From Enterocloster aldenensis (GTDB lineage Bacteria; Bacillota; Clostridia; Lachnospirales; Lachnospiraceae): a stretch of 64,000 nucleotides of DNA. Below, in pieces: positions 1 through 64,000 of this stretch; the first letter of the stretch is position 1; the number at the start of each line of letters is the position of its first letter. The translations under genes were made by a program, and so were the position numbers. A model generated the notes under the pieces. The model was not told the origin of the DNA, did not search any database, and saw nothing but the letters and a program-made list of their open reading frames with translations. Location of the stretch: NCBI RefSeq assembly GCF_003434055.1, contig NZ_QVEX01000009.1, forward strand, positions 62,001 through 126,000. Reading direction: 5' to 3'.

Positions 1-1711
1 CAATCTCCATGCCCGGCTTAACTTCCGCCGTGATGGTGATTTGGCCCTGGTCATCCTCAGCCATAAGCTCCATCCTCAGGAATCTGGCAAGGAAGAATGA
101 GAATAACAGCAGCAGTACGGATGCCAGCATGACAAGGCCGCGCTTTTTAAGAAGGCTTCTCATGATGGTCCGGTAAGCTTCCTGCATTTTTTCAACCGGC
201 CTTGATAACGGCGCTGTCTTCTTCTCAATTGGTTTGTATATCATGTAACATAAGGGCACTACCGTAATAGCGGATATCAGGGAGGCCGTCATACAGAATA
301 CGATGGTAAAGCCCAGGGGCCGGAACATCATGCCTGTCATGCCGCCCAGCATGGCCAGGGGCAGGAACACCACGCAGGTGGTCAGCGTGGAGCCGATGAC
401 CGACTGGTACACAACCCCGGTTCCGTTGAGCGCTGCCTTTGAAAATTCCCTGAAGCCCGTATCATCCGTGGCCCTGAAGCAGCTCTCCAGCACAACCGTG
501 GAGTTATCCACCATCATACCCACGCCCAACACCAGGGCGCTCAGGGTGATGACGTTCAGGCTGAAGCCCATGAGCTGCATGAGTATCAGGGAGGCCAGGA
601 TAGACACAGGGATGGAACTTCCTACAATCAGCGAGGCCTTCAGGTCCCCGAAGAACAGCCATATGATGACCATGGAAATGATAACAGCCATAATCATGGT
701 CTCAATTACAGAACTTAGGGAGGACATGATGGAGTCCTTATCATCATTTACCACTGTAATCTGAAGAGTGGGATCCAGCTTTGTAAGCTGGTCCACCACC
801 TTGCTCACATCCTTTGACACGGTAAGGGTGGCCGCATCCTGCTGCTTACTGATGGTCAGGGCCACGATATCTTCCGGCACCCCGTTCTCCGCCTTGTAAC
901 GTGCAATACTCTCAATGTCGTCCGCGCCCATGTATATGTTGGCCACGTCGCTTAAATATACGGTCTGGCTGCCATTCACCGTAAGGGGGATGTCATTGAG
1001 GCTTTCCATGGTCTCAAAGGGCTGCTCCGTGGACACGGCCAGCTTCTGGTCGCCCACCTCCGTGTTGCCCGCGGGATATGTAAGGTCCGCGCCGGTGATA
1101 TCGCCTGCAATGGAGTTCATGGTAACGCCGTACTGCTTCAGCTTCTCAGGCAGCAGTTCCACCTTGATGTACTTCTGTACGCCGCCTGCAAGGGATACCT
1201 CTGCCACAGAGGACAGCTTCTCAAACTCAGGTACGATATTATTATTGACATAGTTATAAAGGTCATCGTCCTCGCCGTGGCTGACAGCCATGATTACATT
1301 CGGCTTTAAGCTGGTGTTCAGTTCCAGCATGATAGGGTCTTCCGCATCATCAGGAAGTTCCGTCTTTGCAAGGTCCATCTGCTTCTTAAGGTCATCATAG
1401 GCATCGTTCATATCCGTGCCGTAATCATACTTTAACATTACAATGGACATATTCTCTTTTGACTGTGAGGATATGGTATCCAGACCGCTTAGTGTACTGG
1501 CCCTGTCCTCAATGGGTTTTGTAACCAGCTCATTTACATCATCAGGGCTGGCTCCGGGATAGACAGTCATAACAATCATCATGGACATGTTCATATCCGG
1601 CATTAATTCCAACGGTGATTTCATCACAGAGGATAAGCCGAACACAATCAGGCACAGGATTGCAAGAACCGTACTGACCGGTCTTTTTAAGACGAGTTTC
1701 GTTAAGCCCAT
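1..1711 (-). CDS. RND-family efflux pump, inner-membrane transporter (partial, C-terminus outside window)
   Basis: About 570 codons are visible from an ATG at 1711, and the frame stays open to base 1. The first transmembrane segment lies near residues 10-30, followed by a periplasm-type porter domain (residues ~40-330) and the TM2-6 bundle. The proton-relay segment reads GMMVDNSTVVLES, so the second Asp of the classical AcrB DD pair is Asn, as in many HAE1-type pumps of Firmicutes. The visible part ends in TM7 and the start of the second porter repeat, so roughly half the usual ~1,030 residues are present. It starts 14 bp after the adaptor gene stop and is surely cotranscribed with it. In a single-membrane organism the nearest functional model is SwrC/YerP (surfactant or drug efflux); the substrate cannot be read from sequence. 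Confidence 0.9.
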   Translation of the reverse strand, partial: MGLTKLVLKRPVSTVLAILCLIVFGLSSVMKSPLELMPDMNMSMMIVMTVYPGASPDDVNELVTKPIEDRASTLSGLDTISSQSKENMSIVMLKYDYGTDMNDAYDDLKKQMDLAKTELPDDAEDPIMLELNTSLKPNVIMAVSHGEDDDLYNYVNNNIVPEFEKLSSVAEVSLAGGVQKYIKVELLPEKLKQYGVTMNSIAGDITGADLTYPAGNTEVGDQKLAVSTEQPFETMESLNDIPLTVNGSQTVYLSDVANIYMGADDIESIARYKAENGVPEDIVALTISKQQDAATLTVSKDVSKVVDQLTKLDPTLQITVVNDDKDSIMSSLSSVIETMIMAVIISMVIIWLFFGDLKASLIVGSSIPVSILASLILMQLMGFSLNVITLSALVLGVGMMVDNSTVVLESCFRATDDTGFREFSKAALNGTGVVYQSVIGSTLTTCVVFLPLAMLGGMTGMMFRPLGFTIVFCMTASLISAITVVPLCYMIYKPIEKKTAPLSRPVEKMQEAYRTIMRSLLKKRGLVMLASVLLLLFSFFLARFLRMELMAEDDQGQITITAEVKPGMEI

Positions 1712-1725
1712 TTTCCTGCCTCCTT

Positions 1726-2853
1726 CTACTGTGCTTCACTTTGGTCTGCGGCTGGACTTTCAGGTTCACCTGTCTGGCTGTCCTCACTCACTGCGCCTGT
1801 ATCCAGGGTCACCTTGGTTCCTTCCTTAAGCTCGGAAGTCCATGTGGTTAGTACCATGTCATCCAGGGTAAGCCCTGAGGTCACAACAATATTGTCCTTA
1901 TCAAATATACCCACTTCCACAGGAACCTCATGGATGACGGCCTGGGACTGGTCGTATGTATAGACATATGCGTCCCCTGCCTTGTAGTATACACAATGGG
2001 TAGGAATCAGCATTACATTCTTTTCGGTTGCTGAGGGAACCTTGATTTCCACACTGGTTCCGGGCGCCATGGTTTCATTATCCTCCACAGAGGCCTTTAC
2101 CTTAAACAGGCCAATGGAAGCCTCGGCCATGTTGTTGACCTCAATCACGCTGCCGCCGTACTGGGTCCCTTCTTTTGTAATTGTTACAGGTGTGCCTGTA
2201 CTAAGGTTATTCTTAACCTTCTCAGTCACATAGAAGGTCACATTATTGCCTCCATCGCCTGCAATCACACACAGCTGCCCAGAGGTTCCCACACTGTCAT
2301 GGACTTCCACGTTCAGCTGTTCCACCCGTCCGCTGATAGGGGATGTGACGTGGCTGAATTCCATCTGGTTGTCATAACCGATCTTGGCAGCCTCATACTG
2401 CAGGCGCTTTGCCTCAGCCGCTGTCTGATATCCCTCAAACTCCTTGTCAGATACAAAACCGGAGGCATGGAGGGGCGCCATACGGTTTAATGTAGAGACG
2501 GCGTCATCCCATGCAACCTTAGCGGTATCCATGGCGTTCTTGGCTGATGCCACCTGCTTTGTATCAATCTCCACAAGTACCTGCCCGGCTGCGATTGTAT
2601 CTCCAGCCTTAACATTCACTGCTGTCACATCACCGCCAGCCTTCGGATATATGTATACAATATCCGCGGGTTCGATGGTGCCTACCAGATCCGTTGTCAG
2701 TTCAATATCCCCCATGAACGGGGTCTGAGCCGTAACTACCGGGTCCGGGGTGGGGGCAACAGGCTCTTCCTTTTTCACGATGCGGGCAATCAGGATTACT
2801 GCTATGATTACAATAATGATTCCCCAGATAATGCGTGTCTTTGCCTTTTTCAT
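1726..2853 (-). CDS. RND efflux periplasmic-adaptor-type (HlyD/MFP) subunit
   Basis: 375 aa. An N-terminal signal anchor (IIWGIIIVIIAVILIARIV, residues ~8-27) is followed by a lipoyl/barrel-sandwich half (GDVTAVNVKAGDTIAAGQVL near residue 75), a helical hairpin (residues ~105-155), the second half-lipoyl (SPISGRVEQLNVEVHDSV), a beta-barrel domain and an acidic Ser/Glu-rich tail. The ATG has a good AGAGGAG site 3-8 bases upstream. The gene precedes the RND pump with a 14-bp gap, making a two-gene efflux operon. No outer-membrane factor is present, as expected for a monoderm. The adaptor is anchored by the N-terminal helix and has no lipobox. Confidence 0.9.
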   Translation of the reverse strand: MKKAKTRIIWGIIIVIIAVILIARIVKKEEPVAPTPDPVVTAQTPFMGDIELTTDLVGTIEPADIVYIYPKAGGDVTAVNVKAGDTIAAGQVLVEIDTKQVASAKNAMDTAKVAWDDAVSTLNRMAPLHASGFVSDKEFEGYQTAAEAKRLQYEAAKIGYDNQMEFSHVTSPISGRVEQLNVEVHDSVGTSGQLCVIAGDGGNNVTFYVTEKVKNNLSTGTPVTITKEGTQYGGSVIEVNNMAEASIGLFKVKASVEDNETMAPGTSVEIKVPSATEKNVMLIPTHCVYYKAGDAYVYTYDQSQAVIHEVPVEVGIFDKDNIVVTSGLTLDDMVLTTWTSELKEGTKVTLDTGAVSEDSQTGEPESPAADQSEAQ

Positions 2854-2917
2854 CTTCTCCTCTTTCCTTTCATATCCTTTATTATTTTGAGATGCTGCTT
2901 AATGTTAGAAAAAAACA

Positions 2918-2951
2918 AGGGAAATGGGCGTCTGCCGCCAGCGCCCTTCCC
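2918..2951 (-). terminator. Stem-loop with T-rich tail upstream of the efflux operon
   Basis: On the minus strand GGGAAGGGCG and CGCCCATTTCCC can pair around a GC-rich loop, and the stem is followed by TTGTTTTTTTC. It lies downstream of the LysR gene and about 65 bp before the adaptor ATG, so it is either the terminator of the opp1/LysR operon or a leader attenuator of the efflux operon. Confidence 0.55.
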
Positions 2952-2993
2952 CATATAAGCTCTCTTTATATATAAGACCAACCATCTAGTATT

Positions 2994-3021
2994 TTAGACA
3001 GTTATACCCATTTTTGTCTAA
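2994..3021. promoter_or_regulatory. Inverted repeat TTAGACA-N14-TGTCTAA upstream of efflux operon
   Basis: A perfect 7-bp inverted repeat separated by 14 bp sits between the LysR stop and the efflux genes. It resembles a two-half-site operator. No convincing consensus promoter was found next to it, so its role is inferred from position only. Confidence 0.35.
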
Positions 3022-3055
3022 CATCAAAATACGGATAATTAACAACAGCAAGTTG

Positions 3056-3949
3056 TTAATTATAAAGTTTTTTCAGATATTTAATAAAATTTTCAAATCT
3101 CTTCTCATTCTCTTTACGCCATACCACAATCACGTTGGCGCTGACCTGGTTTTCCTTATTGGGAAGAGGGAACATTTTCAGGCGCTCCCCATAGTTATGG
3201 TAGAACTCCTTAAAGCCGATATGGATCCCCTCATTTGCTATCAACGCCAGCTCCAGGCTGTTGACGTTTTCAAAAAAACGGGCTTTCTGAAGGATATGCT
3301 CCTGTCTTGACAACAGTTCGAACAGCTGCATCTCGGCGCCTGCAAAAAAATTCTTGTACAGGCAGAGCATGGTTTCCCCCTTAAAGTCCTCAATGGTTAT
3401 TGTTTCCTTTTCTGCCAGGGGATTCTTCCTGGACAGCACATAATACAGAGGGAGTTTACCAATGCACAGCACCCCGTAGCGCTCCCTCAGCTGTTCATGG
3501 GTGGGCAGGAAGCTGACCGTCATCATCAGGTCCGGATTGCCATTGGTCATATCCTTGATGCAGGTAAATTCATTTATCTCAAATTCCGTGTCGGGGTCAA
3601 TGGCCATATAGTCGGCCAGAAGGCTTCCCGCCCTCTCTATGATGCCGTTCATCCCCACCACTGCCAGGTTAATCCTGCTTTTTGCCCGCTCGCCTTCTTC
3701 CCTGGCCATATCCACGGAATCCTTTATTTCCGCAGGAATATCCTTCCACCTCCAGAGCAGCAGTTCGCCGCTTCTGGTAAGTCGCACATCCCTTGTGGTC
3801 CTGTCAAACAGGCGCAGCTCCAGCTCCTTTTCCAGCGAAGCAATCTGCCTGCTTAAGCCCTGCTGTGATATATAGAGCCTGCTGGCCGCCTCGGTAAAGT
3901 TAAGGGTCTTGGCAGCTTCCAGGAAACACTCTATCTGATGAATGGTCAT
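3056..3949 (-). CDS. LysR-family transcriptional regulator
   Basis: 297 aa from the ATG at 3949, which forms an ATGA overlap with the acetamidase stop; an upstream in-frame extension would run into that gene. The N-terminus MTIHQIECFLEAAKTLNFTE with SRLYISQQGLSRQIASLEKE is a textbook LTTR winged helix-turn-helix (residues ~1-60). A linker helix and a LysR substrate-binding domain follow (residues ~90-290, with VVGMNGIIERAGSLLADYM at its start). It is the last gene of the opp1-acetamidase operon, so it may sense the imported or hydrolysed amide. LysR genes are more often divergent from their targets; co-directional, translationally coupled placement is less common. Confidence 0.92.
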   Translation of the reverse strand: MTIHQIECFLEAAKTLNFTEAASRLYISQQGLSRQIASLEKELELRLFDRTTRDVRLTRSGELLLWRWKDIPAEIKDSVDMAREEGERAKSRINLAVVGMNGIIERAGSLLADYMAIDPDTEFEINEFTCIKDMTNGNPDLMMTVSFLPTHEQLRERYGVLCIGKLPLYYVLSRKNPLAEKETITIEDFKGETMLCLYKNFFAGAEMQLFELLSRQEHILQKARFFENVNSLELALIANEGIHIGFKEFYHNYGERLKMFPLPNKENQVSANVIVVWRKENEKRFENFIKYLKKLYN

Positions 3950-4872
3950 AAGCAGTCCTCCTGCGCCTTGCTGCCGAATCCATAAAAGCCCTTCTGCTCC
4001 AAAGGCCACTTGGGCATCTCCAGACGCACGGTCTTATATGGATTGACAATCTGACAGACCACCAGGTTGCCGAACATATCAATATACATCCCTGCATCCA
4101 GAGGGGACAGCCCCGCCTTAGCGGTGAGGAACATAAACATCTGCTCCGCCGCCTGTGCACAGGCCCTGTCCACGGTTTCCCCGGAGGAAATCACAATCCA
4201 CCGGTCCGCCAGTTCCACAAGGGGCCACGGAAGATCCGGTGACTTTAACACATCCACCCGCACCGTGACCCTTCCTCCGATTTCCACGCCGCAGTTGCCG
4301 CATTCCCCATCTCCCATGATTGCATGCAGGTCCCCCATGGCTAGAAGGGCCCCGGGCACATTCACAGGCAGGTAAAGCACCGCACCCGGGGCAATGCTGG
4401 TACAATCCATGTTGCCGCCGTGGTCCTTTGCGGTCAGTGTGCTCTCCTCCCCGCGGCGCGGCGCGGTGCCGATTACCCCGACCATGGGACGGACCGGTAT
4501 TTCCAGCTCCCCGTATAATATGGTTCCATCCTTTACAGGCAGGCGCCGGATCACATACTCAGGGAAATGCCCCTTAAGCGCGCCTCCTGTGGGTCCTTTG
4601 TCCAGGATCCCCACCTGGTCCAAATCTATGTCCAGTATCTCCACCAAAACCATGTCGCCGGGACACGCTTCTTCTATATATATGGGTCCGGTGGCCGGAT
4701 TGGCCAGCCTGTGGTCCACATGGGCAAAATCCGAACCTTCCAAAAGGAGCTGGCCCATATGGCAGTCGTATGTCTCAAATACAATGGTATCCCCGGCCTT
4801 CACCCGGCACACAGGCCGGTGGTCCGGGGAAAATGAATGGATTACATGTGTTTTTTCTATATAATGGCTCAT
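3946..4872 (-). CDS. Acetamidase/formamidase family protein
   Basis: 308 aa, the normal length for the FmdA/AmdA family. Family features include the early HSFSPDHRPVCRVKAGDTIVFET segment, the ANPATGPIYIEEACPGDMVLVEI loop, GVIGTAPRRGEE, DHGGNMDCTSIAPGAVLYLPV (the metal/ammonia-pocket region) and GDLHAIMGDGECGNCGVEIGG. Members hydrolyse small amides to acid plus ammonia. It is coupled by ATGA overlaps to oppC upstream and LysR downstream, so it probably acts on the solute brought in by this peptide/opine-type ABC transporter. The true amide is unknown; formamide or acetamide would not need such an importer. Confidence 0.88.
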   Translation of the reverse strand: MSHYIEKTHVIHSFSPDHRPVCRVKAGDTIVFETYDCHMGQLLLEGSDFAHVDHRLANPATGPIYIEEACPGDMVLVEILDIDLDQVGILDKGPTGGALKGHFPEYVIRRLPVKDGTILYGELEIPVRPMVGVIGTAPRRGEESTLTAKDHGGNMDCTSIAPGAVLYLPVNVPGALLAMGDLHAIMGDGECGNCGVEIGGRVTVRVDVLKSPDLPWPLVELADRWIVISSGETVDRACAQAAEQMFMFLTAKAGLSPLDAGMYIDMFGNLVVCQIVNPYKTVRLEMPKWPLEQKGFYGFGSKAQEDCL

Positions 4873-5840
4873 ACCGCACCTTCTCCTTTTTCTGCATGGC
4901 TGCCTTTCCCATCTTCTTTTTCATCTCCCGGAACCGCGGTTCCCGCCTTTCTGATGGTCATGACAGCGGACGGGTCAAGGGCATCCCTGAGGGCATCCCC
5001 CACAAAGTTAATGGCAACCACCAGGATGACAATCAAAAGGCCCGGAGGCAGCCACAGCCATGGCTGCTTCGTCAGCACGGTCATGGACTGGGCGCTGTTT
5101 AACATATTGCCCAGACTGGCTGCCGGGGGCTGTACGCCCATGCCGAGAAAACTTAAGGACGCCTCGTCCAGCATGGACAGCGCCATGACCGAGGTCGCAT
5201 ATACCAGGATGGGGGCCACTGTGTTAGGCAGGATATCGGAAAACAGGATATGCCGCACCGGCATGCCGGCCACAATACTGCTTTTCACGAAATTGGTTTC
5301 CCGCAGGCTTAATACATTGCCCCTGACCAGACGTGCTATGCCCGGCCAGTCCACAAACCCGAGTATCAGGATGATGCTCCACAAACCGGGTTCAAAGATG
5401 GCTGCCGCCACCAGTACCAGAAGGATATAGGGAAATGACATCACCATATCCGTAAACCGCATGATGGCTATGTCCAGCCACCCGCCAAAATAACCGCCCA
5501 GCAGCCCCAATATCACACCGATTGCAGTGGAGATGGCTGTTGCCAGGACGCCCACCAGAAGGGAGATACGGGTGGCGTAGAGCAGGCGGCTTAACATATC
5601 CCGCCCAATCTGGTCCGTGCCCAGGATAAACTTAAAACTGGGCGCCGCCCCAAAGGGACCGGCTATCTCTTCCGGGTCATAGGGCGCTATGACGGGCGCC
5701 AGTATGGCTGCGGTACAGATAACTGCCAGCACTGCCAGGCTCACACAGGCCAGGCGGTGGTGGCGGAACCTGCGCCACACGGTCTGCCAATAATTTTCTC
5801 TTGCTATATCTTCATATGTCGTTACTCTGTGTTTGTCCAT
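4869..5840 (-). CDS. oppC: Peptide/opine ABC transporter permease (OppC/DppC type)
   Basis: 323 aa. An N-terminal helix (residues ~35-55, ACVSLAVLAVICTAAILAPVIAPY), then GTDQIGRDMLSRLLYATRISLLVG and the binding-protein-dependent permease domain with its coupling EAA-like loop (SSIVAGMPVRHILFSDILPN). About six membrane segments are visible. The DPEEIAGPFGAAPSFKFILG N-terminal motif is typical of DppC. The acetamidase start overlaps its stop by 4 bp. The C-terminal ~25 residues are charged and unusually long (GDEKEDGKGSHAEKGEGAV). Confidence 0.92.
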   Translation of the reverse strand: MDKHRVTTYEDIARENYWQTVWRRFRHHRLACVSLAVLAVICTAAILAPVIAPYDPEEIAGPFGAAPSFKFILGTDQIGRDMLSRLLYATRISLLVGVLATAISTAIGVILGLLGGYFGGWLDIAIMRFTDMVMSFPYILLVLVAAAIFEPGLWSIILILGFVDWPGIARLVRGNVLSLRETNFVKSSIVAGMPVRHILFSDILPNTVAPILVYATSVMALSMLDEASLSFLGMGVQPPAASLGNMLNSAQSMTVLTKQPWLWLPPGLLIVILVVAINFVGDALRDALDPSAVMTIRKAGTAVPGDEKEDGKGSHAEKGEGAV

Positions 5841-5900
5841 TTTATCCCTATCCTACTCCTGTTAAAGCAATACATCCGCCATGTCCGTATCAGGCGTCTG

Positions 5901-6848
5901 TCAGTCATACTGGATGGCCGGGTTCACCACCGCATACACAATATCCGTCACCAGGTTGGCAAGCAGTACCACCACGGCGGACAGCAGGCACACGCCCATG
6001 ATGACCGGGTAATCCCGATTAAGGATTGCGCTCATGGTCATCAGTCCAAGACCGGGCCAAGAGAACAGCTGTTCCACAATCACGGCCCCGCCAAACAGCA
6101 CGGGAATCTGCATCCCTATGACCGTAACAATGGGTACCAGGGCGTTGCGCAGCGCGTGCTTGTAGATGACCGACCGTCTTCCGATGCCCTTGGCCCTGGC
6201 CGTACGCAGGTAATCCTGCTGGAGGATTTCCAACACAGCGCTGCGGATGTACCGGATGTTGGTGCCTGCCATGGATACGGACAGCACCAGCACCGGCATT
6301 ACCATGTGGGCCGCCACATCCCCGGCCCCGCCTGAGGTTCCCAGGGTAACCATACCGCCAGAGGGCAGGATGCCTAAGGTCACGTTGAAAATATAAACCA
6401 GCAGCAGGGACAGGAAAAAACCAGGTATGCTGCTGCCAAAAAAGGACGCCGTGACCACGGCATAATCCCCCTTGGAATACTGGTGGATTGCGCTGTATAT
6501 TCCGGCAGGCACGGACATGATCAGGCTCACGATCAGGGATACCCCCATAAGCAGGAGGGTAGGGCCCAGATGGCTTCCGATCATGCTGCTCACCGCCTCA
6601 TAGGATTTAATGGAAAATCCCATGTTGCCCTGGAGCAGCTGGCCCAGCCACATGATGTACTGGATATAAAAGGGCTTATCCAGCCCCAGCGCAGCCTCCT
6701 TGGCAGCCACCGCTGCCTGGGAAATACGCGCTCCCTGCATCATTTCCAGGGGGCTTCCCGCAAAACACATGATGGCATAATCAATAATAGTGATCCCAAT
6801 CAGGGTTGGAAGGGCTATCAAAAGCCGCTTTATAATATATTTTGTCAT
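5901..6848 (-). CDS. oppB: Peptide/opine ABC transporter permease (OppB/DppB type)
   Basis: 315 aa from the ATG at 6848, which has an AGGAGGG site and lies 1 bp after the oppF stop; the longer frame start at 6890 would lie inside oppF. MTKYIIKRLLIALPTLIGIT is the classic OppB opening helix. The following GSPLEMMQGA, the EAA loop (DYLRTARAKGIGRRSVIYKHALRN) and GGAVIVEQLFSWPGLG are all family signatures. It pairs with OppC to form the membrane channel. Confidence 0.93.
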   Translation of the reverse strand: MTKYIIKRLLIALPTLIGITIIDYAIMCFAGSPLEMMQGARISQAAVAAKEAALGLDKPFYIQYIMWLGQLLQGNMGFSIKSYEAVSSMIGSHLGPTLLLMGVSLIVSLIMSVPAGIYSAIHQYSKGDYAVVTASFFGSSIPGFFLSLLLVYIFNVTLGILPSGGMVTLGTSGGAGDVAAHMVMPVLVLSVSMAGTNIRYIRSAVLEILQQDYLRTARAKGIGRRSVIYKHALRNALVPIVTVIGMQIPVLFGGAVIVEQLFSWPGLGLMTMSAILNRDYPVIMGVCLLSAVVVLLANLVTDIVYAVVNPAIQYD

Positions 6849-6849
6849 A

Positions 6850-7866
6850 TCAGTCAACTCCCTCCTGCCCTGCATGGATACATGATACAAGATGGCTGCT
6901 GCCCTCTGAGGCAGGCCTTAGTTCCATCTTGGCCGCCGAACACTCCCGGCTGCGCCTGGGGCATCTGGGATAAAAAGGACATCCCTCTCCCGGCCCCGGC
7001 AGGATTTCCGCCTCCCCTTCAATCACTCCCCCTCCCAGCCGTTTCCTGGTCCTTGGGTCAGCCAGGGGCACTGCATCAAACAGCGCTTTGGAATAAGGGT
7101 GGAGGGGATGGTCAAACAGTTCCCTGCTGTCAGCCAGTTCAACAATCTGGCCCAGATACATGACCGCGATCCGGTCGCTGACATAATTGACAGCGCCCAG
7201 TCCATGGCCGATGAATATGCTGGTTAGGTCAAGCTCCTTCTGCAGGTTCTTAAGCAGGTTCAGGATCTGGGCCTGGATGGACACATCCAGGGCGCTGACC
7301 GGCTCGTCGCAGACAAGCAGGCTGGGATTCAGGGAAAGGGCCTTGGCAATGCCGATGCGCTGGCGCTGGCCGCCGGAAAACTCATGGGGATAACGGCCAA
7401 GGGCATTTTTGGCAAGGCCCACCAGATCCAGAAGGTATTCCACCTTCTGATGTATGTTGTTCCTGTCAGCCAGCCCATGATACAGCATGGGTTCTGCCAG
7501 GATTTCAAATATATGCTTTCTCGGGTTCAGGGAGGAATAGGAATCCTGGAACACCATCTGCAGCTGGGTGCGGATGGCCTTCAGCTCCGGTTTCCTCATA
7601 TGGGACAAATCCCTGCCCTTATACAGGATACGTCCGCCGGTGGGCTGCTCCAGGCCCACAATCTGTCTGCCCAGGGTGGACTTGCCGCAGCCGGACTCAC
7701 CAACCAATCCCAGGGTCTCGCCTTTATGGATTGAAAACGATACCCCGTCCACAGCCCTTATCTCACCTATGTTCCGGGAAAAAATACCGCTTTTAGCAGT
7801 ATAGTATTTCTTCAGTCCCTCCACCTGCAGAAGAGGTTTGGTGTCCATACCGTCATTTTCCAGCAT
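6850..7866 (-). CDS. oppF: Peptide/opine ABC transporter ATP-binding protein (OppF/DppF type)
   Basis: 338 aa. Walker [13 protein letters not shown]-loop LQMVFQDSYSSLNPR, signature [15 protein letters not shown], Walker [15 protein letters not shown] and the Opp-specific C-terminal Cys cluster (CPFYPRCPRRSREC) are all present. The ATG at 7866 has a GGGGAGG site and overlaps the oppD stop by 14 bp; a second ATG at 7848 is the alternative. It powers import together with OppD. Confidence 0.93.
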   Translation of the reverse strand: MLENDGMDTKPLLQVEGLKKYYTAKSGIFSRNIGEIRAVDGVSFSIHKGETLGLVGESGCGKSTLGRQIVGLEQPTGGRILYKGRDLSHMRKPELKAIRTQLQMVFQDSYSSLNPRKHIFEILAEPMLYHGLADRNNIHQKVEYLLDLVGLAKNALGRYPHEFSGGQRQRIGIAKALSLNPSLLVCDEPVSALDVSIQAQILNLLKNLQKELDLTSIFIGHGLGAVNYVSDRIAVMYLGQIVELADSRELFDHPLHPYSKALFDAVPLADPRTRKRLGGGVIEGEAEILPGPGEGCPFYPRCPRRSRECSAAKMELRPASEGSSHLVSCIHAGQEGVD

Positions 7867-8839
7867 CGCTCTCTACCTCCCCTGCCCGGCAGCACCTTAC
7901 CAGATGGCTGTGCCGTATCATCCTGTCTGTCTGGGGCCGGCCGCAGATATCCCTTCTGTAAGGACACCGGTCCGCAAACCGGCAGCCCGTAATCATGTCA
8001 TACTGTTCCGGAACCATGCCTTCAATGGACTCCAGCACCCGGTCCCTCCGGTCCATGATGCCTGGCACGGAGCGCAGCAGGGCCTTGGTATATGGATGGG
8101 CCGGATGGTCAAACAGCTCCAGCACCGGCGCCTGCTCTATCATCTGGCCCGCGTACATGACCAGCACCCGGTCCGCCATCTGGGCCACAAGCCCCATGTC
8201 ATGGGTAATCAGCAGCACCGACATGCCCAGTTCCTCCTTCAGCTCCAGAATCAGCTCCATTATCTGCGCCTGGATTGTCACATCCAGCGCAGTGGTGGGC
8301 TCATCCGCAACCAGAAGGGAAGGGCTGCAGGACAGGGCCATGGCAATCATCACCCGCTGGCGCATGCCGCCGGAAAGCAGATGGGGATACCGGCGCATCA
8401 CGGCCGCAGCATCGGGCAGCCCCACCTTCTTAAGAAGCATCAGGGCGCGGACAGCCGCTTCCTCTTTCCCCAATCCCATGTGGGCCCGTATGCTCTCCGT
8501 CATCTGGTTTCCGATGGTAAACACCGGGTTTAAGGATGTAAGGGGGTCCTGGAAAATCATGGTGAGCCTGTCCCCCCTGATCTGGTCCAGTTCCTTTTCC
8601 GTCATGGCCAGCAGGTTCTTCCCCTCAAACAGCACGCGGCCGGAGGTCACGGAACCTCCCCTGCCAAGAAGGCCCATGATGGACAGGGACGTGACGCTTT
8701 TCCCGCAGCCGGATTCCCCCACGATACAGACCACTTCGCCGGGATCCACATAGAAGCTTATGTGGTCCACACTTATATTCTTTCCTCCGTCGCCGGAAAA
8801 GGACACCTCCAGATCCGAGACCTCCAGGATATGTGACAT
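7853..8839 (-). CDS. oppD: Peptide/opine ABC transporter ATP-binding protein (OppD/DppD type)
   Basis: 328 aa from the ATG at 8839, chosen because GAGGAA precedes it; the in-frame ATG at 8851 has no ribosome site. Walker [17 protein letters not shown], signature [16 protein letters not shown], Walker [14 protein letters not shown] and the Opp-type C-terminal Cys motif (CRFADRCPYRRDIC) are intact. It is separated from oppA by a 290-bp gap that contains the palindromic element at 8873-9042, which may dampen expression of the channel and ATPase genes relative to the binding protein. Confidence 0.92.
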   Translation of the reverse strand: MSHILEVSDLEVSFSGDGGKNISVDHISFYVDPGEVVCIVGESGCGKSVTSLSIMGLLGRGGSVTSGRVLFEGKNLLAMTEKELDQIRGDRLTMIFQDPLTSLNPVFTIGNQMTESIRAHMGLGKEEAAVRALMLLKKVGLPDAAAVMRRYPHLLSGGMRQRVMIAMALSCSPSLLVADEPTTALDVTIQAQIMELILELKEELGMSVLLITHDMGLVAQMADRVLVMYAGQMIEQAPVLELFDHPAHPYTKALLRSVPGIMDRRDRVLESIEGMVPEQYDMITGCRFADRCPYRRDICGRPQTDRMIRHSHLVRCCRAGEVESDAGK

Positions 8840-8872
8840 AATATTCCTCATTTCTATAAACTGATGAATCAG

Positions 8873-9042
8873 ACCCGGAGCGTGTTTGAAAATTGCTTTC
8901 CGTCAGGTGTGCGTCCCACTTTGTGGGAGATTTGGTCCCGATGAGGGAGGCGTAGCGGGCTACGTTGACCGAATTGGGACCAAATATACCGCGAAGTGGG
9001 GCGTGCAGATGGCGGGAATGAATTTTCAAACACGCTCTGGGG
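8873..9042. repeat. Long imperfect palindrome, copy A (about 165 bp)
   Basis: Outer arms GAGCGTGTTTGAAAATT (8878-8894) and its exact complement (9021-9037) flank a nearly continuous inverted repeat: the arms pair on through TGCGTCCCACTTT / AAGTGGGGCGTGC, then ATTTGGTCCC / GGGACCAAAT, to a centre CGTAG-CGGG-CTACG at 8951-8964. The symmetry centre is exactly between 8957 and 8958. No plausible protein is encoded. It would fold into a very long hairpin in the oppA-oppD intercistronic region. Confidence 0.85.
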
Positions 9043-9129
9043 CAGCGTTCCTGCCGAAACAGGTCTGAATCAAGAACACCCAGAGAGCAAAAGCCCCCCG
9101 GGATTCTGTATATTAGCGATTCAATTGTC

Positions 9130-10803
9130 TTACTGGACAATATCCCACTGTTCCACATGGTTCAGGAACCCGTAGACACTAGGCTCCACGCCCACAAGAC
9201 GCTTGTTCACGCCTGCCATGGTCTTGATGATATAAGCGGAAAACATGGGCACGTCCTCCTGCACCTGCCTGTCAACAATGGAGTACAGTTCTTTTAACTG
9301 GTCCACATCATCTGTAAGGGATACCTTGGACAGGGCCTCATTAATCTTGCCATTGCCGTATCCGGTCCAACTGCCCTCGCCCCCCAGGAGCCAGGCCACA
9401 TCGGCGTATGGATCCACGGGTGGGTAGGTATACTGGATTGCCATCACGTCAAAGTCACCTTTCGAGGCATTGGCCATCAGGGTATTAATGTCCATGGTCT
9501 GGATTTCCGCCTTGATGCCTACGCTGGCCCACTGTGCGGCAATGACGGAAGCAGCATTGACAAAGGTGCTGTCATCCGAGTTAATGCTGAATTTAATCGT
9601 CCGGTTCTTGTCCCATCCGCTTTCCTCCAGAAGGGACCTGGCCTTCCCGGGGTCATATGGAAGGGGTGTGACGGTATCGTCATAGTAGGGGCTTGCCGAG
9701 GACAGGAACCCCTCCGAAACCTCTCCATAGCCCTTTAACAGCTGCTCCAGGATCTGGCCCCGGTCAATGGCATAGACCATGGCCTGGCGCACCCTGGCAT
9801 CTGTTATGCTGGCGGTGTTGATGAACACGGACTGGTTGGTTATGGGTTCGCCAAAGGATGTGTTCACATTCTCCAGCGCCTGGATGCTCTCATAGTCCTC
9901 CAGCGGAATGGCGCTCATGGTGTTCTGGGTCACGTCTATCTCACCTGACTTAAGACCCGCGTACAGCTGGCTGCCCTCCACGATTTTGATGTTCAGCCTG
10001 TCAATCTTGGGGGCTCCTTTCCAATACTTATCATTGGCCTCATAGGAAACATAGTGGTCCCTGTCAAATTCCGTCACCTTATATGGTCCGCTCACCACAT
10101 CCGGGCGGTTGAACCACGGGTCGGACATAAGTTCCTGTTCGCTCATGTTCTCAATCACATGCTTTGGAAGGGTCATGAGATACCGTGCATAGGAGCTGTT
10201 AAACGTAATCAGGGACATGGGGGCCTTGGTGGTGAAGCGGACGGTCTTGTCGTCCACCTTGGTGATTCCTTCCACATGGTCGGCGCCTTCCTCCACGAAT
10301 CCGTCATCCCCAACGCCTTCGAACACATAATACATCATGGCCATATTGCCAATGGCAGGGCTGCATATGCGCAGGGCCGTATATACCACATCGTCTGCTG
10401 TCACGGGCTGCCCGTCAGACCAGACCGCCTTGTCGTCAATATGCACAAGGAAATTCCGGTCATCCTCAGCCGTAACCGAATCCGCCAGCATTCCCTCAAA
10501 GTTCATATCCTTGTCCAGCTCCATGAGAGGAAGGAACATAAGGCCGGTCGCGTATTTGTTCATCTCCATCCCGTCCATCAGAAGGGGGTTCAGGGTATTC
10601 AGGGTATTAGTCACGCCGATATTCACGATTTTCTCCCCGGCCGCGCCGCCCGGGGCCTGTCCTGTCTGGGACTGTCCCGCTGTCCCGCTTCCTGGCTGGG
10701 ACCCATCGTTCCCCCCAGCCTTACATCCTGCCAGCGACAGGGCCATAACTGTGGCCAGGGCAAATGATACGCACCTTTTAGCCATTGTATTTTTATTCTT
10801 CAT
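9130..10803 (-). CDS. oppA: Peptide/opine ABC transporter substrate-binding lipoprotein (SBP family 5)
   Basis: 557 aa. A lipoprotein signal ends in LSLAGC (Cys at ~27), followed by a low-complexity Gly/Gln/Ser linker. The SBP_bac_5 fold shows GVTNTLNTLNPLLMDGMEM, the DRNFLVHIDDKAVWSDGQPVTADDVVYT segment and the RVRQAMVYAIDRGQI hinge. The start ATG has AGGAGG. It is the first gene of the opp1 operon (oppA-D-F-B-C-acetamidase-LysR), behind a consensus promoter at 10870-10898. Ligand could be a peptide, opine or glycated amino acid derivative; sequence does not decide. Confidence 0.92.
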   Translation of the reverse strand: MKNKNTMAKRCVSFALATVMALSLAGCKAGGNDGSQPGSGTAGQSQTGQAPGGAAGEKIVNIGVTNTLNTLNPLLMDGMEMNKYATGLMFLPLMELDKDMNFEGMLADSVTAEDDRNFLVHIDDKAVWSDGQPVTADDVVYTALRICSPAIGNMAMMYYVFEGVGDDGFVEEGADHVEGITKVDDKTVRFTTKAPMSLITFNSSYARYLMTLPKHVIENMSEQELMSDPWFNRPDVVSGPYKVTEFDRDHYVSYEANDKYWKGAPKIDRLNIKIVEGSQLYAGLKSGEIDVTQNTMSAIPLEDYESIQALENVNTSFGEPITNQSVFINTASITDARVRQAMVYAIDRGQILEQLLKGYGEVSEGFLSSASPYYDDTVTPLPYDPGKARSLLEESGWDKNRTIKFSINSDDSTFVNAASVIAAQWASVGIKAEIQTMDINTLMANASKGDFDVMAIQYTYPPVDPYADVAWLLGGEGSWTGYGNGKINEALSKVSLTDDVDQLKELYSIVDRQVQEDVPMFSAYIIKTMAGVNKRLVGVEPSVYGFLNHVEQWDIVQ

Positions 10804-10869
10804 CCTGTTTCCTCCTGAGAATATCCCTCATTCAAAGCACACTATTCATAGTAAATTAGTATGGTTTTA

Positions 10870-10898
10870 TTTATATCATCACAGCTGTGAAAAGTCAA
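10870..10898 (-). promoter_or_regulatory. Promoter of opp1 operon with palindromic operator in the spacer
   Basis: On the minus strand -35 TTGACT (10898-10893), a 17-bp spacer and -10 TATAAA (10875-10870). The spacer holds the perfect 12-bp palindrome TCACAGCTGTGA (10879-10890), well placed for a repressor. Confidence 0.7.
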
Positions 10899-11016
10899 TA
10901 GCTGCGATTTATCTGTACCTATTTTAGCATATGTGATTTTAAATGAAAAGCTGAATCTTGTGCATAAAATACCAGTAATACACCAGATAAAGGCGTCATC
11001 CTGCCCATAAAAGCAG

Positions 11017-11048
11017 CCGGAGCGCCCCATCCGTTCCCGGAGCGCCCC
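11017..11048. repeat. Short direct repeat CCGGAGCGCCCC, two copies
   Basis: The 12-mer occurs at 11017-11028 and 11037-11048 (20-bp period), between the module A HAD stop and the opp1 promoter. No other feature is visible; the function is unknown. Confidence 0.5.
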
Positions 11049-11080
11049 GGCCCTTTCCTTTTATTGTATTCAGATATCCC

Positions 11081-11728
11081 CTATCCCAGATACGTAATCA
11101 CATCCATCAGGCTGTCCATCCTGCGGGTTATCAGTTTCTGTTCCCGCTCCCCGGGTTCCACCCCATCCGGTATCATGATTACATGACATCCGGCAGCGGC
11201 CCCCGCCCTGACGCCCAGGATTGAATCCTCCAGGACAATACATTCATCCGGGCATCTGCCCAGTGCCGCTGCCGCCTTAAGGTAGATATCAGGGGCCGGT
11301 TTACCTCTCTCTACCATATCCCCGAATATCATACAGTCAAAATATCCCCTGACTCCCGCCATCTTAAGGTATTCCCTGGCAGTGGCCCCATCCGTGGAGG
11401 TAGCCAGTCCAATACCATAGCCCGAGTTCTTCAGATAACTTAAAAGTTCCATTAATCCCGGCTTCAAAGGCATTCCATTCTTTTCCAGGAACCCGTCCAC
11501 ATACTCCTGCCTGTACCTGCGTACACCATAAAAATCAAATGCTTCCCCTAACGCTTCCCTAAACACGCTGATACAGGATTCACGGTCCGCTCCCCTGGTA
11601 CGGTCTAACAGTTCCCGGGTAATGGGGAAACCGGTTGCCCTTCCGGCATACAGCCAGGCATCCCCATAAAGACGCTCCGTATCAAACATCAGCCCATCCA
11701 TGTCAAATATAGCCGCACGGATCATCAT
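11081..11728 (-). CDS. HAD-superfamily phosphatase, beta-phosphoglucomutase-like
   Basis: 215 aa. Motif I is FDMDGLMFDTE (nucleophile and acid Asp), motif II GLATSTDG, motif III KPAPDIYLKAAAALG and motif IV VLEDSILGVRAG, with the helical cap at residues ~20-85 typical of the PGMB/YhcW group. It is the last gene of module A, with an ATGA overlap with the SIS protein. In context it probably dephosphorylates or isomerises a sugar phosphate released by the deglycase, or detoxifies an accumulating intermediate. Confidence 0.88.
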   Translation of the reverse strand: MMIRAAIFDMDGLMFDTERLYGDAWLYAGRATGFPITRELLDRTRGADRESCISVFREALGEAFDFYGVRRYRQEYVDGFLEKNGMPLKPGLMELLSYLKNSGYGIGLATSTDGATAREYLKMAGVRGYFDCMIFGDMVERGKPAPDIYLKAAAALGRCPDECIVLEDSILGVRAGAAAGCHVIMIPDGVEPGEREQKLITRRMDSLMDVITYLG

Positions 11729-12870
11729 TTCTCCAGGACCGCTGTTTTCAAAAATGTATCCTCCTGGGCCACATAGTGGTCGCGCACCCCGTCCAGCTTC
11801 TTGCTGCCAATCCTTTTATGGAATTCGGGATCCTTAGGTATATCCGGATTAATCCCCAGATCCTGGGGAGCCATGCAGGCCACCACCTGAAGGGGGATGA
11901 TGTATTCCCAACAGGAGAACATGGGGTCTTCCACGAATTCCACAATCAGGTTTTTGCCAGACTGCACATCCACGCCATCCGGCGATGCAATCAGGTAGTT
12001 ATGGGGCGTCCACTCACTGAGTATCCCAACCAGTTTCATGGTCCTTGGCTTATAGTCTCCCCTGGAAGCCAGGTAGAAGATGTGGGCGCTGTCCGTGATG
12101 GAGTTATAGATACCGTGGAAAAATTCCTCTATATCATATCCGGCCACGCCCTGGCGGACTGTTTCCAGGATTTTAAGCGCGCCCTCCAGCACATCACAGT
12201 ACATGCCGTCATATCCCACGACAATCACCCTCTTTGCCGGAAGGAACTCGTCTTTAATCCTCTTATACCACTCCACGGAGGCATCCGTAACCTTTTTCAG
12301 GTTGCCGATGACCCGGAGCATGCGCTCCCTGTATCCGGCCGCCTTTTCCTCCGTGACCATGCCCTTTGCAATGGCCAGTTCCGTAAGCATCATCATGAGG
12401 GTAACGGTGGTTCCCGCGTAGCCCTTGGTCTTTGCCCCGCATTTTTCATTTCCCACCTCAATCTTAGTGGATGTGTCGGCGTGTTCAAATATAAGGGCCG
12501 TGGGGTTTTCGGACACGGCCGCCGTGTGCAGGCCCCGCTCCCTGGCGGAATCCAGGCCTTCCACCGTGGAAAGGCTCTGTCCGCCCTGGGACATGCCGAT
12601 TACCAGTGTATTCTTATTAAATACCTTTTCCTCCCTGGCAAACTGGGTGGGGTACATGTTAAATACCTTGATTCCCAGCAGCTCCTCCAGATACAGTTTT
12701 GCAGCCAGGCCGGCGTGATAGCTGGTGCCGGATCCAATCACATAAATCTGCTCAATCCCCACATCTTTGAAGCGGCTGACAAAATCCTTTGTAATCTCTT
12801 TTCTCCTGCTGATGATACCGGTCAGCGCGGCCGGTGTCTCACATATATAGTCAAACATCTTAGATTCCAT
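11725..12870 (-). CDS. Double-SIS-domain sugar-phosphate deglycase/isomerase (GfrE/GlmS-like)
   Basis: 381 aa with two SIS domains: residues ~35-165 (IYVIGSGTSYHAGLAAKLY, GMSQGGQSLSTVEGL) and ~200-340 (IVVGYDGMYCDVLEGALKI). It resembles the isomerase half of GlmS but has no glutaminase domain. YDIEEFFHGIYN is the counterpart of the catalytic Glu/His loop of FrlB/FraB deglycases. It is the fifth gene of a mannose-family PTS operon, the arrangement of Salmonella gfrABCDEF, where SIS proteins cleave 6-phosphoglucoselysine and 6-phosphofructoselysine. A deglycase for an Amadori-6-phosphate is therefore the best guess; an amino-sugar phosphate isomerase (AgaS-like) remains possible. TAATG overlap with IID. 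Confidence 0.75.
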   Translation of the reverse strand: MESKMFDYICETPAALTGIISRRKEITKDFVSRFKDVGIEQIYVIGSGTSYHAGLAAKLYLEELLGIKVFNMYPTQFAREEKVFNKNTLVIGMSQGGQSLSTVEGLDSARERGLHTAAVSENPTALIFEHADTSTKIEVGNEKCGAKTKGYAGTTVTLMMMLTELAIAKGMVTEEKAAGYRERMLRVIGNLKKVTDASVEWYKRIKDEFLPAKRVIVVGYDGMYCDVLEGALKILETVRQGVAGYDIEEFFHGIYNSITDSAHIFYLASRGDYKPRTMKLVGILSEWTPHNYLIASPDGVDVQSGKNLIVEFVEDPMFSCWEYIIPLQVVACMAPQDLGINPDIPKDPEFHKRIGSKKLDGVRDHYVAQEDTFLKTAVLEK

Positions 12871-13703
12871 TATAAAATACCAAAGAACGCGCCCACTATG
12901 CCGATGGCAATCATGCCAAACATAATCGTGGTGGTCTTAAATCCTTTCTTTAATAATGCAAATGTGCCAAAGGTCAGTCCCAGAGGAAGTACGGAAGGCA
13001 GCAGCTGGTCAAATACGCCCTGTATCTCAACGGTTGCCTCCCCCATGGTAAGCACCAGGGGCGTTGAGAAGGATACCATGGAGGCTATCATGGCCCCCAC
13101 CACACAAAGGCCCATGACCTTGGCGCAGTTCGTCAGTATTTCAATCATCCCCGATGCCTGGGCCGCTTCCACAAAGCCGACGCCGCTCTTATACCCCAGC
13201 TTTAACCCGTACCATCTGGCCACATAATGGGGGATATTAAATATCAGAAGGAACAGGATTGCCCCCAGTATGCTGCCCTGGGCCGCCAGCCCGCAGCCGA
13301 TTCCTGCCGCGATGATGCGGAAGGTACCCCAGAAAAAGGAGTCGCCGATTCCTGCAATGGGTCCCATAAGGGCTGCTTTTAAAGCTGCAATGGACTCAAT
13401 GTCAAACTGGTCGCCGGATTTCTTATTCTCCTCCTCCATGGCAATGCATGCGCCTGTGATGAAAGTTACCAGCTGAGGCGTTGTATTGAAAAAGGACAGA
13501 TGGCGTTTTAATGCCTCGGATGCCTCTTTCTTCTCCGGGTACAGGCGTTTTAATACCGGAAGGAGGGAATAACAGAATCCCACGTTCTGCATACGTTCAT
13601 AGTTAAAGGATGCCTGTAATGGGAAGGAGCGCCAGAATACACTGCGCATATCATTTTTTGTAACAATCCCGCCCTCTTTAAAAGTCTCATTGATGCCTGC
13701 CAT
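12870..13703 (-). CDS. PTS system mannose/fructose/sorbose-family IID component
   Basis: 277 aa. The opening NDMRSVFWRSFPLQASFNYERMQNVGFCYSLLPVLKRLY is the family signature, followed by HLSFFNTTPQL, the GPIAGIGDSFFWGTFRIIAAGIG loop and C-terminal membrane helices. It forms the membrane channel with IIC. Its stop shares one base with the deglycase start (TAATG), and its start likewise with the IIC stop, so translation is coupled across the operon. Confidence 0.93.
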   Translation of the reverse strand: MAGINETFKEGGIVTKNDMRSVFWRSFPLQASFNYERMQNVGFCYSLLPVLKRLYPEKKEASEALKRHLSFFNTTPQLVTFITGACIAMEEENKKSGDQFDIESIAALKAALMGPIAGIGDSFFWGTFRIIAAGIGCGLAAQGSILGAILFLLIFNIPHYVARWYGLKLGYKSGVGFVEAAQASGMIEILTNCAKVMGLCVVGAMIASMVSFSTPLVLTMGEATVEIQGVFDQLLPSVLPLGLTFGTFALLKKGFKTTTIMFGMIAIGIVGAFFGIL

Positions 13704-14494
13704 TATAATTCACCTCCCAAATCATCAGACATTGTGTTAGCTGCCAGGGATGCCATGTCCCGTTTTCTCTGCATGGCCTGCTGGTAAACCACGTAGGCAA
13801 TGGTAGCGCCCACAATCGCCACACCTACCGTACTCATACCCAGCAGGGCGGTCAGTACAAATCCCACAAAAAGATATGCCGCATTGGTCTTATCAAATAT
13901 AAGCTGCATAAGGATTGCGATTCCCAGTGCAGGAAGCATCCCGCTTGCCACCTTCAGTCCGCCCAGGATGAACGGAGGCAGGGCAGCCACAAAACCGGCT
14001 ATGGTATTGGAGCCAAGCAGTACGCCCAGGAACACCACCAGGAAGGAACTGAACCAGAACAGCCACGCTCCTGCCCACAGCGCTTTTGAGATTCCCTTGT
14101 AATCCCCTTCCTCAGCCGCCTTGTCAGCCCAGTGCAGGAAGGTGGTATTAATGGTCCTGTCCAGGATGCCCACGGACTGGGCCAGTGTTGCGATTGGCAG
14201 TGACAGGGCCACGGCCGCATCCATATCAAGGCCTGACATGATGGCAAATGCCGTTGCCAGAATGCCTCCCGAGACCACGTCCGGCGGGGTCGCCGCGCCA
14301 ATGCCCACAATCCCCATCATGACCAGTTCCAGGGAAGCCCCCATCACGATGCCTGTATGTATGTCCCCAAGAATCAGACCTACGATGGGACCAGTCACAA
14401 TTGGCCGGTCAAACATATGCTGTCCGCATACACGGCCGTCCCAGATGGCAAAACCTGCAAGGATTCCCAAAATTAATGCTTTAAACAACATCAC
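13703..14494 (-). CDS. PTS system sorbose-family IIC component
   Basis: 263 aa, polytopic. The segment DRPIVTGPIVGLILGDIHTGIVMGASLELVMMG is the EII-Sor signature, and GAATPPDVVSGGILATAFAIM follows. About seven hydrophobic helices are visible. With IID it carries the sugar derivative across the membrane while IIB phosphorylates it. Confidence 0.93.
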   Translation of the reverse strand: MMLFKALILGILAGFAIWDGRVCGQHMFDRPIVTGPIVGLILGDIHTGIVMGASLELVMMGIVGIGAATPPDVVSGGILATAFAIMSGLDMDAAVALSLPIATLAQSVGILDRTINTTFLHWADKAAEEGDYKGISKALWAGAWLFWFSSFLVVFLGVLLGSNTIAGFVAALPPFILGGLKVASGMLPALGIAILMQLIFDKTNAAYLFVGFVLTALLGMSTVGVAIVGATIAYVVYQQAMQRKRDMASLAANTMSDDLGGEL

Positions 14495-14507
14495 ACATTC
14501 CCCCTTT

Positions 14508-14993
14508 TTACTTGTTGTATTCTTTCACAATGTCCTCATAGGACAGTTTCTTTTCAGTGGGCACTGCCTGGAGATACACATCCTTTCCCATGGCATGGAT
14601 TTCTTCCAGTCCCTTCATATCCTTGCCATCCAGGTATACCTGGCGTTCCACCATCTTCTTTCCCGGCGCCTGGCGGATGCCTCCCACACACAGATTGGTG
14701 ATAGACGGACATTTCCCCATCAGGTACTGCGCATCCTCCACACTTGCCGTTACCACGAAAATGGTCCTGGCCGCATGCTTCGGATTATTGATGACAGCCA
14801 CAGCGCCATCCATGGATTTAATGGACAGCACGGCCTGCGGAGGTTTTGCCATGTTAAACGCCATCTGCATCAGCTTATCCGTAATGGCCTTGTCATTGGC
14901 AACCACAATGGTGTCAGCTCCCAGATAGGAAGTCCAGCTGACAGCCACCTGTCCATGGATTAAACGGTCATCTACCCTCAATAACTTAATCAT
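14508..14993 (-). CDS. PTS system mannose/sorbose-family IIB component
   Basis: 161 aa, full length. The phospho-accepting His lies in RVDDRLIHGQVAVSW (His ~15). The strands around IVVANDKAITDKLMQMAFNMAKP and the C-terminal KKLSYEDIVKEYNK are typical. AGGAGG precedes the ATG. It passes phosphate from IIA to the C6 hydroxyl of the incoming substrate. Confidence 0.93.
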   Translation of the reverse strand: MIKLLRVDDRLIHGQVAVSWTSYLGADTIVVANDKAITDKLMQMAFNMAKPPQAVLSIKSMDGAVAVINNPKHAARTIFVVTASVEDAQYLMGKCPSITNLCVGGIRQAPGKKMVERQVYLDGKDMKGLEEIHAMGKDVYLQAVPTEKKLSYEDIVKEYNK

Positions 14994-15044
14994 TCCTTTT
15001 CCTCCTACGGTTTTCTAAAAACACTGCTGTGTTCCTTTCTTTCC

Positions 15045-15494
15045 TTACAGTTCACCCAAATCCCCGGGGGCATCCGTATCTGTTTGGGATTCCACCAGGT
15101 CATTCACCAGATACATGGATGCCCTGGAATTCTCAATAGCCATGCGCAGCATTCCCTTGTCGGCGTCTTCCCCTTCTCCCAGCGGAAGCAGCGCTATCTC
15201 CAAAAGCAGCCCCAGGTTCAGCCCTGTTACCAGATACACCTTCCGCCGGTTTCCCAGCAGTTGCATGGCTGCCTGGGTGGTGCTCCCGCCTGCGATATCC
15301 GTAAGCACCACCGTGGGGTCAGTGCCGCCAAAGCCTGTGACTTTTTCCTCAATCATGGAAGCTATCTCAGGTATGGTTTCCTTTGCCGTGATGCTCACGT
15401 AATCCACGTGCCCCACCTGTCCCAGCACCAAATCCAGGGATGTCAGGATTCCCCTTGCAAAATCCGCATGGGTGACCAACACCATATTTTTCAT
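15045..15494 (-). CDS. PTS system mannose/fructose-family IIA component
   Basis: 149 aa from the ATG at 15494, which follows AGGAGGG; the frame is open upstream but that stretch (to 15557) lies in the promoter leader. LVTHADFARGILTSLDLVLGQ carries the phosphorylated His (~8). GGSTTQAAMQLL matches the second active-site loop. The usual GG/SHG motif is replaced by THADFA. First gene of module A. Confidence 0.9.
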   Translation of the reverse strand: MKNMVLVTHADFARGILTSLDLVLGQVGHVDYVSITAKETIPEIASMIEEKVTGFGGTDPTVVLTDIAGGSTTQAAMQLLGNRRKVYLVTGLNLGLLLEIALLPLGEGEDADKGMLRMAIENSRASMYLVNDLVESQTDTDAPGDLGEL

Positions 15495-15575
15495 TGCCAG
15501 CCCTCCTTTCTGTGTATTTGTATTTCTATTTCCTTCCTCAAACCAGGTCATTTGCATATATCTTTCGCTTTTCTT

Positions 15576-15631
15576 TGTATATACATTTATTCGCGTGGTT
15601 ATATATTACCATAACTGCATATACTTTTCAA
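15576..15631 (-). promoter_or_regulatory. Promoter and operator of module A PTS operon
   Basis: On the minus strand -35 TTGAAA (15631-15626), a 17-bp spacer and -10 TAATAT (15608-15603). The perfect palindrome TGTATATACA lies just downstream (15576-15585). A near copy, TGTATAGACA (15681-15690), covers the -35 of the divergent regulator gene, so both are probably bound by the HutC-type protein. Confidence 0.65.
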
Positions 15632-15680
15632 GAGGTATTTAGTTATTTTTATAAAGTTTTTTCCGGGATTCGGTAGTTTA

Positions 15681-15713
15681 TGTATAGACATTTGTTGGTT
15701 TTCATTATATAAT
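15681..15713 (+). promoter_or_regulatory. Promoter and operator of the HutC-type regulator
   Basis: -35 TAGACA (15685-15690), 17-bp spacer, -10 TATAAT (15708-15713). The operator-like TGTATAGACA overlaps the -35, suggesting autoregulation. Confidence 0.7.
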
Positions 15714-15750
15714 AGACTAGAATGATTGTGAGATAAAAGGAGATATATCC

Positions 15751-16461
15751 ATGTCAGGCAAGCCTAAGTATATACAAATAGAAGATTCCATACTCAATCA
15801 GATAAAAGGAGGAAACCTGCGGCCTGGTGACCAGATTCCCACCGAGGCAGAGCTGTGCGACACGTTTATGGTCAGCAGGATGACTGTGAATAAAGCCATC
15901 CAATCCCTTGCATCTAAGGGTTATATCAACCGCGTGGCAGGCAAAGGCAGCTTTGTGACCAATGTACATATACAGAAACCCATTGTAAAGATACCTCAGA
16001 GTTTTTCAGAAGACATGCGCTCCATTGGCCTGACTCCCGGTTCCCGGCTGGTGGATTACAGGATATACCGGGGAAGCGAACTGCCCGAAGCCGCTGCCCA
16101 GGCCCTGAACGTGGCCAGGGACGACATGGTGCATTATTTCTCCCGCATCCGTACCGGCAATGACATGATAATCTGCATCAGTTATACCTATGTCCCCTGC
16201 AGGGTCCTTCCAGCCATTGATGTAACCCGGCTGGAGCACTCTTTTTTTGAATATGTAAAGGAACTTGGGTTAAATGTACAGTCCATGGACCTGTCATTGA
16301 CAGCCACGCTGCCCACTGAGGAGCAGAAAAGGCTGCTGGGCATAGAAAATGAGGCGCTGCTAAAATCATTCCACAATACGTATCTGGATAATGGGGATAT
16401 ACTGGAATATATTGAGACCTATTATATCGGGAGTATGTATACCTATCGGGTTACCCTCTGA
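15751..16461 (+). CDS. GntR-family (HutC subfamily) regulator of module A
   Basis: 236 aa. An N-terminal winged helix (residues ~5-70; LRPGDQIPTEAELCDTF, SRMTVNKAIQSLASKGYI, GKGSFV) precedes a UbiC-transcription-regulator-associated domain (residues ~90-230) that binds small effectors. AAAAGGAG sits before the ATG. It is divergent from the PTS operon across a 256-bp gap and is the obvious local regulator, probably sensing a phosphorylated intermediate. Confidence 0.9.
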   Translation: MSGKPKYIQIEDSILNQIKGGNLRPGDQIPTEAELCDTFMVSRMTVNKAIQSLASKGYINRVAGKGSFVTNVHIQKPIVKIPQSFSEDMRSIGLTPGSRLVDYRIYRGSELPEAAAQALNVARDDMVHYFSRIRTGNDMIICISYTYVPCRVLPAIDVTRLEHSFFEYVKELGLNVQSMDLSLTATLPTEEQKRLLGIENEALLKSFHNTYLDNGDILEYIETYYIGSMYTYRVTL

Positions 16462-16463
16462 TG

Positions 16464-16509
16464 AAAACATGGGCCTGGCTGCCGTATTTGGCAGCCAGGC
16501 CCATGTTTT
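16464..16509. terminator. Bidirectional intrinsic terminator
   Basis: A perfect 20-bp stem, AAAACATGGGCCTGGCTGCC and its complement around a 6-base loop, lies between the convergent HutC-type gene and the module B deglycase. A/T runs at both ends let it work in both directions. Confidence 0.92.
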
Positions 16510-16567
16510 ATATCAATGCCTTGATTTCCCTGAATCAAATCTGAATCAAAGCTGATTTATTCCTGAA

Positions 16568-17581
16568 TCAATACTCCATCTGACGGTAATATCTTCTGGT
16601 TGTAAGCGGATGGTTCCTCTCCTTCTCCAGGTGGCAGCTGAGACGCTCTGTCATGGCGTACATCACCATCGGGGAAACAATCTTCCTGTACTCAGCATCG
16701 GTGAACGGCAGTTCAATCTCCTTGGTATCAAACACATTGATTACCTTTGTCACCTTCTTGGAGAAATCCATCACACGGTCCATCAGGGGTCTTGTCTCAT
16801 CCTCGCCATAGAACAGGATTAGGCTTGTATCCTCTTCCACCAGTTCCAGGGTCCCATGGAAGTATTCGGCTGCGTGGATGGACTTTGTTTTAATCCACTG
16901 CATCTCCTCCAGGATACACATTGCATAGTCGTAGGCCTCTCCCCACATCATGCCGGCGCCGATTACCATGTGATAATCCGTATCCTTGTGCTCCCTGGCC
17001 ATGTCCGCGCATCTGGCCTCGTACTGCTCCTTCGCCTTAATCAGGTACGGCACAATCTTTGCATACTGATCCATGAATTCTTCGTACTTGTCAAATTCCC
17101 CTGCGTTTTTCTTAAATCTTGCCAGAAGGGCAATCATGTAGGTGTAAATGGCTTCGCACAGGCAGTCGTCCTCTGCAAAGCTGAACAGCTTGTAGTCCGC
17201 ATACTCACAGACCGGGGTATTGTCATTGGACACATATACAATGGTGCGCGCCCCGGCTTCCTTACAGTACCTGGCAGCTGCTACGATTTCCTTTGTATTG
17301 CCGCTTCTGGTGGAGAATACGCATACGGAATCCTTGGTGAACTTCCTGTGTCCCGCTGCCATGAACTCAGCCGCAATCACACTGTATGTATCAATCTGTG
17401 ATGTGGTGTCCAGCCAGTACTTCATGGGAAGGGAATGGGCATATGTGCCGCCGCAGCCAATAAAGAAAATATTGGTATAACCCTGGCTGCATATCTCGTC
17501 CACTGCTTTCTCAATCTGCGGCCTTAAGGCAATTGCGTCGCCGACTACTTTTTCGTAACGTGGAATGTCAAAATTAAACAT
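16568..17581 (-). CDS. SIS-domain Amadori-6-phosphate deglycase (FrlB/FraB family), module B
   Basis: 337 aa. SIS domains lie at residues ~30-160 (NIFFIGCGGTYAHSLPMKYW, CVFSTRSGNTKEIVAAARY) and ~195-320. The loop SIHAAEYFHGTLELVEEDTS carries the conserved Glu and His of the deglycases, and the C-terminus HPLTTRRYYRQMEY matches the FraB/FrlB ending. The family cleaves 6-phosphofructose-lysine or -asparagine into glucose-6-phosphate plus the free amino acid. Known FraB uses phospho-fructose-aspartate, FrlB phospho-fructoselysine; I cannot separate these by eye. It has its own promoter and forms a single-gene unit next to a divergent GntR gene. The protein at 43794-44807 is a ~91% identical paralogue. 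Confidence 0.85.
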   Translation of the reverse strand: MFNFDIPRYEKVVGDAIALRPQIEKAVDEICSQGYTNIFFIGCGGTYAHSLPMKYWLDTTSQIDTYSVIAAEFMAAGHRKFTKDSVCVFSTRSGNTKEIVAAARYCKEAGARTIVYVSNDNTPVCEYADYKLFSFAEDDCLCEAIYTYMIALLARFKKNAGEFDKYEEFMDQYAKIVPYLIKAKEQYEARCADMAREHKDTDYHMVIGAGMMWGEAYDYAMCILEEMQWIKTKSIHAAEYFHGTLELVEEDTSLILFYGEDETRPLMDRVMDFSKKVTKVINVFDTKEIELPFTDAEYRKIVSPMVMYAMTERLSCHLEKERNHPLTTRRYYRQMEY

Positions 17582-17622
17582 ATCTGTTTCCTCCTTGGAT
17601 TTTAATTTGTTATGTCGTCCTA

Positions 17623-17658
17623 TGATGTTATATTACATCACATAATATGTTTTGTAAA
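17623..17658 (-). promoter_or_regulatory. Promoter and GntR operator of module B deglycase
   Basis: On the minus strand -35 TTTACA (17658-17653), a 17-bp spacer and -10 TAATAT (17635-17630). The palindrome TGATGT-TATATT-ACATCA (17623-17640) sits on the -10. The arrangement is almost base-for-base the same as upstream of the paralogue at 44863-44891. Confidence 0.75.
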
Positions 17659-17695
17659 GCACTTTTTTTCTTTTTTTCAATTTCTTTCAGGGAAC

Positions 17696-17736
17696 TTGCA
17701 AAAACACGGATTATGTCATATTATATTGTATTAAGA
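17696..17736 (+). promoter_or_regulatory. Promoter and operator of module B GntR gene
   Basis: -35 TTGCAA (17696-17701), 17-bp spacer, -10 TATTAT (17719-17724), followed by ATTGTATTAAGAAAGG. The same tail occurs after the -10 of the GntR gene at 52118, indicating a duplicated control region and probable autorepression. Confidence 0.7.
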
Positions 17737-17800
17737 AAGGATTCCTGCCCGGGACGGATTCGGACACAGCGCCCCACAGGGCAGAATGACGGTGATATTT

Positions 17801-18526
17801 ATGATTCATTTTGATGCAGGCAGCATAGACCCTTCCAGTATTACCCCCATGTACAAGCAGGTGGCCGGCATTATTTCCGAAGGCATACGCACAGGGGAAC
17901 TGAAGGTAGGAGAAAAGCTTCCTTCTGAGTTCGAACTGATGAAGGACTTTAACGTAAGCCGCGTGACCATCCGGGGCGCAATCTCAGAACTGGTAACGGA
18001 CGGGCTTCTGGTGCGCAGCCAGGGAAAGGGCACCTTTGTGGCGCCGCAGAAAAAGCTCCAGTCCGCCAATGATACCACCGGACTGACCGATTCCTGCCGC
18101 CAGGCCGGCAAGGTGCTTAAGTCCCAGGTGCTGTCCGTGGAGTACGCTTATCCCACCCATGCCGACAGTGAATTCCTGGCTGTTGATGAGAGCCAGCAGG
18201 TCATTGAGATCAAACGGCTCCGCTACATAGACGGACACCCGTCCATTTTGGAAACACTCTACTTCCCAAGAAAGTATGATTTCCTTCTCCATGAAAACCT
18301 GGAGGGGTCCGTGTTCTCAATTTTGCACGCCCATGGCATCACGGTGCACAACAGCAGGAGGACCCTTGAAATCAGCAACGCATCCTCCAATGAGGCCGGA
18401 CTGCTGGAAATCAAGCGTAACTCCCCCCTGCTGCTGTTCAGGGATTACCAGTCGGACAGCCAGGGCAATCCCCTGTTTGTCTGCAAACAGCTCTACAATA
18501 CCCAGAACATGATATTCTACTTATAA
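17801..18526 (+). CDS. GntR/HutC-family repressor of module B
   Basis: 241 aa from the ATG at 17801, chosen over 17786 because it aligns with its paralogue at 52118, which is also exactly 241 aa. The winged helix is at residues ~10-75 (LKVGEKLPSEFELMKDF, SRVTIRGAISELVTDGLL, GKGTFVAP), then the UTRA effector domain (to FYL). The recognition helix is nearly identical to that of the 52118 protein, so both should bind the same DNA. Its 3' end overlaps the convergent frlC stop region with only the shared TTATAA between them. Confidence 0.9.
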   Translation: MIHFDAGSIDPSSITPMYKQVAGIISEGIRTGELKVGEKLPSEFELMKDFNVSRVTIRGAISELVTDGLLVRSQGKGTFVAPQKKLQSANDTTGLTDSCRQAGKVLKSQVLSVEYAYPTHADSEFLAVDESQQVIEIKRLRYIDGHPSILETLYFPRKYDFLLHENLEGSVFSILHAHGITVHNSRRTLEISNASSNEAGLLEIKRNSPLLLFRDYQSDSQGNPLFVCKQLYNTQNMIFYL

Positions 18527-19357
18527 TTCCAGTTCCTGCCGGATGCGCCGGATGCATCTTTGCGCCTCAGACAGGTACAGCTCCGGGTCCCTGAAGTAGG
18601 GATTTAGCAGTTCCAGGGAACACCATCCGTCATAACCGTACCGCTTCAGGATACGGAAGAAGTCGGCCACGGGAATCACCCCGTTCCGGTCATCCAGCTG
18701 CATATGGAATTCCGTGGTCCCGTCCCCGTTGCATATATGTACGTATTTCATGGACGTCCCAAGACGCTCCAAGTAGTCGGAATAAGGTTCATTGGCAATA
18801 AAGGGCGGGACCATGTCAATCATGGCGCACAGGGCGGGGCTGTTAACCCGCTCCTGCAGCTCTAGGATGTCATCCACACAGGTGATGGTGTTCCCCTCCG
18901 AGGGCGACAGGGATTCCAGGATAATGTCCACTCCCAGTTCCCCGGCCCTCCTGCACAGGATGGATGTCCCCTCTTCCAGGTACCCCCACACGGTTTCCCG
19001 TTTCACCCCATATCCCGGGTGTTTGGCGGTTATCTGCATCTTATCGGTGCCCAGCCTTGCGGCTGTCTCCACACTTTTCAGCAGGTATTCAATGGTTTCC
19101 CTGCGTTCCTTTTCCATGGATGAGGTAAGGCTGTACGGGTATGCCAGTATCTCCGGTGTGAACATGGATATCTCCACCCCATACTGTTTTTTCCAGCCCA
19201 GGATGGCCTGTATCTCCTCCCTGCCCATGTCATGGGCATAAGCATGGGGTCTTCCTCCCCAGACTTCCACCCCTTCAAACCCATATTCCTGCGCCATCTT
19301 AAATGAGTGCTCCAGGCCGAAGCGGCAGAACTGGTATGTTAAGAACGAAAATTTCAT
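18521..19357 (-). CDS. frlC: Fructoselysine 3-epimerase-like TIM-barrel protein (FrlC)
   Basis: 278 aa, against 276 for E. coli FrlC. The AP-endonuclease-2-like TIM barrel shows GFEGVEVWGGRPHAYAHDM, essentially the E. coli FrlC signature (EIWGGRPHAFAPDL), then MFTPEILAYPYSLTSS, DIILESLSPSEGNT (metal Glu), AMIDMVPPF (metal Asp), YVHICNGDG (His) and WCSLELLNPYF (Glu). FrlC interconverts fructoselysine and psicoselysine, letting the cell use the C3 epimer. It is the last gene of the module B operon (kinase-ATPase-permease-SBP-epimerase). Confidence 0.88.
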   Translation of the reverse strand: MKFSFLTYQFCRFGLEHSFKMAQEYGFEGVEVWGGRPHAYAHDMGREEIQAILGWKKQYGVEISMFTPEILAYPYSLTSSMEKERRETIEYLLKSVETAARLGTDKMQITAKHPGYGVKRETVWGYLEEGTSILCRRAGELGVDIILESLSPSEGNTITCVDDILELQERVNSPALCAMIDMVPPFIANEPYSDYLERLGTSMKYVHICNGDGTTEFHMQLDDRNGVIPVADFFRILKRYGYDGWCSLELLNPYFRDPELYLSEAQRCIRRIRQELEL

Positions 19358-19386
19358 CTGTTTCCTCCTTGAACCATCCGGTGTAA

Positions 19387-19455
19387 TGAAAACTGCTTTC
19401 CGTCAGCCATGGGGTCCCGGGCATGCCATGGTGCCGGTTTTTGCCCGGACATGGC
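19387..19455. repeat. Possible degenerate fragment of the long-palindrome family, copy C
   Basis: The 19-mer GAAAACTGCTTTCCGTCAG (19388-19406) differs at one base from the outer arm of copy A (8888-8906). Beside it is an imperfect inverted repeat (CATGGGGTCCCGGGCA / TGCCCGGACATG) ending near the stop codon of the sugar-binding protein. It could also serve as an SBP-frlC intercistronic hairpin. Confidence 0.4.
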
Positions 19456-20478
19456 CTACTCTGCCTCAAAGGAATCAGCGTCCTTTGCAGTGAGAAGCCC
19501 CAGCTCGGTCCAGACAACATCGTTGATTTCCTCGCCCTCCAGGATGTTGTAGGCGGTTTCCAGGGCAACGTAACCAATCTTCTTGGGATACAGGGCAACG
19601 GAGCAGATCAGGTTGCAGTCAGGCCCGTCATTTTTCATGATATCCAGCTGTTCCGGTGTTGCATCATATCCGGCAATCAGCACATCCTGCCTGTTGTTGG
19701 TCTTGCAGGCAGTATACGCGCCCAGGGAATTGTCGCCCATGAAGCAGAAGATACCGGTGATGTCAGGATGTGCCTGAAGCATGTTCTCGGTTGTGGCCCT
19801 GTGGGTATCCCTCGTACCATTGGAAAGCTGCTCGACCATCTCCACATTGGGGGCAATTAGAGCCATGCGCTCCTTGAATCCGGCGATACGCTCTTCTGCG
19901 GTCGTGACCCCGGGAACCTCGGTGAGGATCAGCACCTTGCCCTCGGTCCCCATCTCCTGTACCAGATAATCCGCTGCCATGGCCCCGCCTGCCGCGTTAT
20001 CAGAAAGCACCTTTGCATCACACTGGGCTTCCGTGTCAATGTCATAGTCCACCAGAACGATTCCTGCTTCCCTTACCTTATCAATGTAGGGGACAATGGC
20101 ATTGGCATCCACCGGCGCCACACAGATGGCGTCCACGCCCTGCTGTATCAGGTCTTCCAGGATTGCAATCTCCTTCTGCATGTCTCCGGCCGGGTCAGGC
20201 TTGACAACCGTTACGTTGCCCAGCTCCGCCGCCTTTTTCTCAGCCCCGGATATGATGTCCACGCCAAATTCTTCTGCCTGGGACCATGCCAGGACCGCAA
20301 TGGTGTAACCGTCCTTTTCCTCGCCCTGGTCCGCTGCCGCGGTATCCTGGGACGTGCCTTGGGCTGTTCCTGCCGCAGTGTCTGCCGGTGCATTGCTCTC
20401 CTTGCCTGTTTTGCATCCAGCCAGTATGGATGCCGTCATTGCCGCACAAAGGATCATGGTTGCCAGTCTTTTTTTCAT
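19456..20478 (-). CDS. Sugar ABC transporter substrate-binding lipoprotein (RbsB family), module B
   Basis: 340 aa. A lipoprotein signal ends at LAGC (Cys 21), then an Ala/Gly/Gln linker and a Peripla_BP_4 fold: YTIAVLAWSQAEEFGVDIISGAEKKA, ILEDLIQQGVDAICVAPVDANAI, DYDIDTEAQCDAKVLSDN and the C-terminal GYDATPEQLDIM hinge. First in a line of sugar-binding proteins tied to Amadori enzymes here. With frlC and frlD on the same transcript, fructoselysine, psicoselysine or a similar conjugate is the likely ligand. Confidence 0.9.
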   Translation of the reverse strand: MKKRLATMILCAAMTASILAGCKTGKESNAPADTAAGTAQGTSQDTAAADQGEEKDGYTIAVLAWSQAEEFGVDIISGAEKKAAELGNVTVVKPDPAGDMQKEIAILEDLIQQGVDAICVAPVDANAIVPYIDKVREAGIVLVDYDIDTEAQCDAKVLSDNAAGGAMAADYLVQEMGTEGKVLILTEVPGVTTAEERIAGFKERMALIAPNVEMVEQLSNGTRDTHRATTENMLQAHPDITGIFCFMGDNSLGAYTACKTNNRQDVLIAGYDATPEQLDIMKNDGPDCNLICSVALYPKKIGYVALETAYNILEGEEINDVVWTELGLLTAKDADSFEAE

Positions 20479-20522
20479 TTTGTTTTCCTCCTGAGATTTT
20501 TAATTTTTTTATGGTTTCATTT

Positions 20523-21485
20523 TTATTTCTTTCTGCTGTTAAAGATGGAGTAGATAACGGCCGCTATGATGATGATTCCCTTCACCACCAGCTGCCAGTA
20601 GGAGCTGATATAGAGAAGGTTCATCCCGTTGTTGATGATGCCCATGAGGAGCGCGCCAAAGAATATGCCCACCACCGCGCCTTTTCCTCCGCTGAAGGAC
20701 ACGCCGCCCATTGCGCAGGCAGCAATGGCCTCTGTCTCAAACGCATTGCCTGCCGTGGGCTGTGCGGAGGCATTCCTGGCCGACAGTATGACGCCTGCCA
20801 GGGCCGCGCAGATGCCGCTGATCATATAGGCGTACATGATGACCCTCCTGGCATTGATGCCGGAGTGATGGGCTGCCTGGTAGTTGCCGCCCACCGCGTA
20901 CACGGAGCGGCCAAAGGAGGTCCTTGAAAGGATGATCCCAACCACCACGAACGTCCCAAGCATGAAGAAAATGGGTATGGGGATCCCGCCAAGGGAGCCG
21001 ATGCCAAGGGAAAGCATGCTGTCCGGTATGTTGCCGATGGGCTTTCCCTCACAGATCAGGTAACATGCCCCCCTCAGGGTAATCTGCATGCCCAGGGTCA
21101 TGATAAAGGGCGGGATTCCTGTCTTGGCAATAAAGACACCTGAGAGCAGCCCTAAAAGGGCGCCCACGAAAAGCCCTATGAGGATGGCCGGTACCAGGGG
21201 CATATTGCCTTCCACCACAAACTTGGTTACCAGGGCGCCGCACACACCTGCGGTGGAGCCCACCGTCAGGTCGATTCCCCCTGTCATCATGGCAAATGCC
21301 ATGCCGCAGGCAAGGATCCCATAGACGGATATCTGTCTTAATACATTCAGGATATTGGTAGGTGTCATGAAGTTCTCGCTTCGTATGCTCATGAACACGC
21401 TCACCACGATGATGACCAGGATCAGGCCGGAATACGATTTAAAATTGGAATTGTTCAATACTTTCTGGATTGATTTATTTTTCAT
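20523..21485 (-). CDS. Sugar ABC transporter permease (RbsC family), module B
   Basis: 320 aa, eight to ten hydrophobic helices. Signatures: NILNVLRQISVYGILACGMAFAMMTGGIDLTVGS, the FVVEGNMPLVPAILIGLFVGALLGLLSG helix pair and GGVSFSGGKGAVVGIFFGALLMGIINNGMNLL. It starts 2 bp after the ATPase stop with GGAGG inside the upstream gene. Membrane channel of the module B importer. Confidence 0.92.
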   Translation of the reverse strand: MKNKSIQKVLNNSNFKSYSGLILVIIVVSVFMSIRSENFMTPTNILNVLRQISVYGILACGMAFAMMTGGIDLTVGSTAGVCGALVTKFVVEGNMPLVPAILIGLFVGALLGLLSGVFIAKTGIPPFIMTLGMQITLRGACYLICEGKPIGNIPDSMLSLGIGSLGGIPIPIFFMLGTFVVVGIILSRTSFGRSVYAVGGNYQAAHHSGINARRVIMYAYMISGICAALAGVILSARNASAQPTAGNAFETEAIAACAMGGVSFSGGKGAVVGIFFGALLMGIINNGMNLLYISSYWQLVVKGIIIIAAVIYSIFNSRKK

Positions 21486-21487
21486 GA

Positions 21488-22972
21488 TTAAACTGCCTCC
21501 TTCGTTGCCAGCTTCATTACTGTTTCTTCCGTTGCTTCCCCCATGTTCTGCTCACCGGTTATCTTCCCTTCCCGCATGATGATGATCCGGTCGCTCATAT
21601 TAAGCAGTTCCGGAAGTTCAGAGGAAATCATGATGATGGATACGCCCTGCAGTACCAGCTGATTCATAATCTCATAAATCTCTGCCTTGGACCCCACGTC
21701 AATGCCCCGGGTGGGTTCGTCTAAAATCAGGATATCCGGTTTTGTGGCAAGACATTTTGCAATTACTACCTTCTGCTGGTTTCCGCCGCTTAAGTCCCCG
21801 GCCGCCTGATCCACATCCGCTGCCTTTACCTGCAGGCGTTTCATATATTCAGCCGCGCACTCCTTTTCCTTCTGGGAGTTCATGAAGCCTCCCAAGGACA
21901 GTTCCGGAAGGGAACTCATCTCGATATTCTTGAGGATGGACAACAGCAGTACCAGCCCCTGGTCCTTCCTGTCCTCCGGAACCAGGGCGAATTTGTTGCG
22001 GATGGCCTCTGTGGGGTTGTGGTTCACAATCACCTTCCCATTCTTATAAATGGTCCCCGCTGCCTTATCAAGCCCCATGACGGCCCTCATGAGTTCGGTC
22101 CGCCCTGCGCCCACCAATCCGCCAAAGCCCAGGATTTCCCCTTTGTGCAGTACAAAGGACGCGTCCTTAACATACTCATTGCTGATGTGCTCCACCCTGA
22201 GGATTTCCTCGCCGATATCCACATGGACCTTGGGGAACTGATTTTCCACATTCCTTCCAACCATCAGGGAAATGACCTGGTCCGTATTCAGCTCACTTAC
22301 CATTCCGCCGCCTGAGTTCCTGCCGTCCCGAAGGACCGTGATCCTGTCCCCGATTGCAAAGATATCCTCCAGCCTGTGGGATATGTAGACCATGGAAATG
22401 CCCCTGCTCTTAAGGTCCGCAATGATGCGGAACAGCACCGTGGTTTCCTCGGTTGTCAGGGAAGAGGTGGGTTCGTCAAATATAATGATTTTTGAGTCAA
22501 AGGACACTGCCTTCATGATTTCCACCATCTGCCTCTGCGCCACGCTCAGGTCCCTGATATAGGAAAAGGGATTGAAATGGATATCCAGGCTGTCCATCAG
22601 TGCCAGCGTTTTTTCCTTCAGCGTCTTAAAATCCACCAGGCCGCCCTTTTTTGGATACCTTCCCATATAGATGTTCTCCATGATGGTCATGTCCGCGAAC
22701 TGTACCAGCTCCTGATGGACCGTGCTGATTCCCAGGTGATGGGCTATGTTTGGGTTTTTAATATTTATCTTCTTATCTTCCAGGAAAATCTCACCTTCGG
22801 AAGGTTCAATCACGCCGGAGAGTATTTTCATCAGCGTTGACTTGCCCGCCCCATTTTCCCCTAAAAGGCACAGGATTTCTCCCCGGTACAGTTCAAAGTC
22901 CACTTTCTCCAGAGCCTTAATACCTCCGTAAAATTTAGAAATTCCCTGCATTTTCAATATCGTGTCATTCAT
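21488..22972 (-). CDS. Sugar ABC transporter ATP-binding protein (RbsA family), module B
   Basis: 494 aa with two ABC domains in tandem. The first has Walker A GENGAGKSTLMK, signature LSVAQRQMVEI and Walker B IIIFDEPTSSL. The second, as usual in RbsA proteins, has a degenerate Walker A (GGLVGAGRTELMR) but an intact signature LSGGNQQKV and DEPTRGIDVG. The length is normal. It follows frlD by 56 bp. Confidence 0.93.
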   Translation of the reverse strand: MNDTILKMQGISKFYGGIKALEKVDFELYRGEILCLLGENGAGKSTLMKILSGVIEPSEGEIFLEDKKINIKNPNIAHHLGISTVHQELVQFADMTIMENIYMGRYPKKGGLVDFKTLKEKTLALMDSLDIHFNPFSYIRDLSVAQRQMVEIMKAVSFDSKIIIFDEPTSSLTTEETTVLFRIIADLKSRGISMVYISHRLEDIFAIGDRITVLRDGRNSGGGMVSELNTDQVISLMVGRNVENQFPKVHVDIGEEILRVEHISNEYVKDASFVLHKGEILGFGGLVGAGRTELMRAVMGLDKAAGTIYKNGKVIVNHNPTEAIRNKFALVPEDRKDQGLVLLLSILKNIEMSSLPELSLGGFMNSQKEKECAAEYMKRLQVKAADVDQAAGDLSGGNQQKVVIAKCLATKPDILILDEPTRGIDVGSKAEIYEIMNQLVLQGVSIIMISSELPELLNMSDRIIIMREGKITGEQNMGEATEETVMKLATKEAV

Positions 22973-23028
22973 ATGCTTTCCCTGCGGTCCCTGACTGCAG
23001 GTCCTGCCTCCTTTCTCAAATCAGAAGG

Positions 23029-23931
23029 TTAAAATGCCGTCCCGTATCCAAAGGACCCTTCCACCAGACAGTTGTGCCTGGCCAGAAGATTGCCGGCGCA
23101 CATGCTGAATTCAATCAGCTGGTCCTCATAATCCTCCCTGTCCGCCTGCCTTGTGAAATCAGGCAGCTGTTCCTCATGCAGCCTGTCCATGCGTCCTTTA
23201 TTCTCTATGTAGGAGGAAATGAAGGCTGTTATCCAGGAATCCCCTGCCCCTGTGGTATCCGCCACCGGCGCCTCAAAATTATAAGGAAGCTTCCTGTAAT
23301 ACTTCCTTCCGTTATACACAATGGCTCCCCTGCTCCCAATGGTGGTCACCGCCAGCCTGCACCCGTAACCGTGCACACACCGGTGCAGAAGCTCCTTTAA
23401 CTTCTCCTCCCCCAGGTCCTTGCCGGAAAAAAATGCAATGGTTATGTCCGGGCACACCGCTGCCAGGTCCTTTTCCTCCCACACATCTGAGAAGTCATAC
23501 AGCAGCGGGACTCCTGTTTCCCTGATTTTGACCAGCTGGTCCTCAATGTGGCTGAAACAGCTGGAATGGACCACGTCAAAGGTCTTAATGTATTCCAGCA
23601 GTTCCTCTGTGATCTGCAGCGGATGGGACTTGACCACGCCAGCGTCATTCTCATCCGTGATGGTGCGGTCCCCGTCCTTGAGCCGGATGCCGCAGATTCC
23701 TGTCTCGCCCTGTACCCTGACGCATCGGGAGATATCCACTCCCTTATCCTCCAGCGCATGGACCACCATGTCTGCCTGGATATCCGTGCCCAGAACCCCT
23801 GCATATGCGGTTTCATGTCCAAGCTGACGGCCGTAAACTGAAAAATTCAGGCTGTTTCCTCCCGGGTACATGATGCCTGTGGTGTAGTTGCAGTCTACCA
23901 CGTTGTCCCCTACCCCTATGAGTCTAAGCAT
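23029..23931 (-). CDS. frlD: Fructoselysine 6-kinase-like PfkB carbohydrate kinase (FrlD)
   Basis: 300 aa. FrlD-like opening (GVGDNVVDCNYTTGIMYPGGNSLNFSVYGRQLG), SCFSHIEDQL in the lid region, VTTIGSRGAIVYNGRKYYR and the PfkB signature DTTGAGDSWITAFI with the catalytic Asp. E. coli FrlD is 261 aa; this is longer, mainly by a charged insert near residues 240-265 (ENKGRMDRLHEEQLPDFTRQ). Phosphorylates the imported Amadori compound at C6, making the substrate for the FrlB/FraB deglycase. First gene of the module B ABC operon. Confidence 0.85.
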   Translation of the reverse strand: MLRLIGVGDNVVDCNYTTGIMYPGGNSLNFSVYGRQLGHETAYAGVLGTDIQADMVVHALEDKGVDISRCVRVQGETGICGIRLKDGDRTITDENDAGVVKSHPLQITEELLEYIKTFDVVHSSCFSHIEDQLVKIRETGVPLLYDFSDVWEEKDLAAVCPDITIAFFSGKDLGEEKLKELLHRCVHGYGCRLAVTTIGSRGAIVYNGRKYYRKLPYNFEAPVADTTGAGDSWITAFISSYIENKGRMDRLHEEQLPDFTRQADREDYEDQLIEFSMCAGNLLARHNCLVEGSFGYGTAF

Positions 23932-23972
23932 ACTTCACCTCTCCTTTAGTTGTTTCATTTATCATTATATCG

Positions 23973-24023
23973 ATACATAATGTATTATGACGTTATAGTA
24001 TCACACCACCTGTCTTTTGTAAA
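23973..24023 (-). promoter_or_regulatory. Promoter and GntR-type operator of module B ABC operon
   Basis: On the minus strand -35 TTTACA (24023-24018), 17-bp spacer, -10 TACTAT (24000-23995). The palindrome ATACAT-A-ATGTAT (23973-23985) lies just downstream within CATAATACATTATGTATC, the same operator type as in front of modules C and D. Confidence 0.75.
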
Positions 24024-24120
24024 TACTTTTTTATATATTTTGTTGATAAAAAATGATTTTGCCAACCGGAAACTGGCACAAATGCCGGCGCTTTCCCGTC
24101 CCTCCCCCCTGCAGCCCTCA

Positions 24121-24152
24121 AAAAAGGACATCCCTGTACGGGATGTCCTTTT
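24121..24152. terminator. Intrinsic terminator of module C
   Basis: Stem GGACATCCC / GGGATGTCC with tetraloop TGTA; on the minus strand it is followed by TTTTTT. It lies just after the HAD gene stop. Confidence 0.9.
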
Positions 24153-24161
24153 CACATGTCC

Positions 24162-24806
24162 TTATTCTTTTTCCACATAAAGCAGGGTGTCCGCCAGCCT
24201 GCCCACCTCTGCCGGGGACCCGGCAAAACAGCTGGCCTCCTTAAGCTCCTCCCTTGTCCCGCACCCGTAAAGGCATGCAATGGAGGGAACCTGGTTGGCC
24301 TTTGCCGCAGCCACGTCATAGATGCGGTCCCCCACCATGACAGCCGCCTCAGGCTTTACCTCTTCCATAAGGGCTGCCAGGGAACCTGCCTTATCCTTTC
24401 CAGGTATCACGGGGCGGATTTTATCTATCTTATCCCGTATCCCCAGCCTGCCTAACATCATCTCAATATAAGTACGGTCCGCATTGGAGCAGACCGCTGT
24501 CCGGTACCCCTTCTGATGCAGGCTGTCAAGCAGCTCCGGGACGCCATCGTACACGGTTTCCATGTCTTTGTACACATTGTCCTGATAATATTCAACCAGC
24601 TTCCAGAACCCGTCTGCCCGGGCGCACCGCTCCTCGCCGAACAGCTTCAGGTTTGTCTCCTCGGTCCGCTCCCCTATGGTCATACGGATTTCCTCGGTGG
24701 TCCACTCCCCCAGCCCTGTATCCTCCATGGCAGCCCGGATGGAAGGTACGATGAAAATATCCGTCCTGCTCAAAGTTCCGTCCAAATCAAATATAACCCA
24801 CTTCAT
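24162..24806 (-). CDS. HAD-superfamily phosphatase (phosphoglycolate-phosphatase-like)
   Basis: 214 aa from the ATG at 24806, which uses GAGGAG in the kinase stop region; a GTG at 24815 would overlap the kinase. Motifs: FDLDGTLSRTD (I), AVCSNAD (II), GKDKAGSLAALMEE (III) and VMVGDRIYDVAAAK (IV). Last gene of module C. It probably dephosphorylates a sugar phosphate of the pathway, paralleling the HAD gene that ends module A. Confidence 0.88.
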   Translation of the reverse strand: MKWVIFDLDGTLSRTDIFIVPSIRAAMEDTGLGEWTTEEIRMTIGERTEETNLKLFGEERCARADGFWKLVEYYQDNVYKDMETVYDGVPELLDSLHQKGYRTAVCSNADRTYIEMMLGRLGIRDKIDKIRPVIPGKDKAGSLAALMEEVKPEAAVMVGDRIYDVAAAKANQVPSIACLYGCGTREELKEASCFAGSPAEVGRLADTLLYVEKE

Positions 24807-24811
24807 ACCCG

Positions 24812-25669
24812 TCACTCCTCAATCAGGTTCCTGAATCCAAAACCGCCCCCGCGAAGGCAGTTCTTTGCTGAGTAAGACGCACCGTCCTGCAGCGCCTGGC
24901 GGACTGCATCCCCTGTCAATGTGGTTCCTTTCCTCCATCCCTGGTTCAAAAGGGATACAATCACGGCCGCAATAAAGGAATCCCCGGCCCCCATGGTGTC
25001 CAGGGCCTTGACATACCGGGCTTTTCCTTCCACAAACTCCCTGCCGTTATAGAACATCTGTCCCCTCTCCCCCATGGTGGCCACCACGTTCCTGCACCCG
25101 TGTCCGTATACCTTTTGCATCAGTTCCCGGATTGCGTCCGTCTCCATATGTTCACAGGAAAACTGTCCCAGTTCCAGATAGGGACAGGTCAGTTCCAGGA
25201 ACTCATGGGTGCGGTACTTATCTTTCACGGAAAAGTCAAATGTGACCATGGCCGCCAGGTCCTGAAGCTTATGGACATCCTCATGAAGCTTGGCATTGCA
25301 GCTGGTGTGCACCACATCAAAATCCCTCAGGTAATCCACGTCACAGTCCCTTATGCGCGTGGTGTGCGCCCAGTTCTTTCCTTCGTCCGCCCCTATGTAG
25401 TCCCGCTCCCCGTCATACACGTTCACATCGCACTTCTTAGTGGTGCTGTCCTCATGGAATATACACTGGGACAGGTCCACATGAAGGGCCGTGAGGGCGT
25501 CCCGTATGATACGGCCTTCCCGGTCAGCCCCAATGCTTCCCACATAGGCTGCCCGGGCCCCCAGCCTGCTTGCGTGGGCAGCCACATTCACCGCGTTCCC
25601 GCCTGGATACATGATGCCCATGTTCATATACCGGTCTATTACATTATCACCTATACCAGCTACCTTCAT
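24812..25669 (-). CDS. frlD: FrlD-type PfkB carbohydrate kinase, module C
   Basis: 285 aa. GIGDNVIDRYMNMGIMYPGGNAVNVAAHASRLG is the FrlD-type opening, TFDFSVKDKY matches the FDFSDKW region of FrlD, VVATMGERGQMFYNGREF follows, and DTMGAGDSFIAAVI carries the catalytic Asp as in E. coli FrlD. It sits between an FrlB-type deglycase and a HAD gene in an operon that also encodes a complete PTS, so a separate kinase is at first sight redundant. Confidence 0.83.
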   Translation of the reverse strand: MKVAGIGDNVIDRYMNMGIMYPGGNAVNVAAHASRLGARAAYVGSIGADREGRIIRDALTALHVDLSQCIFHEDSTTKKCDVNVYDGERDYIGADEGKNWAHTTRIRDCDVDYLRDFDVVHTSCNAKLHEDVHKLQDLAAMVTFDFSVKDKYRTHEFLELTCPYLELGQFSCEHMETDAIRELMQKVYGHGCRNVVATMGERGQMFYNGREFVEGKARYVKALDTMGAGDSFIAAVIVSLLNQGWRKGTTLTGDAVRQALQDGASYSAKNCLRGGGFGFRNLIEE

Positions 25670-25698
25670 GTCTGTCTTCCCACTCCTGTCTCATCTGA

Positions 25699-26697
25699 TC
25701 AGTACTCCAGCTTCCTGTAATAACGCCGGATATCCAGGGAATGGTTCCTGATTTCCTCAAAGTTCTTGCTTACCCTGGACAGGACAGCGTTAATCACCAC
25801 CGGCGAGAGCAGCCATCTGAACTTGGTGCTGATTCCGGGAAGCTGGTAATCCGCTGTGTCAAACACGGTAAAGTCATCGGTGTATGCCTGGACAAAGTTC
25901 TTAACGCGCTCATCCAGTCCCCTGGTCTGCCCCTCCGTCATGTTAAGGGCAACGCACACTCCTTTTTCCACAAGTTCTATGGTGCCATGGAAAAATTCAG
26001 GGGAGGTAACGGACTTTGTGCGGAGCCACTGGGACTCTTCCAGCACGCACATGGCAAAGGAATAGGTGGGGCCCCACAGGTTGCCTGATCCAATCCAGAT
26101 CTGATATGGGTCGTCCTTGTACTTCATGGCGTACGCCCTGGCCTTTTCATCACTTGCCTTTCCCACGGACACAAGGGCTGCGGGCAGGTTCTTAAGCTCA
26201 TCCGCGAACTGCACGTAATCATCAAAATATCCCTTATTGTGCAAAATCCTTCCCACCAGCATATACAGTACGAACTCCTGGGGGCGGCCGTCCTTATAGA
26301 CGACCGTGTAGTCGGAAAGCCCTCCCAGGGGGGAACCCTCCACGCCGAGGACGGATATGATTGCAGCGCCCTTTTCCTTCACATATCCGGCCGCTTCCAC
26401 AGTTTCTTTGGTGTCCCCTGACTTGGACGCCATGAACACAAGGGTCCTGTCCGTCAGACGGTTATTGCCAATCCCAAGAAGCTCTGCCGACACCTGGGAT
26501 CGGACATCCAGACCGGACATGACGGAAATCATATAATCAAAGGGCTGCATCATGGCAAGGGAACCGCCGGAGGCCGTGAACAGGATATTGTCAAATCCCT
26601 TTTCGCACACCGCATCGGCAATCGCCTCAATTTCCTGTCTCATCGCGTAGATATAAGCTCCGTTATCCAGAATCGCACGTTCATCAAACTTTACCAT
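25699..26697 (-). CDS. SIS-domain Amadori-6-phosphate deglycase (FrlB family), module C
   Basis: 332 aa. FDNILFTASGGSLAMMQPFD and VFMASKSGDTKETVEAAGYV form the first SIS domain. SVTSPEFFHGTIELVEKGVC holds the catalytic Glu/His pair, and NHSLDIRRYYRKLEY is the family C-terminus. It is clearly divergent from the two near-identical paralogues at 16568 and 43794, suggesting another amino-acid moiety. It is preceded by the PTS IID gene (30-bp gap) and followed by the kinase, so its substrate could come from either phosphorylation route. Confidence 0.84.
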   Translation of the reverse strand: MVKFDERAILDNGAYIYAMRQEIEAIADAVCEKGFDNILFTASGGSLAMMQPFDYMISVMSGLDVRSQVSAELLGIGNNRLTDRTLVFMASKSGDTKETVEAAGYVKEKGAAIISVLGVEGSPLGGLSDYTVVYKDGRPQEFVLYMLVGRILHNKGYFDDYVQFADELKNLPAALVSVGKASDEKARAYAMKYKDDPYQIWIGSGNLWGPTYSFAMCVLEESQWLRTKSVTSPEFFHGTIELVEKGVCVALNMTEGQTRGLDERVKNFVQAYTDDFTVFDTADYQLPGISTKFRWLLSPVVINAVLSRVSKNFEEIRNHSLDIRRYYRKLEY

Positions 26698-26727
26698 TTT
26701 TCATTCTCCTCCTGCTATATCTTCATT

Positions 26728-27546
26728 TTATACCACGAATATCCCAAACAGCGCTCCAATGATGCCCAGTGAGGTAAGGATTACAAGCACCCATGAAACC
26801 TTAACCTTTTTCTGAAGAAGCCCGTACACGCCCAGGGTCATCATAAGGGGCAGCAGGCTTGGCATGATCCCGTCCAGGATTCCCTGCACCGCCGTGGCTG
26901 AATCCCCGGCGCCCAGGCTTCCCGCTATCTGGATGTTAATCATGTTGGGAATCATTGCGCCAATTACCATGAGGCCGATAACCGCTGCGCCGTAGGTCAG
27001 CTTGGGCATCAGGCCAGACTCTTCCACCTTGTTTAAGAAGCTGGTCCCGAAACCATATCCGAACTTCAGGCACCAGTAGCGCACCAGGTACGCGGGTATG
27101 TTGTAAATCAGCCAGAACAGGATAGGGCCAAGGATGTTCCCGTTCAGCGCCAGGGACGTTCCGATCCCGGTGGCAATTACCCTTAGGGTCCCCCAGAACA
27201 TGGAATCCCCGATTCCGGCAAGGGGGCCCATCAGCGCAACCTTCACACTGTTGATGGAGGAGGTGTCAAAGTCGGCATTATCGGCATTGCTCTCCTCCAT
27301 GGCAGCGGATATCCCCATGATGGCAGTGGATACATAGGGGGTTGTATTGAAAAATTCCATATGGCGTTTGGCCGCTTCTATCTGAGCTTCCTTTTTCTCA
27401 TATATCCGCTTGATTGCAGGCAGCATTGCAAAACAGTACCCCATATGCTGCTGGCGTTCATAGTTCCAGGAATATTCAAGAGAAAGTGAACGTATGTAAA
27501 TGGACATCAGGTCCTTTTTCGTAATCTGGTTATTAGAAGTCCTCAT
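26728..27546 (-). CDS. PTS mannose-family IID component, module C
   Basis: 272 aa. TKKDLMSIYIRSLSLEYSWNYERQQHMGYCFAMLPAIKRIY, then HMEFFNTTPYVSTAI and GPLAGIGDSMFWGTLRVIATGIG, all as in EIID-AGA. Its ATG lies 14 bp inside the IIC gene and uses AGGAGG there. Confidence 0.93.
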   Translation of the reverse strand: MRTSNNQITKKDLMSIYIRSLSLEYSWNYERQQHMGYCFAMLPAIKRIYEKKEAQIEAAKRHMEFFNTTPYVSTAIMGISAAMEESNADNADFDTSSINSVKVALMGPLAGIGDSMFWGTLRVIATGIGTSLALNGNILGPILFWLIYNIPAYLVRYWCLKFGYGFGTSFLNKVEESGLMPKLTYGAAVIGLMVIGAMIPNMINIQIAGSLGAGDSATAVQGILDGIMPSLLPLMMTLGVYGLLQKKVKVSWVLVILTSLGIIGALFGIFVV

Positions 27547-28303
27547 CTTCCATTACCTCCTGTCTTACAACGGTCTGGCTGCCCTGCAGCTCCACCAGTA
27601 TCACTGCAAGCACACTTGCAAGCAGGGCGATCCCAAGCATGGGAATCCGTAAATACGCGCTGATTGTAAAGCCCAGCACAAAGAACACAACGGTTTTCTT
27701 TGTAAGGATCATGCGTGTCAGCAGCGCAATACCAAGCGCGGGGATGAATCCGGCGGCGGCCACAAGGCCGTTCTGGACAAATTCAGGGATGGACTCCAGC
27801 ACCCGGTTCATCACCGGTGTCCCCAGGTAGAACGCAGCGGCACAGATAATCCCGCGGGGAAGGCTCTTGACCACAAATCCGCCCAGGATATGCATCATTT
27901 CCATCTTCCTGAATTCGCCTTCTTCCACATACCTGTCCGCTTTATGGACAAAGACAGGAAGCAGTACAAGGGTAAGCAGGTTATCCACCACAAGGTACAG
28001 GGTTGCTATGGGAAATGCCAGGGCCAGGGCCACATCCGCCCCCTTGCCGGTTGAGATGGCAAAGGCCGCCCCCAGGATCCCTCCGGTTATGACGTCCGGC
28101 GGAACCGCTGCCCCAAGGGTGATGGAACCGATAAAGACCATCTCAAGGGTGGCGCCAAGGATGATTCCTGTCTTTAAATCCCCCAGCACAAGCCCCACCA
28201 GCACCCCGGTGATAATGGGACGCGACCCCAGATTGGTGCCCAGCATCCATTCGAATGTTACAAACATTGCTATGAATCCGATTAAAACTGCCTGCACTAA
28301 CAT
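27533..28303 (-). CDS. PTS sorbose-family IIC component, module C
   Basis: 256 aa, polytopic. SRPIITGVLVGLVLGDLKTGIILGATLEMVFIG and GAAVPPDVITGGILGAAFAI are the family signatures. The protein ends in MEDEDF, the same acidic tail that ends the module C IIA protein. Confidence 0.93.
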   Translation of the reverse strand: MLVQAVLIGFIAMFVTFEWMLGTNLGSRPIITGVLVGLVLGDLKTGIILGATLEMVFIGSITLGAAVPPDVITGGILGAAFAISTGKGADVALALAFPIATLYLVVDNLLTLVLLPVFVHKADRYVEEGEFRKMEMMHILGGFVVKSLPRGIICAAAFYLGTPVMNRVLESIPEFVQNGLVAAAGFIPALGIALLTRMILTKKTVVFFVLGFTISAYLRIPMLGIALLASVLAVILVELQGSQTVVRQEVMEDEDF

Positions 28304-28313
28304 AATAGTCCTC

Positions 28314-28787
28314 CTAAATGATTTCCTTTACTTCAATCTTTGCATCACCTGGAACCTGCCGTATCTCAATCCTGGTTCCCGCCTCTATTAATTCCCTTAA
28401 AAGGACCTCATCCTGGGCCGATACCGGAATGGTCTTATACAGCTTCTTAACCGCTTCCTCCCTGGGCTTTAAGCCGCCCAGGTTGATTTCCCTTATATTC
28501 CTGCAGGATACTGCCAGGCGGTGGGCGTCCTCAATGCTCTCCACTACGATGAAAAGCTTATATTTGTCCGTAACCCCGCTGTTCAGGGCCGTGATGGAGT
28601 CCTCGATGTTCTTCATCACCAGCTTTACCCCGTTGGGCTTGGCCAGCTTCAGGGTGGTTTTCCTGATTTCATCCTTCATGATCGCATCATTGGCAATGAG
28701 CATACAATCCACGTCCAGGGACTGTGTCCATGCCATGGCTACCTGCCCGTGAAGCAGCCTGTGGTCTACCCTGACTAATTTAATCAT
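28314..28787 (-). CDS. PTS mannose/sorbose-family IIB component, module C
   Basis: 157 aa. RVDHRLLHGQVAMAW holds the phospho-accepting His; the LIANDAIMKDEIRKTTLKLAKP strand-helix is typical. AAGGAGG before the ATG. Second gene of the module C operon. Confidence 0.92.
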   Translation of the reverse strand: MIKLVRVDHRLLHGQVAMAWTQSLDVDCMLIANDAIMKDEIRKTTLKLAKPNGVKLVMKNIEDSITALNSGVTDKYKLFIVVESIEDAHRLAVSCRNIREINLGGLKPREEAVKKLYKTIPVSAQDEVLLRELIEAGTRIEIRQVPGDAKIEVKEII

Positions 28788-28798
28788 ACCTTTCCTCC

Positions 28799-29218
28799 TT
28801 AAAAGTCCTCATCTTCCATATCCTGTTTTTCCATCATATCATTACAGTAAGCAATGGATGACCTGACCTGCGCAAGCACGGCCCGGATGGCATCCGGACC
28901 CACCTGGCCCGGCTGGTTAAGCAGCCCGATGACCAGAGGCAGGCTCATGCCTGCAACCAGGTTAACCCCCGGGTCCCCGGCGTACTTCATGAATTCATTG
29001 TTCACACTGCCCCCAAAAATGTCCGTAATGACAGTCCAGTGTTCTTCTGTTTTCCTTCCCGCCGCCCACTCCCCCACCATCTGTTCCAGGTTCATGGACG
29101 CTTCATCCACATAGGCGCAGAGACAATGGACATTCTCATTTGTCCCTAAAAGAAATGCCGCTGTCTCCTTCATGGCCCGCGCAAGGGAACCATGACTGGC
29201 CAACAGGAACTGTTCCAT
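28799..29218 (-). CDS. PTS mannose-family IIA component, module C
   Basis: 139 aa. LLASHGSLARAMKETAAFLLG carries the phosphorylated His; DIFGGSVNNEFMKY matches the second loop. The C-terminus MEDEDF repeats that of the IIC protein, with a 16-base identical DNA stretch at the two gene ends. First gene of module C behind a consensus promoter. Confidence 0.9.
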   Translation of the reverse strand: MEQFLLASHGSLARAMKETAAFLLGTNENVHCLCAYVDEASMNLEQMVGEWAAGRKTEEHWTVITDIFGGSVNNEFMKYAGDPGVNLVAGMSLPLVIGLLNQPGQVGPDAIRAVLAQVRSSIAYCNDMMEKQDMEDEDF

Positions 29219-29239
29219 ATTCCCACTCCTCTCTTCTGT

Positions 29240-29301
29240 TTATAATACATTATATAACATTATGTTACCACAAGTATACATCATCTAATATTGCCTGTCA
29301 A
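29240..29301 (-). promoter_or_regulatory. Promoter and GntR operator of module C
   Basis: On the minus strand -35 TTGACA (29301-29296), 17-bp spacer, -10 TATACT (29278-29273). Immediately downstream (29241-29268) is an AT-rich operator region, GTAACATAATGTTAT followed by ATAATGTATTATA, matching the operators of modules B and D. Confidence 0.8.
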
Positions 29302-29312
29302 TACCAGAAAAT

Positions 29313-29356
29313 AAAAATAGCATCTTAAACTGATATTCAGTCTAAAATGCTATCTC
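29313..29356 (-). terminator. Intrinsic terminator of the module C GntR gene
   Basis: On the minus strand ATAGCATTTTAGACTGA pairs with TCAGTTTAAGATGCTAT around a tiny AT loop, then TTTTATTTTC. It separates the regulator transcript from the PTS operon promoter. Confidence 0.85.
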
Positions 29357-29380
29357 TCGATATACAACCATCATACCCAA

Positions 29381-30100
29381 TCACACATAAAACTTAAGGC
29401 GCTCCGTACAGTACATCTGCCTGGAAATATAAAGGGGGCTGCCCCCGGAGTCCTCATGCTTATCCGTAAACAGCAGCAATGCCGCCCCAGGCTTCACTCC
29501 CAGGATTCCTGCATCCGAGGAATTGGCGTAACACACCTCAAGAATGCGTATATGTTCTCCCAGCCTGATTTTATGTTTTTGGAGGATTTCAAACAGCGAC
29601 TGGCTTAAATCCTCCCTTTCCAGAAACCCGAACCCTCCGTTATAGTGGTTCACCTCAATCATAGTGGGCACATCGTCCACGTAACGCAGACGCTTTGTGC
29701 ACAGGATTGTCTCGTCTTCATCCATGCCGAAGAATTCCACATCCGCCCTGGTGGGATAAATCCATGACACGCTTAACACTTCTGTCCTTGGCACCTTTCC
29801 CTCCTGAAAACAGGAATGGGTAAAGCCGATCTGGTCATCCACGGAATACAGGGCCTTCCTGGAAGCCACAAAGGTCCCTTTCCCCCTGGAGCGGACCACC
29901 ATCCCATCCTCCTCCAGCTCATTGATGGCTGAGCGCACCGTGATGCGGCTCACGTGGTATGTCTGCATCAGCTCTGCCTCAGACGGGATCCTGTCCCCTG
30001 GCTTCAGTTCCCCCTCATCCATCTTCCGGCTCAGTATGTCGATTATCTGCTTGTACATGGGAGTCATACTGTCCGGATTTACATTTTTACTTGTCCCCAT
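29381..30100 (-). CDS. GntR/HutC-family repressor of module C
   Basis: 239 aa from the ATG at 30100, which has GGAGG; the upstream in-frame ATG at 30118 lacks one. Winged helix at residues ~10-72 (LKPGDRIPSEAELMQTY, SRITVRSAINELEEDGMV, GKGTFV) and a UTRA domain ending in FYV. It shares the DQIGFTHSCFQEG segment with the paralogues (TGLTDSCRQAG / TGLTESCRRLG), so it belongs to the same regulator family as the module B and D repressors. It is upstream of and co-directional with the PTS operon but separately terminated. Confidence 0.88.
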   Translation of the reverse strand: MGTSKNVNPDSMTPMYKQIIDILSRKMDEGELKPGDRIPSEAELMQTYHVSRITVRSAINELEEDGMVVRSRGKGTFVASRKALYSVDDQIGFTHSCFQEGKVPRTEVLSVSWIYPTRADVEFFGMDEDETILCTKRLRYVDDVPTMIEVNHYNGGFGFLEREDLSQSLFEILQKHKIRLGEHIRILEVCYANSSDAGILGVKPGAALLLFTDKHEDSGGSPLYISRQMYCTERLKFYV

Positions 30101-30134
30101 CACACCCTCCATTTCCATTGTCTGTAATAGATAT

Positions 30135-30163
30135 ATTATAATACATCATAATACATTTCACAA
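30135..30163 (-). promoter_or_regulatory. Promoter and operator of module C GntR gene
   Basis: On the minus strand -35 TTGTGA (30163-30158), 17-bp spacer, -10 TATAAT (30140-30135). Two direct TGTATTAT half-sites lie in and beside the spacer, the same motif as at 52054 and 51879. Confidence 0.65.
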
Positions 30164-30192
30164 CATATTTCAATAGAAATCGGAGATACATT

Positions 30193-30220
30193 CAGATGGT
30201 GGGAGCGGATTTTCACACAC
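30193..30220. repeat. Fragment of the long-palindrome family, copy D
   Basis: CAGATGGTGGGAGC-GGATTTTCACACAC matches the right arm of copy A (9006-9033) with five mismatches in 28. It lies just downstream of the stop codon of the GntR gene. No matching left arm is seen, so it is a half element or a decayed copy. Confidence 0.55.
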
Positions 30221-30223
30221 ACC

Positions 30224-30988
30224 CTAAACTTCACTCCAATTCATGGACAGCTGGTTCACCTTATTGGATAGGAAAAACTTAAAGTGCCTGCCTGAAAGTA
30301 TCTGCTTGGTATAGTGCACCGGTATGCCTGTATGGGTGATGACGGTCTCCATCAGTACGAAAACAGACTGGGGAGAATCGAACTTAAGCAGCTGTGCCTC
30401 TTCTTCCGTTGCAATACTTGTCTCCAGCGTGATGGATGTATAGCAGTTATCCTCCAGCCGCATACCGGTACGGCGTTCAATCACCTCATAAAGGGACTGG
30501 TTTTCCATATCCACATCCAGAAGGAATTCAAACTGGCTGCAGGGCAGGCTTACATGCTCAATCATGACAGGCTTGTCATTCACATGGCGCAGCCGCTTCA
30601 GATATACAACGTCATCCTCAGGCGTAAGCTCCAGCTTTTTCATGATGGCCGTATTGGGCTTCTGCCGGTTCATGCCCAGCATATGGGTATAGGCGTTGAT
30701 ATTGTTCTCATGGCAGAACACGGTAAAGCCTTTAAATGTATTCAGGCTTGAAGAAATCTTAGGGGTCTGTACAAATGTCCCCTTACCGTGATGCGTGACC
30801 AGAAGGTCCTGCTCCACCAGGTCGGCAATTGCATTGCGGATGGTAATCCTGCTTACATTGTACAGTTCGCAGAGCCTGGACTCGCTGGGCAGGGCCTGTC
30901 CCGGACTGTACTCCCCGCTGGTAATCCTGTTCCTGATATCTTCCGCCACTTGCTGGTACAAGGGCACTGCACTGTTTGCATTCAGCAT
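30224..30988 (-). CDS. GntR/HutC-family regulator
   Basis: 254 aa. Winged helix at residues ~5-75 (YSPGQALPSESRLCELY, SRITIRNAIADLVEQDLL, GKGTFVQTP), then a UTRA effector domain with the LKRLRHVNDKPVMIEHVSLP segment common to the family. It has no catabolic gene directly attached. It is less similar to the other GntR proteins here but its promoter contains the same AT-rich palindromes, so it may add another effector input to the modules. Reverse-direction hairpin-poor 3' end; the palindrome fragment copy D abuts its stop codon. Confidence 0.87.
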   Translation of the reverse strand: MLNANSAVPLYQQVAEDIRNRITSGEYSPGQALPSESRLCELYNVSRITIRNAIADLVEQDLLVTHHGKGTFVQTPKISSSLNTFKGFTVFCHENNINAYTHMLGMNRQKPNTAIMKKLELTPEDDVVYLKRLRHVNDKPVMIEHVSLPCSQFEFLLDVDMENQSLYEVIERRTGMRLEDNCYTSITLETSIATEEEAQLLKFDSPQSVFVLMETVITHTGIPVHYTKQILSGRHFKFFLSNKVNQLSMNWSEV

Positions 30989-31095
30989 ATTCCACCTCTT
31001 TCAAAGACATACGGCCATCCCTTATGGATATCTTCCCTTAATACAGGGCTTGACACAAAGGTTCCATAAAGAGATGGCAATGTTGTTTTATGTGT

Positions 31096-31125
31096 TAATA
31101 TAATATTATATTACATTATATCAGA
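31096..31125 (-). promoter_or_regulatory. AT-rich palindromic promoter region of the GntR gene
   Basis: On the minus strand TATAATGTAATATAATATTATATTA: a -10 TATAAT followed by an extended dyad. No clear -35 was found (TTCCAA 16 bp upstream is the best). Confidence 0.5.
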
Positions 31126-31200
31126 TGTGGGGGAAATTGGAATACACTTTTATACAAATATTCTGTGCCGCACGGCCATTACCGGAACCTGAACAGACCA

Positions 31201-31228
31201 AATCAGGATGGCTGGCGCCATCCTGATT
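31201..31228. terminator. Stem-loop downstream of FCD-GntR gene
   Basis: AATCAGGATGG and its exact complement form an 11-bp stem. The U-tract on the minus strand is short (TTT), so termination is probable but not strong. Confidence 0.55.
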
Positions 31229-31245
31229 ATTACGCTTCACTATAA

Positions 31246-31920
31246 TCACACATACATCCTGTTCCCATAATTAGGATACAGGATATCCAGAAATGAATCA
31301 ATGTCCTTGCGCAGCTCATCCACCGCGCTGCCCACATTCTGGTCCATCAGATAATCAATCACCTTCAGGTGGTTCTCACACCCCATGCGTATGGAAATGG
31401 TCCCCCACCGCTCCCAGTGTCTCTGGGCATAGGCCCTTGTCATGATTCCTATGCTTTTTTGCAGCATGCTGTAGCAGTAATCATTGCCGCTGTAGGAAAG
31501 CAGCTTGAGGTGGAACCTGCTGTTGTTGTCCCAGTGCTCCAGGATGGTGGTGTCCTCATCACTGTTATGGCACTCTGTAAGGGTGAACTCCCTTAACTCC
31601 CGGATGTCCGCCCTGGTCATGATGGAAGCCGCGTCCCTTAGGCAGCCGGTCTCAATCATGATACGGAAATTAACAATATCCCGTATCTCCTTTTCGTTAA
31701 TCCTGACCACCTCATACCCGTACCTTGGGTGACTTATGAGTACGCCTTCACTGCAAAGCTCAATCAGCGCGTCCCTGATCGGGGATTTACTGACCCCATA
31801 CTTTTCTATTAACTGCTTTTCATTGATAATCTCATTCTGCTTGTAATTTCCCTCTATGATGTCCTTCAGAATAGAATCATAAATCTCAGTCTTAAGCGAC
31901 GAAGGCTTACCTCTTCCCAT
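31246..31920 (-). CDS. GntR-family regulator, FadR/FCD subfamily
   Basis: 224 aa. Winged helix at residues ~10-75 (KQNEIINEKQLIEKYGVSKSPIRDALIELCSEGVL), then an all-helical FCD effector domain (RDIVNFRIMIETGCLRDAA; His in EHWDNNSRFHLKLL and later EN-H residues for metal binding). This is the only FCD-type GntR here. It lies downstream of the opp2-M20 operon, and a distinctive palindrome occurs in both the opp2 and URO-D promoters, so it is the best candidate for binding those two. GGAGG precedes the ATG. Confidence 0.9.
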   Translation of the reverse strand: MGRGKPSSLKTEIYDSILKDIIEGNYKQNEIINEKQLIEKYGVSKSPIRDALIELCSEGVLISHPRYGYEVVRINEKEIRDIVNFRIMIETGCLRDAASIMTRADIRELREFTLTECHNSDEDTTILEHWDNNSRFHLKLLSYSGNDYCYSMLQKSIGIMTRAYAQRHWERWGTISIRMGCENHLKVIDYLMDQNVGSAVDELRKDIDSFLDILYPNYGNRMYV

Positions 31921-31974
31921 TTACTTACCCCTCCATGTCCTGTTCAGCCAAACGTATTTCTTTTTTGTTCCCCT

Positions 31975-32139
31975 TAGTGCAGACTTGTGTAAATAACGGT
32001 GAAGTCAGTGCCTGATATCTGAACCAGGAGTGCGTCTGCAAAGCGACGGCGTAGTGGGTGCTACGACTAGCTTTGCAGGCGTGCTCCTGGTCCAGATAGC
32101 GGGTGCTGAATTCATTGGTATTTGCGCAAGGCTGCACTA
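31975..32139. repeat. Long imperfect palindrome, copy B (165 bp)
   Basis: The element runs from TAGTGCAG (31975) to its complement CTGCACTA (32132-32139). Inner arms CCAGGAG-TGCGTC-TGCAAAGC and GCTTTGCAGGCGTGCTCCTGG close on the core CGTAG-TGGGTG-CTACG (32050-32065). Its right arm CAGATAGCGGGTGCTGAATT matches copy A (CAGATGGCGGGAATGAATT). The stop codon of the M20 peptidase gene is the last three bases of the element. Confidence 0.85.
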
Positions 32140-33555
32140 CAACATACGGTCTAACTCTAATAGGGATATTATATATGTTTTCAGGCCTTTTAGCAACATG
32201 TCAAAAGGCACACATTCATCCGGCTGGTGTCCCTGGCCATGGCCATTTTCAAAGGGGTTGGGGGCGTCCGGCACTCCGGGACCGAAACCAATGGCGCACG
32301 GCAGGTGCCTGGCATAGGTTCCGCCTCCCATTGTGTAGGGTTCATAGTGCCTGCCCTGGACATGGTCGCAGATTTCACTGAGCACCGGAATGTAGGGATT
32401 GTCAAGAGGCACATAGGCCGGAGCCGACAATTCGCCCACTGATACCGCAAAACCAAGGGATTCAGCCCGTTTCTTAAATCCTTCCACCACCTGTGCGCCA
32501 TCCACGGTAACCGGATATCTGGTATCAAAGGACACCTTCATCACACCGCTGCCTGCATGGACCACGCTGCCCACACAGGTAAGCCTGCCGGACTCCTTAT
32601 CTTCAAAGGGAATGCCGCAGCATCCGCCGTTATAGTCAGAAGTCATTTCAGCCACGGCCTTTACCGCCTCTGCCCCGCTGCCGGTAAGGAGGCCGCTTCC
32701 TGTCAGGGCTTTGGCCAGCACATGGACCGCATTGACGGAGCCTTCCGGAAATGCGGCGTGGCGGGAGATTCCAAGGGCGGTTACCTTTACATATTCCCCG
32801 TCCTGGTCCACACTGATTCCCCGGACACCGTCCAGCTGCTGCCTGGCATCCTTTAGGTCCACGCTGTTTATGACAGCCTCTGCCTTGGCCGGTATCACAT
32901 TGACCACGCTTCCGGCGTGGAAGGAAACAAGGTTTCCCTCAAACCCCCGTTCAATGTCAGCGCGCATCAGCCCTTTTTCCCCGTAACACACAGGAAAATT
33001 GGTGTCAGCCACCAGGTTGAAATCCGGCACCTGCTGGGTCCTGCAGAAATACTCAATGTCCTGCATCCCCGTCTCTTCAGACAGGCCATAATAAACCAGG
33101 ACATCATTCTTAAGTTCCATGCCGTGCTCCTTCAGATAGCGAAGGGCGTACAGGGCGCAGATGCCCGGCCCTTTATTGTCCCCCACACCCCGTCCGATTA
33201 GGAAGCCGTCTTTCATGGTACATTTAAGGGGCGGGTTATGCCATCCCTCCCCCAGGGGCACCACATCCAGGTGGGCGTAGATGCCGATCCTGCGCGGGTT
33301 CCGGGCAGTTCCCTTTACCAGCAGGCTGCCGCAGTAATATTCATGGTTTTCCACATGGAACCCATAACCGGCTGCCAGGGACGTCATCTCGTCCAGCACC
33401 TGCGCGCAGTTCTTTCCAAAAGGATATGTGTCATCCCCTTTTTCCGAGATACTGGGAATGGCCACCAGCCGGTCCAGGTCTTTTACAAATGCTTCTTTAT
33501 TCTTCTCAATCCACTCATCAATTCCCTGCATTAAGCTGCTGTCAGGTTTAAACAT
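32137..33555 (-). CDS. M20-family metallopeptidase (Sapep/PepV-type dipeptidase)
   Basis: 472 aa from the ATG at 33555 (GGAAGGAA upstream); the open frame to 33684 overlaps oppF and lacks homology. Zinc motifs: IYAHLDVVPLGEGW, GRGVGDNKGPG (bridging Asp), SEETGMQDIEYF (catalytic Glu-Glu), LVADTNFP and the C-terminal TMGGGTYARHLPCAIGFGPG His loop. Cytosolic dipeptidase-like enzymes of this group hydrolyse imported di- and tripeptides. It is the last gene of the opp2 operon, which fits peptide import followed by cleavage. Its stop codon lies in palindrome copy B. Confidence 0.88.
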   Translation of the reverse strand: MFKPDSSLMQGIDEWIEKNKEAFVKDLDRLVAIPSISEKGDDTYPFGKNCAQVLDEMTSLAAGYGFHVENHEYYCGSLLVKGTARNPRRIGIYAHLDVVPLGEGWHNPPLKCTMKDGFLIGRGVGDNKGPGICALYALRYLKEHGMELKNDVLVYYGLSEETGMQDIEYFCRTQQVPDFNLVADTNFPVCYGEKGLMRADIERGFEGNLVSFHAGSVVNVIPAKAEAVINSVDLKDARQQLDGVRGISVDQDGEYVKVTALGISRHAAFPEGSVNAVHVLAKALTGSGLLTGSGAEAVKAVAEMTSDYNGGCCGIPFEDKESGRLTCVGSVVHAGSGVMKVSFDTRYPVTVDGAQVVEGFKKRAESLGFAVSVGELSAPAYVPLDNPYIPVLSEICDHVQGRHYEPYTMGGGTYARHLPCAIGFGPGVPDAPNPFENGHGQGHQPDECVPFDMLLKGLKTYIISLLELDRML

Positions 33556-33598
33556 GGTACGGTTCCTTCCTTCATCCACTTTATGATATCCGATGCTG

Positions 33599-34576
33599 TC
33601 ATTCACACAGATGGCATGACACCATATGCCCATTGCCGATATCGTGAAGCTTTGGACATTCTGCGGAGCACCGCTCTGAGGCATATCTGCACCTGGTATG
33701 GAAATAACATCCTGCCGGCGGGTTCAAGGGACTGGGCACATCGCCTGTAAGGATCTCCCTCTTCATCTTGTTATCCACATCCGGAATGGGGATTGCGGAC
33801 AGCAGGGCTTTTGTGTATGGGTGCTGGGGATTATTATAAAGTTCATCCTTGGTGGCAATCTCCACGATCCTGCCCAGATACATGACCGCGATACGGTCAG
33901 ACACATACTTGACCACGCTCAGGTCATGGGAAATGAACAGGTAGGTCAGCTTTTTGGTCTTCTGCAGATCCTGTATCAGGTTCAGCACCTGCGCCCGGAC
34001 CGATACATCCAAGGCAGACACCGGCTCATCGCATACCACAAACTCAGGATCCAGCACAAGTGCCCTTGCAATCACGATACGCTGCCTCTGACCGCCGGAG
34101 AACTCATGGGGATAGCGGTTCATCATGTTTTCAGGCATTCCTACCAGTTCCATGATTTCCTTTACCTTCTGGATCCTCTCCTCATTGGTTCCCGTGCCAA
34201 AGGCATCCAGGGGAGCCTTAATCAGTTCCAGAACCGTCATCCTTGGGTTTAAGGACGCGTATGGATCCTGGAATATAAGCTGCATCTTCCTGCGCATCTG
34301 GCGCATCTGCTCTTTGTCATACTTTGTAATGTCATCTCCCCGGTAAAGGACCTGGCCCGCCGTGGGGTTGATCAGCCTTAGTATGGACCGCCCCAGGGTG
34401 GACTTTCCGCAGCCCGACTCCCCAACCACGCCAATGGTTTCGCCTTCATAAATGGAAAGGTTCACCTGGTCAACGGCATGTACGGTTTTCAGAGGTTTTC
34501 CCATGAAGGTCTTGGCAGTGACAAATTCCTTCTTCACATCTTTCAATTCAACTAATACATTACTTTTGTCCGTCAT
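33599..34576 (-). CDS. oppF: Oligopeptide ABC transporter ATP-binding protein (OppF)
   Basis: 325 aa from the ATG at 34576, which uses GGAGG inside oppD; a TTG at 34582 is an alternative. Walker [32 protein letters not shown] Q-loop, signature [15 protein letters not shown], Walker [15 protein letters not shown] and the Cys motif [15 protein letters not shown] are intact. Confidence 0.93.
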
Positions 34577-35561
34577 TTCCAAAACCTCCCTCCGGCGCGT
34601 ATTTCCAGCAGCGTACCTTCTGCTCCCCTATCTCATAGAGGCCCGGCTCCTGGTCAAAGCATTTGCTGCATGCCTCTGTACATCTGGTGCAGAACCTGCA
34701 CCCCTTTGGCATTTCACTTAAGTCCGGCACGGAACCGGGGATGTTGAACAGACGCTCAGAGGAATCCTGGTCCAGACGGGGGATGGACTTAAGAAGTCCC
34801 TGGGTGTAAGGATGGAGGGGATGCTTGAAAATGCTCTTCACATCACCGTACTCCATCTCCTTGCCCGCATACATGACCATGACGTCATCCGCCATCTCCG
34901 CAACCACGCCCATGTCATGGGTAATCAGCATGATGGACTTGTTTTCCTTTTCCTTTAACTCCCTCATAAGCTCCAGTATCTGTGCCTGAATCGTAACGTC
35001 CAGCGCAGTGGTTGGCTCATCGGCAATGAACAGCGCCGCGTTGCAGGAAAGGGCCATGGCAATCATGACACGCTGCCTCATACCGCCTGAAAGCTGGTGG
35101 GGATATTCCTTAAGGCGCTGGGCCGGGGAGGGAATGCCTACTTTCATAAGCATCTCCCGGGCCCTTTCCCAGGCTTCTTTTTTATCCATCTTACTATGCG
35201 CGGTTATTGTTTCTACAAGCTGCTTTCCGATGGTCATCACCGGATTCAGTCCTGTCATGGAGTCCTGAAAGATCATTGCAATCTCGTTTCCGCGTATCTG
35301 GCGTATCTCTTTATCGGAAAGCTTGGTCAGGTCCTTGCCCCCGAACAGGATTTCACCAGATGCAATCTTACCGGACTGGGGAGGAATCAGCCTCAAAATT
35401 GACATGCTCGTCACTGATTTACCGCAGCCAGACTCACCTACAATACCAAGGGTTTCCCCTTTCTTTATATTGAAGGATACGCCGTCCACAGCAGTAACCG
35501 TTCCATTCTTACCGGAGAACTGGGTTACGAGTTTTTTTACTTCAATCAAATTCTCAGACAT
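34560..35561 (-). CDS. oppD: Oligopeptide ABC transporter ATP-binding protein (OppD)
   Basis: 333 aa. Walker [18 protein letters not shown]-loop [17 protein letters not shown], signature [16 protein letters not shown], Walker [14 protein letters not shown] and the C-terminal [14 protein letters not shown] cysteines. Its 3' end overlaps oppF by 17 bp. Starts 40 bp after oppA with GCGAGG. Confidence 0.93.
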
Positions 35562-35601
35562 TTAAATACCTCGCTTTTCGTATGGAACGTCCTGAACCAG
35601 A

Positions 35602-37269
35602 TTATTTGTTAACCTTCCAAGCCCATACATTCTTATTTACATTGTAATCAATGGCTCCCACGCGGACATTCTCCAGCTTATCGCTGTATCCAAACAGGTC
35701 ATTGGTAAAGTACAGGAATGCCATAGGCATCTGCTGGAACAGGATCTCCTGGTACTTGTCATAAACTGCCTTACGTGCCTCAAATGTGATTTCCTTGGCG
35801 CCGGACTCACCTACCTCGCCCAGGGTCGGGTCGGTCAGCTGGGTAAAGTTATTCATGTAGCCTGCGGTTACGTTGGGCACGGACTCAGATGGGTCAACAG
35901 AACCAGCGGAACCGATGAAGCACAGGTCATAGTCGCCGTTGCGGGCATTGGTCAGAAGGGTCGGGAAGTCAAGGGTCTGGATTTTTGTCTTGATGCCGAT
36001 CTTCTGAAGATCCTGCTGGATTAAGATAGCGGATTTCTCACGTACCTCGTTGCCTGTGGAAACCAGAACTTCTAGTTCACGGTTGGGATCCCAGCCCGCT
36101 GCCTCTACCATGCCTTTTGCCTTCTCAGGGTCATATTCAACCTTAAGGTTAGTATTATAGTACTTGTGGTCTTCGGGAAGAGGCCCGATTGCAACACGGC
36201 CCTGTCCCTGAAGGAGCTGCTCCACGATAACCTGGCGGTTGATTGCAAGGCTGATTGCGTGGCGGATTTCCTCCGGCAGGTATTCCCTGGTTGTGTTCAT
36301 TGCCATGTACTGGTATGCGAAGGTGGGAACGGACATGGCCTTCACGCCTGGTGTGTTGTTGGCTGCTTCCCAGTCAGCTAACGGGATCTGTGTATTGCCG
36401 GAAAGGGCGTCAATCTCGCCGCTCATGAGTCCGGAAAGGATATTGGATGACTGTACCTTCTTGAATACCAGCCTGTCAAAGTCAGGTGTCCCAAGGTAGT
36501 AATCCTTATTAGCCAGGAACTCGATGGACACGCCGGATTCCATGCTGTCAAAGATACATGGGCCGGAACCGATCGGCTTCTGCCAGAACGGGTCGTTAAC
36601 CAGGTCCGCGTCTGAGATTCCGGAAAGCAGATGCTTCGGGATGATGAAGAAGTCACGGTTCACCAATGCGTATACAATGGATGGGTCCATGGGTGTCTTT
36701 AAGGTAAACTCAACCGTGTGGTCGTCCAGCGCCTTTACCTCAACGCTGTCCGTGGAGGTCTCACAGCCGGTCTCGTCCGTGCCTGCAAAATACTGCATGC
36801 GGATACGGCGCAGATAGTTGTATTCTGAGGAAGACGCAACCTGGGCAGAGTACACAACGTCCTCAGCGGTTACAGGCTCCCCGTCATGCCACTTGGCATC
36901 CTCGTACAGATGATATGTAATCTTGTCCTGAGCCTCGTTGGTCTCCCAGGATTTTGCCAGGCGTGGTTCAAAGGTCCCGTCGGTATTGATGGTCATCAGG
37001 CGGTCGAACATCAATTCATTTACATTGTCAGCACCTGCGTTGGTGGTGTTCATGACCATGAAGGTGTCCCAGTCGCCGGACTGGGCAATGGTGACAATCT
37101 TCTCACCCGTGCTGCCGCCGCCTTCTGCCTTTGGCGCCTCTGTCTGCGCCCCGCCGCCTGCCGCGTTGGCAGTTGTGTCTGATGTCCCTGCGGATGAACC
37201 GCCGCATGCTGAAAGCAGCATGGCGGATGCAAGGGAAGCTGCGATTACTCTTACAAAATTGCGTCTCAT
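35602..37269 (-). CDS. oppA: Oligopeptide ABC transporter substrate-binding lipoprotein (OppA, SBP family 5)
   Basis: 555 aa. Lipobox LLSAC (Cys ~22), a Gly/Ala-rich linker, then the SBP_bac_5 fold (DKITYHLYEDAKWHDGEPVTAEDVVYS, EEIRHAISLAINRQVIVEQLL). Unlike opp1, the binding-protein gene lies in the middle of the operon (B-C-A-D-F). AGGAGG before the ATG. Ligand unknown; the linked M20 peptidase favours short peptides. Confidence 0.92.
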   Translation of the reverse strand: MRRNFVRVIAASLASAMLLSACGGSSAGTSDTTANAAGGGAQTEAPKAEGGGSTGEKIVTIAQSGDWDTFMVMNTTNAGADNVNELMFDRLMTINTDGTFEPRLAKSWETNEAQDKITYHLYEDAKWHDGEPVTAEDVVYSAQVASSSEYNYLRRIRMQYFAGTDETGCETSTDSVEVKALDDHTVEFTLKTPMDPSIVYALVNRDFFIIPKHLLSGISDADLVNDPFWQKPIGSGPCIFDSMESGVSIEFLANKDYYLGTPDFDRLVFKKVQSSNILSGLMSGEIDALSGNTQIPLADWEAANNTPGVKAMSVPTFAYQYMAMNTTREYLPEEIRHAISLAINRQVIVEQLLQGQGRVAIGPLPEDHKYYNTNLKVEYDPEKAKGMVEAAGWDPNRELEVLVSTGNEVREKSAILIQQDLQKIGIKTKIQTLDFPTLLTNARNGDYDLCFIGSAGSVDPSESVPNVTAGYMNNFTQLTDPTLGEVGESGAKEITFEARKAVYDKYQEILFQQMPMAFLYFTNDLFGYSDKLENVRVGAIDYNVNKNVWAWKVNK

Positions 37270-37318
37270 AATGTTCCTCCTGTTATTTATGATTTTCTTT
37301 TATATTAACTATTCCTTT

Positions 37319-38200
37319 TTATTTCTTCTTAATCTTTGTCTTGGAATCCAGCGCATCCCTGATTCCGTCACCCACAAAGTTGATGCTGGAAACCGTCAGC
37401 ACCAGAAGGATGCCCGGCGGTACCCAGAGCCACGGCCTGGATGAAAGCACGGTGATGGACTGGGCAGCGTACAGGATATTGCCCCAGGAAGCCTGCGGCG
37501 GCTGGACGCCCATGCCCAGGAAGCTAAGTGCGGATTCCTGGATGATGGCCTGTGCGGTACGGAATGTAAAGTTTATCAATATGGGCGCGAATGCATTGGG
37601 CACCACATACTTTAACAGCAGGGGCAGGTCCCTGGTACCGACGGCCTTGGCCGATTCCACATATTCCTTTTCCCTGACCGACAATACATTGCCGTATATC
37701 AGCTTGGCAAAATCCGTCCACCCCAGCACACCGATTACCAGTGTTACGGTCCATACGGAAGGTCCGATCACAGACACCAGTACCAGCACCAGTATCATGG
37801 ATGGGAATGACATGAAAATGTCTGCTGCCCTCATGACAATGGTTTCCCAGATACCCTTGTAATAACCTGCAACCAGCCCCAGGGGAACCCCGATTAAAAG
37901 GCTTATGACGGCTGAAAGAAGGCCTACCATCAGGGATACCCGTCCGCCGTATACCAGCCTTGCAAACACATCCCGTCCCGTGTCATCGGTCCCAAGGAAA
38001 TGCCCTGGGCCGGGTTTGGCGCTGAACGCCAGTATATCGGATGTATACGGGTCCAGCTTCAATATCATTGGCAGGAATATTACCAGCAGCACTTCTAATA
38101 CAATGATAGCCACGCCAATCATGGCCAGCTTGTGGGCCGTGAATTTTTTGAGCACGTCTCGATAATACGAGTCCTTTTTTATAACTGTTGTCTCTGACAT
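37319..38200 (-). CDS. oppC: Oligopeptide ABC transporter permease (OppC)
   Basis: 293 aa, six membrane segments. LAMIGVAIIVLEVLLVIFLPMIL, GTDDTGRDVFARLVYGGRVSLMVG and the coupling loop ESAKAVGTRDLPLLLKYVVPN are typical. GGGAGG before the ATG. Confidence 0.93.
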   Translation of the reverse strand: MSETTVIKKDSYYRDVLKKFTAHKLAMIGVAIIVLEVLLVIFLPMILKLDPYTSDILAFSAKPGPGHFLGTDDTGRDVFARLVYGGRVSLMVGLLSAVISLLIGVPLGLVAGYYKGIWETIVMRAADIFMSFPSMILVLVLVSVIGPSVWTVTLVIGVLGWTDFAKLIYGNVLSVREKEYVESAKAVGTRDLPLLLKYVVPNAFAPILINFTFRTAQAIIQESALSFLGMGVQPPQASWGNILYAAQSITVLSSRPWLWVPPGILLVLTVSSINFVGDGIRDALDSKTKIKKK

Positions 38201-38212
38201 CCTCTTACCTCC

Positions 38213-39166
38213 CTAACGGCTCTCTCTTATCTTCGGGTCAAGCAGGCTGTAGGCAATATCGGTAAGGACATTTCCTATCAGCACGGCTGCTGCTATCACT
38301 ACGGTTATCCCCATGATCATGGGATAATCCCTTGCATTAATGGACTGTACCATCAGGCTTCCAAGTCCCGGCCAGCTGAATACCTGCTCTGCCACAACCG
38401 CTCCGCCGAACATGAACGGTATCATGGTGCTGAGCACGGTAACCACGGGAATCAGTGCGTTCCTCAGGCCATGGATGATGACCACCCTTGGCTCTGTAAG
38501 GCCTTTGGCCCTGGCAGTCCTTATATAGTCTTCGCTGAATACCTCCATCATACTGCCCCGGGTCTGCCTCAGTATGCTGCCTATATTAAATATGGTCAGG
38601 ACCAGACAGGGCAGGATCAGATGGTTAACTGCCGAAGCTACCGTATGTACTCCGGCATCATACATTCCTCCCATGGGCAGTACCCGAAGCTTGACTGCAA
38701 ATATGTAAATCATCACAAGGCCTGTAAAAAAGGTAGGAGTGGACGCTCCCACAAATGCAAAGCCGGATGAAGCGTAATCCCATGCAGAATAAGGCTTATA
38801 CGCTGACATGATACCAAGGGGTACTGCAATCAGAACTGATAAAACAGTGGATGAAAGGGTAAGTATCAGTGTGGGTCCCAATTTTTCCAGTACCTGTCCC
38901 AATACAGGAAGGCTGTTCCGGTATGAGATTCCCAGATTACCCTGCAGCATGGCTGCAAGCCAACGGAAATACTGTATAATCGCCGGGTCATTCAACCCCA
39001 TCTGCGTCTTTAAGGCTTCCATGCTTTCCTTGGTTGCCATGGGGTCAGCCATGAGCATTTCCAAAGGACTGCCGGGAGCCATTGCAGAAATCAGATAGAC
39101 AAGTACAGTTATTCCGAAAAAGGTGGGAATCGCTACCAACAGACGTTTGACTGTGTACTTAAACAT
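38213..39166 (-). CDS. oppB: Oligopeptide ABC transporter permease (OppB)
   Basis: 317 aa. FKYTVKRLLVAIPTFFGIT opening helix, GSPLEMLMADPMATKESMEAL, coupling loop DYIRTARAKGLTEPRVVIIHGLRN and GGAVVAEQVFSWPGLGSLMV. First gene of the opp2 operon behind a consensus promoter that overlaps a palindromic operator. Confidence 0.93.
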   Translation of the reverse strand: MFKYTVKRLLVAIPTFFGITVLVYLISAMAPGSPLEMLMADPMATKESMEALKTQMGLNDPAIIQYFRWLAAMLQGNLGISYRNSLPVLGQVLEKLGPTLILTLSSTVLSVLIAVPLGIMSAYKPYSAWDYASSGFAFVGASTPTFFTGLVMIYIFAVKLRVLPMGGMYDAGVHTVASAVNHLILPCLVLTIFNIGSILRQTRGSMMEVFSEDYIRTARAKGLTEPRVVIIHGLRNALIPVVTVLSTMIPFMFGGAVVAEQVFSWPGLGSLMVQSINARDYPMIMGITVVIAAAVLIGNVLTDIAYSLLDPKIRESR

Positions 39167-39243
39167 GTTGTTTATCGACCTCCGTATTTCCGTGATACTT
39201 CTTAATAGTAGCTGCGTGCCTGAACTTTAAGAATATCATTGTT

Positions 39244-39280
39244 ATATCACTGATAATATCACAAGATGACAAAATGTCAA
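39244..39280 (-). promoter_or_regulatory. Promoter and operator of opp2 operon
   Basis: On the minus strand -35 TTGACA (39280-39275), 16-bp spacer, -10 TATTAT (39258-39253). ATATCACTGATAATATCA (plus strand 39244-39261) covers the -10 and recurs with one change at 42667-42684. Confidence 0.75.
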
Positions 39281-39379
39281 TGGTTTCAGGTATTTATTAA
39301 TAATATTTGGTTATAATGCTCATATTTTCGATGTTTTATTGTAAAAACCGACAAAAAAACAAATAAAGCGTTAAAACTA

Positions 39380-39408
39380 TTGACTAAATTATTTTTACAT
39401 GCTTAAAT
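39380..39408 (+). promoter_or_regulatory. Probable promoter of the ATC-hydrolase-family gene
   Basis: -35 TTGACT (39380-39385), 17-bp spacer, -10 TTAAAT (39403-39408), about 115 bp before the start codon. The rest of this 356-bp intergenic stretch (39167-39522) holds the divergent opp2 promoter and an untranslated leader with no recognised RNA structure. Confidence 0.5.
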
Positions 39409-39522
39409 AGGTACCAGTTATTCCTGCGTGCCTGGATAAAATCAGGATATCCATTGTGTAAATATGGCTGCCGGTACAAAGTACTGACAGTACAACTGAT
39501 TTTATTTAAGGAGGATTTTACA

Positions 39523-40020
39523 ATGTCTATCAAACACAACGAACCTAAATTTACCGACCCAGCAACCATGGCCTGCCGCGGTGCCGTAGAGCACAGGGCA
39601 ACCTGGATGGCCCTTCTTTATGATCAGGCCAAAAAACAGGGCGCTGACGCTGAGAAGATGTGCCGTGAGGCAATCCGCAAGTGCGGCCACATCCACGGTG
39701 ACAATATGTATAAGCCACAGTGTGAGGACCCTGAAAGCGCAGCCGATTTCGGCAAGGCGTTCTTCAGCGGACAGGGCGCAAAGAACATGGAGATTGATGT
39801 CCTTGAGGCAACCCATGACGACCTGGTTGCAGAATTCCATCAGTGTCCCCTTGTACAGGCATGGGAGAAACTTGGCTACGAAGGCAAGGAGCTGGAACTG
39901 CTCTGTGACATGGCCATGGACGGCGACCGCGGTATTGCAGACCAGATGGGACTGACCCTGGACATCACCAAGACCATTGCTGCAGGCGACGGATGCTGCC
40001 ATCTGCATTTCCACAAATAA
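39523..40020 (+). CDS. L-2-amino-thiazoline-4-carboxylic acid hydrolase (ATC hydrolase) family protein
   Basis: 165 aa from the ATG at 39523, with AAGGAGG 9 bp upstream; the open frame to 39454 is leader. Helical protein with family features CRGAVEHRATWMALLYDQAKKQG near the start, HDDLVAEFHQCPLVQAWEKLG and the Cys-rich LELLCDMAMDGDRGIADQMG and GDGCCHLHFHK C-terminus. The family name comes from a Pseudomonas enzyme that opens a thiazoline ring in cysteine biosynthesis; most clostridial members have no shown activity. It stands alone with its own terminator, divergent from opp2. Assignment is from remembered family features. Confidence 0.7.
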   Translation: MSIKHNEPKFTDPATMACRGAVEHRATWMALLYDQAKKQGADAEKMCREAIRKCGHIHGDNMYKPQCEDPESAADFGKAFFSGQGAKNMEIDVLEATHDDLVAEFHQCPLVQAWEKLGYEGKELELLCDMAMDGDRGIADQMGLTLDITKTIAAGDGCCHLHFHK

Positions 40021-40045
40021 AAACAGATACCCAGCAACTACATCC

Positions 40046-40076
40046 ATGCTGCCATTTTCATATGGCAGCATCTTTT
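40046..40076 (+). terminator. Intrinsic terminator
   Basis: ATGCTGCCAT / ATGGCAGCAT, 10-bp stem, followed by CTTTTATT. Ends the ATC-hydrolase-family transcript. Confidence 0.9.
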
Positions 40077-40275
40077 ATTATCCGCATGATAGTGGTATCA
40101 TATGGGTATCCTACCGGTAGTATCCACATAGGGATGATTGTCTGAGCGCTGTGCGCGGATCCATGACACGGTGTGCAGGCTGATTAAAATTGTATGCGGC
40201 CGGCAGACCATCAGCCGCAGAGGTGAATATCGAGGAGACTCCGGGAGTACACCACGCAAAAACAGGAGGAATTTC

Positions 40276-41499
40276 ATGAACCAGAATGTGAAAGACAGAT
40301 TTCTTACGTATGTAAGCTTTGACACCCAGTCCGATAGCTCCAGCAGCACAGTGCCGTCCACTGAAAAACAGCTGAAACTGGCCGCGTACCTGGCGGACGA
40401 GCTAAAAGGGCTTGGCCTTCATGATGTGGAGATGGACCAATACGCCTGTGTCTACGCACATATACCGGCCTCAGCCGGATGCGCCAGGCCCGGCCTTGCC
40501 CTGATTGCACATATGGATACGGCCATGGACATGTCAGGGGCCGATATAAAGCCGCGCATTGTAACCGGGTATGACGGGGGGGATATTGTCCTCAACCAGG
40601 AAAAGAACATTGTCACCAGGGTTTCCGATTATCCAAGCCTGGCACAGTTTAAGGGACAGGACCTGATTGTCACGGACGGAACCACCCTTCTGGGTGCGGA
40701 CGACAAGGCAGGTGTTGCGGAGATCGTGACGCTGGCACAGTATCTGATGGAGCATCCGGAACATCCCCACCCGGCAATCAGCATCCTTTTCACACCAGAT
40801 GAGGAGATTGGCCGGGGCGCGGACCATGTGGATGTGAAGAAGCTGGACGCCGCCTATGGATATACGGTGGACGGCGGAATCCTTGGGGAATTTTCCTACG
40901 AAAACTTCAATGCCGCAGGGGCGGTCGTGACAGTCCACGGCGTGACTGCACACACCGGCTATTCCAAGGGCGTGCTTAAGAACGCCATCCTCATGGCCAT
41001 GGAATACCAGGGCCTGCTTCCGGTTTACGAAACGCCTGCCTGCACCGAGGGACGGGAGGGCTTCTTCCACCTGGACCGCATGGAAGGGTGTACGGAGACA
41101 GCCACCATGAAATATATCATCCGGGACCACGACCATGGGAACTACATGAGGCGCCAGGAACTGATGAAGGACGCCGCCCAATACCTGAACCGCAAGTACG
41201 GCGCGGGAACCGTGGAAATCCAGATAACGGAAAGCTACCTGAACATGTATGGGAAGATAAAGGACCATCAGGAAATGATTGATCATGTATTCACTGCCAT
41301 GGAACGGGCGGGCGTCACCCCCATTGTGGACCCAATCCGGGGAGGCACGGACGGCTCCCGCTTATCCTACATGGGACTTCCCTGTCCCAACCTGTGTACC
41401 GGCGGGCAGAACGGCCATGGACGCCATGAATTTGTATCCATACAGTCCATGGAAAAGGTGGTTGAGATCCTTAAATATCTGGTTGAGCTGTATGCATAG
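40276..41499 (+). CDS. pepT: Peptidase T (tripeptidase)
   Basis: 407 aa from the ATG at 40276 (AGGAGGA upstream), matching the usual 404-410 aa. Zinc motifs: ALIAHMDTAMDMSG, DGTTLLGADDKAGVAEI (bridging Asp), FTPDEEIGRGADH (catalytic Glu pair), YTVDGG and GGQNGHGRHEFVSI (last His). Cytosolic aminotripeptidase of family M20B. Sits between the opp2 operon and module D, so it can process the imported oligopeptides. Confidence 0.95.
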   Translation: MNQNVKDRFLTYVSFDTQSDSSSSTVPSTEKQLKLAAYLADELKGLGLHDVEMDQYACVYAHIPASAGCARPGLALIAHMDTAMDMSGADIKPRIVTGYDGGDIVLNQEKNIVTRVSDYPSLAQFKGQDLIVTDGTTLLGADDKAGVAEIVTLAQYLMEHPEHPHPAISILFTPDEEIGRGADHVDVKKLDAAYGYTVDGGILGEFSYENFNAAGAVVTVHGVTAHTGYSKGVLKNAILMAMEYQGLLPVYETPACTEGREGFFHLDRMEGCTETATMKYIIRDHDHGNYMRRQELMKDAAQYLNRKYGAGTVEIQITESYLNMYGKIKDHQEMIDHVFTAMERAGVTPIVDPIRGGTDGSRLSYMGLPCPNLCTGGQNGHGRHEFVSIQSMEKVVEILKYLVELYA

Positions 41500-41541
41500 G
41501 ACCGGGGCCTGCCAGGCCCCCATCAAATGCCGGGACATGTT

Positions 41542-41587
41542 AAAAGGAGCGAAAGCGTACTGCCGCTTTTGCTCCTTTTGTTTTTTC
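41542..41587. terminator. Intrinsic terminator, pepT / URO-D convergent gap
   Basis: A 16-bp stem (AAAAGGAGCGAAAGCG with CGCTTTTGCTCCTTTT, one G-T pair) and tail GTTTTTT on the plus strand; TTTTAA on the minus strand allows weaker reverse use. Confidence 0.9.
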
Positions 41588-41597
41588 CTGTTTCCTA

Positions 41598-42563
41598 TCA
41601 GCAGCCGCGGGCTGTCCTTGCAGCCAGCCTCACCTTATCCAGGTCCTGCTCCGTGGCCAGCGTACAGTCTGCGCCCAGTATCAGTCCTTTCCTTCCAAAA
41701 TCAGAAATAACCTTCTTCACTTCTGCCTCTACCTGGGCATCGCTTCCTTCCACCAGTACGCCGTGACGGTTGGGAAGTCCTCCCATCAGGGTCTTGCCGC
41801 CAAAAAGCTCCCTGCCTTTTTCCAGGTCATAGGGTACCTCAAATACGCCCCAGTTCACAACATCGGCGTAAGGAGCATAATCCCTGTATCTCTCCATGTT
41901 CAGGCCATCCTTGCAGATGTGCAGGAAGCAGTATCCGCCTGCATCCTTAATCGCCTTCATGACCTGAATCTCAAAGGGCTTAATCCATCTGGCAAATTCA
42001 TCGTCGGTAAAGAAGCACTCCTCGCCGCCCAGGGATGCGTAATAGACAGAGTCCAGCCCTGCCTCTATGTAGCTCCTGGCCAGGTCGCAGAGCACATCCG
42101 TGATGCGCTGCATGGCGGACAGCATCTTCTCCTCATCCCAGCGCAGGAAATCCACCTGCATCTGCCTGGCCGCAAAGTAGTTGACGCCGGACTGCTCAAT
42201 GGGATGGATGCCGGATGCGCAGATACCGTGAAGGGTTCCCATGGTAAACACATCCTTGTCACAGCGGGCCAGGATTTCTTTGGTCAGCGCCATCTGGTCC
42301 TTCATGAACCCGTCTTCCATGGTCATCCTGGGAATCAGCCTGTTATAATCATCCGGGGTATGGATTGTGCCAAACACTGGAATCAGGTTCTCATTCATGA
42401 TCTTGCATATATCCGTATCCGTATCGTGGAAAAAGTCAAGATGGGCCTTGACGCATGCTTCCCCGTGTTTCTTTTCCTCCGGGAAATGAAGGGAAAAGCC
42501 GGAAGGAATCCCGTCTAAATCCTTTTGCTGGATTGCTGCAATTACTCGTTCTCTCTTGGTCAT
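41598..42563 (-). CDS. Uroporphyrinogen decarboxylase (URO-D) family protein
   Basis: 321 aa. MTKRERVIAAIQQKDLDGIPSGFSLHF is the opening of the MtaA/CmuA-like branch rather than true HemE. YIEAGLDSVYYASLGGEECF, GGYCFLHICKDGLNMERY and NWGVFEVPYDLEKGRELFGGKTLMGGLPN follow the barrel; the HICKDG His-Cys pair resembles the zinc site of methylcobamide methyltransferases. No corrinoid protein gene is nearby, so the reaction is unknown. Its promoter shares an operator with opp2, which links it to peptide or amide catabolism by regulation. Confidence 0.82.
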   Translation of the reverse strand: MTKRERVIAAIQQKDLDGIPSGFSLHFPEEKKHGEACVKAHLDFFHDTDTDICKIMNENLIPVFGTIHTPDDYNRLIPRMTMEDGFMKDQMALTKEILARCDKDVFTMGTLHGICASGIHPIEQSGVNYFAARQMQVDFLRWDEEKMLSAMQRITDVLCDLARSYIEAGLDSVYYASLGGEECFFTDDEFARWIKPFEIQVMKAIKDAGGYCFLHICKDGLNMERYRDYAPYADVVNWGVFEVPYDLEKGRELFGGKTLMGGLPNRHGVLVEGSDAQVEAEVKKVISDFGRKGLILGADCTLATEQDLDKVRLAARTARGC

Positions 42564-42663
42564 GGTTCAATCTCCTTTTCTTCTTGTTTATCTTATAAGG
42601 CGCCTTTAAAATACCCCGGCGTGATTCCGCCGGGCCGCACCCTCCTGTATTGATGTTGTCTAT

Positions 42664-42692
42664 AATATATCACTGATATTATCAGCCTTCAA
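42664..42692 (-). promoter_or_regulatory. Promoter and operator of the URO-D-family gene
   Basis: On the minus strand -35 TTGAAG (42692-42687), 17-bp spacer, -10 TATATT (42669-42664). The spacer holds ATATCACTGATATTATCA (42667-42684), 17 of 18 identical to the opp2 operator. The rest of the 323-bp gap (42564-42886) carries the hairpin at 42758 and nothing else recognised. Confidence 0.7.
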
Positions 42693-42757
42693 GGGGTTTT
42701 ATTTATTTCTGCATATTCAACACATTGCACGGCTGTTTTTTATGCACTATATACAAA

Positions 42758-42788
42758 TACAGTGAACAGGCCATGCCTATTCACTGTA
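42758..42788. terminator. Stem-loop, probable terminator of module D
   Basis: TACAGTGAACAGG / CCTATTCACTGTA, 13 bp with one mismatch. On the minus strand followed by TTTGTATATAG. Lies ~100 bp downstream of the Cof-type HAD stop. Confidence 0.6.
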
Positions 42789-42886
42789 CTTCTTATCCCT
42801 GCCAGCCATATTCACTTCCAGTTCATACTTCTCACCCACAATACTCAGCCCGTCCGCACATACCGGACGGCCGGAGGCATAACACA

Positions 42887-43696
42887 CTAACCCAGGATAA
42901 ACCGGTCTATGGCATATGCCACACCTTCCTCCTCATTTGACTTTGTTACAAAGTCACAGACCCTTTTCACTGCCTCCTGGGCATTTGCCATGGCAATCCC
43001 CAGGCCCGCGTACTGTATCATGGAAATGTCGTTAAGCCCGTCCCCGCAGGCTGCGATTTCAGCCCTCTCAAGCCCCAGCTGCAGGCGCAGGCGTTCCAGG
43101 GAAGAGGCCTTATCAATATCCTTTGGCATGATCTCAAGAAAGTAGGGTTCTGAGCGGAAGATGCTTAACTGGCTGCCAAAATACCCTTTCAGCTTATCCT
43201 CAACCGCTTCAAGATACCCTCCGTCCGCTGCCACCAGGCACTTAACAACCGGGAACGTGACATAATCCAGGAAATTGCCCACCCCCTTTACCTTCATTTT
43301 ATTAATAAATGATTCTTTGGCCACATACGCGTCCTGAGGTTTTTCAGTAATGATCCTATCTCCCTCATATGTCATCAGCGCCGCGTCCAGGTCATGGACC
43401 TGGCCGTAAATCCCACCCATGAGCTTATGGGGTATGGTCTTTTCATAGATGGTCCTTCCCGTGGAACAGTCCACAATCCTGCCTCCGTTATAGGACAGGA
43501 TAAACCCTCCGTACTGTTCCAGCTCCAGTTCCCTGGCCGTGGGCACCACCCCGTAGGCGGGCCGGCCCGAGGCCAGGACCACCTTTACGCCGGCTTTCTG
43601 CATGCGCAGGATTGTCTGTTTTGTATGTCTTGTGATTTCCTTCTTTTCATTGGTCAGTGTCCCGTCGATATCCAGGACCAGCAGCTTATACTTCAT
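42887..43696 (-). CDS. Cof-type HAD-IIB phosphatase
   Basis: 269 aa from the ATG at 43696 (AAAGGAAG upstream); the frame to 43759 lies in an intercistronic hairpin. LLVLDIDGTLTNEKKEIT (motif I), VVLASGRPAYGV (II), the IIB cap domain, KASSLERLRLQLG (III) and EIAACGDGLNDISMIQYAGLGIAMANA (IV). Cof/YidA-type enzymes remove phosphate from sugar phosphates. It follows the module D deglycase, giving every PTS- or FrlB-type module except B a HAD phosphatase. Confidence 0.9.
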   Translation of the reverse strand: MKYKLLVLDIDGTLTNEKKEITRHTKQTILRMQKAGVKVVLASGRPAYGVVPTARELELEQYGGFILSYNGGRIVDCSTGRTIYEKTIPHKLMGGIYGQVHDLDAALMTYEGDRIITEKPQDAYVAKESFINKMKVKGVGNFLDYVTFPVVKCLVAADGGYLEAVEDKLKGYFGSQLSIFRSEPYFLEIMPKDIDKASSLERLRLQLGLERAEIAACGDGLNDISMIQYAGLGIAMANAQEAVKRVCDFVTKSNEEEGVAYAIDRFILG

Positions 43697-43713
43697 ACAA
43701 CTTCCTTTCCCCA

Positions 43714-43750
43714 AAGGAATCGCCCCGCCTGTCCATGCGGAGCGATTCCT
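43714..43750 (-). terminator. Intercistronic stem-loop after module D deglycase
   Basis: AGGAATCGC / GCGATTCCT with an inner CCGC / GCGG pairing; followed on the minus strand by TTTGGGG. It may be a weak terminator or an mRNA-processing hairpin between the deglycase and HAD genes. Confidence 0.5.
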
Positions 43751-43793
43751 GCGTTCCATCCGGATTCCCTTAAGCGGGCGGATGCTTATATGA

Positions 43794-44807
43794 TTAATAT
43801 TCCATCTGACGGTAATATCTCCTGGTGGTAAGAGGATGGTTCCTCTCCTTTTCCAGGTGGCAGCTTAAGCGTTCCGTCATGGCATACATGACCATGGGTG
43901 ACACAATCTTCCTGTAATCGGGCCTGGTAAACGGCAGCTCTATCTCCTTGGTGTCAAATATATTGATGACCTTTGTGACCTTCTGGGAGAAGTTCATGAC
44001 GCGGTCCATAAGGGGCCTTGTCTCGTCTTCCCCGTAGAACAGGATCAGGCTTGTATCTTCCTCTACCAGTTCCAGGGTTCCATGGAAATACTCTGCCGCA
44101 TGGATGGATTTTGTCTTAATCCACTGCATTTCTTCCAGGATGCACATTGCATAGTCGTAGGCTTCCCCCCACATCATGCCGGAGCCGATTACCATATGGT
44201 AATCCGTATCCTTATGCCGGGCTGCCATTGCGGCGCATCTGTCCTCATACTGCTCCTTGGCCTTAATCAGATACGGCACCACTGCCTCGTACTGGCCCAG
44301 GAACTCATCATAATCCTCAAATTCCCCTGCATTTTTCTTAAAACGGCTCAGAAGGATGATCATGTAGGTATAGATGGCTTCACACAGACAGTCATCCTCT
44401 GCAAAGCTTGCAAACTTATAATCCGCATATTCACATACCGGCGTATTGTCATTGGACACATACACCATGGTCCTTGCCCCGGCTTCCTTACAATACTTTG
44501 CCGCTGCCACGATTTCCTTTGTGTTCCCGCTTCTGGTGGAGAATACACAGACAGAATCCTTGGTGAACTTCTTATGTCCTGCGGCCATGAACTCGGCTGC
44601 AATCACGCTGTATGTATCGATATCCGATGTGGTGTCCAGCCAGTACTTCATGGGCAGTGAATGTGCATAGGTCCCGCCGCATCCAATGAAAAAAAGATTG
44701 GTATAACCCTGTGCGCAGATTTCATCCACTGCTTTCTCAATCTGCGGCCTTAAGGCAATTGCATCTCCTACCACCTTTTCATAACGTGGGATATTGAAGT
44801 TAAACAT
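43794..44807 (-). CDS. SIS-domain Amadori-6-phosphate deglycase (FrlB/FraB family), module D
   Basis: 337 aa, the same length as the module B paralogue at 16568, with about 30 substitutions by hand alignment (~91% identity). Changes cluster at residues ~160-200 (EDYDEFLGQYEAVV, EDRCAAMAARHKD), outside the conserved SIS and HAAEYFHGTLELVEE active-site loops. It has its own promoter and operator, again near-duplicate. The substrate class should therefore be the same as in module B, with the difference lying in transport and isomerase partners. Confidence 0.85.
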   Translation of the reverse strand: MFNFNIPRYEKVVGDAIALRPQIEKAVDEICAQGYTNLFFIGCGGTYAHSLPMKYWLDTTSDIDTYSVIAAEFMAAGHKKFTKDSVCVFSTRSGNTKEIVAAAKYCKEAGARTMVYVSNDNTPVCEYADYKFASFAEDDCLCEAIYTYMIILLSRFKKNAGEFEDYDEFLGQYEAVVPYLIKAKEQYEDRCAAMAARHKDTDYHMVIGSGMMWGEAYDYAMCILEEMQWIKTKSIHAAEYFHGTLELVEEDTSLILFYGEDETRPLMDRVMNFSQKVTKVINIFDTKEIELPFTRPDYRKIVSPMVMYAMTERLSCHLEKERNHPLTTRRYYRQMEY

Positions 44808-44862
44808 GTTTTCCTACCTCCTGTAATATGAAATAGTTCATTATATATTGTCCTATGTCGTT

Positions 44863-44891
44863 ATAATATAACATATAATATATTTTGTAAA
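44863..44891 (-). promoter_or_regulatory. Promoter and operator of module D deglycase
   Basis: On the minus strand -35 TTTACA (44891-44886), 17-bp spacer, -10 TATTAT (44868-44863), with the dyad GTTATATTATAAC over the -10. Matches the module B deglycase control region, including the flanking TTTACAAAA.. and CATAGGAC segments. Confidence 0.72.
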
Positions 44892-44911
44892 GTACTATTT
44901 GATTTTTAATT

Positions 44912-45742
44912 TCATAAAAACTGTTTTACATAATTAAACCCTGATTCCGTGGCCTCATGTGGATTGGCACAGCAGGATGTGTCCCCGATTTCCAGGGTAA
45001 TGTATCCCTCATATCCCAGCTGCCCCAATTCGGAGATATACGCACCGATGGGATGCTCCCCTGTGCCGCAGGGTACGTGGCCCGCAGGGGTCCCGTCCGT
45101 CATGTGGAAATGGCATATGCGCCCAGGGAACGCCTCAAAAAACTCCGGTATGCTGCTGCCGCAGGTACGCATGGGAACCGTGTCCAGGCATAATTTAAAA
45201 CACGGGTCCTGGATTTCCTCCATCATACGCCTGGTGGAGTCAAAGTCATGGACCAGGTTGCTCTCAAACCTGCCCAATATCTCAAAGGCCAGCGTCACAT
45301 TTGCCCTTTTTGCGCGCTCCACCATGGACCACAGGCTTTCCACGGAACGTTTCCATGCCTCTTCCCTGTCCTGGTCATAGTCTCCCCAACCCGCGCAGCA
45401 CAGCATCTTATCCACGCCCAATTCTGCTGTCTGGTTGATGTATTTATAAAAATACTCCAGGCTGAACCGTCTCAGTTCCCTGTCAGACGATGCGATATTG
45501 TGAGGGTACAGCACCTGTTCCGGGGTCAGGCACACAATCTTAAGCCCCCTTAATCCCACCTCTTTCCTGAGTTTTCCCGCATCGCTGAGGCTTTGGATGA
45601 AATGGCAGAAATGGGGGGCGCCGGCCCAGAGCTCAAACTGCCCTACCCCCATCCGCTCCAGCGAGTCCAGGAAATATGTAAATGAATACCTGTTATACAC
45701 CATGTTCATGGCTGCCAATTGGCTCCGTCCTATTTTTCCCAT
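44912..45742 (-). CDS. FrlC-like sugar isomerase/epimerase (AP-endonuclease-2 TIM barrel)
   Basis: 276 aa. MGVGQFELWAGAPHF replaces the FrlC GIEIWGGRPHAF signature, so it is a relative with a changed pocket. VTLAFEILGRFESNLVHD (metal Glu), KLCLDTVPM (Asp), ICHFHMTDGTPAG (His) and YEGYITLEIGDTS (Glu) complete the metal site. Last gene of the ChvE-GguAB operon of module D, the same position as frlC in module B. Probably epimerises or isomerises the imported conjugate. Confidence 0.82.
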   Translation of the reverse strand: MGKIGRSQLAAMNMVYNRYSFTYFLDSLERMGVGQFELWAGAPHFCHFIQSLSDAGKLRKEVGLRGLKIVCLTPEQVLYPHNIASSDRELRRFSLEYFYKYINQTAELGVDKMLCCAGWGDYDQDREEAWKRSVESLWSMVERAKRANVTLAFEILGRFESNLVHDFDSTRRMMEEIQDPCFKLCLDTVPMRTCGSSIPEFFEAFPGRICHFHMTDGTPAGHVPCGTGEHPIGAYISELGQLGYEGYITLEIGDTSCCANPHEATESGFNYVKQFL

Positions 45743-45757
45743 ATTTCCTCCAGATAT

Positions 45758-46831
45758 TTAGTTCAGCATATCCTTTGAATAGTAACCGCTGTCAAAAAGC
45801 AGCTCATCGCAGTTATCTTTATCAAGGGCCTTTGGTATGACCAGGGTAGCCTTCACATCCTTTACCCCATTGTTGAACGTGGTGTAATTCTCCAGCTTGG
45901 GTTCCTCCCCTTTTACAAGGCTGTCAATCACGTCAGCCGCATTTTTCGCCAGCACGCTGATGTCCTTAAAGACGGTCATGGTCTGTTCCCCGGCCAGAAT
46001 GGACTTGATGGAGGCAATGTCACAGTCCTGCCCCGTGGTAATAGGAAGGGGCATGTCGGAAGAACCATAACCAACGGATTTAAGGGAGGAGATTGCGCCC
46101 AGTGCAATTCCGTCATTCTGGGTCAGGACAGCGTCCAGACGCCGGTCCGTATAATAGGTGCTTAAAATGGAATCCATCCTGGACTGGGCCTTGGATCCAT
46201 CCCATTCAGGCGTTCCGCAGACCGCAAATTCAACCTGGCCGCTGGGTACCACCAGGCTGCCGTCATCCAGATAGGGGGAGAGCACATCCATTGCGCCTTT
46301 ATAAAAGTAAGTAGCGTTATTATCAGCCGGGTCGCCTGCCACAATCTCGATATTAAAAGGACCTTTTCCTTCTGCAACGCCCAGGTGGTCCACAATGTAC
46401 TGGGCCTGGCAGGCCCCGATGCCCTCCAGATCATCTGCGCTGTAATAGTCGATATAATCCGTGTTCAGGCACAGGGAATCATACGAAATGACCGGGATAT
46501 TATTTTCATGGGCAAGCTCTATGACCTTTGTCATGGAAGAGCTGTCAAAGGGCGATATGATCAGGCCTGCCACCCCGCTGGTAATCATGTTCTCAATGGA
46601 CGATGCCTGGATGTTGGCGTCGCCCTTGCCAAACTGGACATTTACCTCATACCCCATTTCTGTCAGGTATTTTGTCAGATACTCCTGGTCCTTCTGGGTC
46701 CTGGCCAGATCCTGGGTGGGAAGGGATACGCCGATGACCTTCTTTTTTGAGCTGCTGCAGCCGCCCAGGGCCATTGCCGCCATGCCCAGGACCATACACG
46801 TTGCCATCAGTCTTCTTGTGGTTTTCTTCAT
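45758..46831 (-). CDS. ChvE/XylF-type sugar-binding lipoprotein, module D
   Basis: 357 aa. Lipobox ALGGC (Cys ~25). Peripla_BP_4 fold with KVIGVSLPTQDLARTQKDQEY, SGVAGLIISPFDSSSM, ISYDSLCLNTDYIDYYSADD and EIVAGDPADNNATYFYKGAM, the last being the ChvE signature (GSPDDNNA). Partners of ChvE bind pyranose aldoses, but here the operon carries a PfkB kinase and FrlC-like enzyme, so a sugar conjugate is plausible. Confidence 0.9.
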   Translation of the reverse strand: MKKTTRRLMATCMVLGMAAMALGGCSSSKKKVIGVSLPTQDLARTQKDQEYLTKYLTEMGYEVNVQFGKGDANIQASSIENMITSGVAGLIISPFDSSSMTKVIELAHENNIPVISYDSLCLNTDYIDYYSADDLEGIGACQAQYIVDHLGVAEGKGPFNIEIVAGDPADNNATYFYKGAMDVLSPYLDDGSLVVPSGQVEFAVCGTPEWDGSKAQSRMDSILSTYYTDRRLDAVLTQNDGIALGAISSLKSVGYGSSDMPLPITTGQDCDIASIKSILAGEQTMTVFKDISVLAKNAADVIDSLVKGEEPKLENYTTFNNGVKDVKATLVIPKALDKDNCDELLFDSGYYSKDMLN

Positions 46832-46875
46832 CTTTTTTCCTCCTCTTTTTCTGGTCTGCTAAGCAGACCTGGAAT

Positions 46876-48042
46876 TTAATTTTTACCTTTTGCTTTTGCC
46901 CTGATATCAAATGTTACCGCCAGCAGGAGTATGAAGCCTTTTATTACCTGCTGCATATCTGTCCCGATTCCCAGTATGGACATACCGTTGTTAAGGACCG
47001 CCATGACCGCGGCGCCTGTAATCACGCCGATGATGCTGCCGGCGCCTCCGGAGGCCGCGCATCCGCCTATGTAACAGGCAGCAATGGCATCCAGCTCGTA
47101 TGAGGTCCCGGCCTTGGAGGTGGCCACATTCAGGCGGCTGGTAACCACGATGCCTGCAATGGTAGCCATGAAGGAACAGTTTACATATACAAGGAACATG
47201 ATGAGCCTGGTCTTTACGCCCGACAGCCTGGCCGCGTCCGCGTTTCCCCCGACCGCATACACATGGCGGCCCACCGGCGTCTTATCCGCTATATACGTAT
47301 AAATCAAAGCAACAATAATCAGGATGATCAGTATAAAGGGGATTGCGCGGTACATTCCCAGTCCCATAAGGATGGCGCCCACTGCCAGCAGGACAGCGGC
47401 CAGCTTTGCCGCCATGATCTTGGCGGAAGATACCTCAAACCCATATTTAATCCTTGCTTTCCTTTTATTCTGTTCCGCCAGGATAATGGCTGCGGCAGCC
47501 GCTGCGAACAGCAGCACGCACAGGATATTGATACCGCCGGCCTTCATATCCGTTCCAACAAAACCAGAGGAAAAGTACTGGAAACTTTTGCTGAAGGGCG
47601 ACAGGGACTGTCCCTGCAGGATTACCATGGTCAGACCGCGGAAGATAAGCATGCCGGCCAGGGTCACGATAAATGGCGGTATATTTAAAAAGGCGATGAA
47701 ACATCCGTGGAACACGCCGATCAGCAGGCCGCACACCAATGTGACAATCACAGCCACAGGGGTCGGCACATTGTGTTCCACAATCATGAATCCAAGAAGC
47801 GCCCCGGAAACACCGACCACCGAACCCACCGACAGATCCACATTGCCTGTCAGGACACAGAAAAACATACCGATTGACAAAAAGATGATGTAGCTGTTCT
47901 GCATGAATATATTGCTGATGTTCATCGGCTTAAAAAGCACCCCGCCTGTTACGGTTCCGAAAAACAATGTGATGAGCACCAGCGCAATTATCATTCCATA
48001 CTGCCTTAAATTGATGGCAGGAATCTTTTTATTATTTTTCAT
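46876..48042 (-). CDS. Sugar ABC transporter permease (GguB/XylH type), module D
   Basis: 388 aa, longer than RbsC, as in the GguB/XylH branch, with an extra helix-plus-linker block (residues ~175-215, rich in Ala and Lys). NISNIFMQNSYIIFLSIGMFFCVLTGNVDLSVGS and the YIGGCAASGGAGSIIGVITGAAVMAVLNNGMSIL C-terminal signature. 3 bp after the ATPase stop. Confidence 0.91.
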   Translation of the reverse strand: MKNNKKIPAINLRQYGMIIALVLITLFFGTVTGGVLFKPMNISNIFMQNSYIIFLSIGMFFCVLTGNVDLSVGSVVGVSGALLGFMIVEHNVPTPVAVIVTLVCGLLIGVFHGCFIAFLNIPPFIVTLAGMLIFRGLTMVILQGQSLSPFSKSFQYFSSGFVGTDMKAGGINILCVLLFAAAAAAIILAEQNKRKARIKYGFEVSSAKIMAAKLAAVLLAVGAILMGLGMYRAIPFILIILIIVALIYTYIADKTPVGRHVYAVGGNADAARLSGVKTRLIMFLVYVNCSFMATIAGIVVTSRLNVATSKAGTSYELDAIAACYIGGCAASGGAGSIIGVITGAAVMAVLNNGMSILGIGTDMQQVIKGFILLLAVTFDIRAKAKGKN

Positions 48043-48045
48043 GAC

Positions 48046-49584
48046 TTAACCCACCTTACTATTCTGCATGATTGCATTCATTATATTTACCTGCGCAATC
48101 TCGTTTCCTTCCAGTTCACCTACCACATAGCCTTCATTCATGATGTATGTGCGGTCACACATCCCAAGTATCTCCGGCATGTCCGATGAAATCAATATGA
48201 CCGACTTACCCTGGGCCACCATCTCATTGATTACCTGGTATATCTCATATTTTGCCCCCACGTCTATGCCCCGGGTGGGTTCATCCAGGATCAGCACATC
48301 CGAACCCGCCAGCACCCATTTGCTGAATATGACCTTCTGCTGGTTCCCGCCTGACAGCTTGGATACATCCTGTTCCACGTTATAACACCTGATACTCAGT
48401 TTTTCCCTGTATTCATTTGCAGCCACCACCTCTTTGTTGCTGTTAATGGTGCCTCTTTCCACAAAGTTTCCCAGGCTGGGCAGGGTGATGTTATTGGTAA
48501 TGGACTGTCCCTGTATCATCCCGTATGCATGGCGGTCTTCTGATACGTAGGCAATCCCGTTTCGGATGGCCTCCGGCACATTGCGGACCTGTATGGGGTT
48601 TCCGTTCATCCGCAGCTCACCGGATATATCCGTCCCGTAGCTCCTGCCGAAAATGCTCATGGCCAGTTCCGTCCTGCCTGCGCCCATCAGGCCTGCAATC
48701 CCAAGGACTTCCCCTTTCCTCACATACATGCTGATGTCGTGGAGTATCTGCTTTCCTGCGATTACCGGGTCATATACGTTCCAGTTCCTGATTTCCAGGC
48801 TTACGCCGCCAATGGCGCTTTCCCTGGCCGGAAACCGGTTGGTCAGCTCCCTGCCCACCATGCCCTTGATGATGCGGGCTTCGGTTATCTCATCCACTCC
48901 TTTGTATAAAGTCTCTATGGTTTCCCCGTCCCGGATAATGGTAATTGCATCGCAGACCTTTGTGACCTCCCTGAGCTTGTGGGAAATCAGGATGGATGTA
49001 ATGCCCTGTTCCTTAAATTCCTGTATCAGGTTCAGCAGGGTGTCGCTTTCCTCGTCATTGAGCGCAGCCGTAGGTTCATCCAGGATAAGAAGCTTCACAT
49101 TCTTTGATATGGCCTTGCAGATCTCCACCAGCTGCTGTTTGCCCACTCCGATGTTCTGTATCAGGGTATCCGGGCTTTCGTGAAGCCCCACAATGCCCAT
49201 GAAACGTGCTGCCTCCCGCCTGGTCCGGTTCCAGTCAATGGACACGCCCCTTTTTATTTCATTTCCAAGATATATGTTCTCCGCAATGGAAAGGGACGGT
49301 ATGAGGGCAAGGTGCTGATGGATGATTACAATCCCTTCTTTTTCACTGTCTCCAATGGAGCGGAACCTGCATTCCCTGTCATTGTAGTAAAAGTTCCCCT
49401 CATAGGTCCCCTGCGGATATACGCCGCTGATGATATTCATCAGGGTTGATTTGCCAGCCCCATTTTCACCGCACAATACGTGGATCTCCCCGCGCCTTAC
49501 ATTCAGTGAGACATTCTCAAGCGCCGTGACATTGCCGAACCGCTTAACCACCTTGTCAATCCTGAGTATGTAATCCTCTGGCAT
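48046..49584 (-). CDS. Sugar ABC transporter ATP-binding protein (GguA/XylG type), module D
   Basis: 512 aa from the ATG at 49584, preceded by AAGGAGG; a TTG 18 bp upstream is the alternative. Walker A GENGAGKSTLMNIIS, the QGTYEGNFYYNDRECRF segment peculiar to GguA/XylG, signature IGVGKQQLVEI, Walker B LLILDEPTAAL; second half GLMGAGRTELAMSIFG, LSGGNQQKVIFSKWV, DEPTRGIDVG. Confidence 0.92.
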   Translation of the reverse strand: MPEDYILRIDKVVKRFGNVTALENVSLNVRRGEIHVLCGENGAGKSTLMNIISGVYPQGTYEGNFYYNDRECRFRSIGDSEKEGIVIIHQHLALIPSLSIAENIYLGNEIKRGVSIDWNRTRREAARFMGIVGLHESPDTLIQNIGVGKQQLVEICKAISKNVKLLILDEPTAALNDEESDTLLNLIQEFKEQGITSILISHKLREVTKVCDAITIIRDGETIETLYKGVDEITEARIIKGMVGRELTNRFPARESAIGGVSLEIRNWNVYDPVIAGKQILHDISMYVRKGEVLGIAGLMGAGRTELAMSIFGRSYGTDISGELRMNGNPIQVRNVPEAIRNGIAYVSEDRHAYGMIQGQSITNNITLPSLGNFVERGTINSNKEVVAANEYREKLSIRCYNVEQDVSKLSGGNQQKVIFSKWVLAGSDVLILDEPTRGIDVGAKYEIYQVINEMVAQGKSVILISSDMPEILGMCDRTYIMNEGYVVGELEGNEIAQVNIMNAIMQNSKVG

Positions 49585-49602
49585 CCAGGTGCCTCCTTTC
49601 AA

Positions 49603-50034
49603 TCATGATTCACCCATTATTTCTACGTAGACCGTCCTGCTCTGGGCGCCGTCAAATTCACAGAAAAAGATTTCCTGGGCGTCCCCCCGGACCATTTTAC
49701 CGTCCCATACCGGGAAAACCGCATGGTTTCCCGTAAGCATGGCCCTTAGGTGGCCTGTGGGGTTTCCGGCCGTTGTGCCGTAGGAATGAAGCATCCTGCT
49801 GTGGGCATAATGCCCATATTCCGGAACCAGCCTCCACAGCATATCCTTCATGTCGCTCTGCAGGCATTCCAGGGCCTCGTTGGCAGTGATGCCTGTTGTT
49901 GTATGGGCTGTCATCACAAGGGCCATCCCCTCCCTGATCCCGGACTGTTCCACCAGTTCCTCCACCCGGTCCGTTATATTGATGAAATCATTGTATTTTG
50001 TTGTATGGATCACGAATTTCTCTAACCTAACCAT
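49603..50034 (-). CDS. yjbQ: YjbQ/UPF0047-family protein
   Basis: 143 aa, usual length. ALVMTAHTTTGITANEALECLQ and EYGHYAHSRMLHSYGTTAGNPTGHLRAMLTG hold the three His and the Glu of the conserved metal-like pocket. The E. coli protein has weak thiamine-phosphate synthase activity; the real role of the family is unsettled. It overlaps the amidohydrolase start by 13 bp and lies upstream of the ChvE-type transporter, so it is part of the module D operon. A repair or hydrolytic role on a sugar or amine adduct is possible but unproven. Confidence 0.88.
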   Translation of the reverse strand: MVRLEKFVIHTTKYNDFINITDRVEELVEQSGIREGMALVMTAHTTTGITANEALECLQSDMKDMLWRLVPEYGHYAHSRMLHSYGTTAGNPTGHLRAMLTGNHAVFPVWDGKMVRGDAQEIFFCEFDGAQSRTVYVEIMGES

Positions 50035-50885
50035 GCCTGTTCCCTCTCTCCCAGGAATACCAACGCGTTGTCCTCTGTTATGAGTCCCACGGTTTCATCC
50101 CGCAAACCAAGTCTTTTTAAAGCTGCCAGCATCCTCATCTCCTCAAACCTGGGCATATTGGAACCGAACATCACCTTGTGGCGCAGGCTGCGGTCCAGCC
50201 ACCCGTATCCCAGCTCCTGCTGAAACAGATATCCGTAAAATTCATAAGCGCTGTCAAAGTACAGGGCCGACGTATCCGCATACACATTGGGATACTTGAG
50301 GATCATCATGGCTGTTTCCTTCACCCATGGGAATCCCATATGGGCCAGGCAGAAACGCAGTTTTGGGAAATCCAGCGCAACCTCCTCAAAGTTCAGGGGA
50401 TGGGAGTACTTTGCCAGTGTTCCCGGCTGCCATGTGAACCCTGCGTGGAACAGAATCGGCTTGTTATATTTCACACATGTTTCGTAAAGGCCGTACATCT
50501 TTTTGTCATTGGGATAAAAGCCCTGTTTGGAGGGGTGAAGCTTCAGCCCCGACAGGTTCAGTTCCCTGAACGCATATTCCAGTTTTTCCCCCGCATCCTC
50601 CTGATTGGGGTCCACGGAGGCAAACCCATAAAACATCCCCTCCCCCAGTTCCACCAGGTCCTTCATTTCCTCATTGGAAATCCGGTCGCCGGACACCGTG
50701 GAGTAATCATGGGGAAGAAGGAAGCACCTGTCAACTCCGGATGACCTCATCCGTTCCTTGATCCGCTTTACCTCAGCAACCCCGGTCTTATAATATGCCA
50801 TATCGTTTCTGCGCCTTTGGGCCAATTCCTCATTCCCGCAGACCTCTTTTATGAATGCAGGATGATAGTGTGCATCGATTACCAT
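50022..50885 (-). CDS. Amidohydrolase-2-like TIM-barrel metal hydrolase
   Basis: 287 aa. MVIDAHYHPAF gives the HxH-like first metal motif (HYH), LSGLKLHPSKQGFYPNDKKMY contains the barrel Lys/His, ILFHAGFTWQPG the next His, LRFCLAHMGFPWVKE another, and MFGSNMPRFEEM the region of the last Asp (here N instead of the usual D in GSDxP). Family PF04909 includes decarboxylases and lactonases. In the module D operon it could act on a sugar lactone or carboxylate; the GSNMP change may alter or abolish metal binding. Confidence 0.8.
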   Translation of the reverse strand: MVIDAHYHPAFIKEVCGNEELAQRRRNDMAYYKTGVAEVKRIKERMRSSGVDRCFLLPHDYSTVSGDRISNEEMKDLVELGEGMFYGFASVDPNQEDAGEKLEYAFRELNLSGLKLHPSKQGFYPNDKKMYGLYETCVKYNKPILFHAGFTWQPGTLAKYSHPLNFEEVALDFPKLRFCLAHMGFPWVKETAMMILKYPNVYADTSALYFDSAYEFYGYLFQQELGYGWLDRSLRHKVMFGSNMPRFEEMRMLAALKRLGLRDETVGLITEDNALVFLGEREQAWLG

Positions 50886-50895
50886 ATTGTCCTCC

Positions 50896-51840
50896 TTATT
50901 TAGCTGCTTTGTGATTCCGTATGAATCCGTCCACTTCTTCCCTGTATAAGGCGCCTTCCATGGGGCCTACATACATGGCCTGGAGGGCGCCGGCCGCATT
51001 GGCTAACGTACCCGCGTCCCGGATGCATTGTCCTTCCACAAGCCCTGTAATGAACCCTGCGCAGAATGAATCACCGCATCCGGTGGGGTCCTTCTCCTCT
51101 ATGTGGAATGCAGGGATATGGCATACTCCTTCTGCTGTATAGACGTCACAGCCCGCGCAGCCCTTTTTCAGCACCACCGTCTTCCCCTGGGCAGCCAGGC
51201 CCCTGCATGCCTCCTCATCCGTATCCGTGCCCATCATCCTCCCCGCCTCCCCTTCACTGGGCAGGATAAGGTCGGCCCTGGTTATGAACGGCTTCATGAT
51301 ATCCATGATACCTGGTTGGTCATCCACGAAATTCGGGTCAAGACATACCCTGCTGTCAGCCGGTATGGCCTCCAGCAGCCTGAGCATTGCCTTTCTCCTG
51401 CCCACGTCGGATGCGATGCAAAGCACCTCCCCGCTGAAGTGTATCCACCTTGCTTCTTTCACGGCTTCCGCACAGATATCGCTTTCATTAAAATCGGAAA
51501 ACGCAGTGTGCTCCATCACATTCAGGTATTCCCGTTTCCCATCCTTATCATATCTTACAAAAACAATTGCCGTGGATGCCCCATCCACCTTCCTTACATG
51601 TGACAGGTCAATCCCATCCCGCTCCAGCCGGTTTAACACCACGTCTGAAAATGCGTCTGTGCCCGCGGTTCCCAAAAAGCAGCACTTTAACCCCAGCCTG
51701 GACGCAACATCTAAAACAATACATGTATCCCCGCTTGGATAAGGGCCGGTAAAATCAGCTGGTTCTTCAAAGGAAACCCCTCTTTCCTTCCGCATGATTT
51801 CAACAATAGGAAAACCGACTGTTAACAAATCATACTTCAT
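50896..51840 (-). CDS. PfkB-family carbohydrate kinase, module D
   Basis: 314 aa from the ATG at 51840 (GGAGGTG upstream; the frame to 51873 is promoter). PSGDTCIVLDVASRLGLKCCFLGTAG, STAIVFVRYDKDGKREYLN, VVLKKGCAGCDVYT and the signature DPTGCGDSFCAGFITG with catalytic Asp, where the usual GAGD is GCGD. It is closer to ribokinase/KDG kinase than to FrlD. First gene of the module D operon, so it probably phosphorylates the sugar brought in by the ChvE-GguAB importer. Confidence 0.87.
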   Translation of the reverse strand: MKYDLLTVGFPIVEIMRKERGVSFEEPADFTGPYPSGDTCIVLDVASRLGLKCCFLGTAGTDAFSDVVLNRLERDGIDLSHVRKVDGASTAIVFVRYDKDGKREYLNVMEHTAFSDFNESDICAEAVKEARWIHFSGEVLCIASDVGRRKAMLRLLEAIPADSRVCLDPNFVDDQPGIMDIMKPFITRADLILPSEGEAGRMMGTDTDEEACRGLAAQGKTVVLKKGCAGCDVYTAEGVCHIPAFHIEEKDPTGCGDSFCAGFITGLVEGQCIRDAGTLANAAGALQAMYVGPMEGALYREEVDGFIRNHKAAK

Positions 51841-51878
51841 TGCTTCACCTCCAACACCATTTATTGTCCTCATATGTC

Positions 51879-51907
51879 ATAATACATTCTAATACACTAT
51901 TTGTCAA
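51879..51907 (-). promoter_or_regulatory. Promoter and operator of module D operon
   Basis: On the minus strand -35 TTGACA (51907-51902), 17-bp spacer, -10 TATTAT (51884-51879). GTGTATTAGAATGTATTATG covers spacer and -10, a direct-repeat operator like that of the divergent GntR gene. Confidence 0.8.
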
Positions 51908-52030
51908 TATATATTATAAAATTAGAATATATTTTTATTTTATAGCACTTTTAACTATATTATTTTATATTGTATTAATACATATCTATGTGCAACAAGG
52001 GAGGGGGAGCCTTGTTTGCACCGTATCATC

Positions 52031-52070
52031 TTGCCAAAAGCTGATTTATGTTGTATTATAATGTATTAAG
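52031..52070 (+). promoter_or_regulatory. Promoter and operator of module D GntR gene
   Basis: -35 TTGCCA (52031-52036), 17-bp spacer, -10 TATTAT (52054-52059) within TTGTATTATAATGTATTAAG, the clearest copy of the shared operator. Same layout as 17696-17736. Confidence 0.78.
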
Positions 52071-52117
52071 AAAGGATTTTTGCCAAAGACTATTTTGGTA
52101 TGATTAAGGTGAAGCAT

Positions 52118-52843
52118 ATGTTTAATTTCGATTCAAACAGCATTGACCCCACCAGCATGATTCCTCTGTATAAGCAGGTCGCCAATGTGATAACCGAAGA
52201 GATTGACATGGGAAACATAGCCGCCGGGGAAAAACTCCCCTCCGAACTCCTGCTCATGAAGGTTTTCAATGTCAGCAGGGTGACCATCAGAGGGGCAATC
52301 CTGGAATTGGTGTCGGACGGGCTTTTAATCCGCAGTCAGGGAAAGGGAACCTTTGTGGCCCCAAAGAAAAAGCTTCAGTCTGCTAACGATACAACAGGAC
52401 TTACCGAGTCCTGCAGGCGCCTGGGCAAAGAACTGCACTCCCAGGTGTTATCAGCTGGTTATTCCTATGCGACAAAAGCCGAATGTGATTTTCTGAAAAT
52501 TGATGAAAGTGAACAGATTATAGAAGTGGTACGGTTAAGGTTTATTGACAGACGCCCCACCGTGATTGAGACATCCCACTTTTTAAAGAAATATGATTTC
52601 CTTCTCCATGAGAATCTGGAAGGTTCCATCTTTGAATGCTTCAACAAACACGGAATATCCGTACATACCAGCCAGCGGACCCTGGAGATATCCACTGCCA
52701 CTGCCTATGAGGCGGAGCTGCTTGAGACAAAGCGCAATTCCTCCCTCCTGCTGTTCAGGGATTTCCAGTCAGGCGGGTTTGATACCCCGCTGTTCGTTGC
52801 AAAACAGCTGTACAATACGCAGGATATGGTTTTTTATTTATAA
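52118..52843 (+). CDS. GntR/HutC-family repressor of module D
   Basis: 241 aa from the ATG at 52118 (AAGGTG upstream; a further in-frame ATG at 52100 is weaker). GEKLPSELLLMKVFNVSRVTIRGAILELVSDGLL and GKGTFVAPKKKLQSANDTTGL are nearly identical to the module B repressor, while the UTRA domain diverges more. Divergent from the module D operon. The two repressors should compete for the same operators and differ in effector. Confidence 0.9.
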   Translation: MFNFDSNSIDPTSMIPLYKQVANVITEEIDMGNIAAGEKLPSELLLMKVFNVSRVTIRGAILELVSDGLLIRSQGKGTFVAPKKKLQSANDTTGLTESCRRLGKELHSQVLSAGYSYATKAECDFLKIDESEQIIEVVRLRFIDRRPTVIETSHFLKKYDFLLHENLEGSIFECFNKHGISVHTSQRTLEISTATAYEAELLETKRNSSLLLFRDFQSGGFDTPLFVAKQLYNTQDMVFYL

Positions 52844-52878
52844 GGCGGATGAGACGGTTTCCTATGAGGGTAAAATAA

Positions 52879-52935
52879 AACGGCTGCTGCCAGGACAGGT
52901 AATACACACCTGTGCTGACAGCAGCCGTTGTTCTT
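52879..52935. terminator. Convergent terminator, GntR / GATase1-like
   Basis: Outer stem AACGGCTGCTG / CAGCAGCCGTT (52879-52889, 52919-52929) with an inner ACAGGT / ACCTGT hairpin, followed by GTTCTT. On the minus strand TTTTATTTTAC follows. Confidence 0.85.
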
Positions 52936-52954
52936 ATCATGATCTTTGTCCTTA

Positions 52955-53710
52955 TTAAAAGCTTCTTTTTGTCACCCAGTTCAGAACCCGCTCCCAAAGC
53001 ATACGGTTGCAGTCCGACCCGCAGAAATCAGCAGGCATCCAATGTGGAGCGCAATCACTGGCCCATGCAAAGCTCCTGCCTTCCCCATATGTACCCAATG
53101 CAAGGATTGGGTCGCCCTTCCAGGATATCACAACATCCGCATCCGCCTTGGCAGCCAGCTTATTATATCCCAAAAGCGGCGGCCATTTTTCCGGCATCCC
53201 TGCCAGCAGCGGATGGCTCTGGGGGTCGATTTCCAGGACCAGTCCTTCCGGATGTTCCTCCCGGTCGTCCCCTTCCATCATGGTAACAGGCAGCAGTTCC
53301 TCAATAACCGTGTTATGCCACTTGCCCTTTCCCTCAATCCCCATAAAGGTCATATATCCCCCCATCATACCAAAGGCCCCGCCTTCCTCAACATATCGGG
53401 CTATGGCCTGAAGGCGGTTGGGAGTGGGTATGCTGCGGAAAAAAGTATCGGGATGCAGCAGGAATGTATTGGCCCCCACGTCGCTGACAATCACCACATC
53501 GTACTGTTTCAGTTCCTCTGCCGTGGATGGGAATTCCTGTAATACCAGGTGGGCAGGGATATGGGTAATCTCAGCATAATCCTTCATGACCTCCCTTACC
53601 CTGCCGATTTCTGTCTCATACCCGCCTATTGTAAACTGGTCAAATCCTTTTGTTTCTATGGTTGTGAAAAACCATGATTCCCCTGCAAACAAAACCTTTA
53701 TTTTATCCAT
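52955..53710 (-). CDS. GATase1-like (PF07090-type) putative glutamine amidotransferase-fold protein
   Basis: 251 aa. KVLFAGESWFFTTIETKGFDQFT, YDVVIVSDVGANTFLLHPDTF, YVEEGGAFGMMGGYMTFMG and the C-terminal GRSFAWASDCAPHWMP are characteristic of this cytosolic family of class-I amidotransferase-fold proteins. The nucleophile Cys of true GATases (GxCxG) is replaced here by GMMGGY, so glutaminase activity is not expected. Function unknown; it often accompanies sugar ABC transporters. Last gene of module E. Confidence 0.78.
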   Translation of the reverse strand: MDKIKVLFAGESWFFTTIETKGFDQFTIGGYETEIGRVREVMKDYAEITHIPAHLVLQEFPSTAEELKQYDVVIVSDVGANTFLLHPDTFFRSIPTPNRLQAIARYVEEGGAFGMMGGYMTFMGIEGKGKWHNTVIEELLPVTMMEGDDREEHPEGLVLEIDPQSHPLLAGMPEKWPPLLGYNKLAAKADADVVISWKGDPILALGTYGEGRSFAWASDCAPHWMPADFCGSDCNRMLWERVLNWVTKRSF

Positions 53711-53719
53711 TACAGCCTC

Positions 53720-54994
53720 CTAGCATGTCCATTTCATTATCATCTTTGCATATGTTTCAATTGCCATTAAAAATTGGTCCTTGGGCAGGAATTCATTTAC
53801 CTTGTGGGCAAAATGGCAGCTGCCGGGTCCATATACCACCGTGGGTATCTTAAGGATATTGGTCAGATGGCGTGCGTCACATCCGGCTGTCATGCCTGAA
53901 ATCACACGTTTCCCGGTAACCTCCCCTGATATGTCCGCCAGCGTCTGTACCAGGGGATGTCCGGTGTCTGTCTCAAATGGGGAACAGTCCTGATACCACT
54001 GCAGTTTCACCGGATGCTCCTTAAGCCAGCCGTCCCCCTGGCACATAAGGCCGATATGCTGTTCCACTTCCCGGGCCACCTCGTCCTTGTCCACGGTATG
54101 GCGGACGCCAAATGCGTCTGTCTCTGAAGGAAAATATTCCACATCAAACTTCAGCCTGCAGCTTTCAGCCACCGTGGAGGCAGCAACCCCTCCTTCTATG
54201 CAGCCAATATTGATTGTGGGCGGAGCCAGAAGGGGATGGCGTTTGGTCGTCATCCATTTTGTCTCCAGCTCCCGGAGTGAGTCAATTACCTTTGTCATCT
54301 TATCAATGGCATTGACCCCAAACCCTTTCAGGCTGGCATGGATGGGAATGCCTTCCACGTCCGCCTGTACCAGCCATGCGCCGCGGTTTGCCGCAAACAC
54401 CTCCAGGTTCGACCCTTCTGCAATGATTGCCCCGTCAGCCCGGTATCCCCTGTCAGCACAGGCCAGGGTCCCGTTTCCTCCGCCTTCCTCGTCCACCACA
54501 CTCTGGACAAGGATGTCGCCCCTGGGCTTTATCCCCATGGAGAGCACCAGTTCCAATGCCAGCACAAGGGCGCTTAGACCGCCTTTCATATCATCGGTTC
54601 CCAGCCCGTACAGGCGTCCGTCCCGTTCCGTCATCTTCCAGGGGTCTGTCTCCCAACGGTCCAGGTCCCCGGATGGCATGGTATCCATATGACCATTAAG
54701 GATCAGGGACTTCCCTCCCCCGGTTCCCCTGTATGTCCCCACCACAACCGGCCTTCCCGCATAGCTGTGGCCCTGATTATAGCCCGGATATGCCTTCATC
54801 CGTTCATTGTCCGGTTCAAATATATCTACCTCGCAGCCAAGGCGTTCCAGGAACCCGGCCATATACATCTGCGCAGCGCCCTCCTGCCCATCCTCGCCAT
54901 GACGTATGACAGAAGTATCAAAGCCCACCAGCTTACTCAGAAAGTCCAGATAATAGTCCTGCTTCCCATATATCATCTTCTTTAGGTCATCCAT
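53720..54994 (-). CDS. M20-family deacylase/peptidase (ArgE/DapE type)
   Basis: 424 aa from the ATG at 54994, with GGGAGG upstream; a GTG 18 bp earlier is the alternative. Metal motifs: LILNGHMDTMPSGD, LYGLGTDDMKGGLSAL (bridging Asp), QSVVDEEGGGNGTLA (catalytic Glu pair), IIAEGSN and GPGSCHFAHKVNEFL (His). A lid/dimerisation domain lies at residues ~195-310. These enzymes cleave N-acyl or amide bonds of amino acids. In an RbsABCD-type operon it could remove an acyl or sugar-derived acyl group from an imported conjugate. Confidence 0.87.
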   Translation of the reverse strand: MDDLKKMIYGKQDYYLDFLSKLVGFDTSVIRHGEDGQEGAAQMYMAGFLERLGCEVDIFEPDNERMKAYPGYNQGHSYAGRPVVVGTYRGTGGGKSLILNGHMDTMPSGDLDRWETDPWKMTERDGRLYGLGTDDMKGGLSALVLALELVLSMGIKPRGDILVQSVVDEEGGGNGTLACADRGYRADGAIIAEGSNLEVFAANRGAWLVQADVEGIPIHASLKGFGVNAIDKMTKVIDSLRELETKWMTTKRHPLLAPPTINIGCIEGGVAASTVAESCRLKFDVEYFPSETDAFGVRHTVDKDEVAREVEQHIGLMCQGDGWLKEHPVKLQWYQDCSPFETDTGHPLVQTLADISGEVTGKRVISGMTAGCDARHLTNILKIPTVVYGPGSCHFAHKVNEFLPKDQFLMAIETYAKMIMKWTC

Positions 54995-55048
54995 CCGTCT
55001 GCCTCCCTGCACATGAACCTGTTTTGGGACCCAAGCCCGCCATGTGCA

Positions 55049-55993
55049 CTAATTGCTCTTAATCCTGTCCAGGCCAACCGCTATCACGATAATCATACCC
55101 TGGACAATCAGCTGCCAGTTTGTGGAGATATTCATTAAATTCATTCCATTGGTTATGATCCCCATAATCAATGCACCCAAAAACGTTCCCCACAGCCTTC
55201 CCTTTCCGCCCGTGGTGCTGGTGCCGCCGATTACACAGGCCGCAATGGCATCCAGCTCCAGCCCGTTCCCCGCGCTGGGCTGGCCTGAGAACATCCTGGA
55301 TGAAAGGATGATTCCCGCAATCCCTGCCGTAAGCCCGCAGATGATATAAATCAGGATTTTATTCTTTACCACCGGAACACCGGAAAGCCTTGCCGCCTCA
55401 ATGTTGCCTCCGATGGAATATGCACTACGGCCGAATTTCGTATATTTAAGCACTGCAAAGCCAATCACATAACAGACAGCCATAATCACAACAGGGACCG
55501 GTATAGGGCCTACGTATCCCCGTCCGATTACCTTGAAGCTGTCAGGGAGCCCGGTGATGGAATAGGAATTGGTAATGACAAGGACAATGCCCCTGGCAAC
55601 GTTCAGCATGCCCATGGTCACGATAAAAGACGGGATTTTTGCAAACACATGGATTGACCCGTTGATTGCCCCGCAAAGGGCCGCCGTACATAATGCCAGA
55701 AGGATGGAAACCGTCATCCCAAAGCCATCCCTCAGGCACATGGTAACAATAATCCCGGACAGGGCGCAGATAGACCCCACACTCAGGTCTATCTCTCCTG
55801 AAATCAGTACAAACGACATACCAATCCCGATAATTGCCACGATTGTCACCTGCCGGATGACATTGATGATATTATCCGGGGTCAGGAACACGGGCCGGAT
55901 AACGGATAATATGACAATCAGCAAAGCAAGTATCATAAAAATCCCCATATCGTTCCAGCTTACATTGATTTTGCTGCTTCTTACCTTCTCCAT
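55049..55993 (-). CDS. rbsC: Sugar ABC transporter permease (RbsC family), module E
   Basis: 314 aa. NIINVIRQVTIVAIIGIGMSFVLISGEIDLSVGS, TTGGKGRLWGTFLGALIMGIITNGMNLM and about nine hydrophobic segments. 1 bp after the ATPase stop, with GGAGG inside that gene. Part of the complete RbsA-C-D-B set. Confidence 0.92.
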   Translation of the reverse strand: MEKVRSSKINVSWNDMGIFMILALLIVILSVIRPVFLTPDNIINVIRQVTIVAIIGIGMSFVLISGEIDLSVGSICALSGIIVTMCLRDGFGMTVSILLALCTAALCGAINGSIHVFAKIPSFIVTMGMLNVARGIVLVITNSYSITGLPDSFKVIGRGYVGPIPVPVVIMAVCYVIGFAVLKYTKFGRSAYSIGGNIEAARLSGVPVVKNKILIYIICGLTAGIAGIILSSRMFSGQPSAGNGLELDAIAACVIGGTSTTGGKGRLWGTFLGALIMGIITNGMNLMNISTNWQLIVQGMIIVIAVGLDRIKSN

Positions 55994-55994
55994 C

Positions 55995-57485
55995 TTATCT
56001 GCCTCCTGTTGCGTAACTCATAATCTTTTCTTGTGTTAATTCTTCTTTCATCAACATGCCAGCTACTTTACCTTCACACATGACATAGACCCGGTCACAC
56101 AACCCGATGATCTCCTGCATTTCTGAAGAGACCAGTATGATGGATTTCCCCTCTCCCGCCAGCTTTACAATAATGTTATAAATCTCCATTTTCGCATTTA
56201 TGTCAATTCCCCTGGTAGGTTCATCCAATACAATGATATCCGGGGCACAGTTCAGCCATTTGGCCAAGACCACCTTTTGCTGGTTCCCCCCGCTCAGATA
56301 CTTAGCCAGCTGCTTTTCTGACGGGGTTTTTATCATGAGACTGTCAATATAATATCTGCACAGCGCCTTTGCCTTCCCTATGGAGAACAGCCCATGGTTC
56401 ATGGAATTGTCCATTTTTGCCATTACTACATTATCCATCACGGACAGTTCCGTTACCAGTCCTTCCCGTTTCCTGTCCTCCGGGACAAAACCGATTCCCC
56501 TATGGATGGCGTCCCCAGGAGAGTGGATGGGAACTGTCCTGCCATTTATCATTATCTGTCCCTTGGATTTCGGGTCGGCGCCAAACACGGCTTTCAGGGT
56601 TTCCGTACGTCCGGCTCCCACTAGCCCGGCAAATCCAAGGATTTCCCCCTGTTTCAGATAGAAGGAGACATTCCTGACCTCAGTACCGCTGCTGATATCC
56701 CGGGCCTCCAGGACTATATCGCCGATTACATTGTGTTTGCCTGGAAATACCTGTGAAAGGGAACGTCCCACCATGTACTCAATCAGCTTGTCCACCGTCA
56801 CATCCCGTATCATACCGCCGGCAATATAGGCGCCGTCCCGCATCACTGAATATGAATCACAGATTTCAAAGATTTCTTCCATGCGGTGGCTGATGTAAAC
56901 CATGGTTATCCCTTTCTTCTTCAGATTTGAGATAACCTGGAACAGTTTTTTTGTCTCTCCTTCTGTCAGCGCTGAGGTCGGCTCATCCATGATTAATACC
57001 CTGGAATTCAGGGAAATCGCTTTGGCAATCTCCACCATCTGCTGCTGCGCCACGCTCAGGGAGGACACTGCCGCCTTTGTGTCTATATCCACATCAATCT
57101 GTTTCAGCACATCAGCCGCCTGGCTGTTCATCTGCTTCCAGTCCACAAAAATCCCTCTTTGCGGCTGCCGGTGCAGGAAAATATTTTCAGCAACAGACAA
57201 TTCCGGAATCAGGTTTAATTCCTGATATATGATGGCAATGCCCAGCTTTTCTGAATCACTTGTGTTTTTAATGGTTACTTCCCTGCCATCCACAAGGATT
57301 CCTCCTGAATCCTTTGTATATGCCCCTGAAAGGATTTTCATGAGCGTTGATTTACCTGCCCCGTTTTCCCCCATCAGGGCGTGTACCTCACCGCGCCTTA
57401 TCTGGAAACTGATATCCTTTAAGGCCTTTACTCCGGTAAATGATTTGTTAATCCCCCGAAATTCCAGTATATAATCATTCTCCAC
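55995..57485 (-). CDS. rbsA: Sugar ABC transporter ATP-binding protein (RbsA family), module E
   Basis: 496 aa from a GTG at 57485 preceded by AAGGTGG. Tandem ABC domains: GENGAGKSTLMKILSG, LSVAQQQMVEIAKA, LIMDEPTSALTEG; then GLVGAGRTETLKAVFG, LSGGNQQKVVLAKWL, DEPTRGIDIN. RbsA length. Confidence 0.92.
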   Translation of the reverse strand: MENDYILEFRGINKSFTGVKALKDISFQIRRGEVHALMGENGAGKSTLMKILSGAYTKDSGGILVDGREVTIKNTSDSEKLGIAIIYQELNLIPELSVAENIFLHRQPQRGIFVDWKQMNSQAADVLKQIDVDIDTKAAVSSLSVAQQQMVEIAKAISLNSRVLIMDEPTSALTEGETKKLFQVISNLKKKGITMVYISHRMEEIFEICDSYSVMRDGAYIAGGMIRDVTVDKLIEYMVGRSLSQVFPGKHNVIGDIVLEARDISSGTEVRNVSFYLKQGEILGFAGLVGAGRTETLKAVFGADPKSKGQIMINGRTVPIHSPGDAIHRGIGFVPEDRKREGLVTELSVMDNVVMAKMDNSMNHGLFSIGKAKALCRYYIDSLMIKTPSEKQLAKYLSGGNQQKVVLAKWLNCAPDIIVLDEPTRGIDINAKMEIYNIIVKLAGEGKSIILVSSEMQEIIGLCDRVYVMCEGKVAGMLMKEELTQEKIMSYATGGR

Positions 57486-57506
57486 GTGCTCACCACCTTA
57501 TGTTGT

Positions 57507-57905
57507 TTAAAATAAGCAGTCTGCTTCCAGTATGATGTTCGAGTATGGGGTAAATTCCCCTGTCCGTATGACAGCTTTCGCCTTTTTAGACAGCTCCTTT
57601 ACCTCTGCGTGAGGACGTATCTCCAATGGGAATTCCTTACCCACGGCCTCCCGGATTTTAACCCCCATCTGCGGGCTGACTTCCTCCTGCTCCATATCAA
57701 TGATTCCTTTTGCCACCAGCATTTCACTCATAACAGCTTTCAATACATCGATAAATGATGGAACCCCGCAGACCACCGCCAGGTCAATCAGCTTTACCCC
57801 TTCCGGTACCGGCATTCCCGCATCGCCTATTAATATAATGTCCTCATGGGCCAATTCCGCAATGGTCCTTGACAGTTCCCCATGAAGCAGTCCTATTTTC
57901 TTCAA
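57507..57905 (-). CDS. rbsD: D-ribose pyranase family protein (RbsD)
   Basis: 132 aa from a TTG at 57905, with AGAGGG upstream; this gives the normal RbsD N-terminus (KKIGLLHGELSRTIAELAHEDIILIGDAGMPVP), while the longer open frame to 57938 does not. VKLIDLAVVCGVPSF and the C-terminal RTGEFTPYSNIILEADCLF are conserved. RbsD/FucU-type mutarotases interconvert pyranose and furanose forms of an imported sugar. The sugar need not be ribose; no ribokinase is encoded in this module. Confidence 0.88.
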   Translation of the reverse strand: MKKIGLLHGELSRTIAELAHEDIILIGDAGMPVPEGVKLIDLAVVCGVPSFIDVLKAVMSEMLVAKGIIDMEQEEVSPQMGVKIREAVGKEFPLEIRPHAEVKELSKKAKAVIRTGEFTPYSNIILEADCLF

Positions 57906-57979
57906 TCTTACGCCCTCTCTTTCCCCTGTTCCATCCATTGGTTTTCCCTGGCCGGTCCTTGTCTGGACCGTATCCTGCC

Positions 57980-58993
57980 TTACTGAAGATCCTTCAGGTA
58001 AAGAATGCCGTCAGCCGTATAAACGCCAACTTCCACCCCAATTTCCTTATCCAGGGTTTCCCCATTTAATACTCTGGTCACGCTTTCCACACATGTCTGT
58101 CCCAGCTTATCAGGAAACTGGATGATGCTTCCCTTGTAACAACCTTTTTCTGCAATTGCAGCCTGCTCCTCTTCGCTGGCGTCAAATCCGATAATCGATA
58201 TGGCCCCATCCCTTCCGGCTGCCTGGATTGCATCATATGCGCCCAGACCGCCCTGGGCGCTGTAGGCAAATACCAGATCGATTTCAGGATTCGCGGTCAG
58301 CAGATCTTCCATGGTGCTCATGAACGCTTCCCTTGTATCCGCGCCCTGCTCCGCAATGATTTTTGCATCCGGCATTATCTCTGCAATGGTTTCCTTAAAA
58401 CCGTCAATACGTTCCACGGCCGCGGAAGACAGCGGGTTAGTCAGCAGGACGATATTCGGGCTCTCCCCTTCATACTTGTCAGCGGTCCATCTCGCAGCCA
58501 GTTCACCGCCCAGGAAGTTATCCGAACCAATATAGGTTACATATGTCCCGGCAGACGGCTTCATGTCCACGGTAATGACCGGGATGCCCTTTTCCTCCGC
58601 GGTTTCCAGTGCAGTCACGATACCCGCCGCATCCACTGCGTTCAATATGATTGCATCCACATTCTGGGCGCAGAAGTTTTCCACGGCATCAATCTGTGTC
58701 TGTAAATCAAGGGCCGGATCATTAAATACAATCTTATAATCATCCCCGGCAGCTGCTTCTATTCCCGCCTTCATATCCTGAAAGAACTCATATTGCAGTG
58801 TCATCAGGGATACGCCGATTACTTTCTTCCCGTCCCCCTTATCTGCTGTTTTCTGGCTTTCCTGCTGCGTGCCCTCAGACCCCGTTTGTGTGCCGGCAGT
58901 ACCTGCGCCGTTCCCCGCCGGCGTACTGCAGCCGGTGACTGCTGTCATTACCAACATTGCTGCCGTTACCGCCATTGCCATCATTTTCTTCAT
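57980..58993 (-). CDS. rbsB: Sugar ABC transporter substrate-binding lipoprotein (RbsB family), module E
   Basis: 337 aa. Lipobox TAVTGC (Cys ~22), a Gly/Thr/Gln linker, then KKVIGVSLMTLQYEFFQDMKAG, FCAQNVDAIILNAVDAAGIVTAL, TVDMKPSAGTYVTYIGSDNFLGG and IIGFDASEEEQAAI. First of the transporter genes after the M28 peptidase (45-bp gap), followed by RbsD, RbsA, RbsC. Confidence 0.91.
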   Translation of the reverse strand: MKKMMAMAVTAAMLVMTAVTGCSTPAGNGAGTAGTQTGSEGTQQESQKTADKGDGKKVIGVSLMTLQYEFFQDMKAGIEAAAGDDYKIVFNDPALDLQTQIDAVENFCAQNVDAIILNAVDAAGIVTALETAEEKGIPVITVDMKPSAGTYVTYIGSDNFLGGELAARWTADKYEGESPNIVLLTNPLSSAAVERIDGFKETIAEIMPDAKIIAEQGADTREAFMSTMEDLLTANPEIDLVFAYSAQGGLGAYDAIQAAGRDGAISIIGFDASEEEQAAIAEKGCYKGSIIQFPDKLGQTCVESVTRVLNGETLDKEIGVEVGVYTADGILYLKDLQ

Positions 58994-59038
58994 TTCTTTT
59001 GTCCTCCTTCTCCATAAGTAACTCTTCCTGTTTCTTTT

Positions 59039-60148
59039 TTATCTCTTTATCACATTCAACTGTTCCAGAAGGTCCAGTGAAATCCTGACCATGACGCTCA
59101 TGTTCTTGAATTTGCTTTCCTCAAAAATGTCTTTCGGGGAATGAAGGATCCCCTGATCATTAAATGTCAGCATACAGGCCGGAATCCCGGCTGAATAGTA
59201 AGGTTCCTGATCGCTTCCCGGCGGAGGCGGACACTTGTATAAAGCGTCAAAATGTTCGCTGCTTTTTTCGAGGATTGCGCGTATCTTCCTCTCAAACGGT
59301 TCCGGCCCGCTCCAGACTTCCAGCACCTCTTCCCGGCCAACCCCGTCAATACACAGGACCATCCCGATGTCATCGTCCGCACACTGCCGGCATCTGTGGC
59401 GCGATCCCACCAGATTAAACTCCTCGCCGTCCGTAAGCAGCAATTCAATCCGGGTATTCAGGTGATAATTATGTAACTGTCTCCCGATTTCCAGAAGAAC
59501 GGCTGCGCCGGAAGAATTATCATAGGCTCCAGGCGTATTGTAGACAGTGTCGTAATGGGCGCAGAGCACTACCTTCTTATTCCCCTCTCCCAGCAGGCCC
59601 ACCACATTGTAGCATCTGGCATCCGGCAGCTTCCTGCAATGGGCATGGCCCCTGACCACTGTATGGTTTCGTGCCGCCGCCTCAAAGAAATCTTTTTCCT
59701 CAATTCCCACAATGTAATGGGGCAGTTCGCTGTGTCCAGTGAACAGCATCTGTGGAATCGCTTCCCCATTTCCCCTGACCGTAATGTATGCCGTGATTTC
59801 CCCGGATTTGTCCACCACCGCATAGCGGTCCCATACATACATGTTCCAGATACGGTTGTGCCCCGCAAATATCAGCCTTCCCTCAAATCCGTCCGATGCG
59901 CCGCTGCCAAGAAACAGATAGGACTCAAGTCCCCTTGGGGCAGGCGATACTATCTCCAGATTCCAGTTTTCCACTTCCCATGCTTCTGCACCATAGCTTT
60001 CCTGGTAAGCGTCCGGAGTCAGCTTTTTCATCTCTTTGGTCAGATAATCGCTGCATTGTTTCAATGAAGCTGAACCAAAGGGCCTGGGACCATAGGATAT
60101 GATCTGTTTCCAGTTTTCCTTCATCTGTTGATAATCTTCATTCTTCAT
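59039..60148 (-). CDS. M28-family aminopeptidase-like metallohydrolase
   Basis: 369 aa, no signal peptide, so cytosolic. A zinc site is visible in VVLCAHYDTVYNTPGAYDNSSGAAVLLEI (His and Asp), LLTDGEEFNLVGSRH (Glu-Glu) and the late PAC-MLTFNDQGILHSPKD His. A PA-like insert lies at residues ~100-175 (YITVRGNGEAIPQMLFTGHSELPHYIVGI). Related enzymes cleave N-terminal residues or amide conjugates (also glutaminyl cyclase). Second gene of module E under the LacI promoter. Confidence 0.85.
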   Translation of the reverse strand: MKNEDYQQMKENWKQIISYGPRPFGSASLKQCSDYLTKEMKKLTPDAYQESYGAEAWEVENWNLEIVSPAPRGLESYLFLGSGASDGFEGRLIFAGHNRIWNMYVWDRYAVVDKSGEITAYITVRGNGEAIPQMLFTGHSELPHYIVGIEEKDFFEAAARNHTVVRGHAHCRKLPDARCYNVVGLLGEGNKKVVLCAHYDTVYNTPGAYDNSSGAAVLLEIGRQLHNYHLNTRIELLLTDGEEFNLVGSRHRCRQCADDDIGMVLCIDGVGREEVLEVWSGPEPFERKIRAILEKSSEHFDALYKCPPPPGSDQEPYYSAGIPACMLTFNDQGILHSPKDIFEESKFKNMSVMVRISLDLLEQLNVIKR

Positions 60149-60222
60149 ACACCATTCTCCTGTCAGCGCCGCGTCCTGCCCGGCATGCCTGGCTTATAAA
60201 ACGCGGCCCATAAATATTTATA

Positions 60223-61224
60223 TTATGTTGAATCCCTTACAAGCAGCTCAGACTTCAATACAACAGATTTGGGGGAATATGTATCCCCTTCTTTCATTTC
60301 CATACGCTCCAACAATATCTGCGTACCAATCTTCGCAAGCTCCATGACCGGCTGCCTGACCGTGGTCAGGGCCGGGGTCACCAGGGACGCAACCGTAATA
60401 TCATCATATCCAACAAGGGCCATGTCCTGGGGCACCTTATAGCCATTCTGTGACAAGTAGCGCAATGCGCCAATCGCAGACATATCATTGGCGCAAAATA
60501 CAGCGCGGGGCGGCTCCTTAAGCTGCATCAGCCGTTCCATGGCTGAATAGCCGCCTTCCAATGTATAGTGACCATCTACCTCGTATTCCTTAACCGGCTC
60601 ATACCCATGTTCCCGCAGCGCTGCCTGATATGCTTCTTTTCTCTGGACCGCCATCATGGAAGCCTGGTTTCCCCTTATATGGGCAATTCCTTCATATCCC
60701 TTTTCTATCAGGTAATCAACTGCTGCGTAAGCGCCTGAATAGTTGTCAATCTTTACCGAATCAAACCGGCTGTCCCCGGAATCACGCTCCAGCAATACAA
60801 CGGGCACCCGGATGTTCAGGTCCGTCAGGTGCTGGACCGGAAGATTGACGCCCACAATCAGGATTCCATCAATCCTTCTCTGCTCCAACATCCTCAGACA
60901 CTCGATTTCCCGGTTAATATCCAGATTTGAATCACACATCAGGATATTATACCCGGAATCCCTGAGTTCGGTTTCAATCCCCTGTATCATCTGCAGGAAA
61001 AACGGGTTTGCCAGATCATTGATGACCAGCCCTATGACCTTGGACGCCTTTCCCTTCAGGCTCCTGGCCGCATTGTTCGGCGCATAGTTCAGCTGTTCAA
61101 TCGCATCTTTGATTCTTTCTTTTGTCTCGTCCGACATATGTCCCCGGTCCTGTTCATTCAGATATCTGGATACAGATGTCTTGGAAACCCTGGCTAATTT
61201 TGCTACGTCAATAATCGTTGCCAT
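60223..61224 (-). CDS. LacI-family transcriptional repressor of module E
   Basis: 333 aa. ATIIDVAKLARVSKTSVSRYLNEQDRGHMSDETKERI is the LacI headpiece and PNNAARSLKGKASKVIGLVI the hinge. The C-terminal Peripla_BP domain (residues ~62-333) binds a sugar-type effector. Three LacI operators of TAGGGGAACGTTCCCCTA type lie upstream, two overlapping or flanking promoters, so it is autoregulated and controls module E. GCGGAGG before the ATG. Confidence 0.93.
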   Translation of the reverse strand: MATIIDVAKLARVSKTSVSRYLNEQDRGHMSDETKERIKDAIEQLNYAPNNAARSLKGKASKVIGLVINDLANPFFLQMIQGIETELRDSGYNILMCDSNLDINREIECLRMLEQRRIDGILIVGVNLPVQHLTDLNIRVPVVLLERDSGDSRFDSVKIDNYSGAYAAVDYLIEKGYEGIAHIRGNQASMMAVQRKEAYQAALREHGYEPVKEYEVDGHYTLEGGYSAMERLMQLKEPPRAVFCANDMSAIGALRYLSQNGYKVPQDMALVGYDDITVASLVTPALTTVRQPVMELAKIGTQILLERMEMKEGDTYSPKSVVLKSELLVRDST

Positions 61225-61280
61225 CTCATACCTCCGCTTTCATCACTGTCCTGTCCTTCTTTTTAAGTCCCGCCCGGGAG

Positions 61281-61296
61281 GGGGAACGTTTCCCTA
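61281..61296. promoter_or_regulatory. LacI operator O1
   Basis: GGGGAACGTTTCCCTA (61281-61296), downstream of promoter P2 and just before the LacI gene; classical LacI/PurR-type dyad with central CG. Confidence 0.75.
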
Positions 61297-61345
61297 AATG
61301 GTTAAAATAAAAAGAAGGAGTAGTCACTTATTCTTCTTCGGATTA

Positions 61346-61374
61346 AGTATACTATATATATTTTTTTTTGACAA
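61346..61374 (-). promoter_or_regulatory. Promoter P2 of module E
   Basis: On the minus strand -35 TTGTCA (61374-61369), 17-bp spacer rich in A and TA steps, -10 TATACT (61351-61346). Flanked by O2 upstream and O1 downstream. Confidence 0.65.
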
Positions 61375-61408
61375 TGCTGTTATGGAGGCAGCTTATGATC
61401 CAGCCCGA

Positions 61409-61426
61409 TAGGGGAACGTTCCCCTA
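61409..61426. promoter_or_regulatory. LacI operator O2
   Basis: TAGGGGAACGTTCCCCTA, a perfect 18-bp palindrome between promoters P1 and P2. Confidence 0.85.
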
Positions 61427-61464
61427 ATTGGGTAAAAGCGTAAGGGATTCTTCCCTTTTGGATT

Positions 61465-61521
61465 AGGGGAACGTTTCCCTTGCTATGTAAATGATTATAG
61501 CATAATCTTTAAACTTGTCAA
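61465..61521 (-). promoter_or_regulatory. Promoter P1 of module E with LacI operator O3
   Basis: On the minus strand -35 TTGACA (61521-61516), 16-bp spacer, -10 TATAAT (61499-61494), both perfect consensus. AGGGGAACGTTTCCCT (61465-61480) lies directly at the start site. A weaker dyad AAGGGA-TTCT-TCCCTT is at 61443-61458. The rest of the 417-bp gap (61225-61641) holds P2, O1, O2 and the rpsR terminator. Confidence 0.85.
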
Positions 61522-61584
61522 TACTATTCTGAAAAATTTATTTATGCTGACGCCCCTCTGTCTGTGGATGTCCCGGTCTTCTCT

Positions 61585-61618
61585 AAAAAAGGACTTCATA
61601 CATCCCTGCATGAAGTCC
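61585..61618 (-). terminator. Intrinsic terminator of the rpsF-ssb-rpsR operon
   Basis: GGACTTCATGCA / TATGAAGTCC stem followed on the minus strand by TTTTTT, 23 bp after the rpsR stop. Confidence 0.92.
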
Positions 61619-61641
61619 TCTGAATCTGCTATTAATATAAA

Positions 61642-61911
61642 TTAATCACAGGTATATGGCATAAGGGCGATATGACGTGCACGCTTAATAGCTACAGTCA
61701 GGGCTCTCTGATGCTTTGCACAGTTGCCGGTGATACGGCGGGGAAGGATTTTACCTCTCTCGGATACGTATCTCTTTAACTTGTTAACATCCTTGTAATC
61801 AATTGTGCCGTTCTTATCGCCACAGAATACACAAACTTTTTTTCTTCTGCGCATTCCGCCTGGTCTTCTCATCTTAGCGCCATCTGGTCTATCTGTTTTA
61901 TTAAATGCCAT
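61642..61911 (-). CDS. rpsR: 30S ribosomal protein S18
   Basis: 89 aa. [41 protein letters not shown] with [19 protein letters not shown] is diagnostic. The Cys-X2-Cys and later Cys give the zinc-binding version. AGGAGG before the ATG. Last gene of the rpsF-ssb-rpsR operon. Confidence 0.98.
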
Positions 61912-61949
61912 TGGTGTTGTCCTCCTTTATTATTCAACCATGGAACATC

Positions 61950-62408
61950 CTAGTTAAAGGGAAGCCCTTCGTCCTCCACTCCATCCGGAATGTTCATAAA
62001 CCCATCACCAATCGCACTGGTAGGAGCCGGTCTCTGAGATGGGGCTGACTGTGCATAGCCGCCCATGTCAGATGCTGAGCCCTTACTGTCTGCGAATTCC
62101 TGGTCATCAAGGATGACCTCGGTGGTGTATACTTTCTGACCTTCTTTATTCACATAGCTTCCTGTCTGAAGTCTGCCGGATACAAGCACACGCATGCCCT
62201 GACGGAAATACTTCTCCGCAAATTCCCCTGCACGGTCAAATGCCACGCAGTTGATGAAATCTGCTGTCTGCTCCCCGCCATCCTGGCCTCTGCGTCCTCT
62301 TCTGTCTACAGCAAGGGTATACCTGGCAATAGCCATGGAACGCTCTCCCTGTGAATATCTGACTTCCGGGTCTCTTGTTAATCTTCCCATTAGGATCACT
62401 CTGTTCAT
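61950..62408 (-). CDS. ssb: Single-stranded DNA-binding protein
   Basis: 152 aa from the ATG at 62408, giving the standard MNRVILMGRLTRDPEVRYSQ start; the frame to 62438 is spacer. The OB fold spans residues ~1-108, then a Gly/Ser/Pro/Gln linker and the acidic tip GLPFN, where usual tails end DDIPF; here the tail is EDEGLPFN. A chromosomal copy by position between rpsF and rpsR. Confidence 0.96.
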   Translation of the reverse strand: MNRVILMGRLTRDPEVRYSQGERSMAIARYTLAVDRRGRRGQDGGEQTADFINCVAFDRAGEFAEKYFRQGMRVLVSGRLQTGSYVNKEGQKVYTTEVILDDQEFADSKGSASDMGGYAQSAPSQRPAPTSAIGDGFMNIPDGVEDEGLPFN

Positions 62409-62456
62409 ACGGTCACTCTTCCTTTTTCTTCCCCGCAAAAGCGGGTTGGGTATATC

Positions 62457-62744
62457 TTATGCGTCTACCTTAACGCATAAGTATCTAATCACTGGTTCCA
62501 TAATACGAATGTGTGCTTCTACTTCATTCGGGCATACAGAATCGGACTCAAACTGGATGAAGTAGTAGAAAGCTTCATGCATCTTCTGGATCTCATATGC
62601 AAGTCTCTTCTTACCCCATTCATCTACATTGGTCACGGTGCCACCGAAACGTGTGATGTAACCTTTCACCTTTTCCAGTGCTGCTGCACGCTGATCGTCT
62701 TCAAGCTTCACATTCAGAACAACGGTTAATTCATACTTGTTCAT
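62457..62744 (-). CDS. rpsF: 30S ribosomal protein S6
   Basis: 95 aa. MNKYELTVVLNVKLEDDQRA, FGGTVTNVDEWGKKRLAYEI and EAFYYFIQFESDSVCPNEVE are S6 features. AAGGAGG before the ATG. First gene of the operon; ~160 bp of noncoding leader separate it from DUF951. Confidence 0.97.
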   Translation of the reverse strand: MNKYELTVVLNVKLEDDQRAAALEKVKGYITRFGGTVTNVDEWGKKRLAYEIQKMHEAFYYFIQFESDSVCPNEVEAHIRIMEPVIRYLCVKVDA

Positions 62745-62905
62745 CTTGCTTTACCTCCTTGTGGTCTCTGGCCCCTGCTTTCAGTAACAGGAGCAAGGAT
62801 ATGATATGTCACGGAGTATTATTTTACCAAACTCTTTGGACAAATGCAAGGAGTTTCTTTATTTTTCTTCAATAATTTTCTTCCATGAACCATGATTTCC
62901 TGCGT

Positions 62906-63100
62906 TCATTCCGTTTTCTTAGCCAGTCCCCTGGTATTCTTCTCCACCAGTCTCCGGGCAACCATGATCTGGTGTCCGCAGCCCATGCATTTCAAACGGA
63001 AATCCGCGCCCACGCGGAGGATTTCCCATTCATTGCTGCCGCATGGATGGGGCTTTTTTAACTTTACAATATCTCCGACTTCGTAATTCAGTTTTTCCAT
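62906..63100 (-). CDS. DUF951 family small protein
   Basis: 64 aa. YEVGDIVKLKKPHPCGSNEW, RVGADFRLKCMGCGHQIMVAR: a conserved small beta protein with a CGSNEW motif and CxxCGH pair, probably nucleic-acid binding. Its place directly before rpsF-ssb-rpsR is typical of Clostridia. Function not established. Confidence 0.9.
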   Translation of the reverse strand: MEKLNYEVGDIVKLKKPHPCGSNEWEILRVGADFRLKCMGCGHQIMVARRLVEKNTRGLAKKTE

Positions 63101-63123
63101 TGTCCACTGCTCCGGTTTCCATT

Positions 63124-64000
63124 TTATGAGTTTCTCCCTATGCCGGCTAAAACCTGCTCTATACGCGCAAGTTCCTCCTGCCCAAATACCGTGTTCTTTA
63201 AGGCCGCCACATTATCCTCCAGCTGACCGCAGCTGCTTGCCCCGATAAGTACGCTTGTGACCTCAGGACGCCGCAGGATCCAGGCCAGGGCCATCTGGGC
63301 CAGGGTCTGGTTCCGTTCCTTTGCAATACAATCCAGCTCACGGATTCCCGCCAGTTTCTCCTCGGTCAGGTAATTCCCCCTTATGCCGGTAACCTCCCTG
63401 AAAGCCCTGGAACCCTTCGGGATACCGTGAAGGTATTTGTCCGTCAGGGCGCCCTGGGCCAGGGGGCTGAAGCAGATACAGCCCACCCCTTCCTGGTCCA
63501 GCAGTCCAAGAAGCCCGTCTTCCACCCACCGGTCCAGCATATTGTAACGGGGCTGGTGAAGCAGGCAGGGGGTATGGTTGGCCCTCAGTATCCCGATTGC
63601 CTTCTTTGCTTCCTCCGGTTTATAATTGGAAATCCCTGCATATAGGGCCTTTCCCTGCCTGACCGCATCAGACAGCGCTCCCATGGTTTCCTCCAGCGGC
63701 GTATCCGGGTCCGGACGGTGATGATAAAACACGTCCACGTAGTCAAGCCCCATCCGTTTTAAGCTGGAATCCAGGCTGGCTGTCAGATATTTCCTGGAGC
63801 CCCAGTTCCCATAAGGTCCGGGCAGGAAATCATAACCCGCCTTGGTGGAAATGAACATCTCATCCCTGTACCGGCCCAGGTCTGATTTGAGGACAGCGCC
63901 GAAATTCTCCTCTGCCATCCCATTGGCCGGATGTCCGTAATTGTTAGCCAGGTCAAAATGTGTGATGCCCAGGTCAAATGCCCTGAACAGGATTTCCTTC
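63124..64000 (-). CDS. Aldo/keto reductase, YghZ/Gpr-like (partial, N-terminus outside window)
   Basis: The reading frame enters from beyond 64000 (KEILFRAFDLGITHFDLANNYG is visible at 63940-63999) and ends at 63124, so ~292 residues of about 330 are seen. Catalytic Asp/Tyr in THFDLANNYG (Asp50/Tyr55 equivalents), FISTKAGYDFLPGPYG (Lys), FYHHRPDP (His), GISNYKPEEA, CFSPLAQGALTDKYL and SVLIGASSCGQLEDNV for NADP(H). Related proteins reduce methylglyoxal and L-glyceraldehyde-3-phosphate, toxic by-products of Amadori and sugar metabolism, though it is next to housekeeping genes and separate from the modules. Confidence 0.9.
   Translation of the reverse strand, partial: KEILFRAFDLGITHFDLANNYGHPANGMAEENFGAVLKSDLGRYRDEMFISTKAGYDFLPGPYGNWGSRKYLTASLDSSLKRMGLDYVDVFYHHRPDPDTPLEETMGALSDAVRQGKALYAGISNYKPEEAKKAIGILRANHTPCLLHQPRYNMLDRWVEDGLLGLLDQEGVGCICFSPLAQGALTDKYLHGIPKGSRAFREVTGIRGNYLTEEKLAGIRELDCIAKERNQTLAQMALAWILRRPEVTSVLIGASSCGQLEDNVAALKNTVFGQEELARIEQVLAGIGRNS

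Follow-up and report, generated by a model that had tools for sequence, protein, structure and literature searches.

A block of four sugar importers and four double-SIS proteins in Enterocloster aldenensis that probably serves the catabolism of sugar-amine adducts

Glycated amino acids enter with the diet and are nutrients for commensals and pathogens, according to the relevant passages of PMC4697335 and PMC12675984. In a 64,000-nucleotide stretch of Enterocloster aldenensis DNA, analysed here as a whole (the window), about 42 kb hold four sugar importers together with four candidate sugar-amine-splitting enzymes, which raises the question of what such a set would take up and cleave. The original prediction read positions 11081 to 52843 as a super-cluster for the catabolism of Amadori compounds. 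The gene content that it claimed was borne out: all named genes are open frames at their coordinates in the ORF check of the window, and family scans agree. The features are as follows.

11081..15557, minus strand: operon A, with a HAD phosphatase-like gene (11081-11728), the double-SIS gene SIS4 (11725-12870) and mannose-family PTS IID, IIC, IIB and IIA (family scan)
15751..16461, plus strand: GntR/HutC-type regulator, divergent from operon A (family scan)
16568..17581, minus strand: SIS1, predicted GfrF-type deglycase, a lone gene transcribed away from operon B's GntR gene (scan, tree, alignment)
17786..18526, plus strand: GntR regulator separating SIS1 and operon B (family scan)
18521..23931, minus strand: operon B, with an FrlD-like kinase (23029), CUT2 ATPase, permease, RbsB-like binding protein and FrlC-like epimerase (18521-19357) (family scans)
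24162..29218, minus strand: operon C, with mannose-family PTS IIA-IID, SIS2 predicted deglycase (25699-26697), FrlD-like kinase (24812) and HAD gene (24162) (family scans, tree)
29381..30988, minus strand: two GntR regulators, upstream of operon C (family scan)
31246..39166, minus strand: block D, with a GntR/FCD regulator, PepV-type dipeptidase (32137) and Opp peptide ABC importer (family scans)
40138..41499, plus strand: M20-family peptidase (family scan)
41598..42563, minus strand: URO-D/MtaA-like protein (family scans)
42887..51873, minus strand: operon E, with a TagK-like PfkB kinase (50896), Amidohydro_2 (50022-50885), YjbQ/UPF0047 (49603-50034), GguA/GguB/ChvE-type ABC importer, TIM-barrel epimerase-like gene (44912-45742), SIS3 predicted deglycase (43794-44807) and Cof HAD gene (42887) (family scans)
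49603..50885, minus strand: Amidohydro_2 and YjbQ pair, a recurrent companion of deglycase loci (family scans, genome survey)
52100..52843, plus strand: GntR/UTRA regulator, divergent from operon E (family scan)

The scans thus assign two mannose-family PTS sets (IIA-IID; 15557-12870 and 29218-26728), two CUT2 sugar ABC importers (22972-19456 and 49602-45758, with binding-protein genes at 19456 in operon B and 45758 in operon E), PfkB kinases at 23029, 24812 and 50896, double-SIS proteins at 16568 (SIS1), 25699 (SIS2), 43794 (SIS3) and 11725 (SIS4), and the GntR regulators. SIS1 had been placed on the operon B transcript; because the opposite-strand GntR gene (17786-18526) stands in between, it is not co-transcribed with that operon. 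Across the whole window, neither the Rfam models (gathering threshold) nor a tRNA scan gave a match. The original prediction did not list two gene groups of the block: those for a peptide importer and peptidases (32137-39166, 40138), and those for the amidohydrolase and YjbQ (49603-50885).

Protein families, phylogeny, conserved residues, gene order and the recurrence of an accessory gene pair together suggest that the locus uses several importers to take in sugar-amine adducts, which would be Amadori and probably also Heyns compounds, and we consider this reading likely. SIS1-3 fell inside the FrlB/FraB/GfrF clade with support of 100/99 in both SIS trees, apart from GlmS; within it they belonged to the GfrF subclade (99/99 in the first tree, 100/99 in the second). 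In these trees GlmS and FrlB form long branches; Subd_SISb (wrong frame) was dropped from both, and AgaS (long branch) from the second. The alignment showed the predicted family C-terminus (RRYY..EY; RRY..EY in the alignment) and the loop Glu and His in SIS1-3, the two loop residues being aligned in all four SIS proteins; from work on FraB we take them to be catalytic. SIS1-3 scored 85.6-94.2 bits against the NCBIfam FrlB equivalog NF008481, under its cut-off of 430, and we therefore filed them as GfrF-type rather than FrlB; they are 25-27% identical to E. coli FrlB. In PDB comparisons of SIS1 and SIS2, 8glr/2a3n came out as the best relatives and 3eua ('putative fructose-aminoacid-6-phosphate deglycase') appeared further down both lists. 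Judged by sequence, SIS1-3 belong to the GfrF-type (fructoselysine-6-phosphate deglycase) branch. SIS1 and SIS3 share 91% identity, and each is 37% identical to SIS2. Different acquisition sources for SIS1 and SIS3 were rejected on account of their sister position in the deglycase tree (98/92).

The claim of four deglycase-type SIS proteins and the Amadori reading of the whole cluster therefore find support for SIS1-3, with kinases, an epimerase and importers alongside, but not for SIS4, which lay on the GlmS/GfrE side in both SIS trees. A grouping with AgaS or GlmS had been named beforehand as speaking against the Amadori reading; phylogeny gave no such grouping for SIS1-3 and did so for SIS4. 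An FrlB-type assignment of all four proteins was accordingly rejected. SIS4 lacks the RRYY..EY tail, shows no kinship to FrlB and forms its own clade with 3g68/3knz (97/97 and 89/89 in the first and second tree), which adjoins the GfrE-position proteins of K. pneumoniae and E. faecium (24-26% identity) and is not nested with them. At best it would be a Heyns-type deglycase, and it is possibly an amino-sugar enzyme.

Operon A could then be an amino-sugar operon unrelated to glycated amino acids, in which SIS4 would act as a deaminase or isomerase, in the manner of GlmS or NagB, on a 2-amino-sugar 6-phosphate brought in by the PTS. We regard this as a serious possibility, somewhat on the doubtful side. 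Besides the tree position, it draws on the scores of SIS4 against the GlmS (135.4 bits) and NagB-II (65.4 bits) models and on the operon A PTS components IIC, IIB and IIA, for which galactosamine/N-acetylgalactosamine models are best, all below cut-off, as they are for IIC of operon C. A protein search found 217 SIS4 relatives at E 1e-30, and four JGI names among the 120 matches listed read 'glucosamine 6-phosphate synthetase-like'. However, GfrE-position proteins of gfr-type operons share the tree side of SIS4, SIS4-like relatives (33%) stand beside FraB, FraD, YjbQ and Amidohydro_2 genes in two loci (L176, L182), and one JGI name among the matches listed, that of a 67% relative, is glucoselysine-6-phosphate deglycase, an annotation only. 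At E 1e-90 a SIS4-like gene was found in G001 only among 398 genomes of the phylum, and at 1e-60 in G001 and G154 among 397 of the family.

The kinases and TIM barrels are less uniform than predicted. FrlD was the best NCBIfam model for kinases 23029 and 24812 (163.3 and 166.4 bits, cut-off 247), whereas kinase 50896 matched tagatose kinase (TagKinase) with 211.1 bits versus 48.7 for FrlD. Three PfkB kinases are thus present as claimed, two of them FrlD-like and the third, by these scores, TagK/IolC-like. Likewise, of the two proposed FrlC-type isomerases, the protein at 18521-19357 is a fair FrlC candidate (224.8 bits, cut-off 305, best of five models), but that at 44912-45742 is weakly FrlC-like: FrlC is its best NCBIfam model with just 89.2 bits, below the same cut-off of 305, and its PDB matches are led by tagatose and psicose 3-epimerases.

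For the adduct reading we propose the following routes. In operon B the CUT2 importer would take up the intact ketosamine, the FrlC-like enzyme would epimerise C3 forms and the FrlD-like kinase would phosphorylate O6, after which SIS1 would cleave the 6-phosphate to glucose-6-phosphate and the amine. This resembles E. coli frlABCDR in its FrlC-like epimerase, FrlD-like kinase and FrlB-family deglycase, and differs in that an ABC importer replaces the FrlA permease and the deglycases are GfrF-type. An ABC importer, kinase and deglycase also make up the single cluster AF_00949-00955 of Intestinimonas AF211, likened here by its description in part of PMC4697335. In operon C, import and phosphorylation would occur in one step through the PTS, with SIS2 cleaving the product; the FrlD-like kinase may phosphorylate adducts that enter unphosphorylated. 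A kinase within a PTS operon lacks a ready explanation and counts against the proposal. In operon A the PTS would feed SIS4, a candidate Heyns-type 6-phosphate deglycase yielding fructose-6-phosphate. The parts of PMC12675984 that deal with Salmonella gfrABCDEF describe a mannose-family PTS with the deglycases GfrE (glucoselysine-6-P) and GfrF (fructoselysine-6-P). Operon C, a PTS with a GfrF-type SIS, and operon A, a PTS with a GlmS/GfrE-side SIS, are alike to it; unlike gfr, the block has two separate PTS operons, extra kinase and HAD genes, and a SIS4 not nested with GfrE-position proteins. Its putative regulators are of the GntR family, in contrast to the sigma-54 regulators in gfr-type operons of L094 and L098. 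Faecalibacterium prausnitzii, going by the description in part of PMC12136445, has a seven-gene fructoselysine PTS operon, one gene of which lacks homology to gfr genes; it is like operon C in combining PTS and GfrF with no GfrE, and unlike the block in being a single operon. The operon C order PTS, SIS, PfkB was also found on a Liquorilactobacillus plasmid. In operon E a ChvE-type importer would supply the TagK-like kinase and then SIS3, the same enzyme type as SIS1; by family names, this importer family takes plain monosaccharides, which counts against the proposal. Block D may deliver glycated peptides.

The whole run of 42 genes (11081 to 52843) has a colinear counterpart in Clostridiales bacterium 1_7_47_FAA (84-99.6% identity; aligned DNA pieces about 88-94% identical across the shared block), and no other genome among those searched has the whole block. 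AT-rich palindromes lie upstream of the operons. Of six tested, five have exact copies in 1_7_47_FAA, which weighs little because the flanking DNA is so similar. The view that this is not a standard locus thus stands for the full arrangement, found once more, but multi-deglycase neighbourhoods are common: among 80 SIS-selected loci, 28 have two FrlB-type deglycases, 16 have three and one has five.

In other genomes the neighbours of SIS1-type deglycases are importers of the PTS type, of either of two CUT2 kinds or of a CUT1-like kind. Across 43 loci (L039 and L040 were left out, having no full SIS), the importer within 9 kb was a PTS in 10, CUT2-B in 7, ChvE-type in 5 and other in 21. Very similar deglycases have different importers in L015 and L016. 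Importer type changed 9 times on the deglycase tree versus 19.5 when shuffled; it is clustered, and importer swapping is therefore not free. All importers of the block might nevertheless take one compound, fructoselysine, as redundant routes for different concentrations or conditions. The 91% identity of SIS1 and SIS3 fits this, as do near-alike deglycases working behind different importers in other genomes, but we think it rather unlikely: SIS1 and SIS2 types, 37% identical, recur together on the same strand of one neighbourhood in eight loci (L003, L007, L009, L011, L013, L014, L026, L039), which argues for different jobs. Since SIS1 and SIS3 are near-identical, the deglycases do not by themselves tell four compounds apart. 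The predicted discrimination among several glycated amino acids is plausible at the level of the importers. The block suggests that substrate range is set in part by exchanging the importers that accompany one deglycase type, and one strain with four candidate uptake routes would be useful for assigning adduct to route.

Operon E might instead handle plain monosaccharides, a second deglycase copy having landed next to it. Its best NCBIfam matches are to ChvE/GguAB and tagatose kinase, ketose epimerases lead the PDB matches of its TIM barrel and SIS3 is sister to SIS1. We consider this improbable, however: operon E-like sets that include a SIS1-type gene are also present in L001, L004, L010, L016 and 1_7_47_FAA (L001 and L016, which begin within the set, show no kinase), and deglycase loci lacking the ChvE-type importer have the Amidohydro_2/YjbQ pair too.

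This pair, beside a PfkB kinase, is the least expected part of the adduct locus. The YjbQ protein (49603-50034) passes the curated TIGR00149 cut-off (111.3 bits versus 67.75), and its H44, H78, H95, D128 and R133 are conserved in 24 of 24 sequences; its structure model, from five sequences, has a pLDDT of 64.7. We know of no settled biological role for YjbQ/UPF0047. The partner belongs to Amidohydro_2 by Pfam family and fold; a fold search returned 3irs and 3cjp (both uncharacterised) first and then ACMSD-type decarboxylases, a fold alone showing no function. Metal-dependent Amidohydro_2 proteins carry an HxH motif, two further His and a last Asp. The window protein keeps the four His and has Asn in place of the last Asp, and so lacks the full metal-hydrolase motif. 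Among 24 sequences the last Asp is present in one and missing in 23; 18 have the four His and six have lost at least one metal His.

A survey of 397 genomes from the family of 1_7_47_FAA, inferred to be Lachnospiraceae, found the two genes at 20 places, together at all 20. At 18 of these an FrlB-type SIS lies less than 8 kb away, with about 0.006 expected per place; G240 and G256 have the pair and no SIS nearby. The same holds for the pair in G438. Every YjbQ found belongs to the pair in 17 of 19 pair-bearing genomes. All 19 have a SIS match at threshold, 18 of them credible because the G256 match is GlmS-sized, versus 4 of 46 genomes without the pair (50-genome draw). Conversely, 74 of the 80 SIS-selected loci lack the pair. 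A PfkB kinase lies on the same strand within 1.5 kb at all 18 pair places measured. The kinase comparison covered L166-L183 (18 loci) plus 20 of the 80 SIS-selected loci; as rows of at least 420 aa, at most 70% coverage or at most 90 bits were excluded, it contains none for the kinases beside the pair in L170 and L171. In open-licence PMC literature, YjbQ was not mentioned jointly with amidohydrolase or with fructoselysine; 22 papers contain YjbQ as a whole word, and among the 20 listed it is absent from every title and abstract.

Unlike YjbQ/UPF0047 (TIGR00149) generally, the copy in the block is thus tied by genome context to deglycase loci and a PfkB kinase. The pair may add a step, perhaps converting one ring form into another or clearing away the adduct or its phosphate. 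Tentatively, and with slightly less than even confidence, we suggest an accessory branch of Amadori catabolism, so far undescribed, made up of the PfkB kinase, Amidohydro_2 and YjbQ. In it YjbQ would act on a (phospho)ketosamine or a breakdown product, supported by its partner of amidohydrolase fold, a family in which some members have an eroded metal site. If so, the super-locus would illustrate one deglycase type re-used behind interchangeable importers. The context of the pair at deglycase loci provides a directly testable setting for YjbQ/UPF0047.

An open frame is present at each coordinate named in the window (GC content 51%), and family scans resolved 11081-52843 into five blocks, the candidate glycated amino acid operons A, B, C, and E and the peptide importer block D:

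15557-11081, minus strand: operon A, with a mannose-family PTS, the double-SIS protein SIS4 (11725), and a HAD protein
23931-18521, minus strand: operon B, with an FrlD-like kinase, a CUT2 ABC importer, and an FrlC-like epimerase
16568-17581, minus strand: the double-SIS protein SIS1, past operon B with an opposite-strand GntR gene in between
29218-24162, minus strand: operon C, with a second PTS, the double-SIS protein SIS2 (25699), an FrlD-like kinase, and a HAD protein; two GntR genes upstream
39166-31246, minus strand: block D, with an Opp peptide importer, a PepV-type dipeptidase, and an FCD regulator
starts 40138, plus strand: M20 peptidase, grouped with block D
51873-42887, minus strand: operon E, with a TagK-like kinase, Amidohydro_2, YjbQ, a ChvE/GguAB-type ABC importer, a TIM barrel, the double-SIS protein SIS3 (43794), and a Cof HAD protein; divergent GntR gene

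The four double-SIS proteins were compared with E. coli FrlB (L096), K. pneumoniae FraB (L097), Collinsella (L099), the gfr-type plasmid operons of K. pneumoniae (L098) and E. faecium (L094), E. coli GlmS and AgaS, and six PDB chains, in two trees (37 and 41 rows) in which the tree program flagged GlmS and FrlB as long branches. We take PDB 2a3n to be Salmonella STM4540 (GfrF) and 3eua to come from B. subtilis. The original prediction had described all four proteins as deglycase-type and three of them as FrlB/FraB-type. The trees agree on those three: SIS1, SIS2, and SIS3 fall within the FrlB/FraB/GfrF clade (100/99 in both trees) and there within a GfrF subclade (99/99 in the 37-row and 100/99 in the 41-row tree). 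SIS4 lies on the GlmS/GfrE side. There it groups with 3g68 and 3knz in a separate clade (97/97 in the 37-row and 89/89 in the 41-row tree), beside but not inside the group of GfrE-position proteins, sharing 24-26% identity with those of K. pneumoniae and E. faecium. All four double-SIS proteins have the loop Glu and His at aligned positions. SIS1 and SIS3 are 91% identical, and each shares 37% with SIS2, whose closest tree partner is a Liquorilactobacillus protein (49% identity, support 99/96) encoded, like SIS2, after a PTS and before a PfkB kinase.

According to PMC12675984, GfrE acts on glucoselysine-6-phosphate and GfrF on fructoselysine-6-phosphate, one figure legend giving the reverse order, and some growth on fructoselysine is left in a gfrF mutant. 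On the most likely reading, operons B, C, and E would be Amadori routes and operon A a Heyns or amino-sugar route; block D is a possible source of glycated peptides. BLAST had already pointed to fructoselysine kinases in Lachnospiraceae, Enterocloster asparagiformis among them (PMC9330393). SIS4-like proteins also adjoin a FraD-like kinase, a FraB-like deglycase, YjbQ, and Amidohydro_2 at two other loci (L176, 3461-4612; L182, 905-2008). Both gfr-type plasmid operons carry sigma-54 regulators, and IS1216 flanks the E. faecium one on both sides.

For a specialist, the least expected part is the recurrent kinase/Amidohydro_2/YjbQ set, of which no mention was found among the matches listed in open-licence PMC papers. 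With the Amidohydro_2 of operon E (50022-50885) as query, 20 places in 19 genomes were found at E 1e-40 among 397 genomes of the family of Clostridiales bacterium 1_7_47_FAA, which also carries the whole block; a 299-genome phylum draw at E 1e-30 gave G001 and G438. All 20 family places and G438 were inspected, and YjbQ (49603-50034 in operon E) adjoins Amidohydro_2 in 21/21. In 17 of the 19 genomes every YjbQ match (E 1e-6) belongs to this pair; G001 has one extra and G167 three. A same-strand PfkB kinase lies no more than 1.5 kb from the pair at all 18 places measured, and within 100 bases at 14 of them; it is adjacent in G001, G307:C10, and G438.

An FrlB-type SIS gene (E 1e-20) lies within 8 kb of the pair in 18/20 family places, the expectation being 0.006 per place because 25 SIS hits are spread over ~66 Mb; a binomial figure computed from these numbers takes no account of kinship. 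None was found within 8 kb in G240 and G256, nor over the 12 kb read in G438, whose contig begins ~1.9 kb ahead of the pair. All 19 pair-bearing genomes have a SIS match; that of G256 (22% identity in a 642-aa frame) is probably GlmS, which leaves 18/19. A SIS match was found in 8/50 drawn family genomes, and in 4/46 after removal of the four pair-bearing ones. Conversely, 6 of the SIS-selected loci (best 80 of 108) carry the pair (L001, L002, L004, L010, L016, and L077), the Bacillus locus L077 in the order kinase, Amidohydro_2, YjbQ, CUT1-like importer, SIS, FraD-like kinase.

A quick tree of 56 kinases sets 17 rows, each from a different locus, apart as a single clade (SH-aLRT 99) from the kinases encoded next to deglycases; 16 of the 17 are labelled near Amidohydro_2 and one (L166) lies 1.5 kb off. 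Five more rows with this label come from compact loci and are FraD-like; a TagK-like kinase stands at the pair instead in the window, 1_7_47_FAA, L004, and L010. Because FraD-like and TagK-like kinases also fill that place, the label requires 6 changes on the tree. L004, a relative of operon E with a TagK-like kinase, encodes a DeoC/LacD-type protein (9157-9933) after YjbQ and before the deglycase, which could point to an adduct derived from galactose (tagatosyl).

Of the first 45 loci, 43 have a full SIS1-type gene (two of them the 1_7_47_FAA copies). Importers were scored there within 9 kb of the deglycase, leaving out PTS genes most like those of operon A: 10 loci had a PTS, 7 a B-type CUT2, 5 a ChvE-type importer, and 21 another or none seen. 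L007 and L011 have a CUT1-like importer (SBP_bac_1/BPD_transp_1). The four labels required 9 changes on the deglycase tree (minimum possible 3) against 19.5 for shuffled labels, and importer type is therefore partly inherited. In this tree SIS1 and SIS3 are sisters (98/92), as are, on very short branches, the deglycases of L015 (CUT2) and L016 (ChvE) (100/99). A SIS2-type gene lies nearby on the same strand in L003, L007, L009, L011, L013, L014, L026, and L039. FrlB-type genes number one in 35, two in 28, three in 16, and five in 1 of the best 80 of 108 loci. In L036 (Oscillospiraceae bacterium, 9986-15295), five consecutive FrlB-type SIS genes occur with TIM barrels and a CUT2-like importer.

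The 11081-52843 block is a new arrangement of known parts. A scan of 84,980 species, one genome each, with six SIS1 peptide patterns found 108 relatives and was narrowed to the best 80 loci; L002 and L042 are two SIS1-type loci, 27 kb apart, in 1_7_47_FAA. The gene-order search agreed with the original prediction that this appears not to be a standard locus: the whole block recurred only in 1_7_47_FAA, with 42/42 genes colinear at 84-99.6% identity, although split copies could be missed because many records of the scan are short contigs of draft bins. Among 17 genomes of the 1_7_47_FAA genus no other genome had a full-length match above 46% identity, and one broken 131-residue piece reached 49%. 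A match at E 1e-120 occurred in 5/397 genomes of the family, and two matches only in 1_7_47_FAA.

A stretch of about 8.7 kb to the right of the block (52868-61581) is absent at the matching place in 1_7_47_FAA. Within it, 52955-61224 encodes a sugar importer and two peptidases (GATase1-like, M20 and M28 peptidases, CUT2 ABC, RbsD mutarotase, LacI), no kinase being seen there; the matching 1_7_47_FAA place is without these genes. Another Opp importer lies on the other side, at 3946-10803, together with an acetamidase/formamidase-type gene; the three genes tested are all kept beside the block in 1_7_47_FAA. An ORF at 8625-9158, overlapping an Opp gene, matches DUF6783 (PF20574) across 53 residues.
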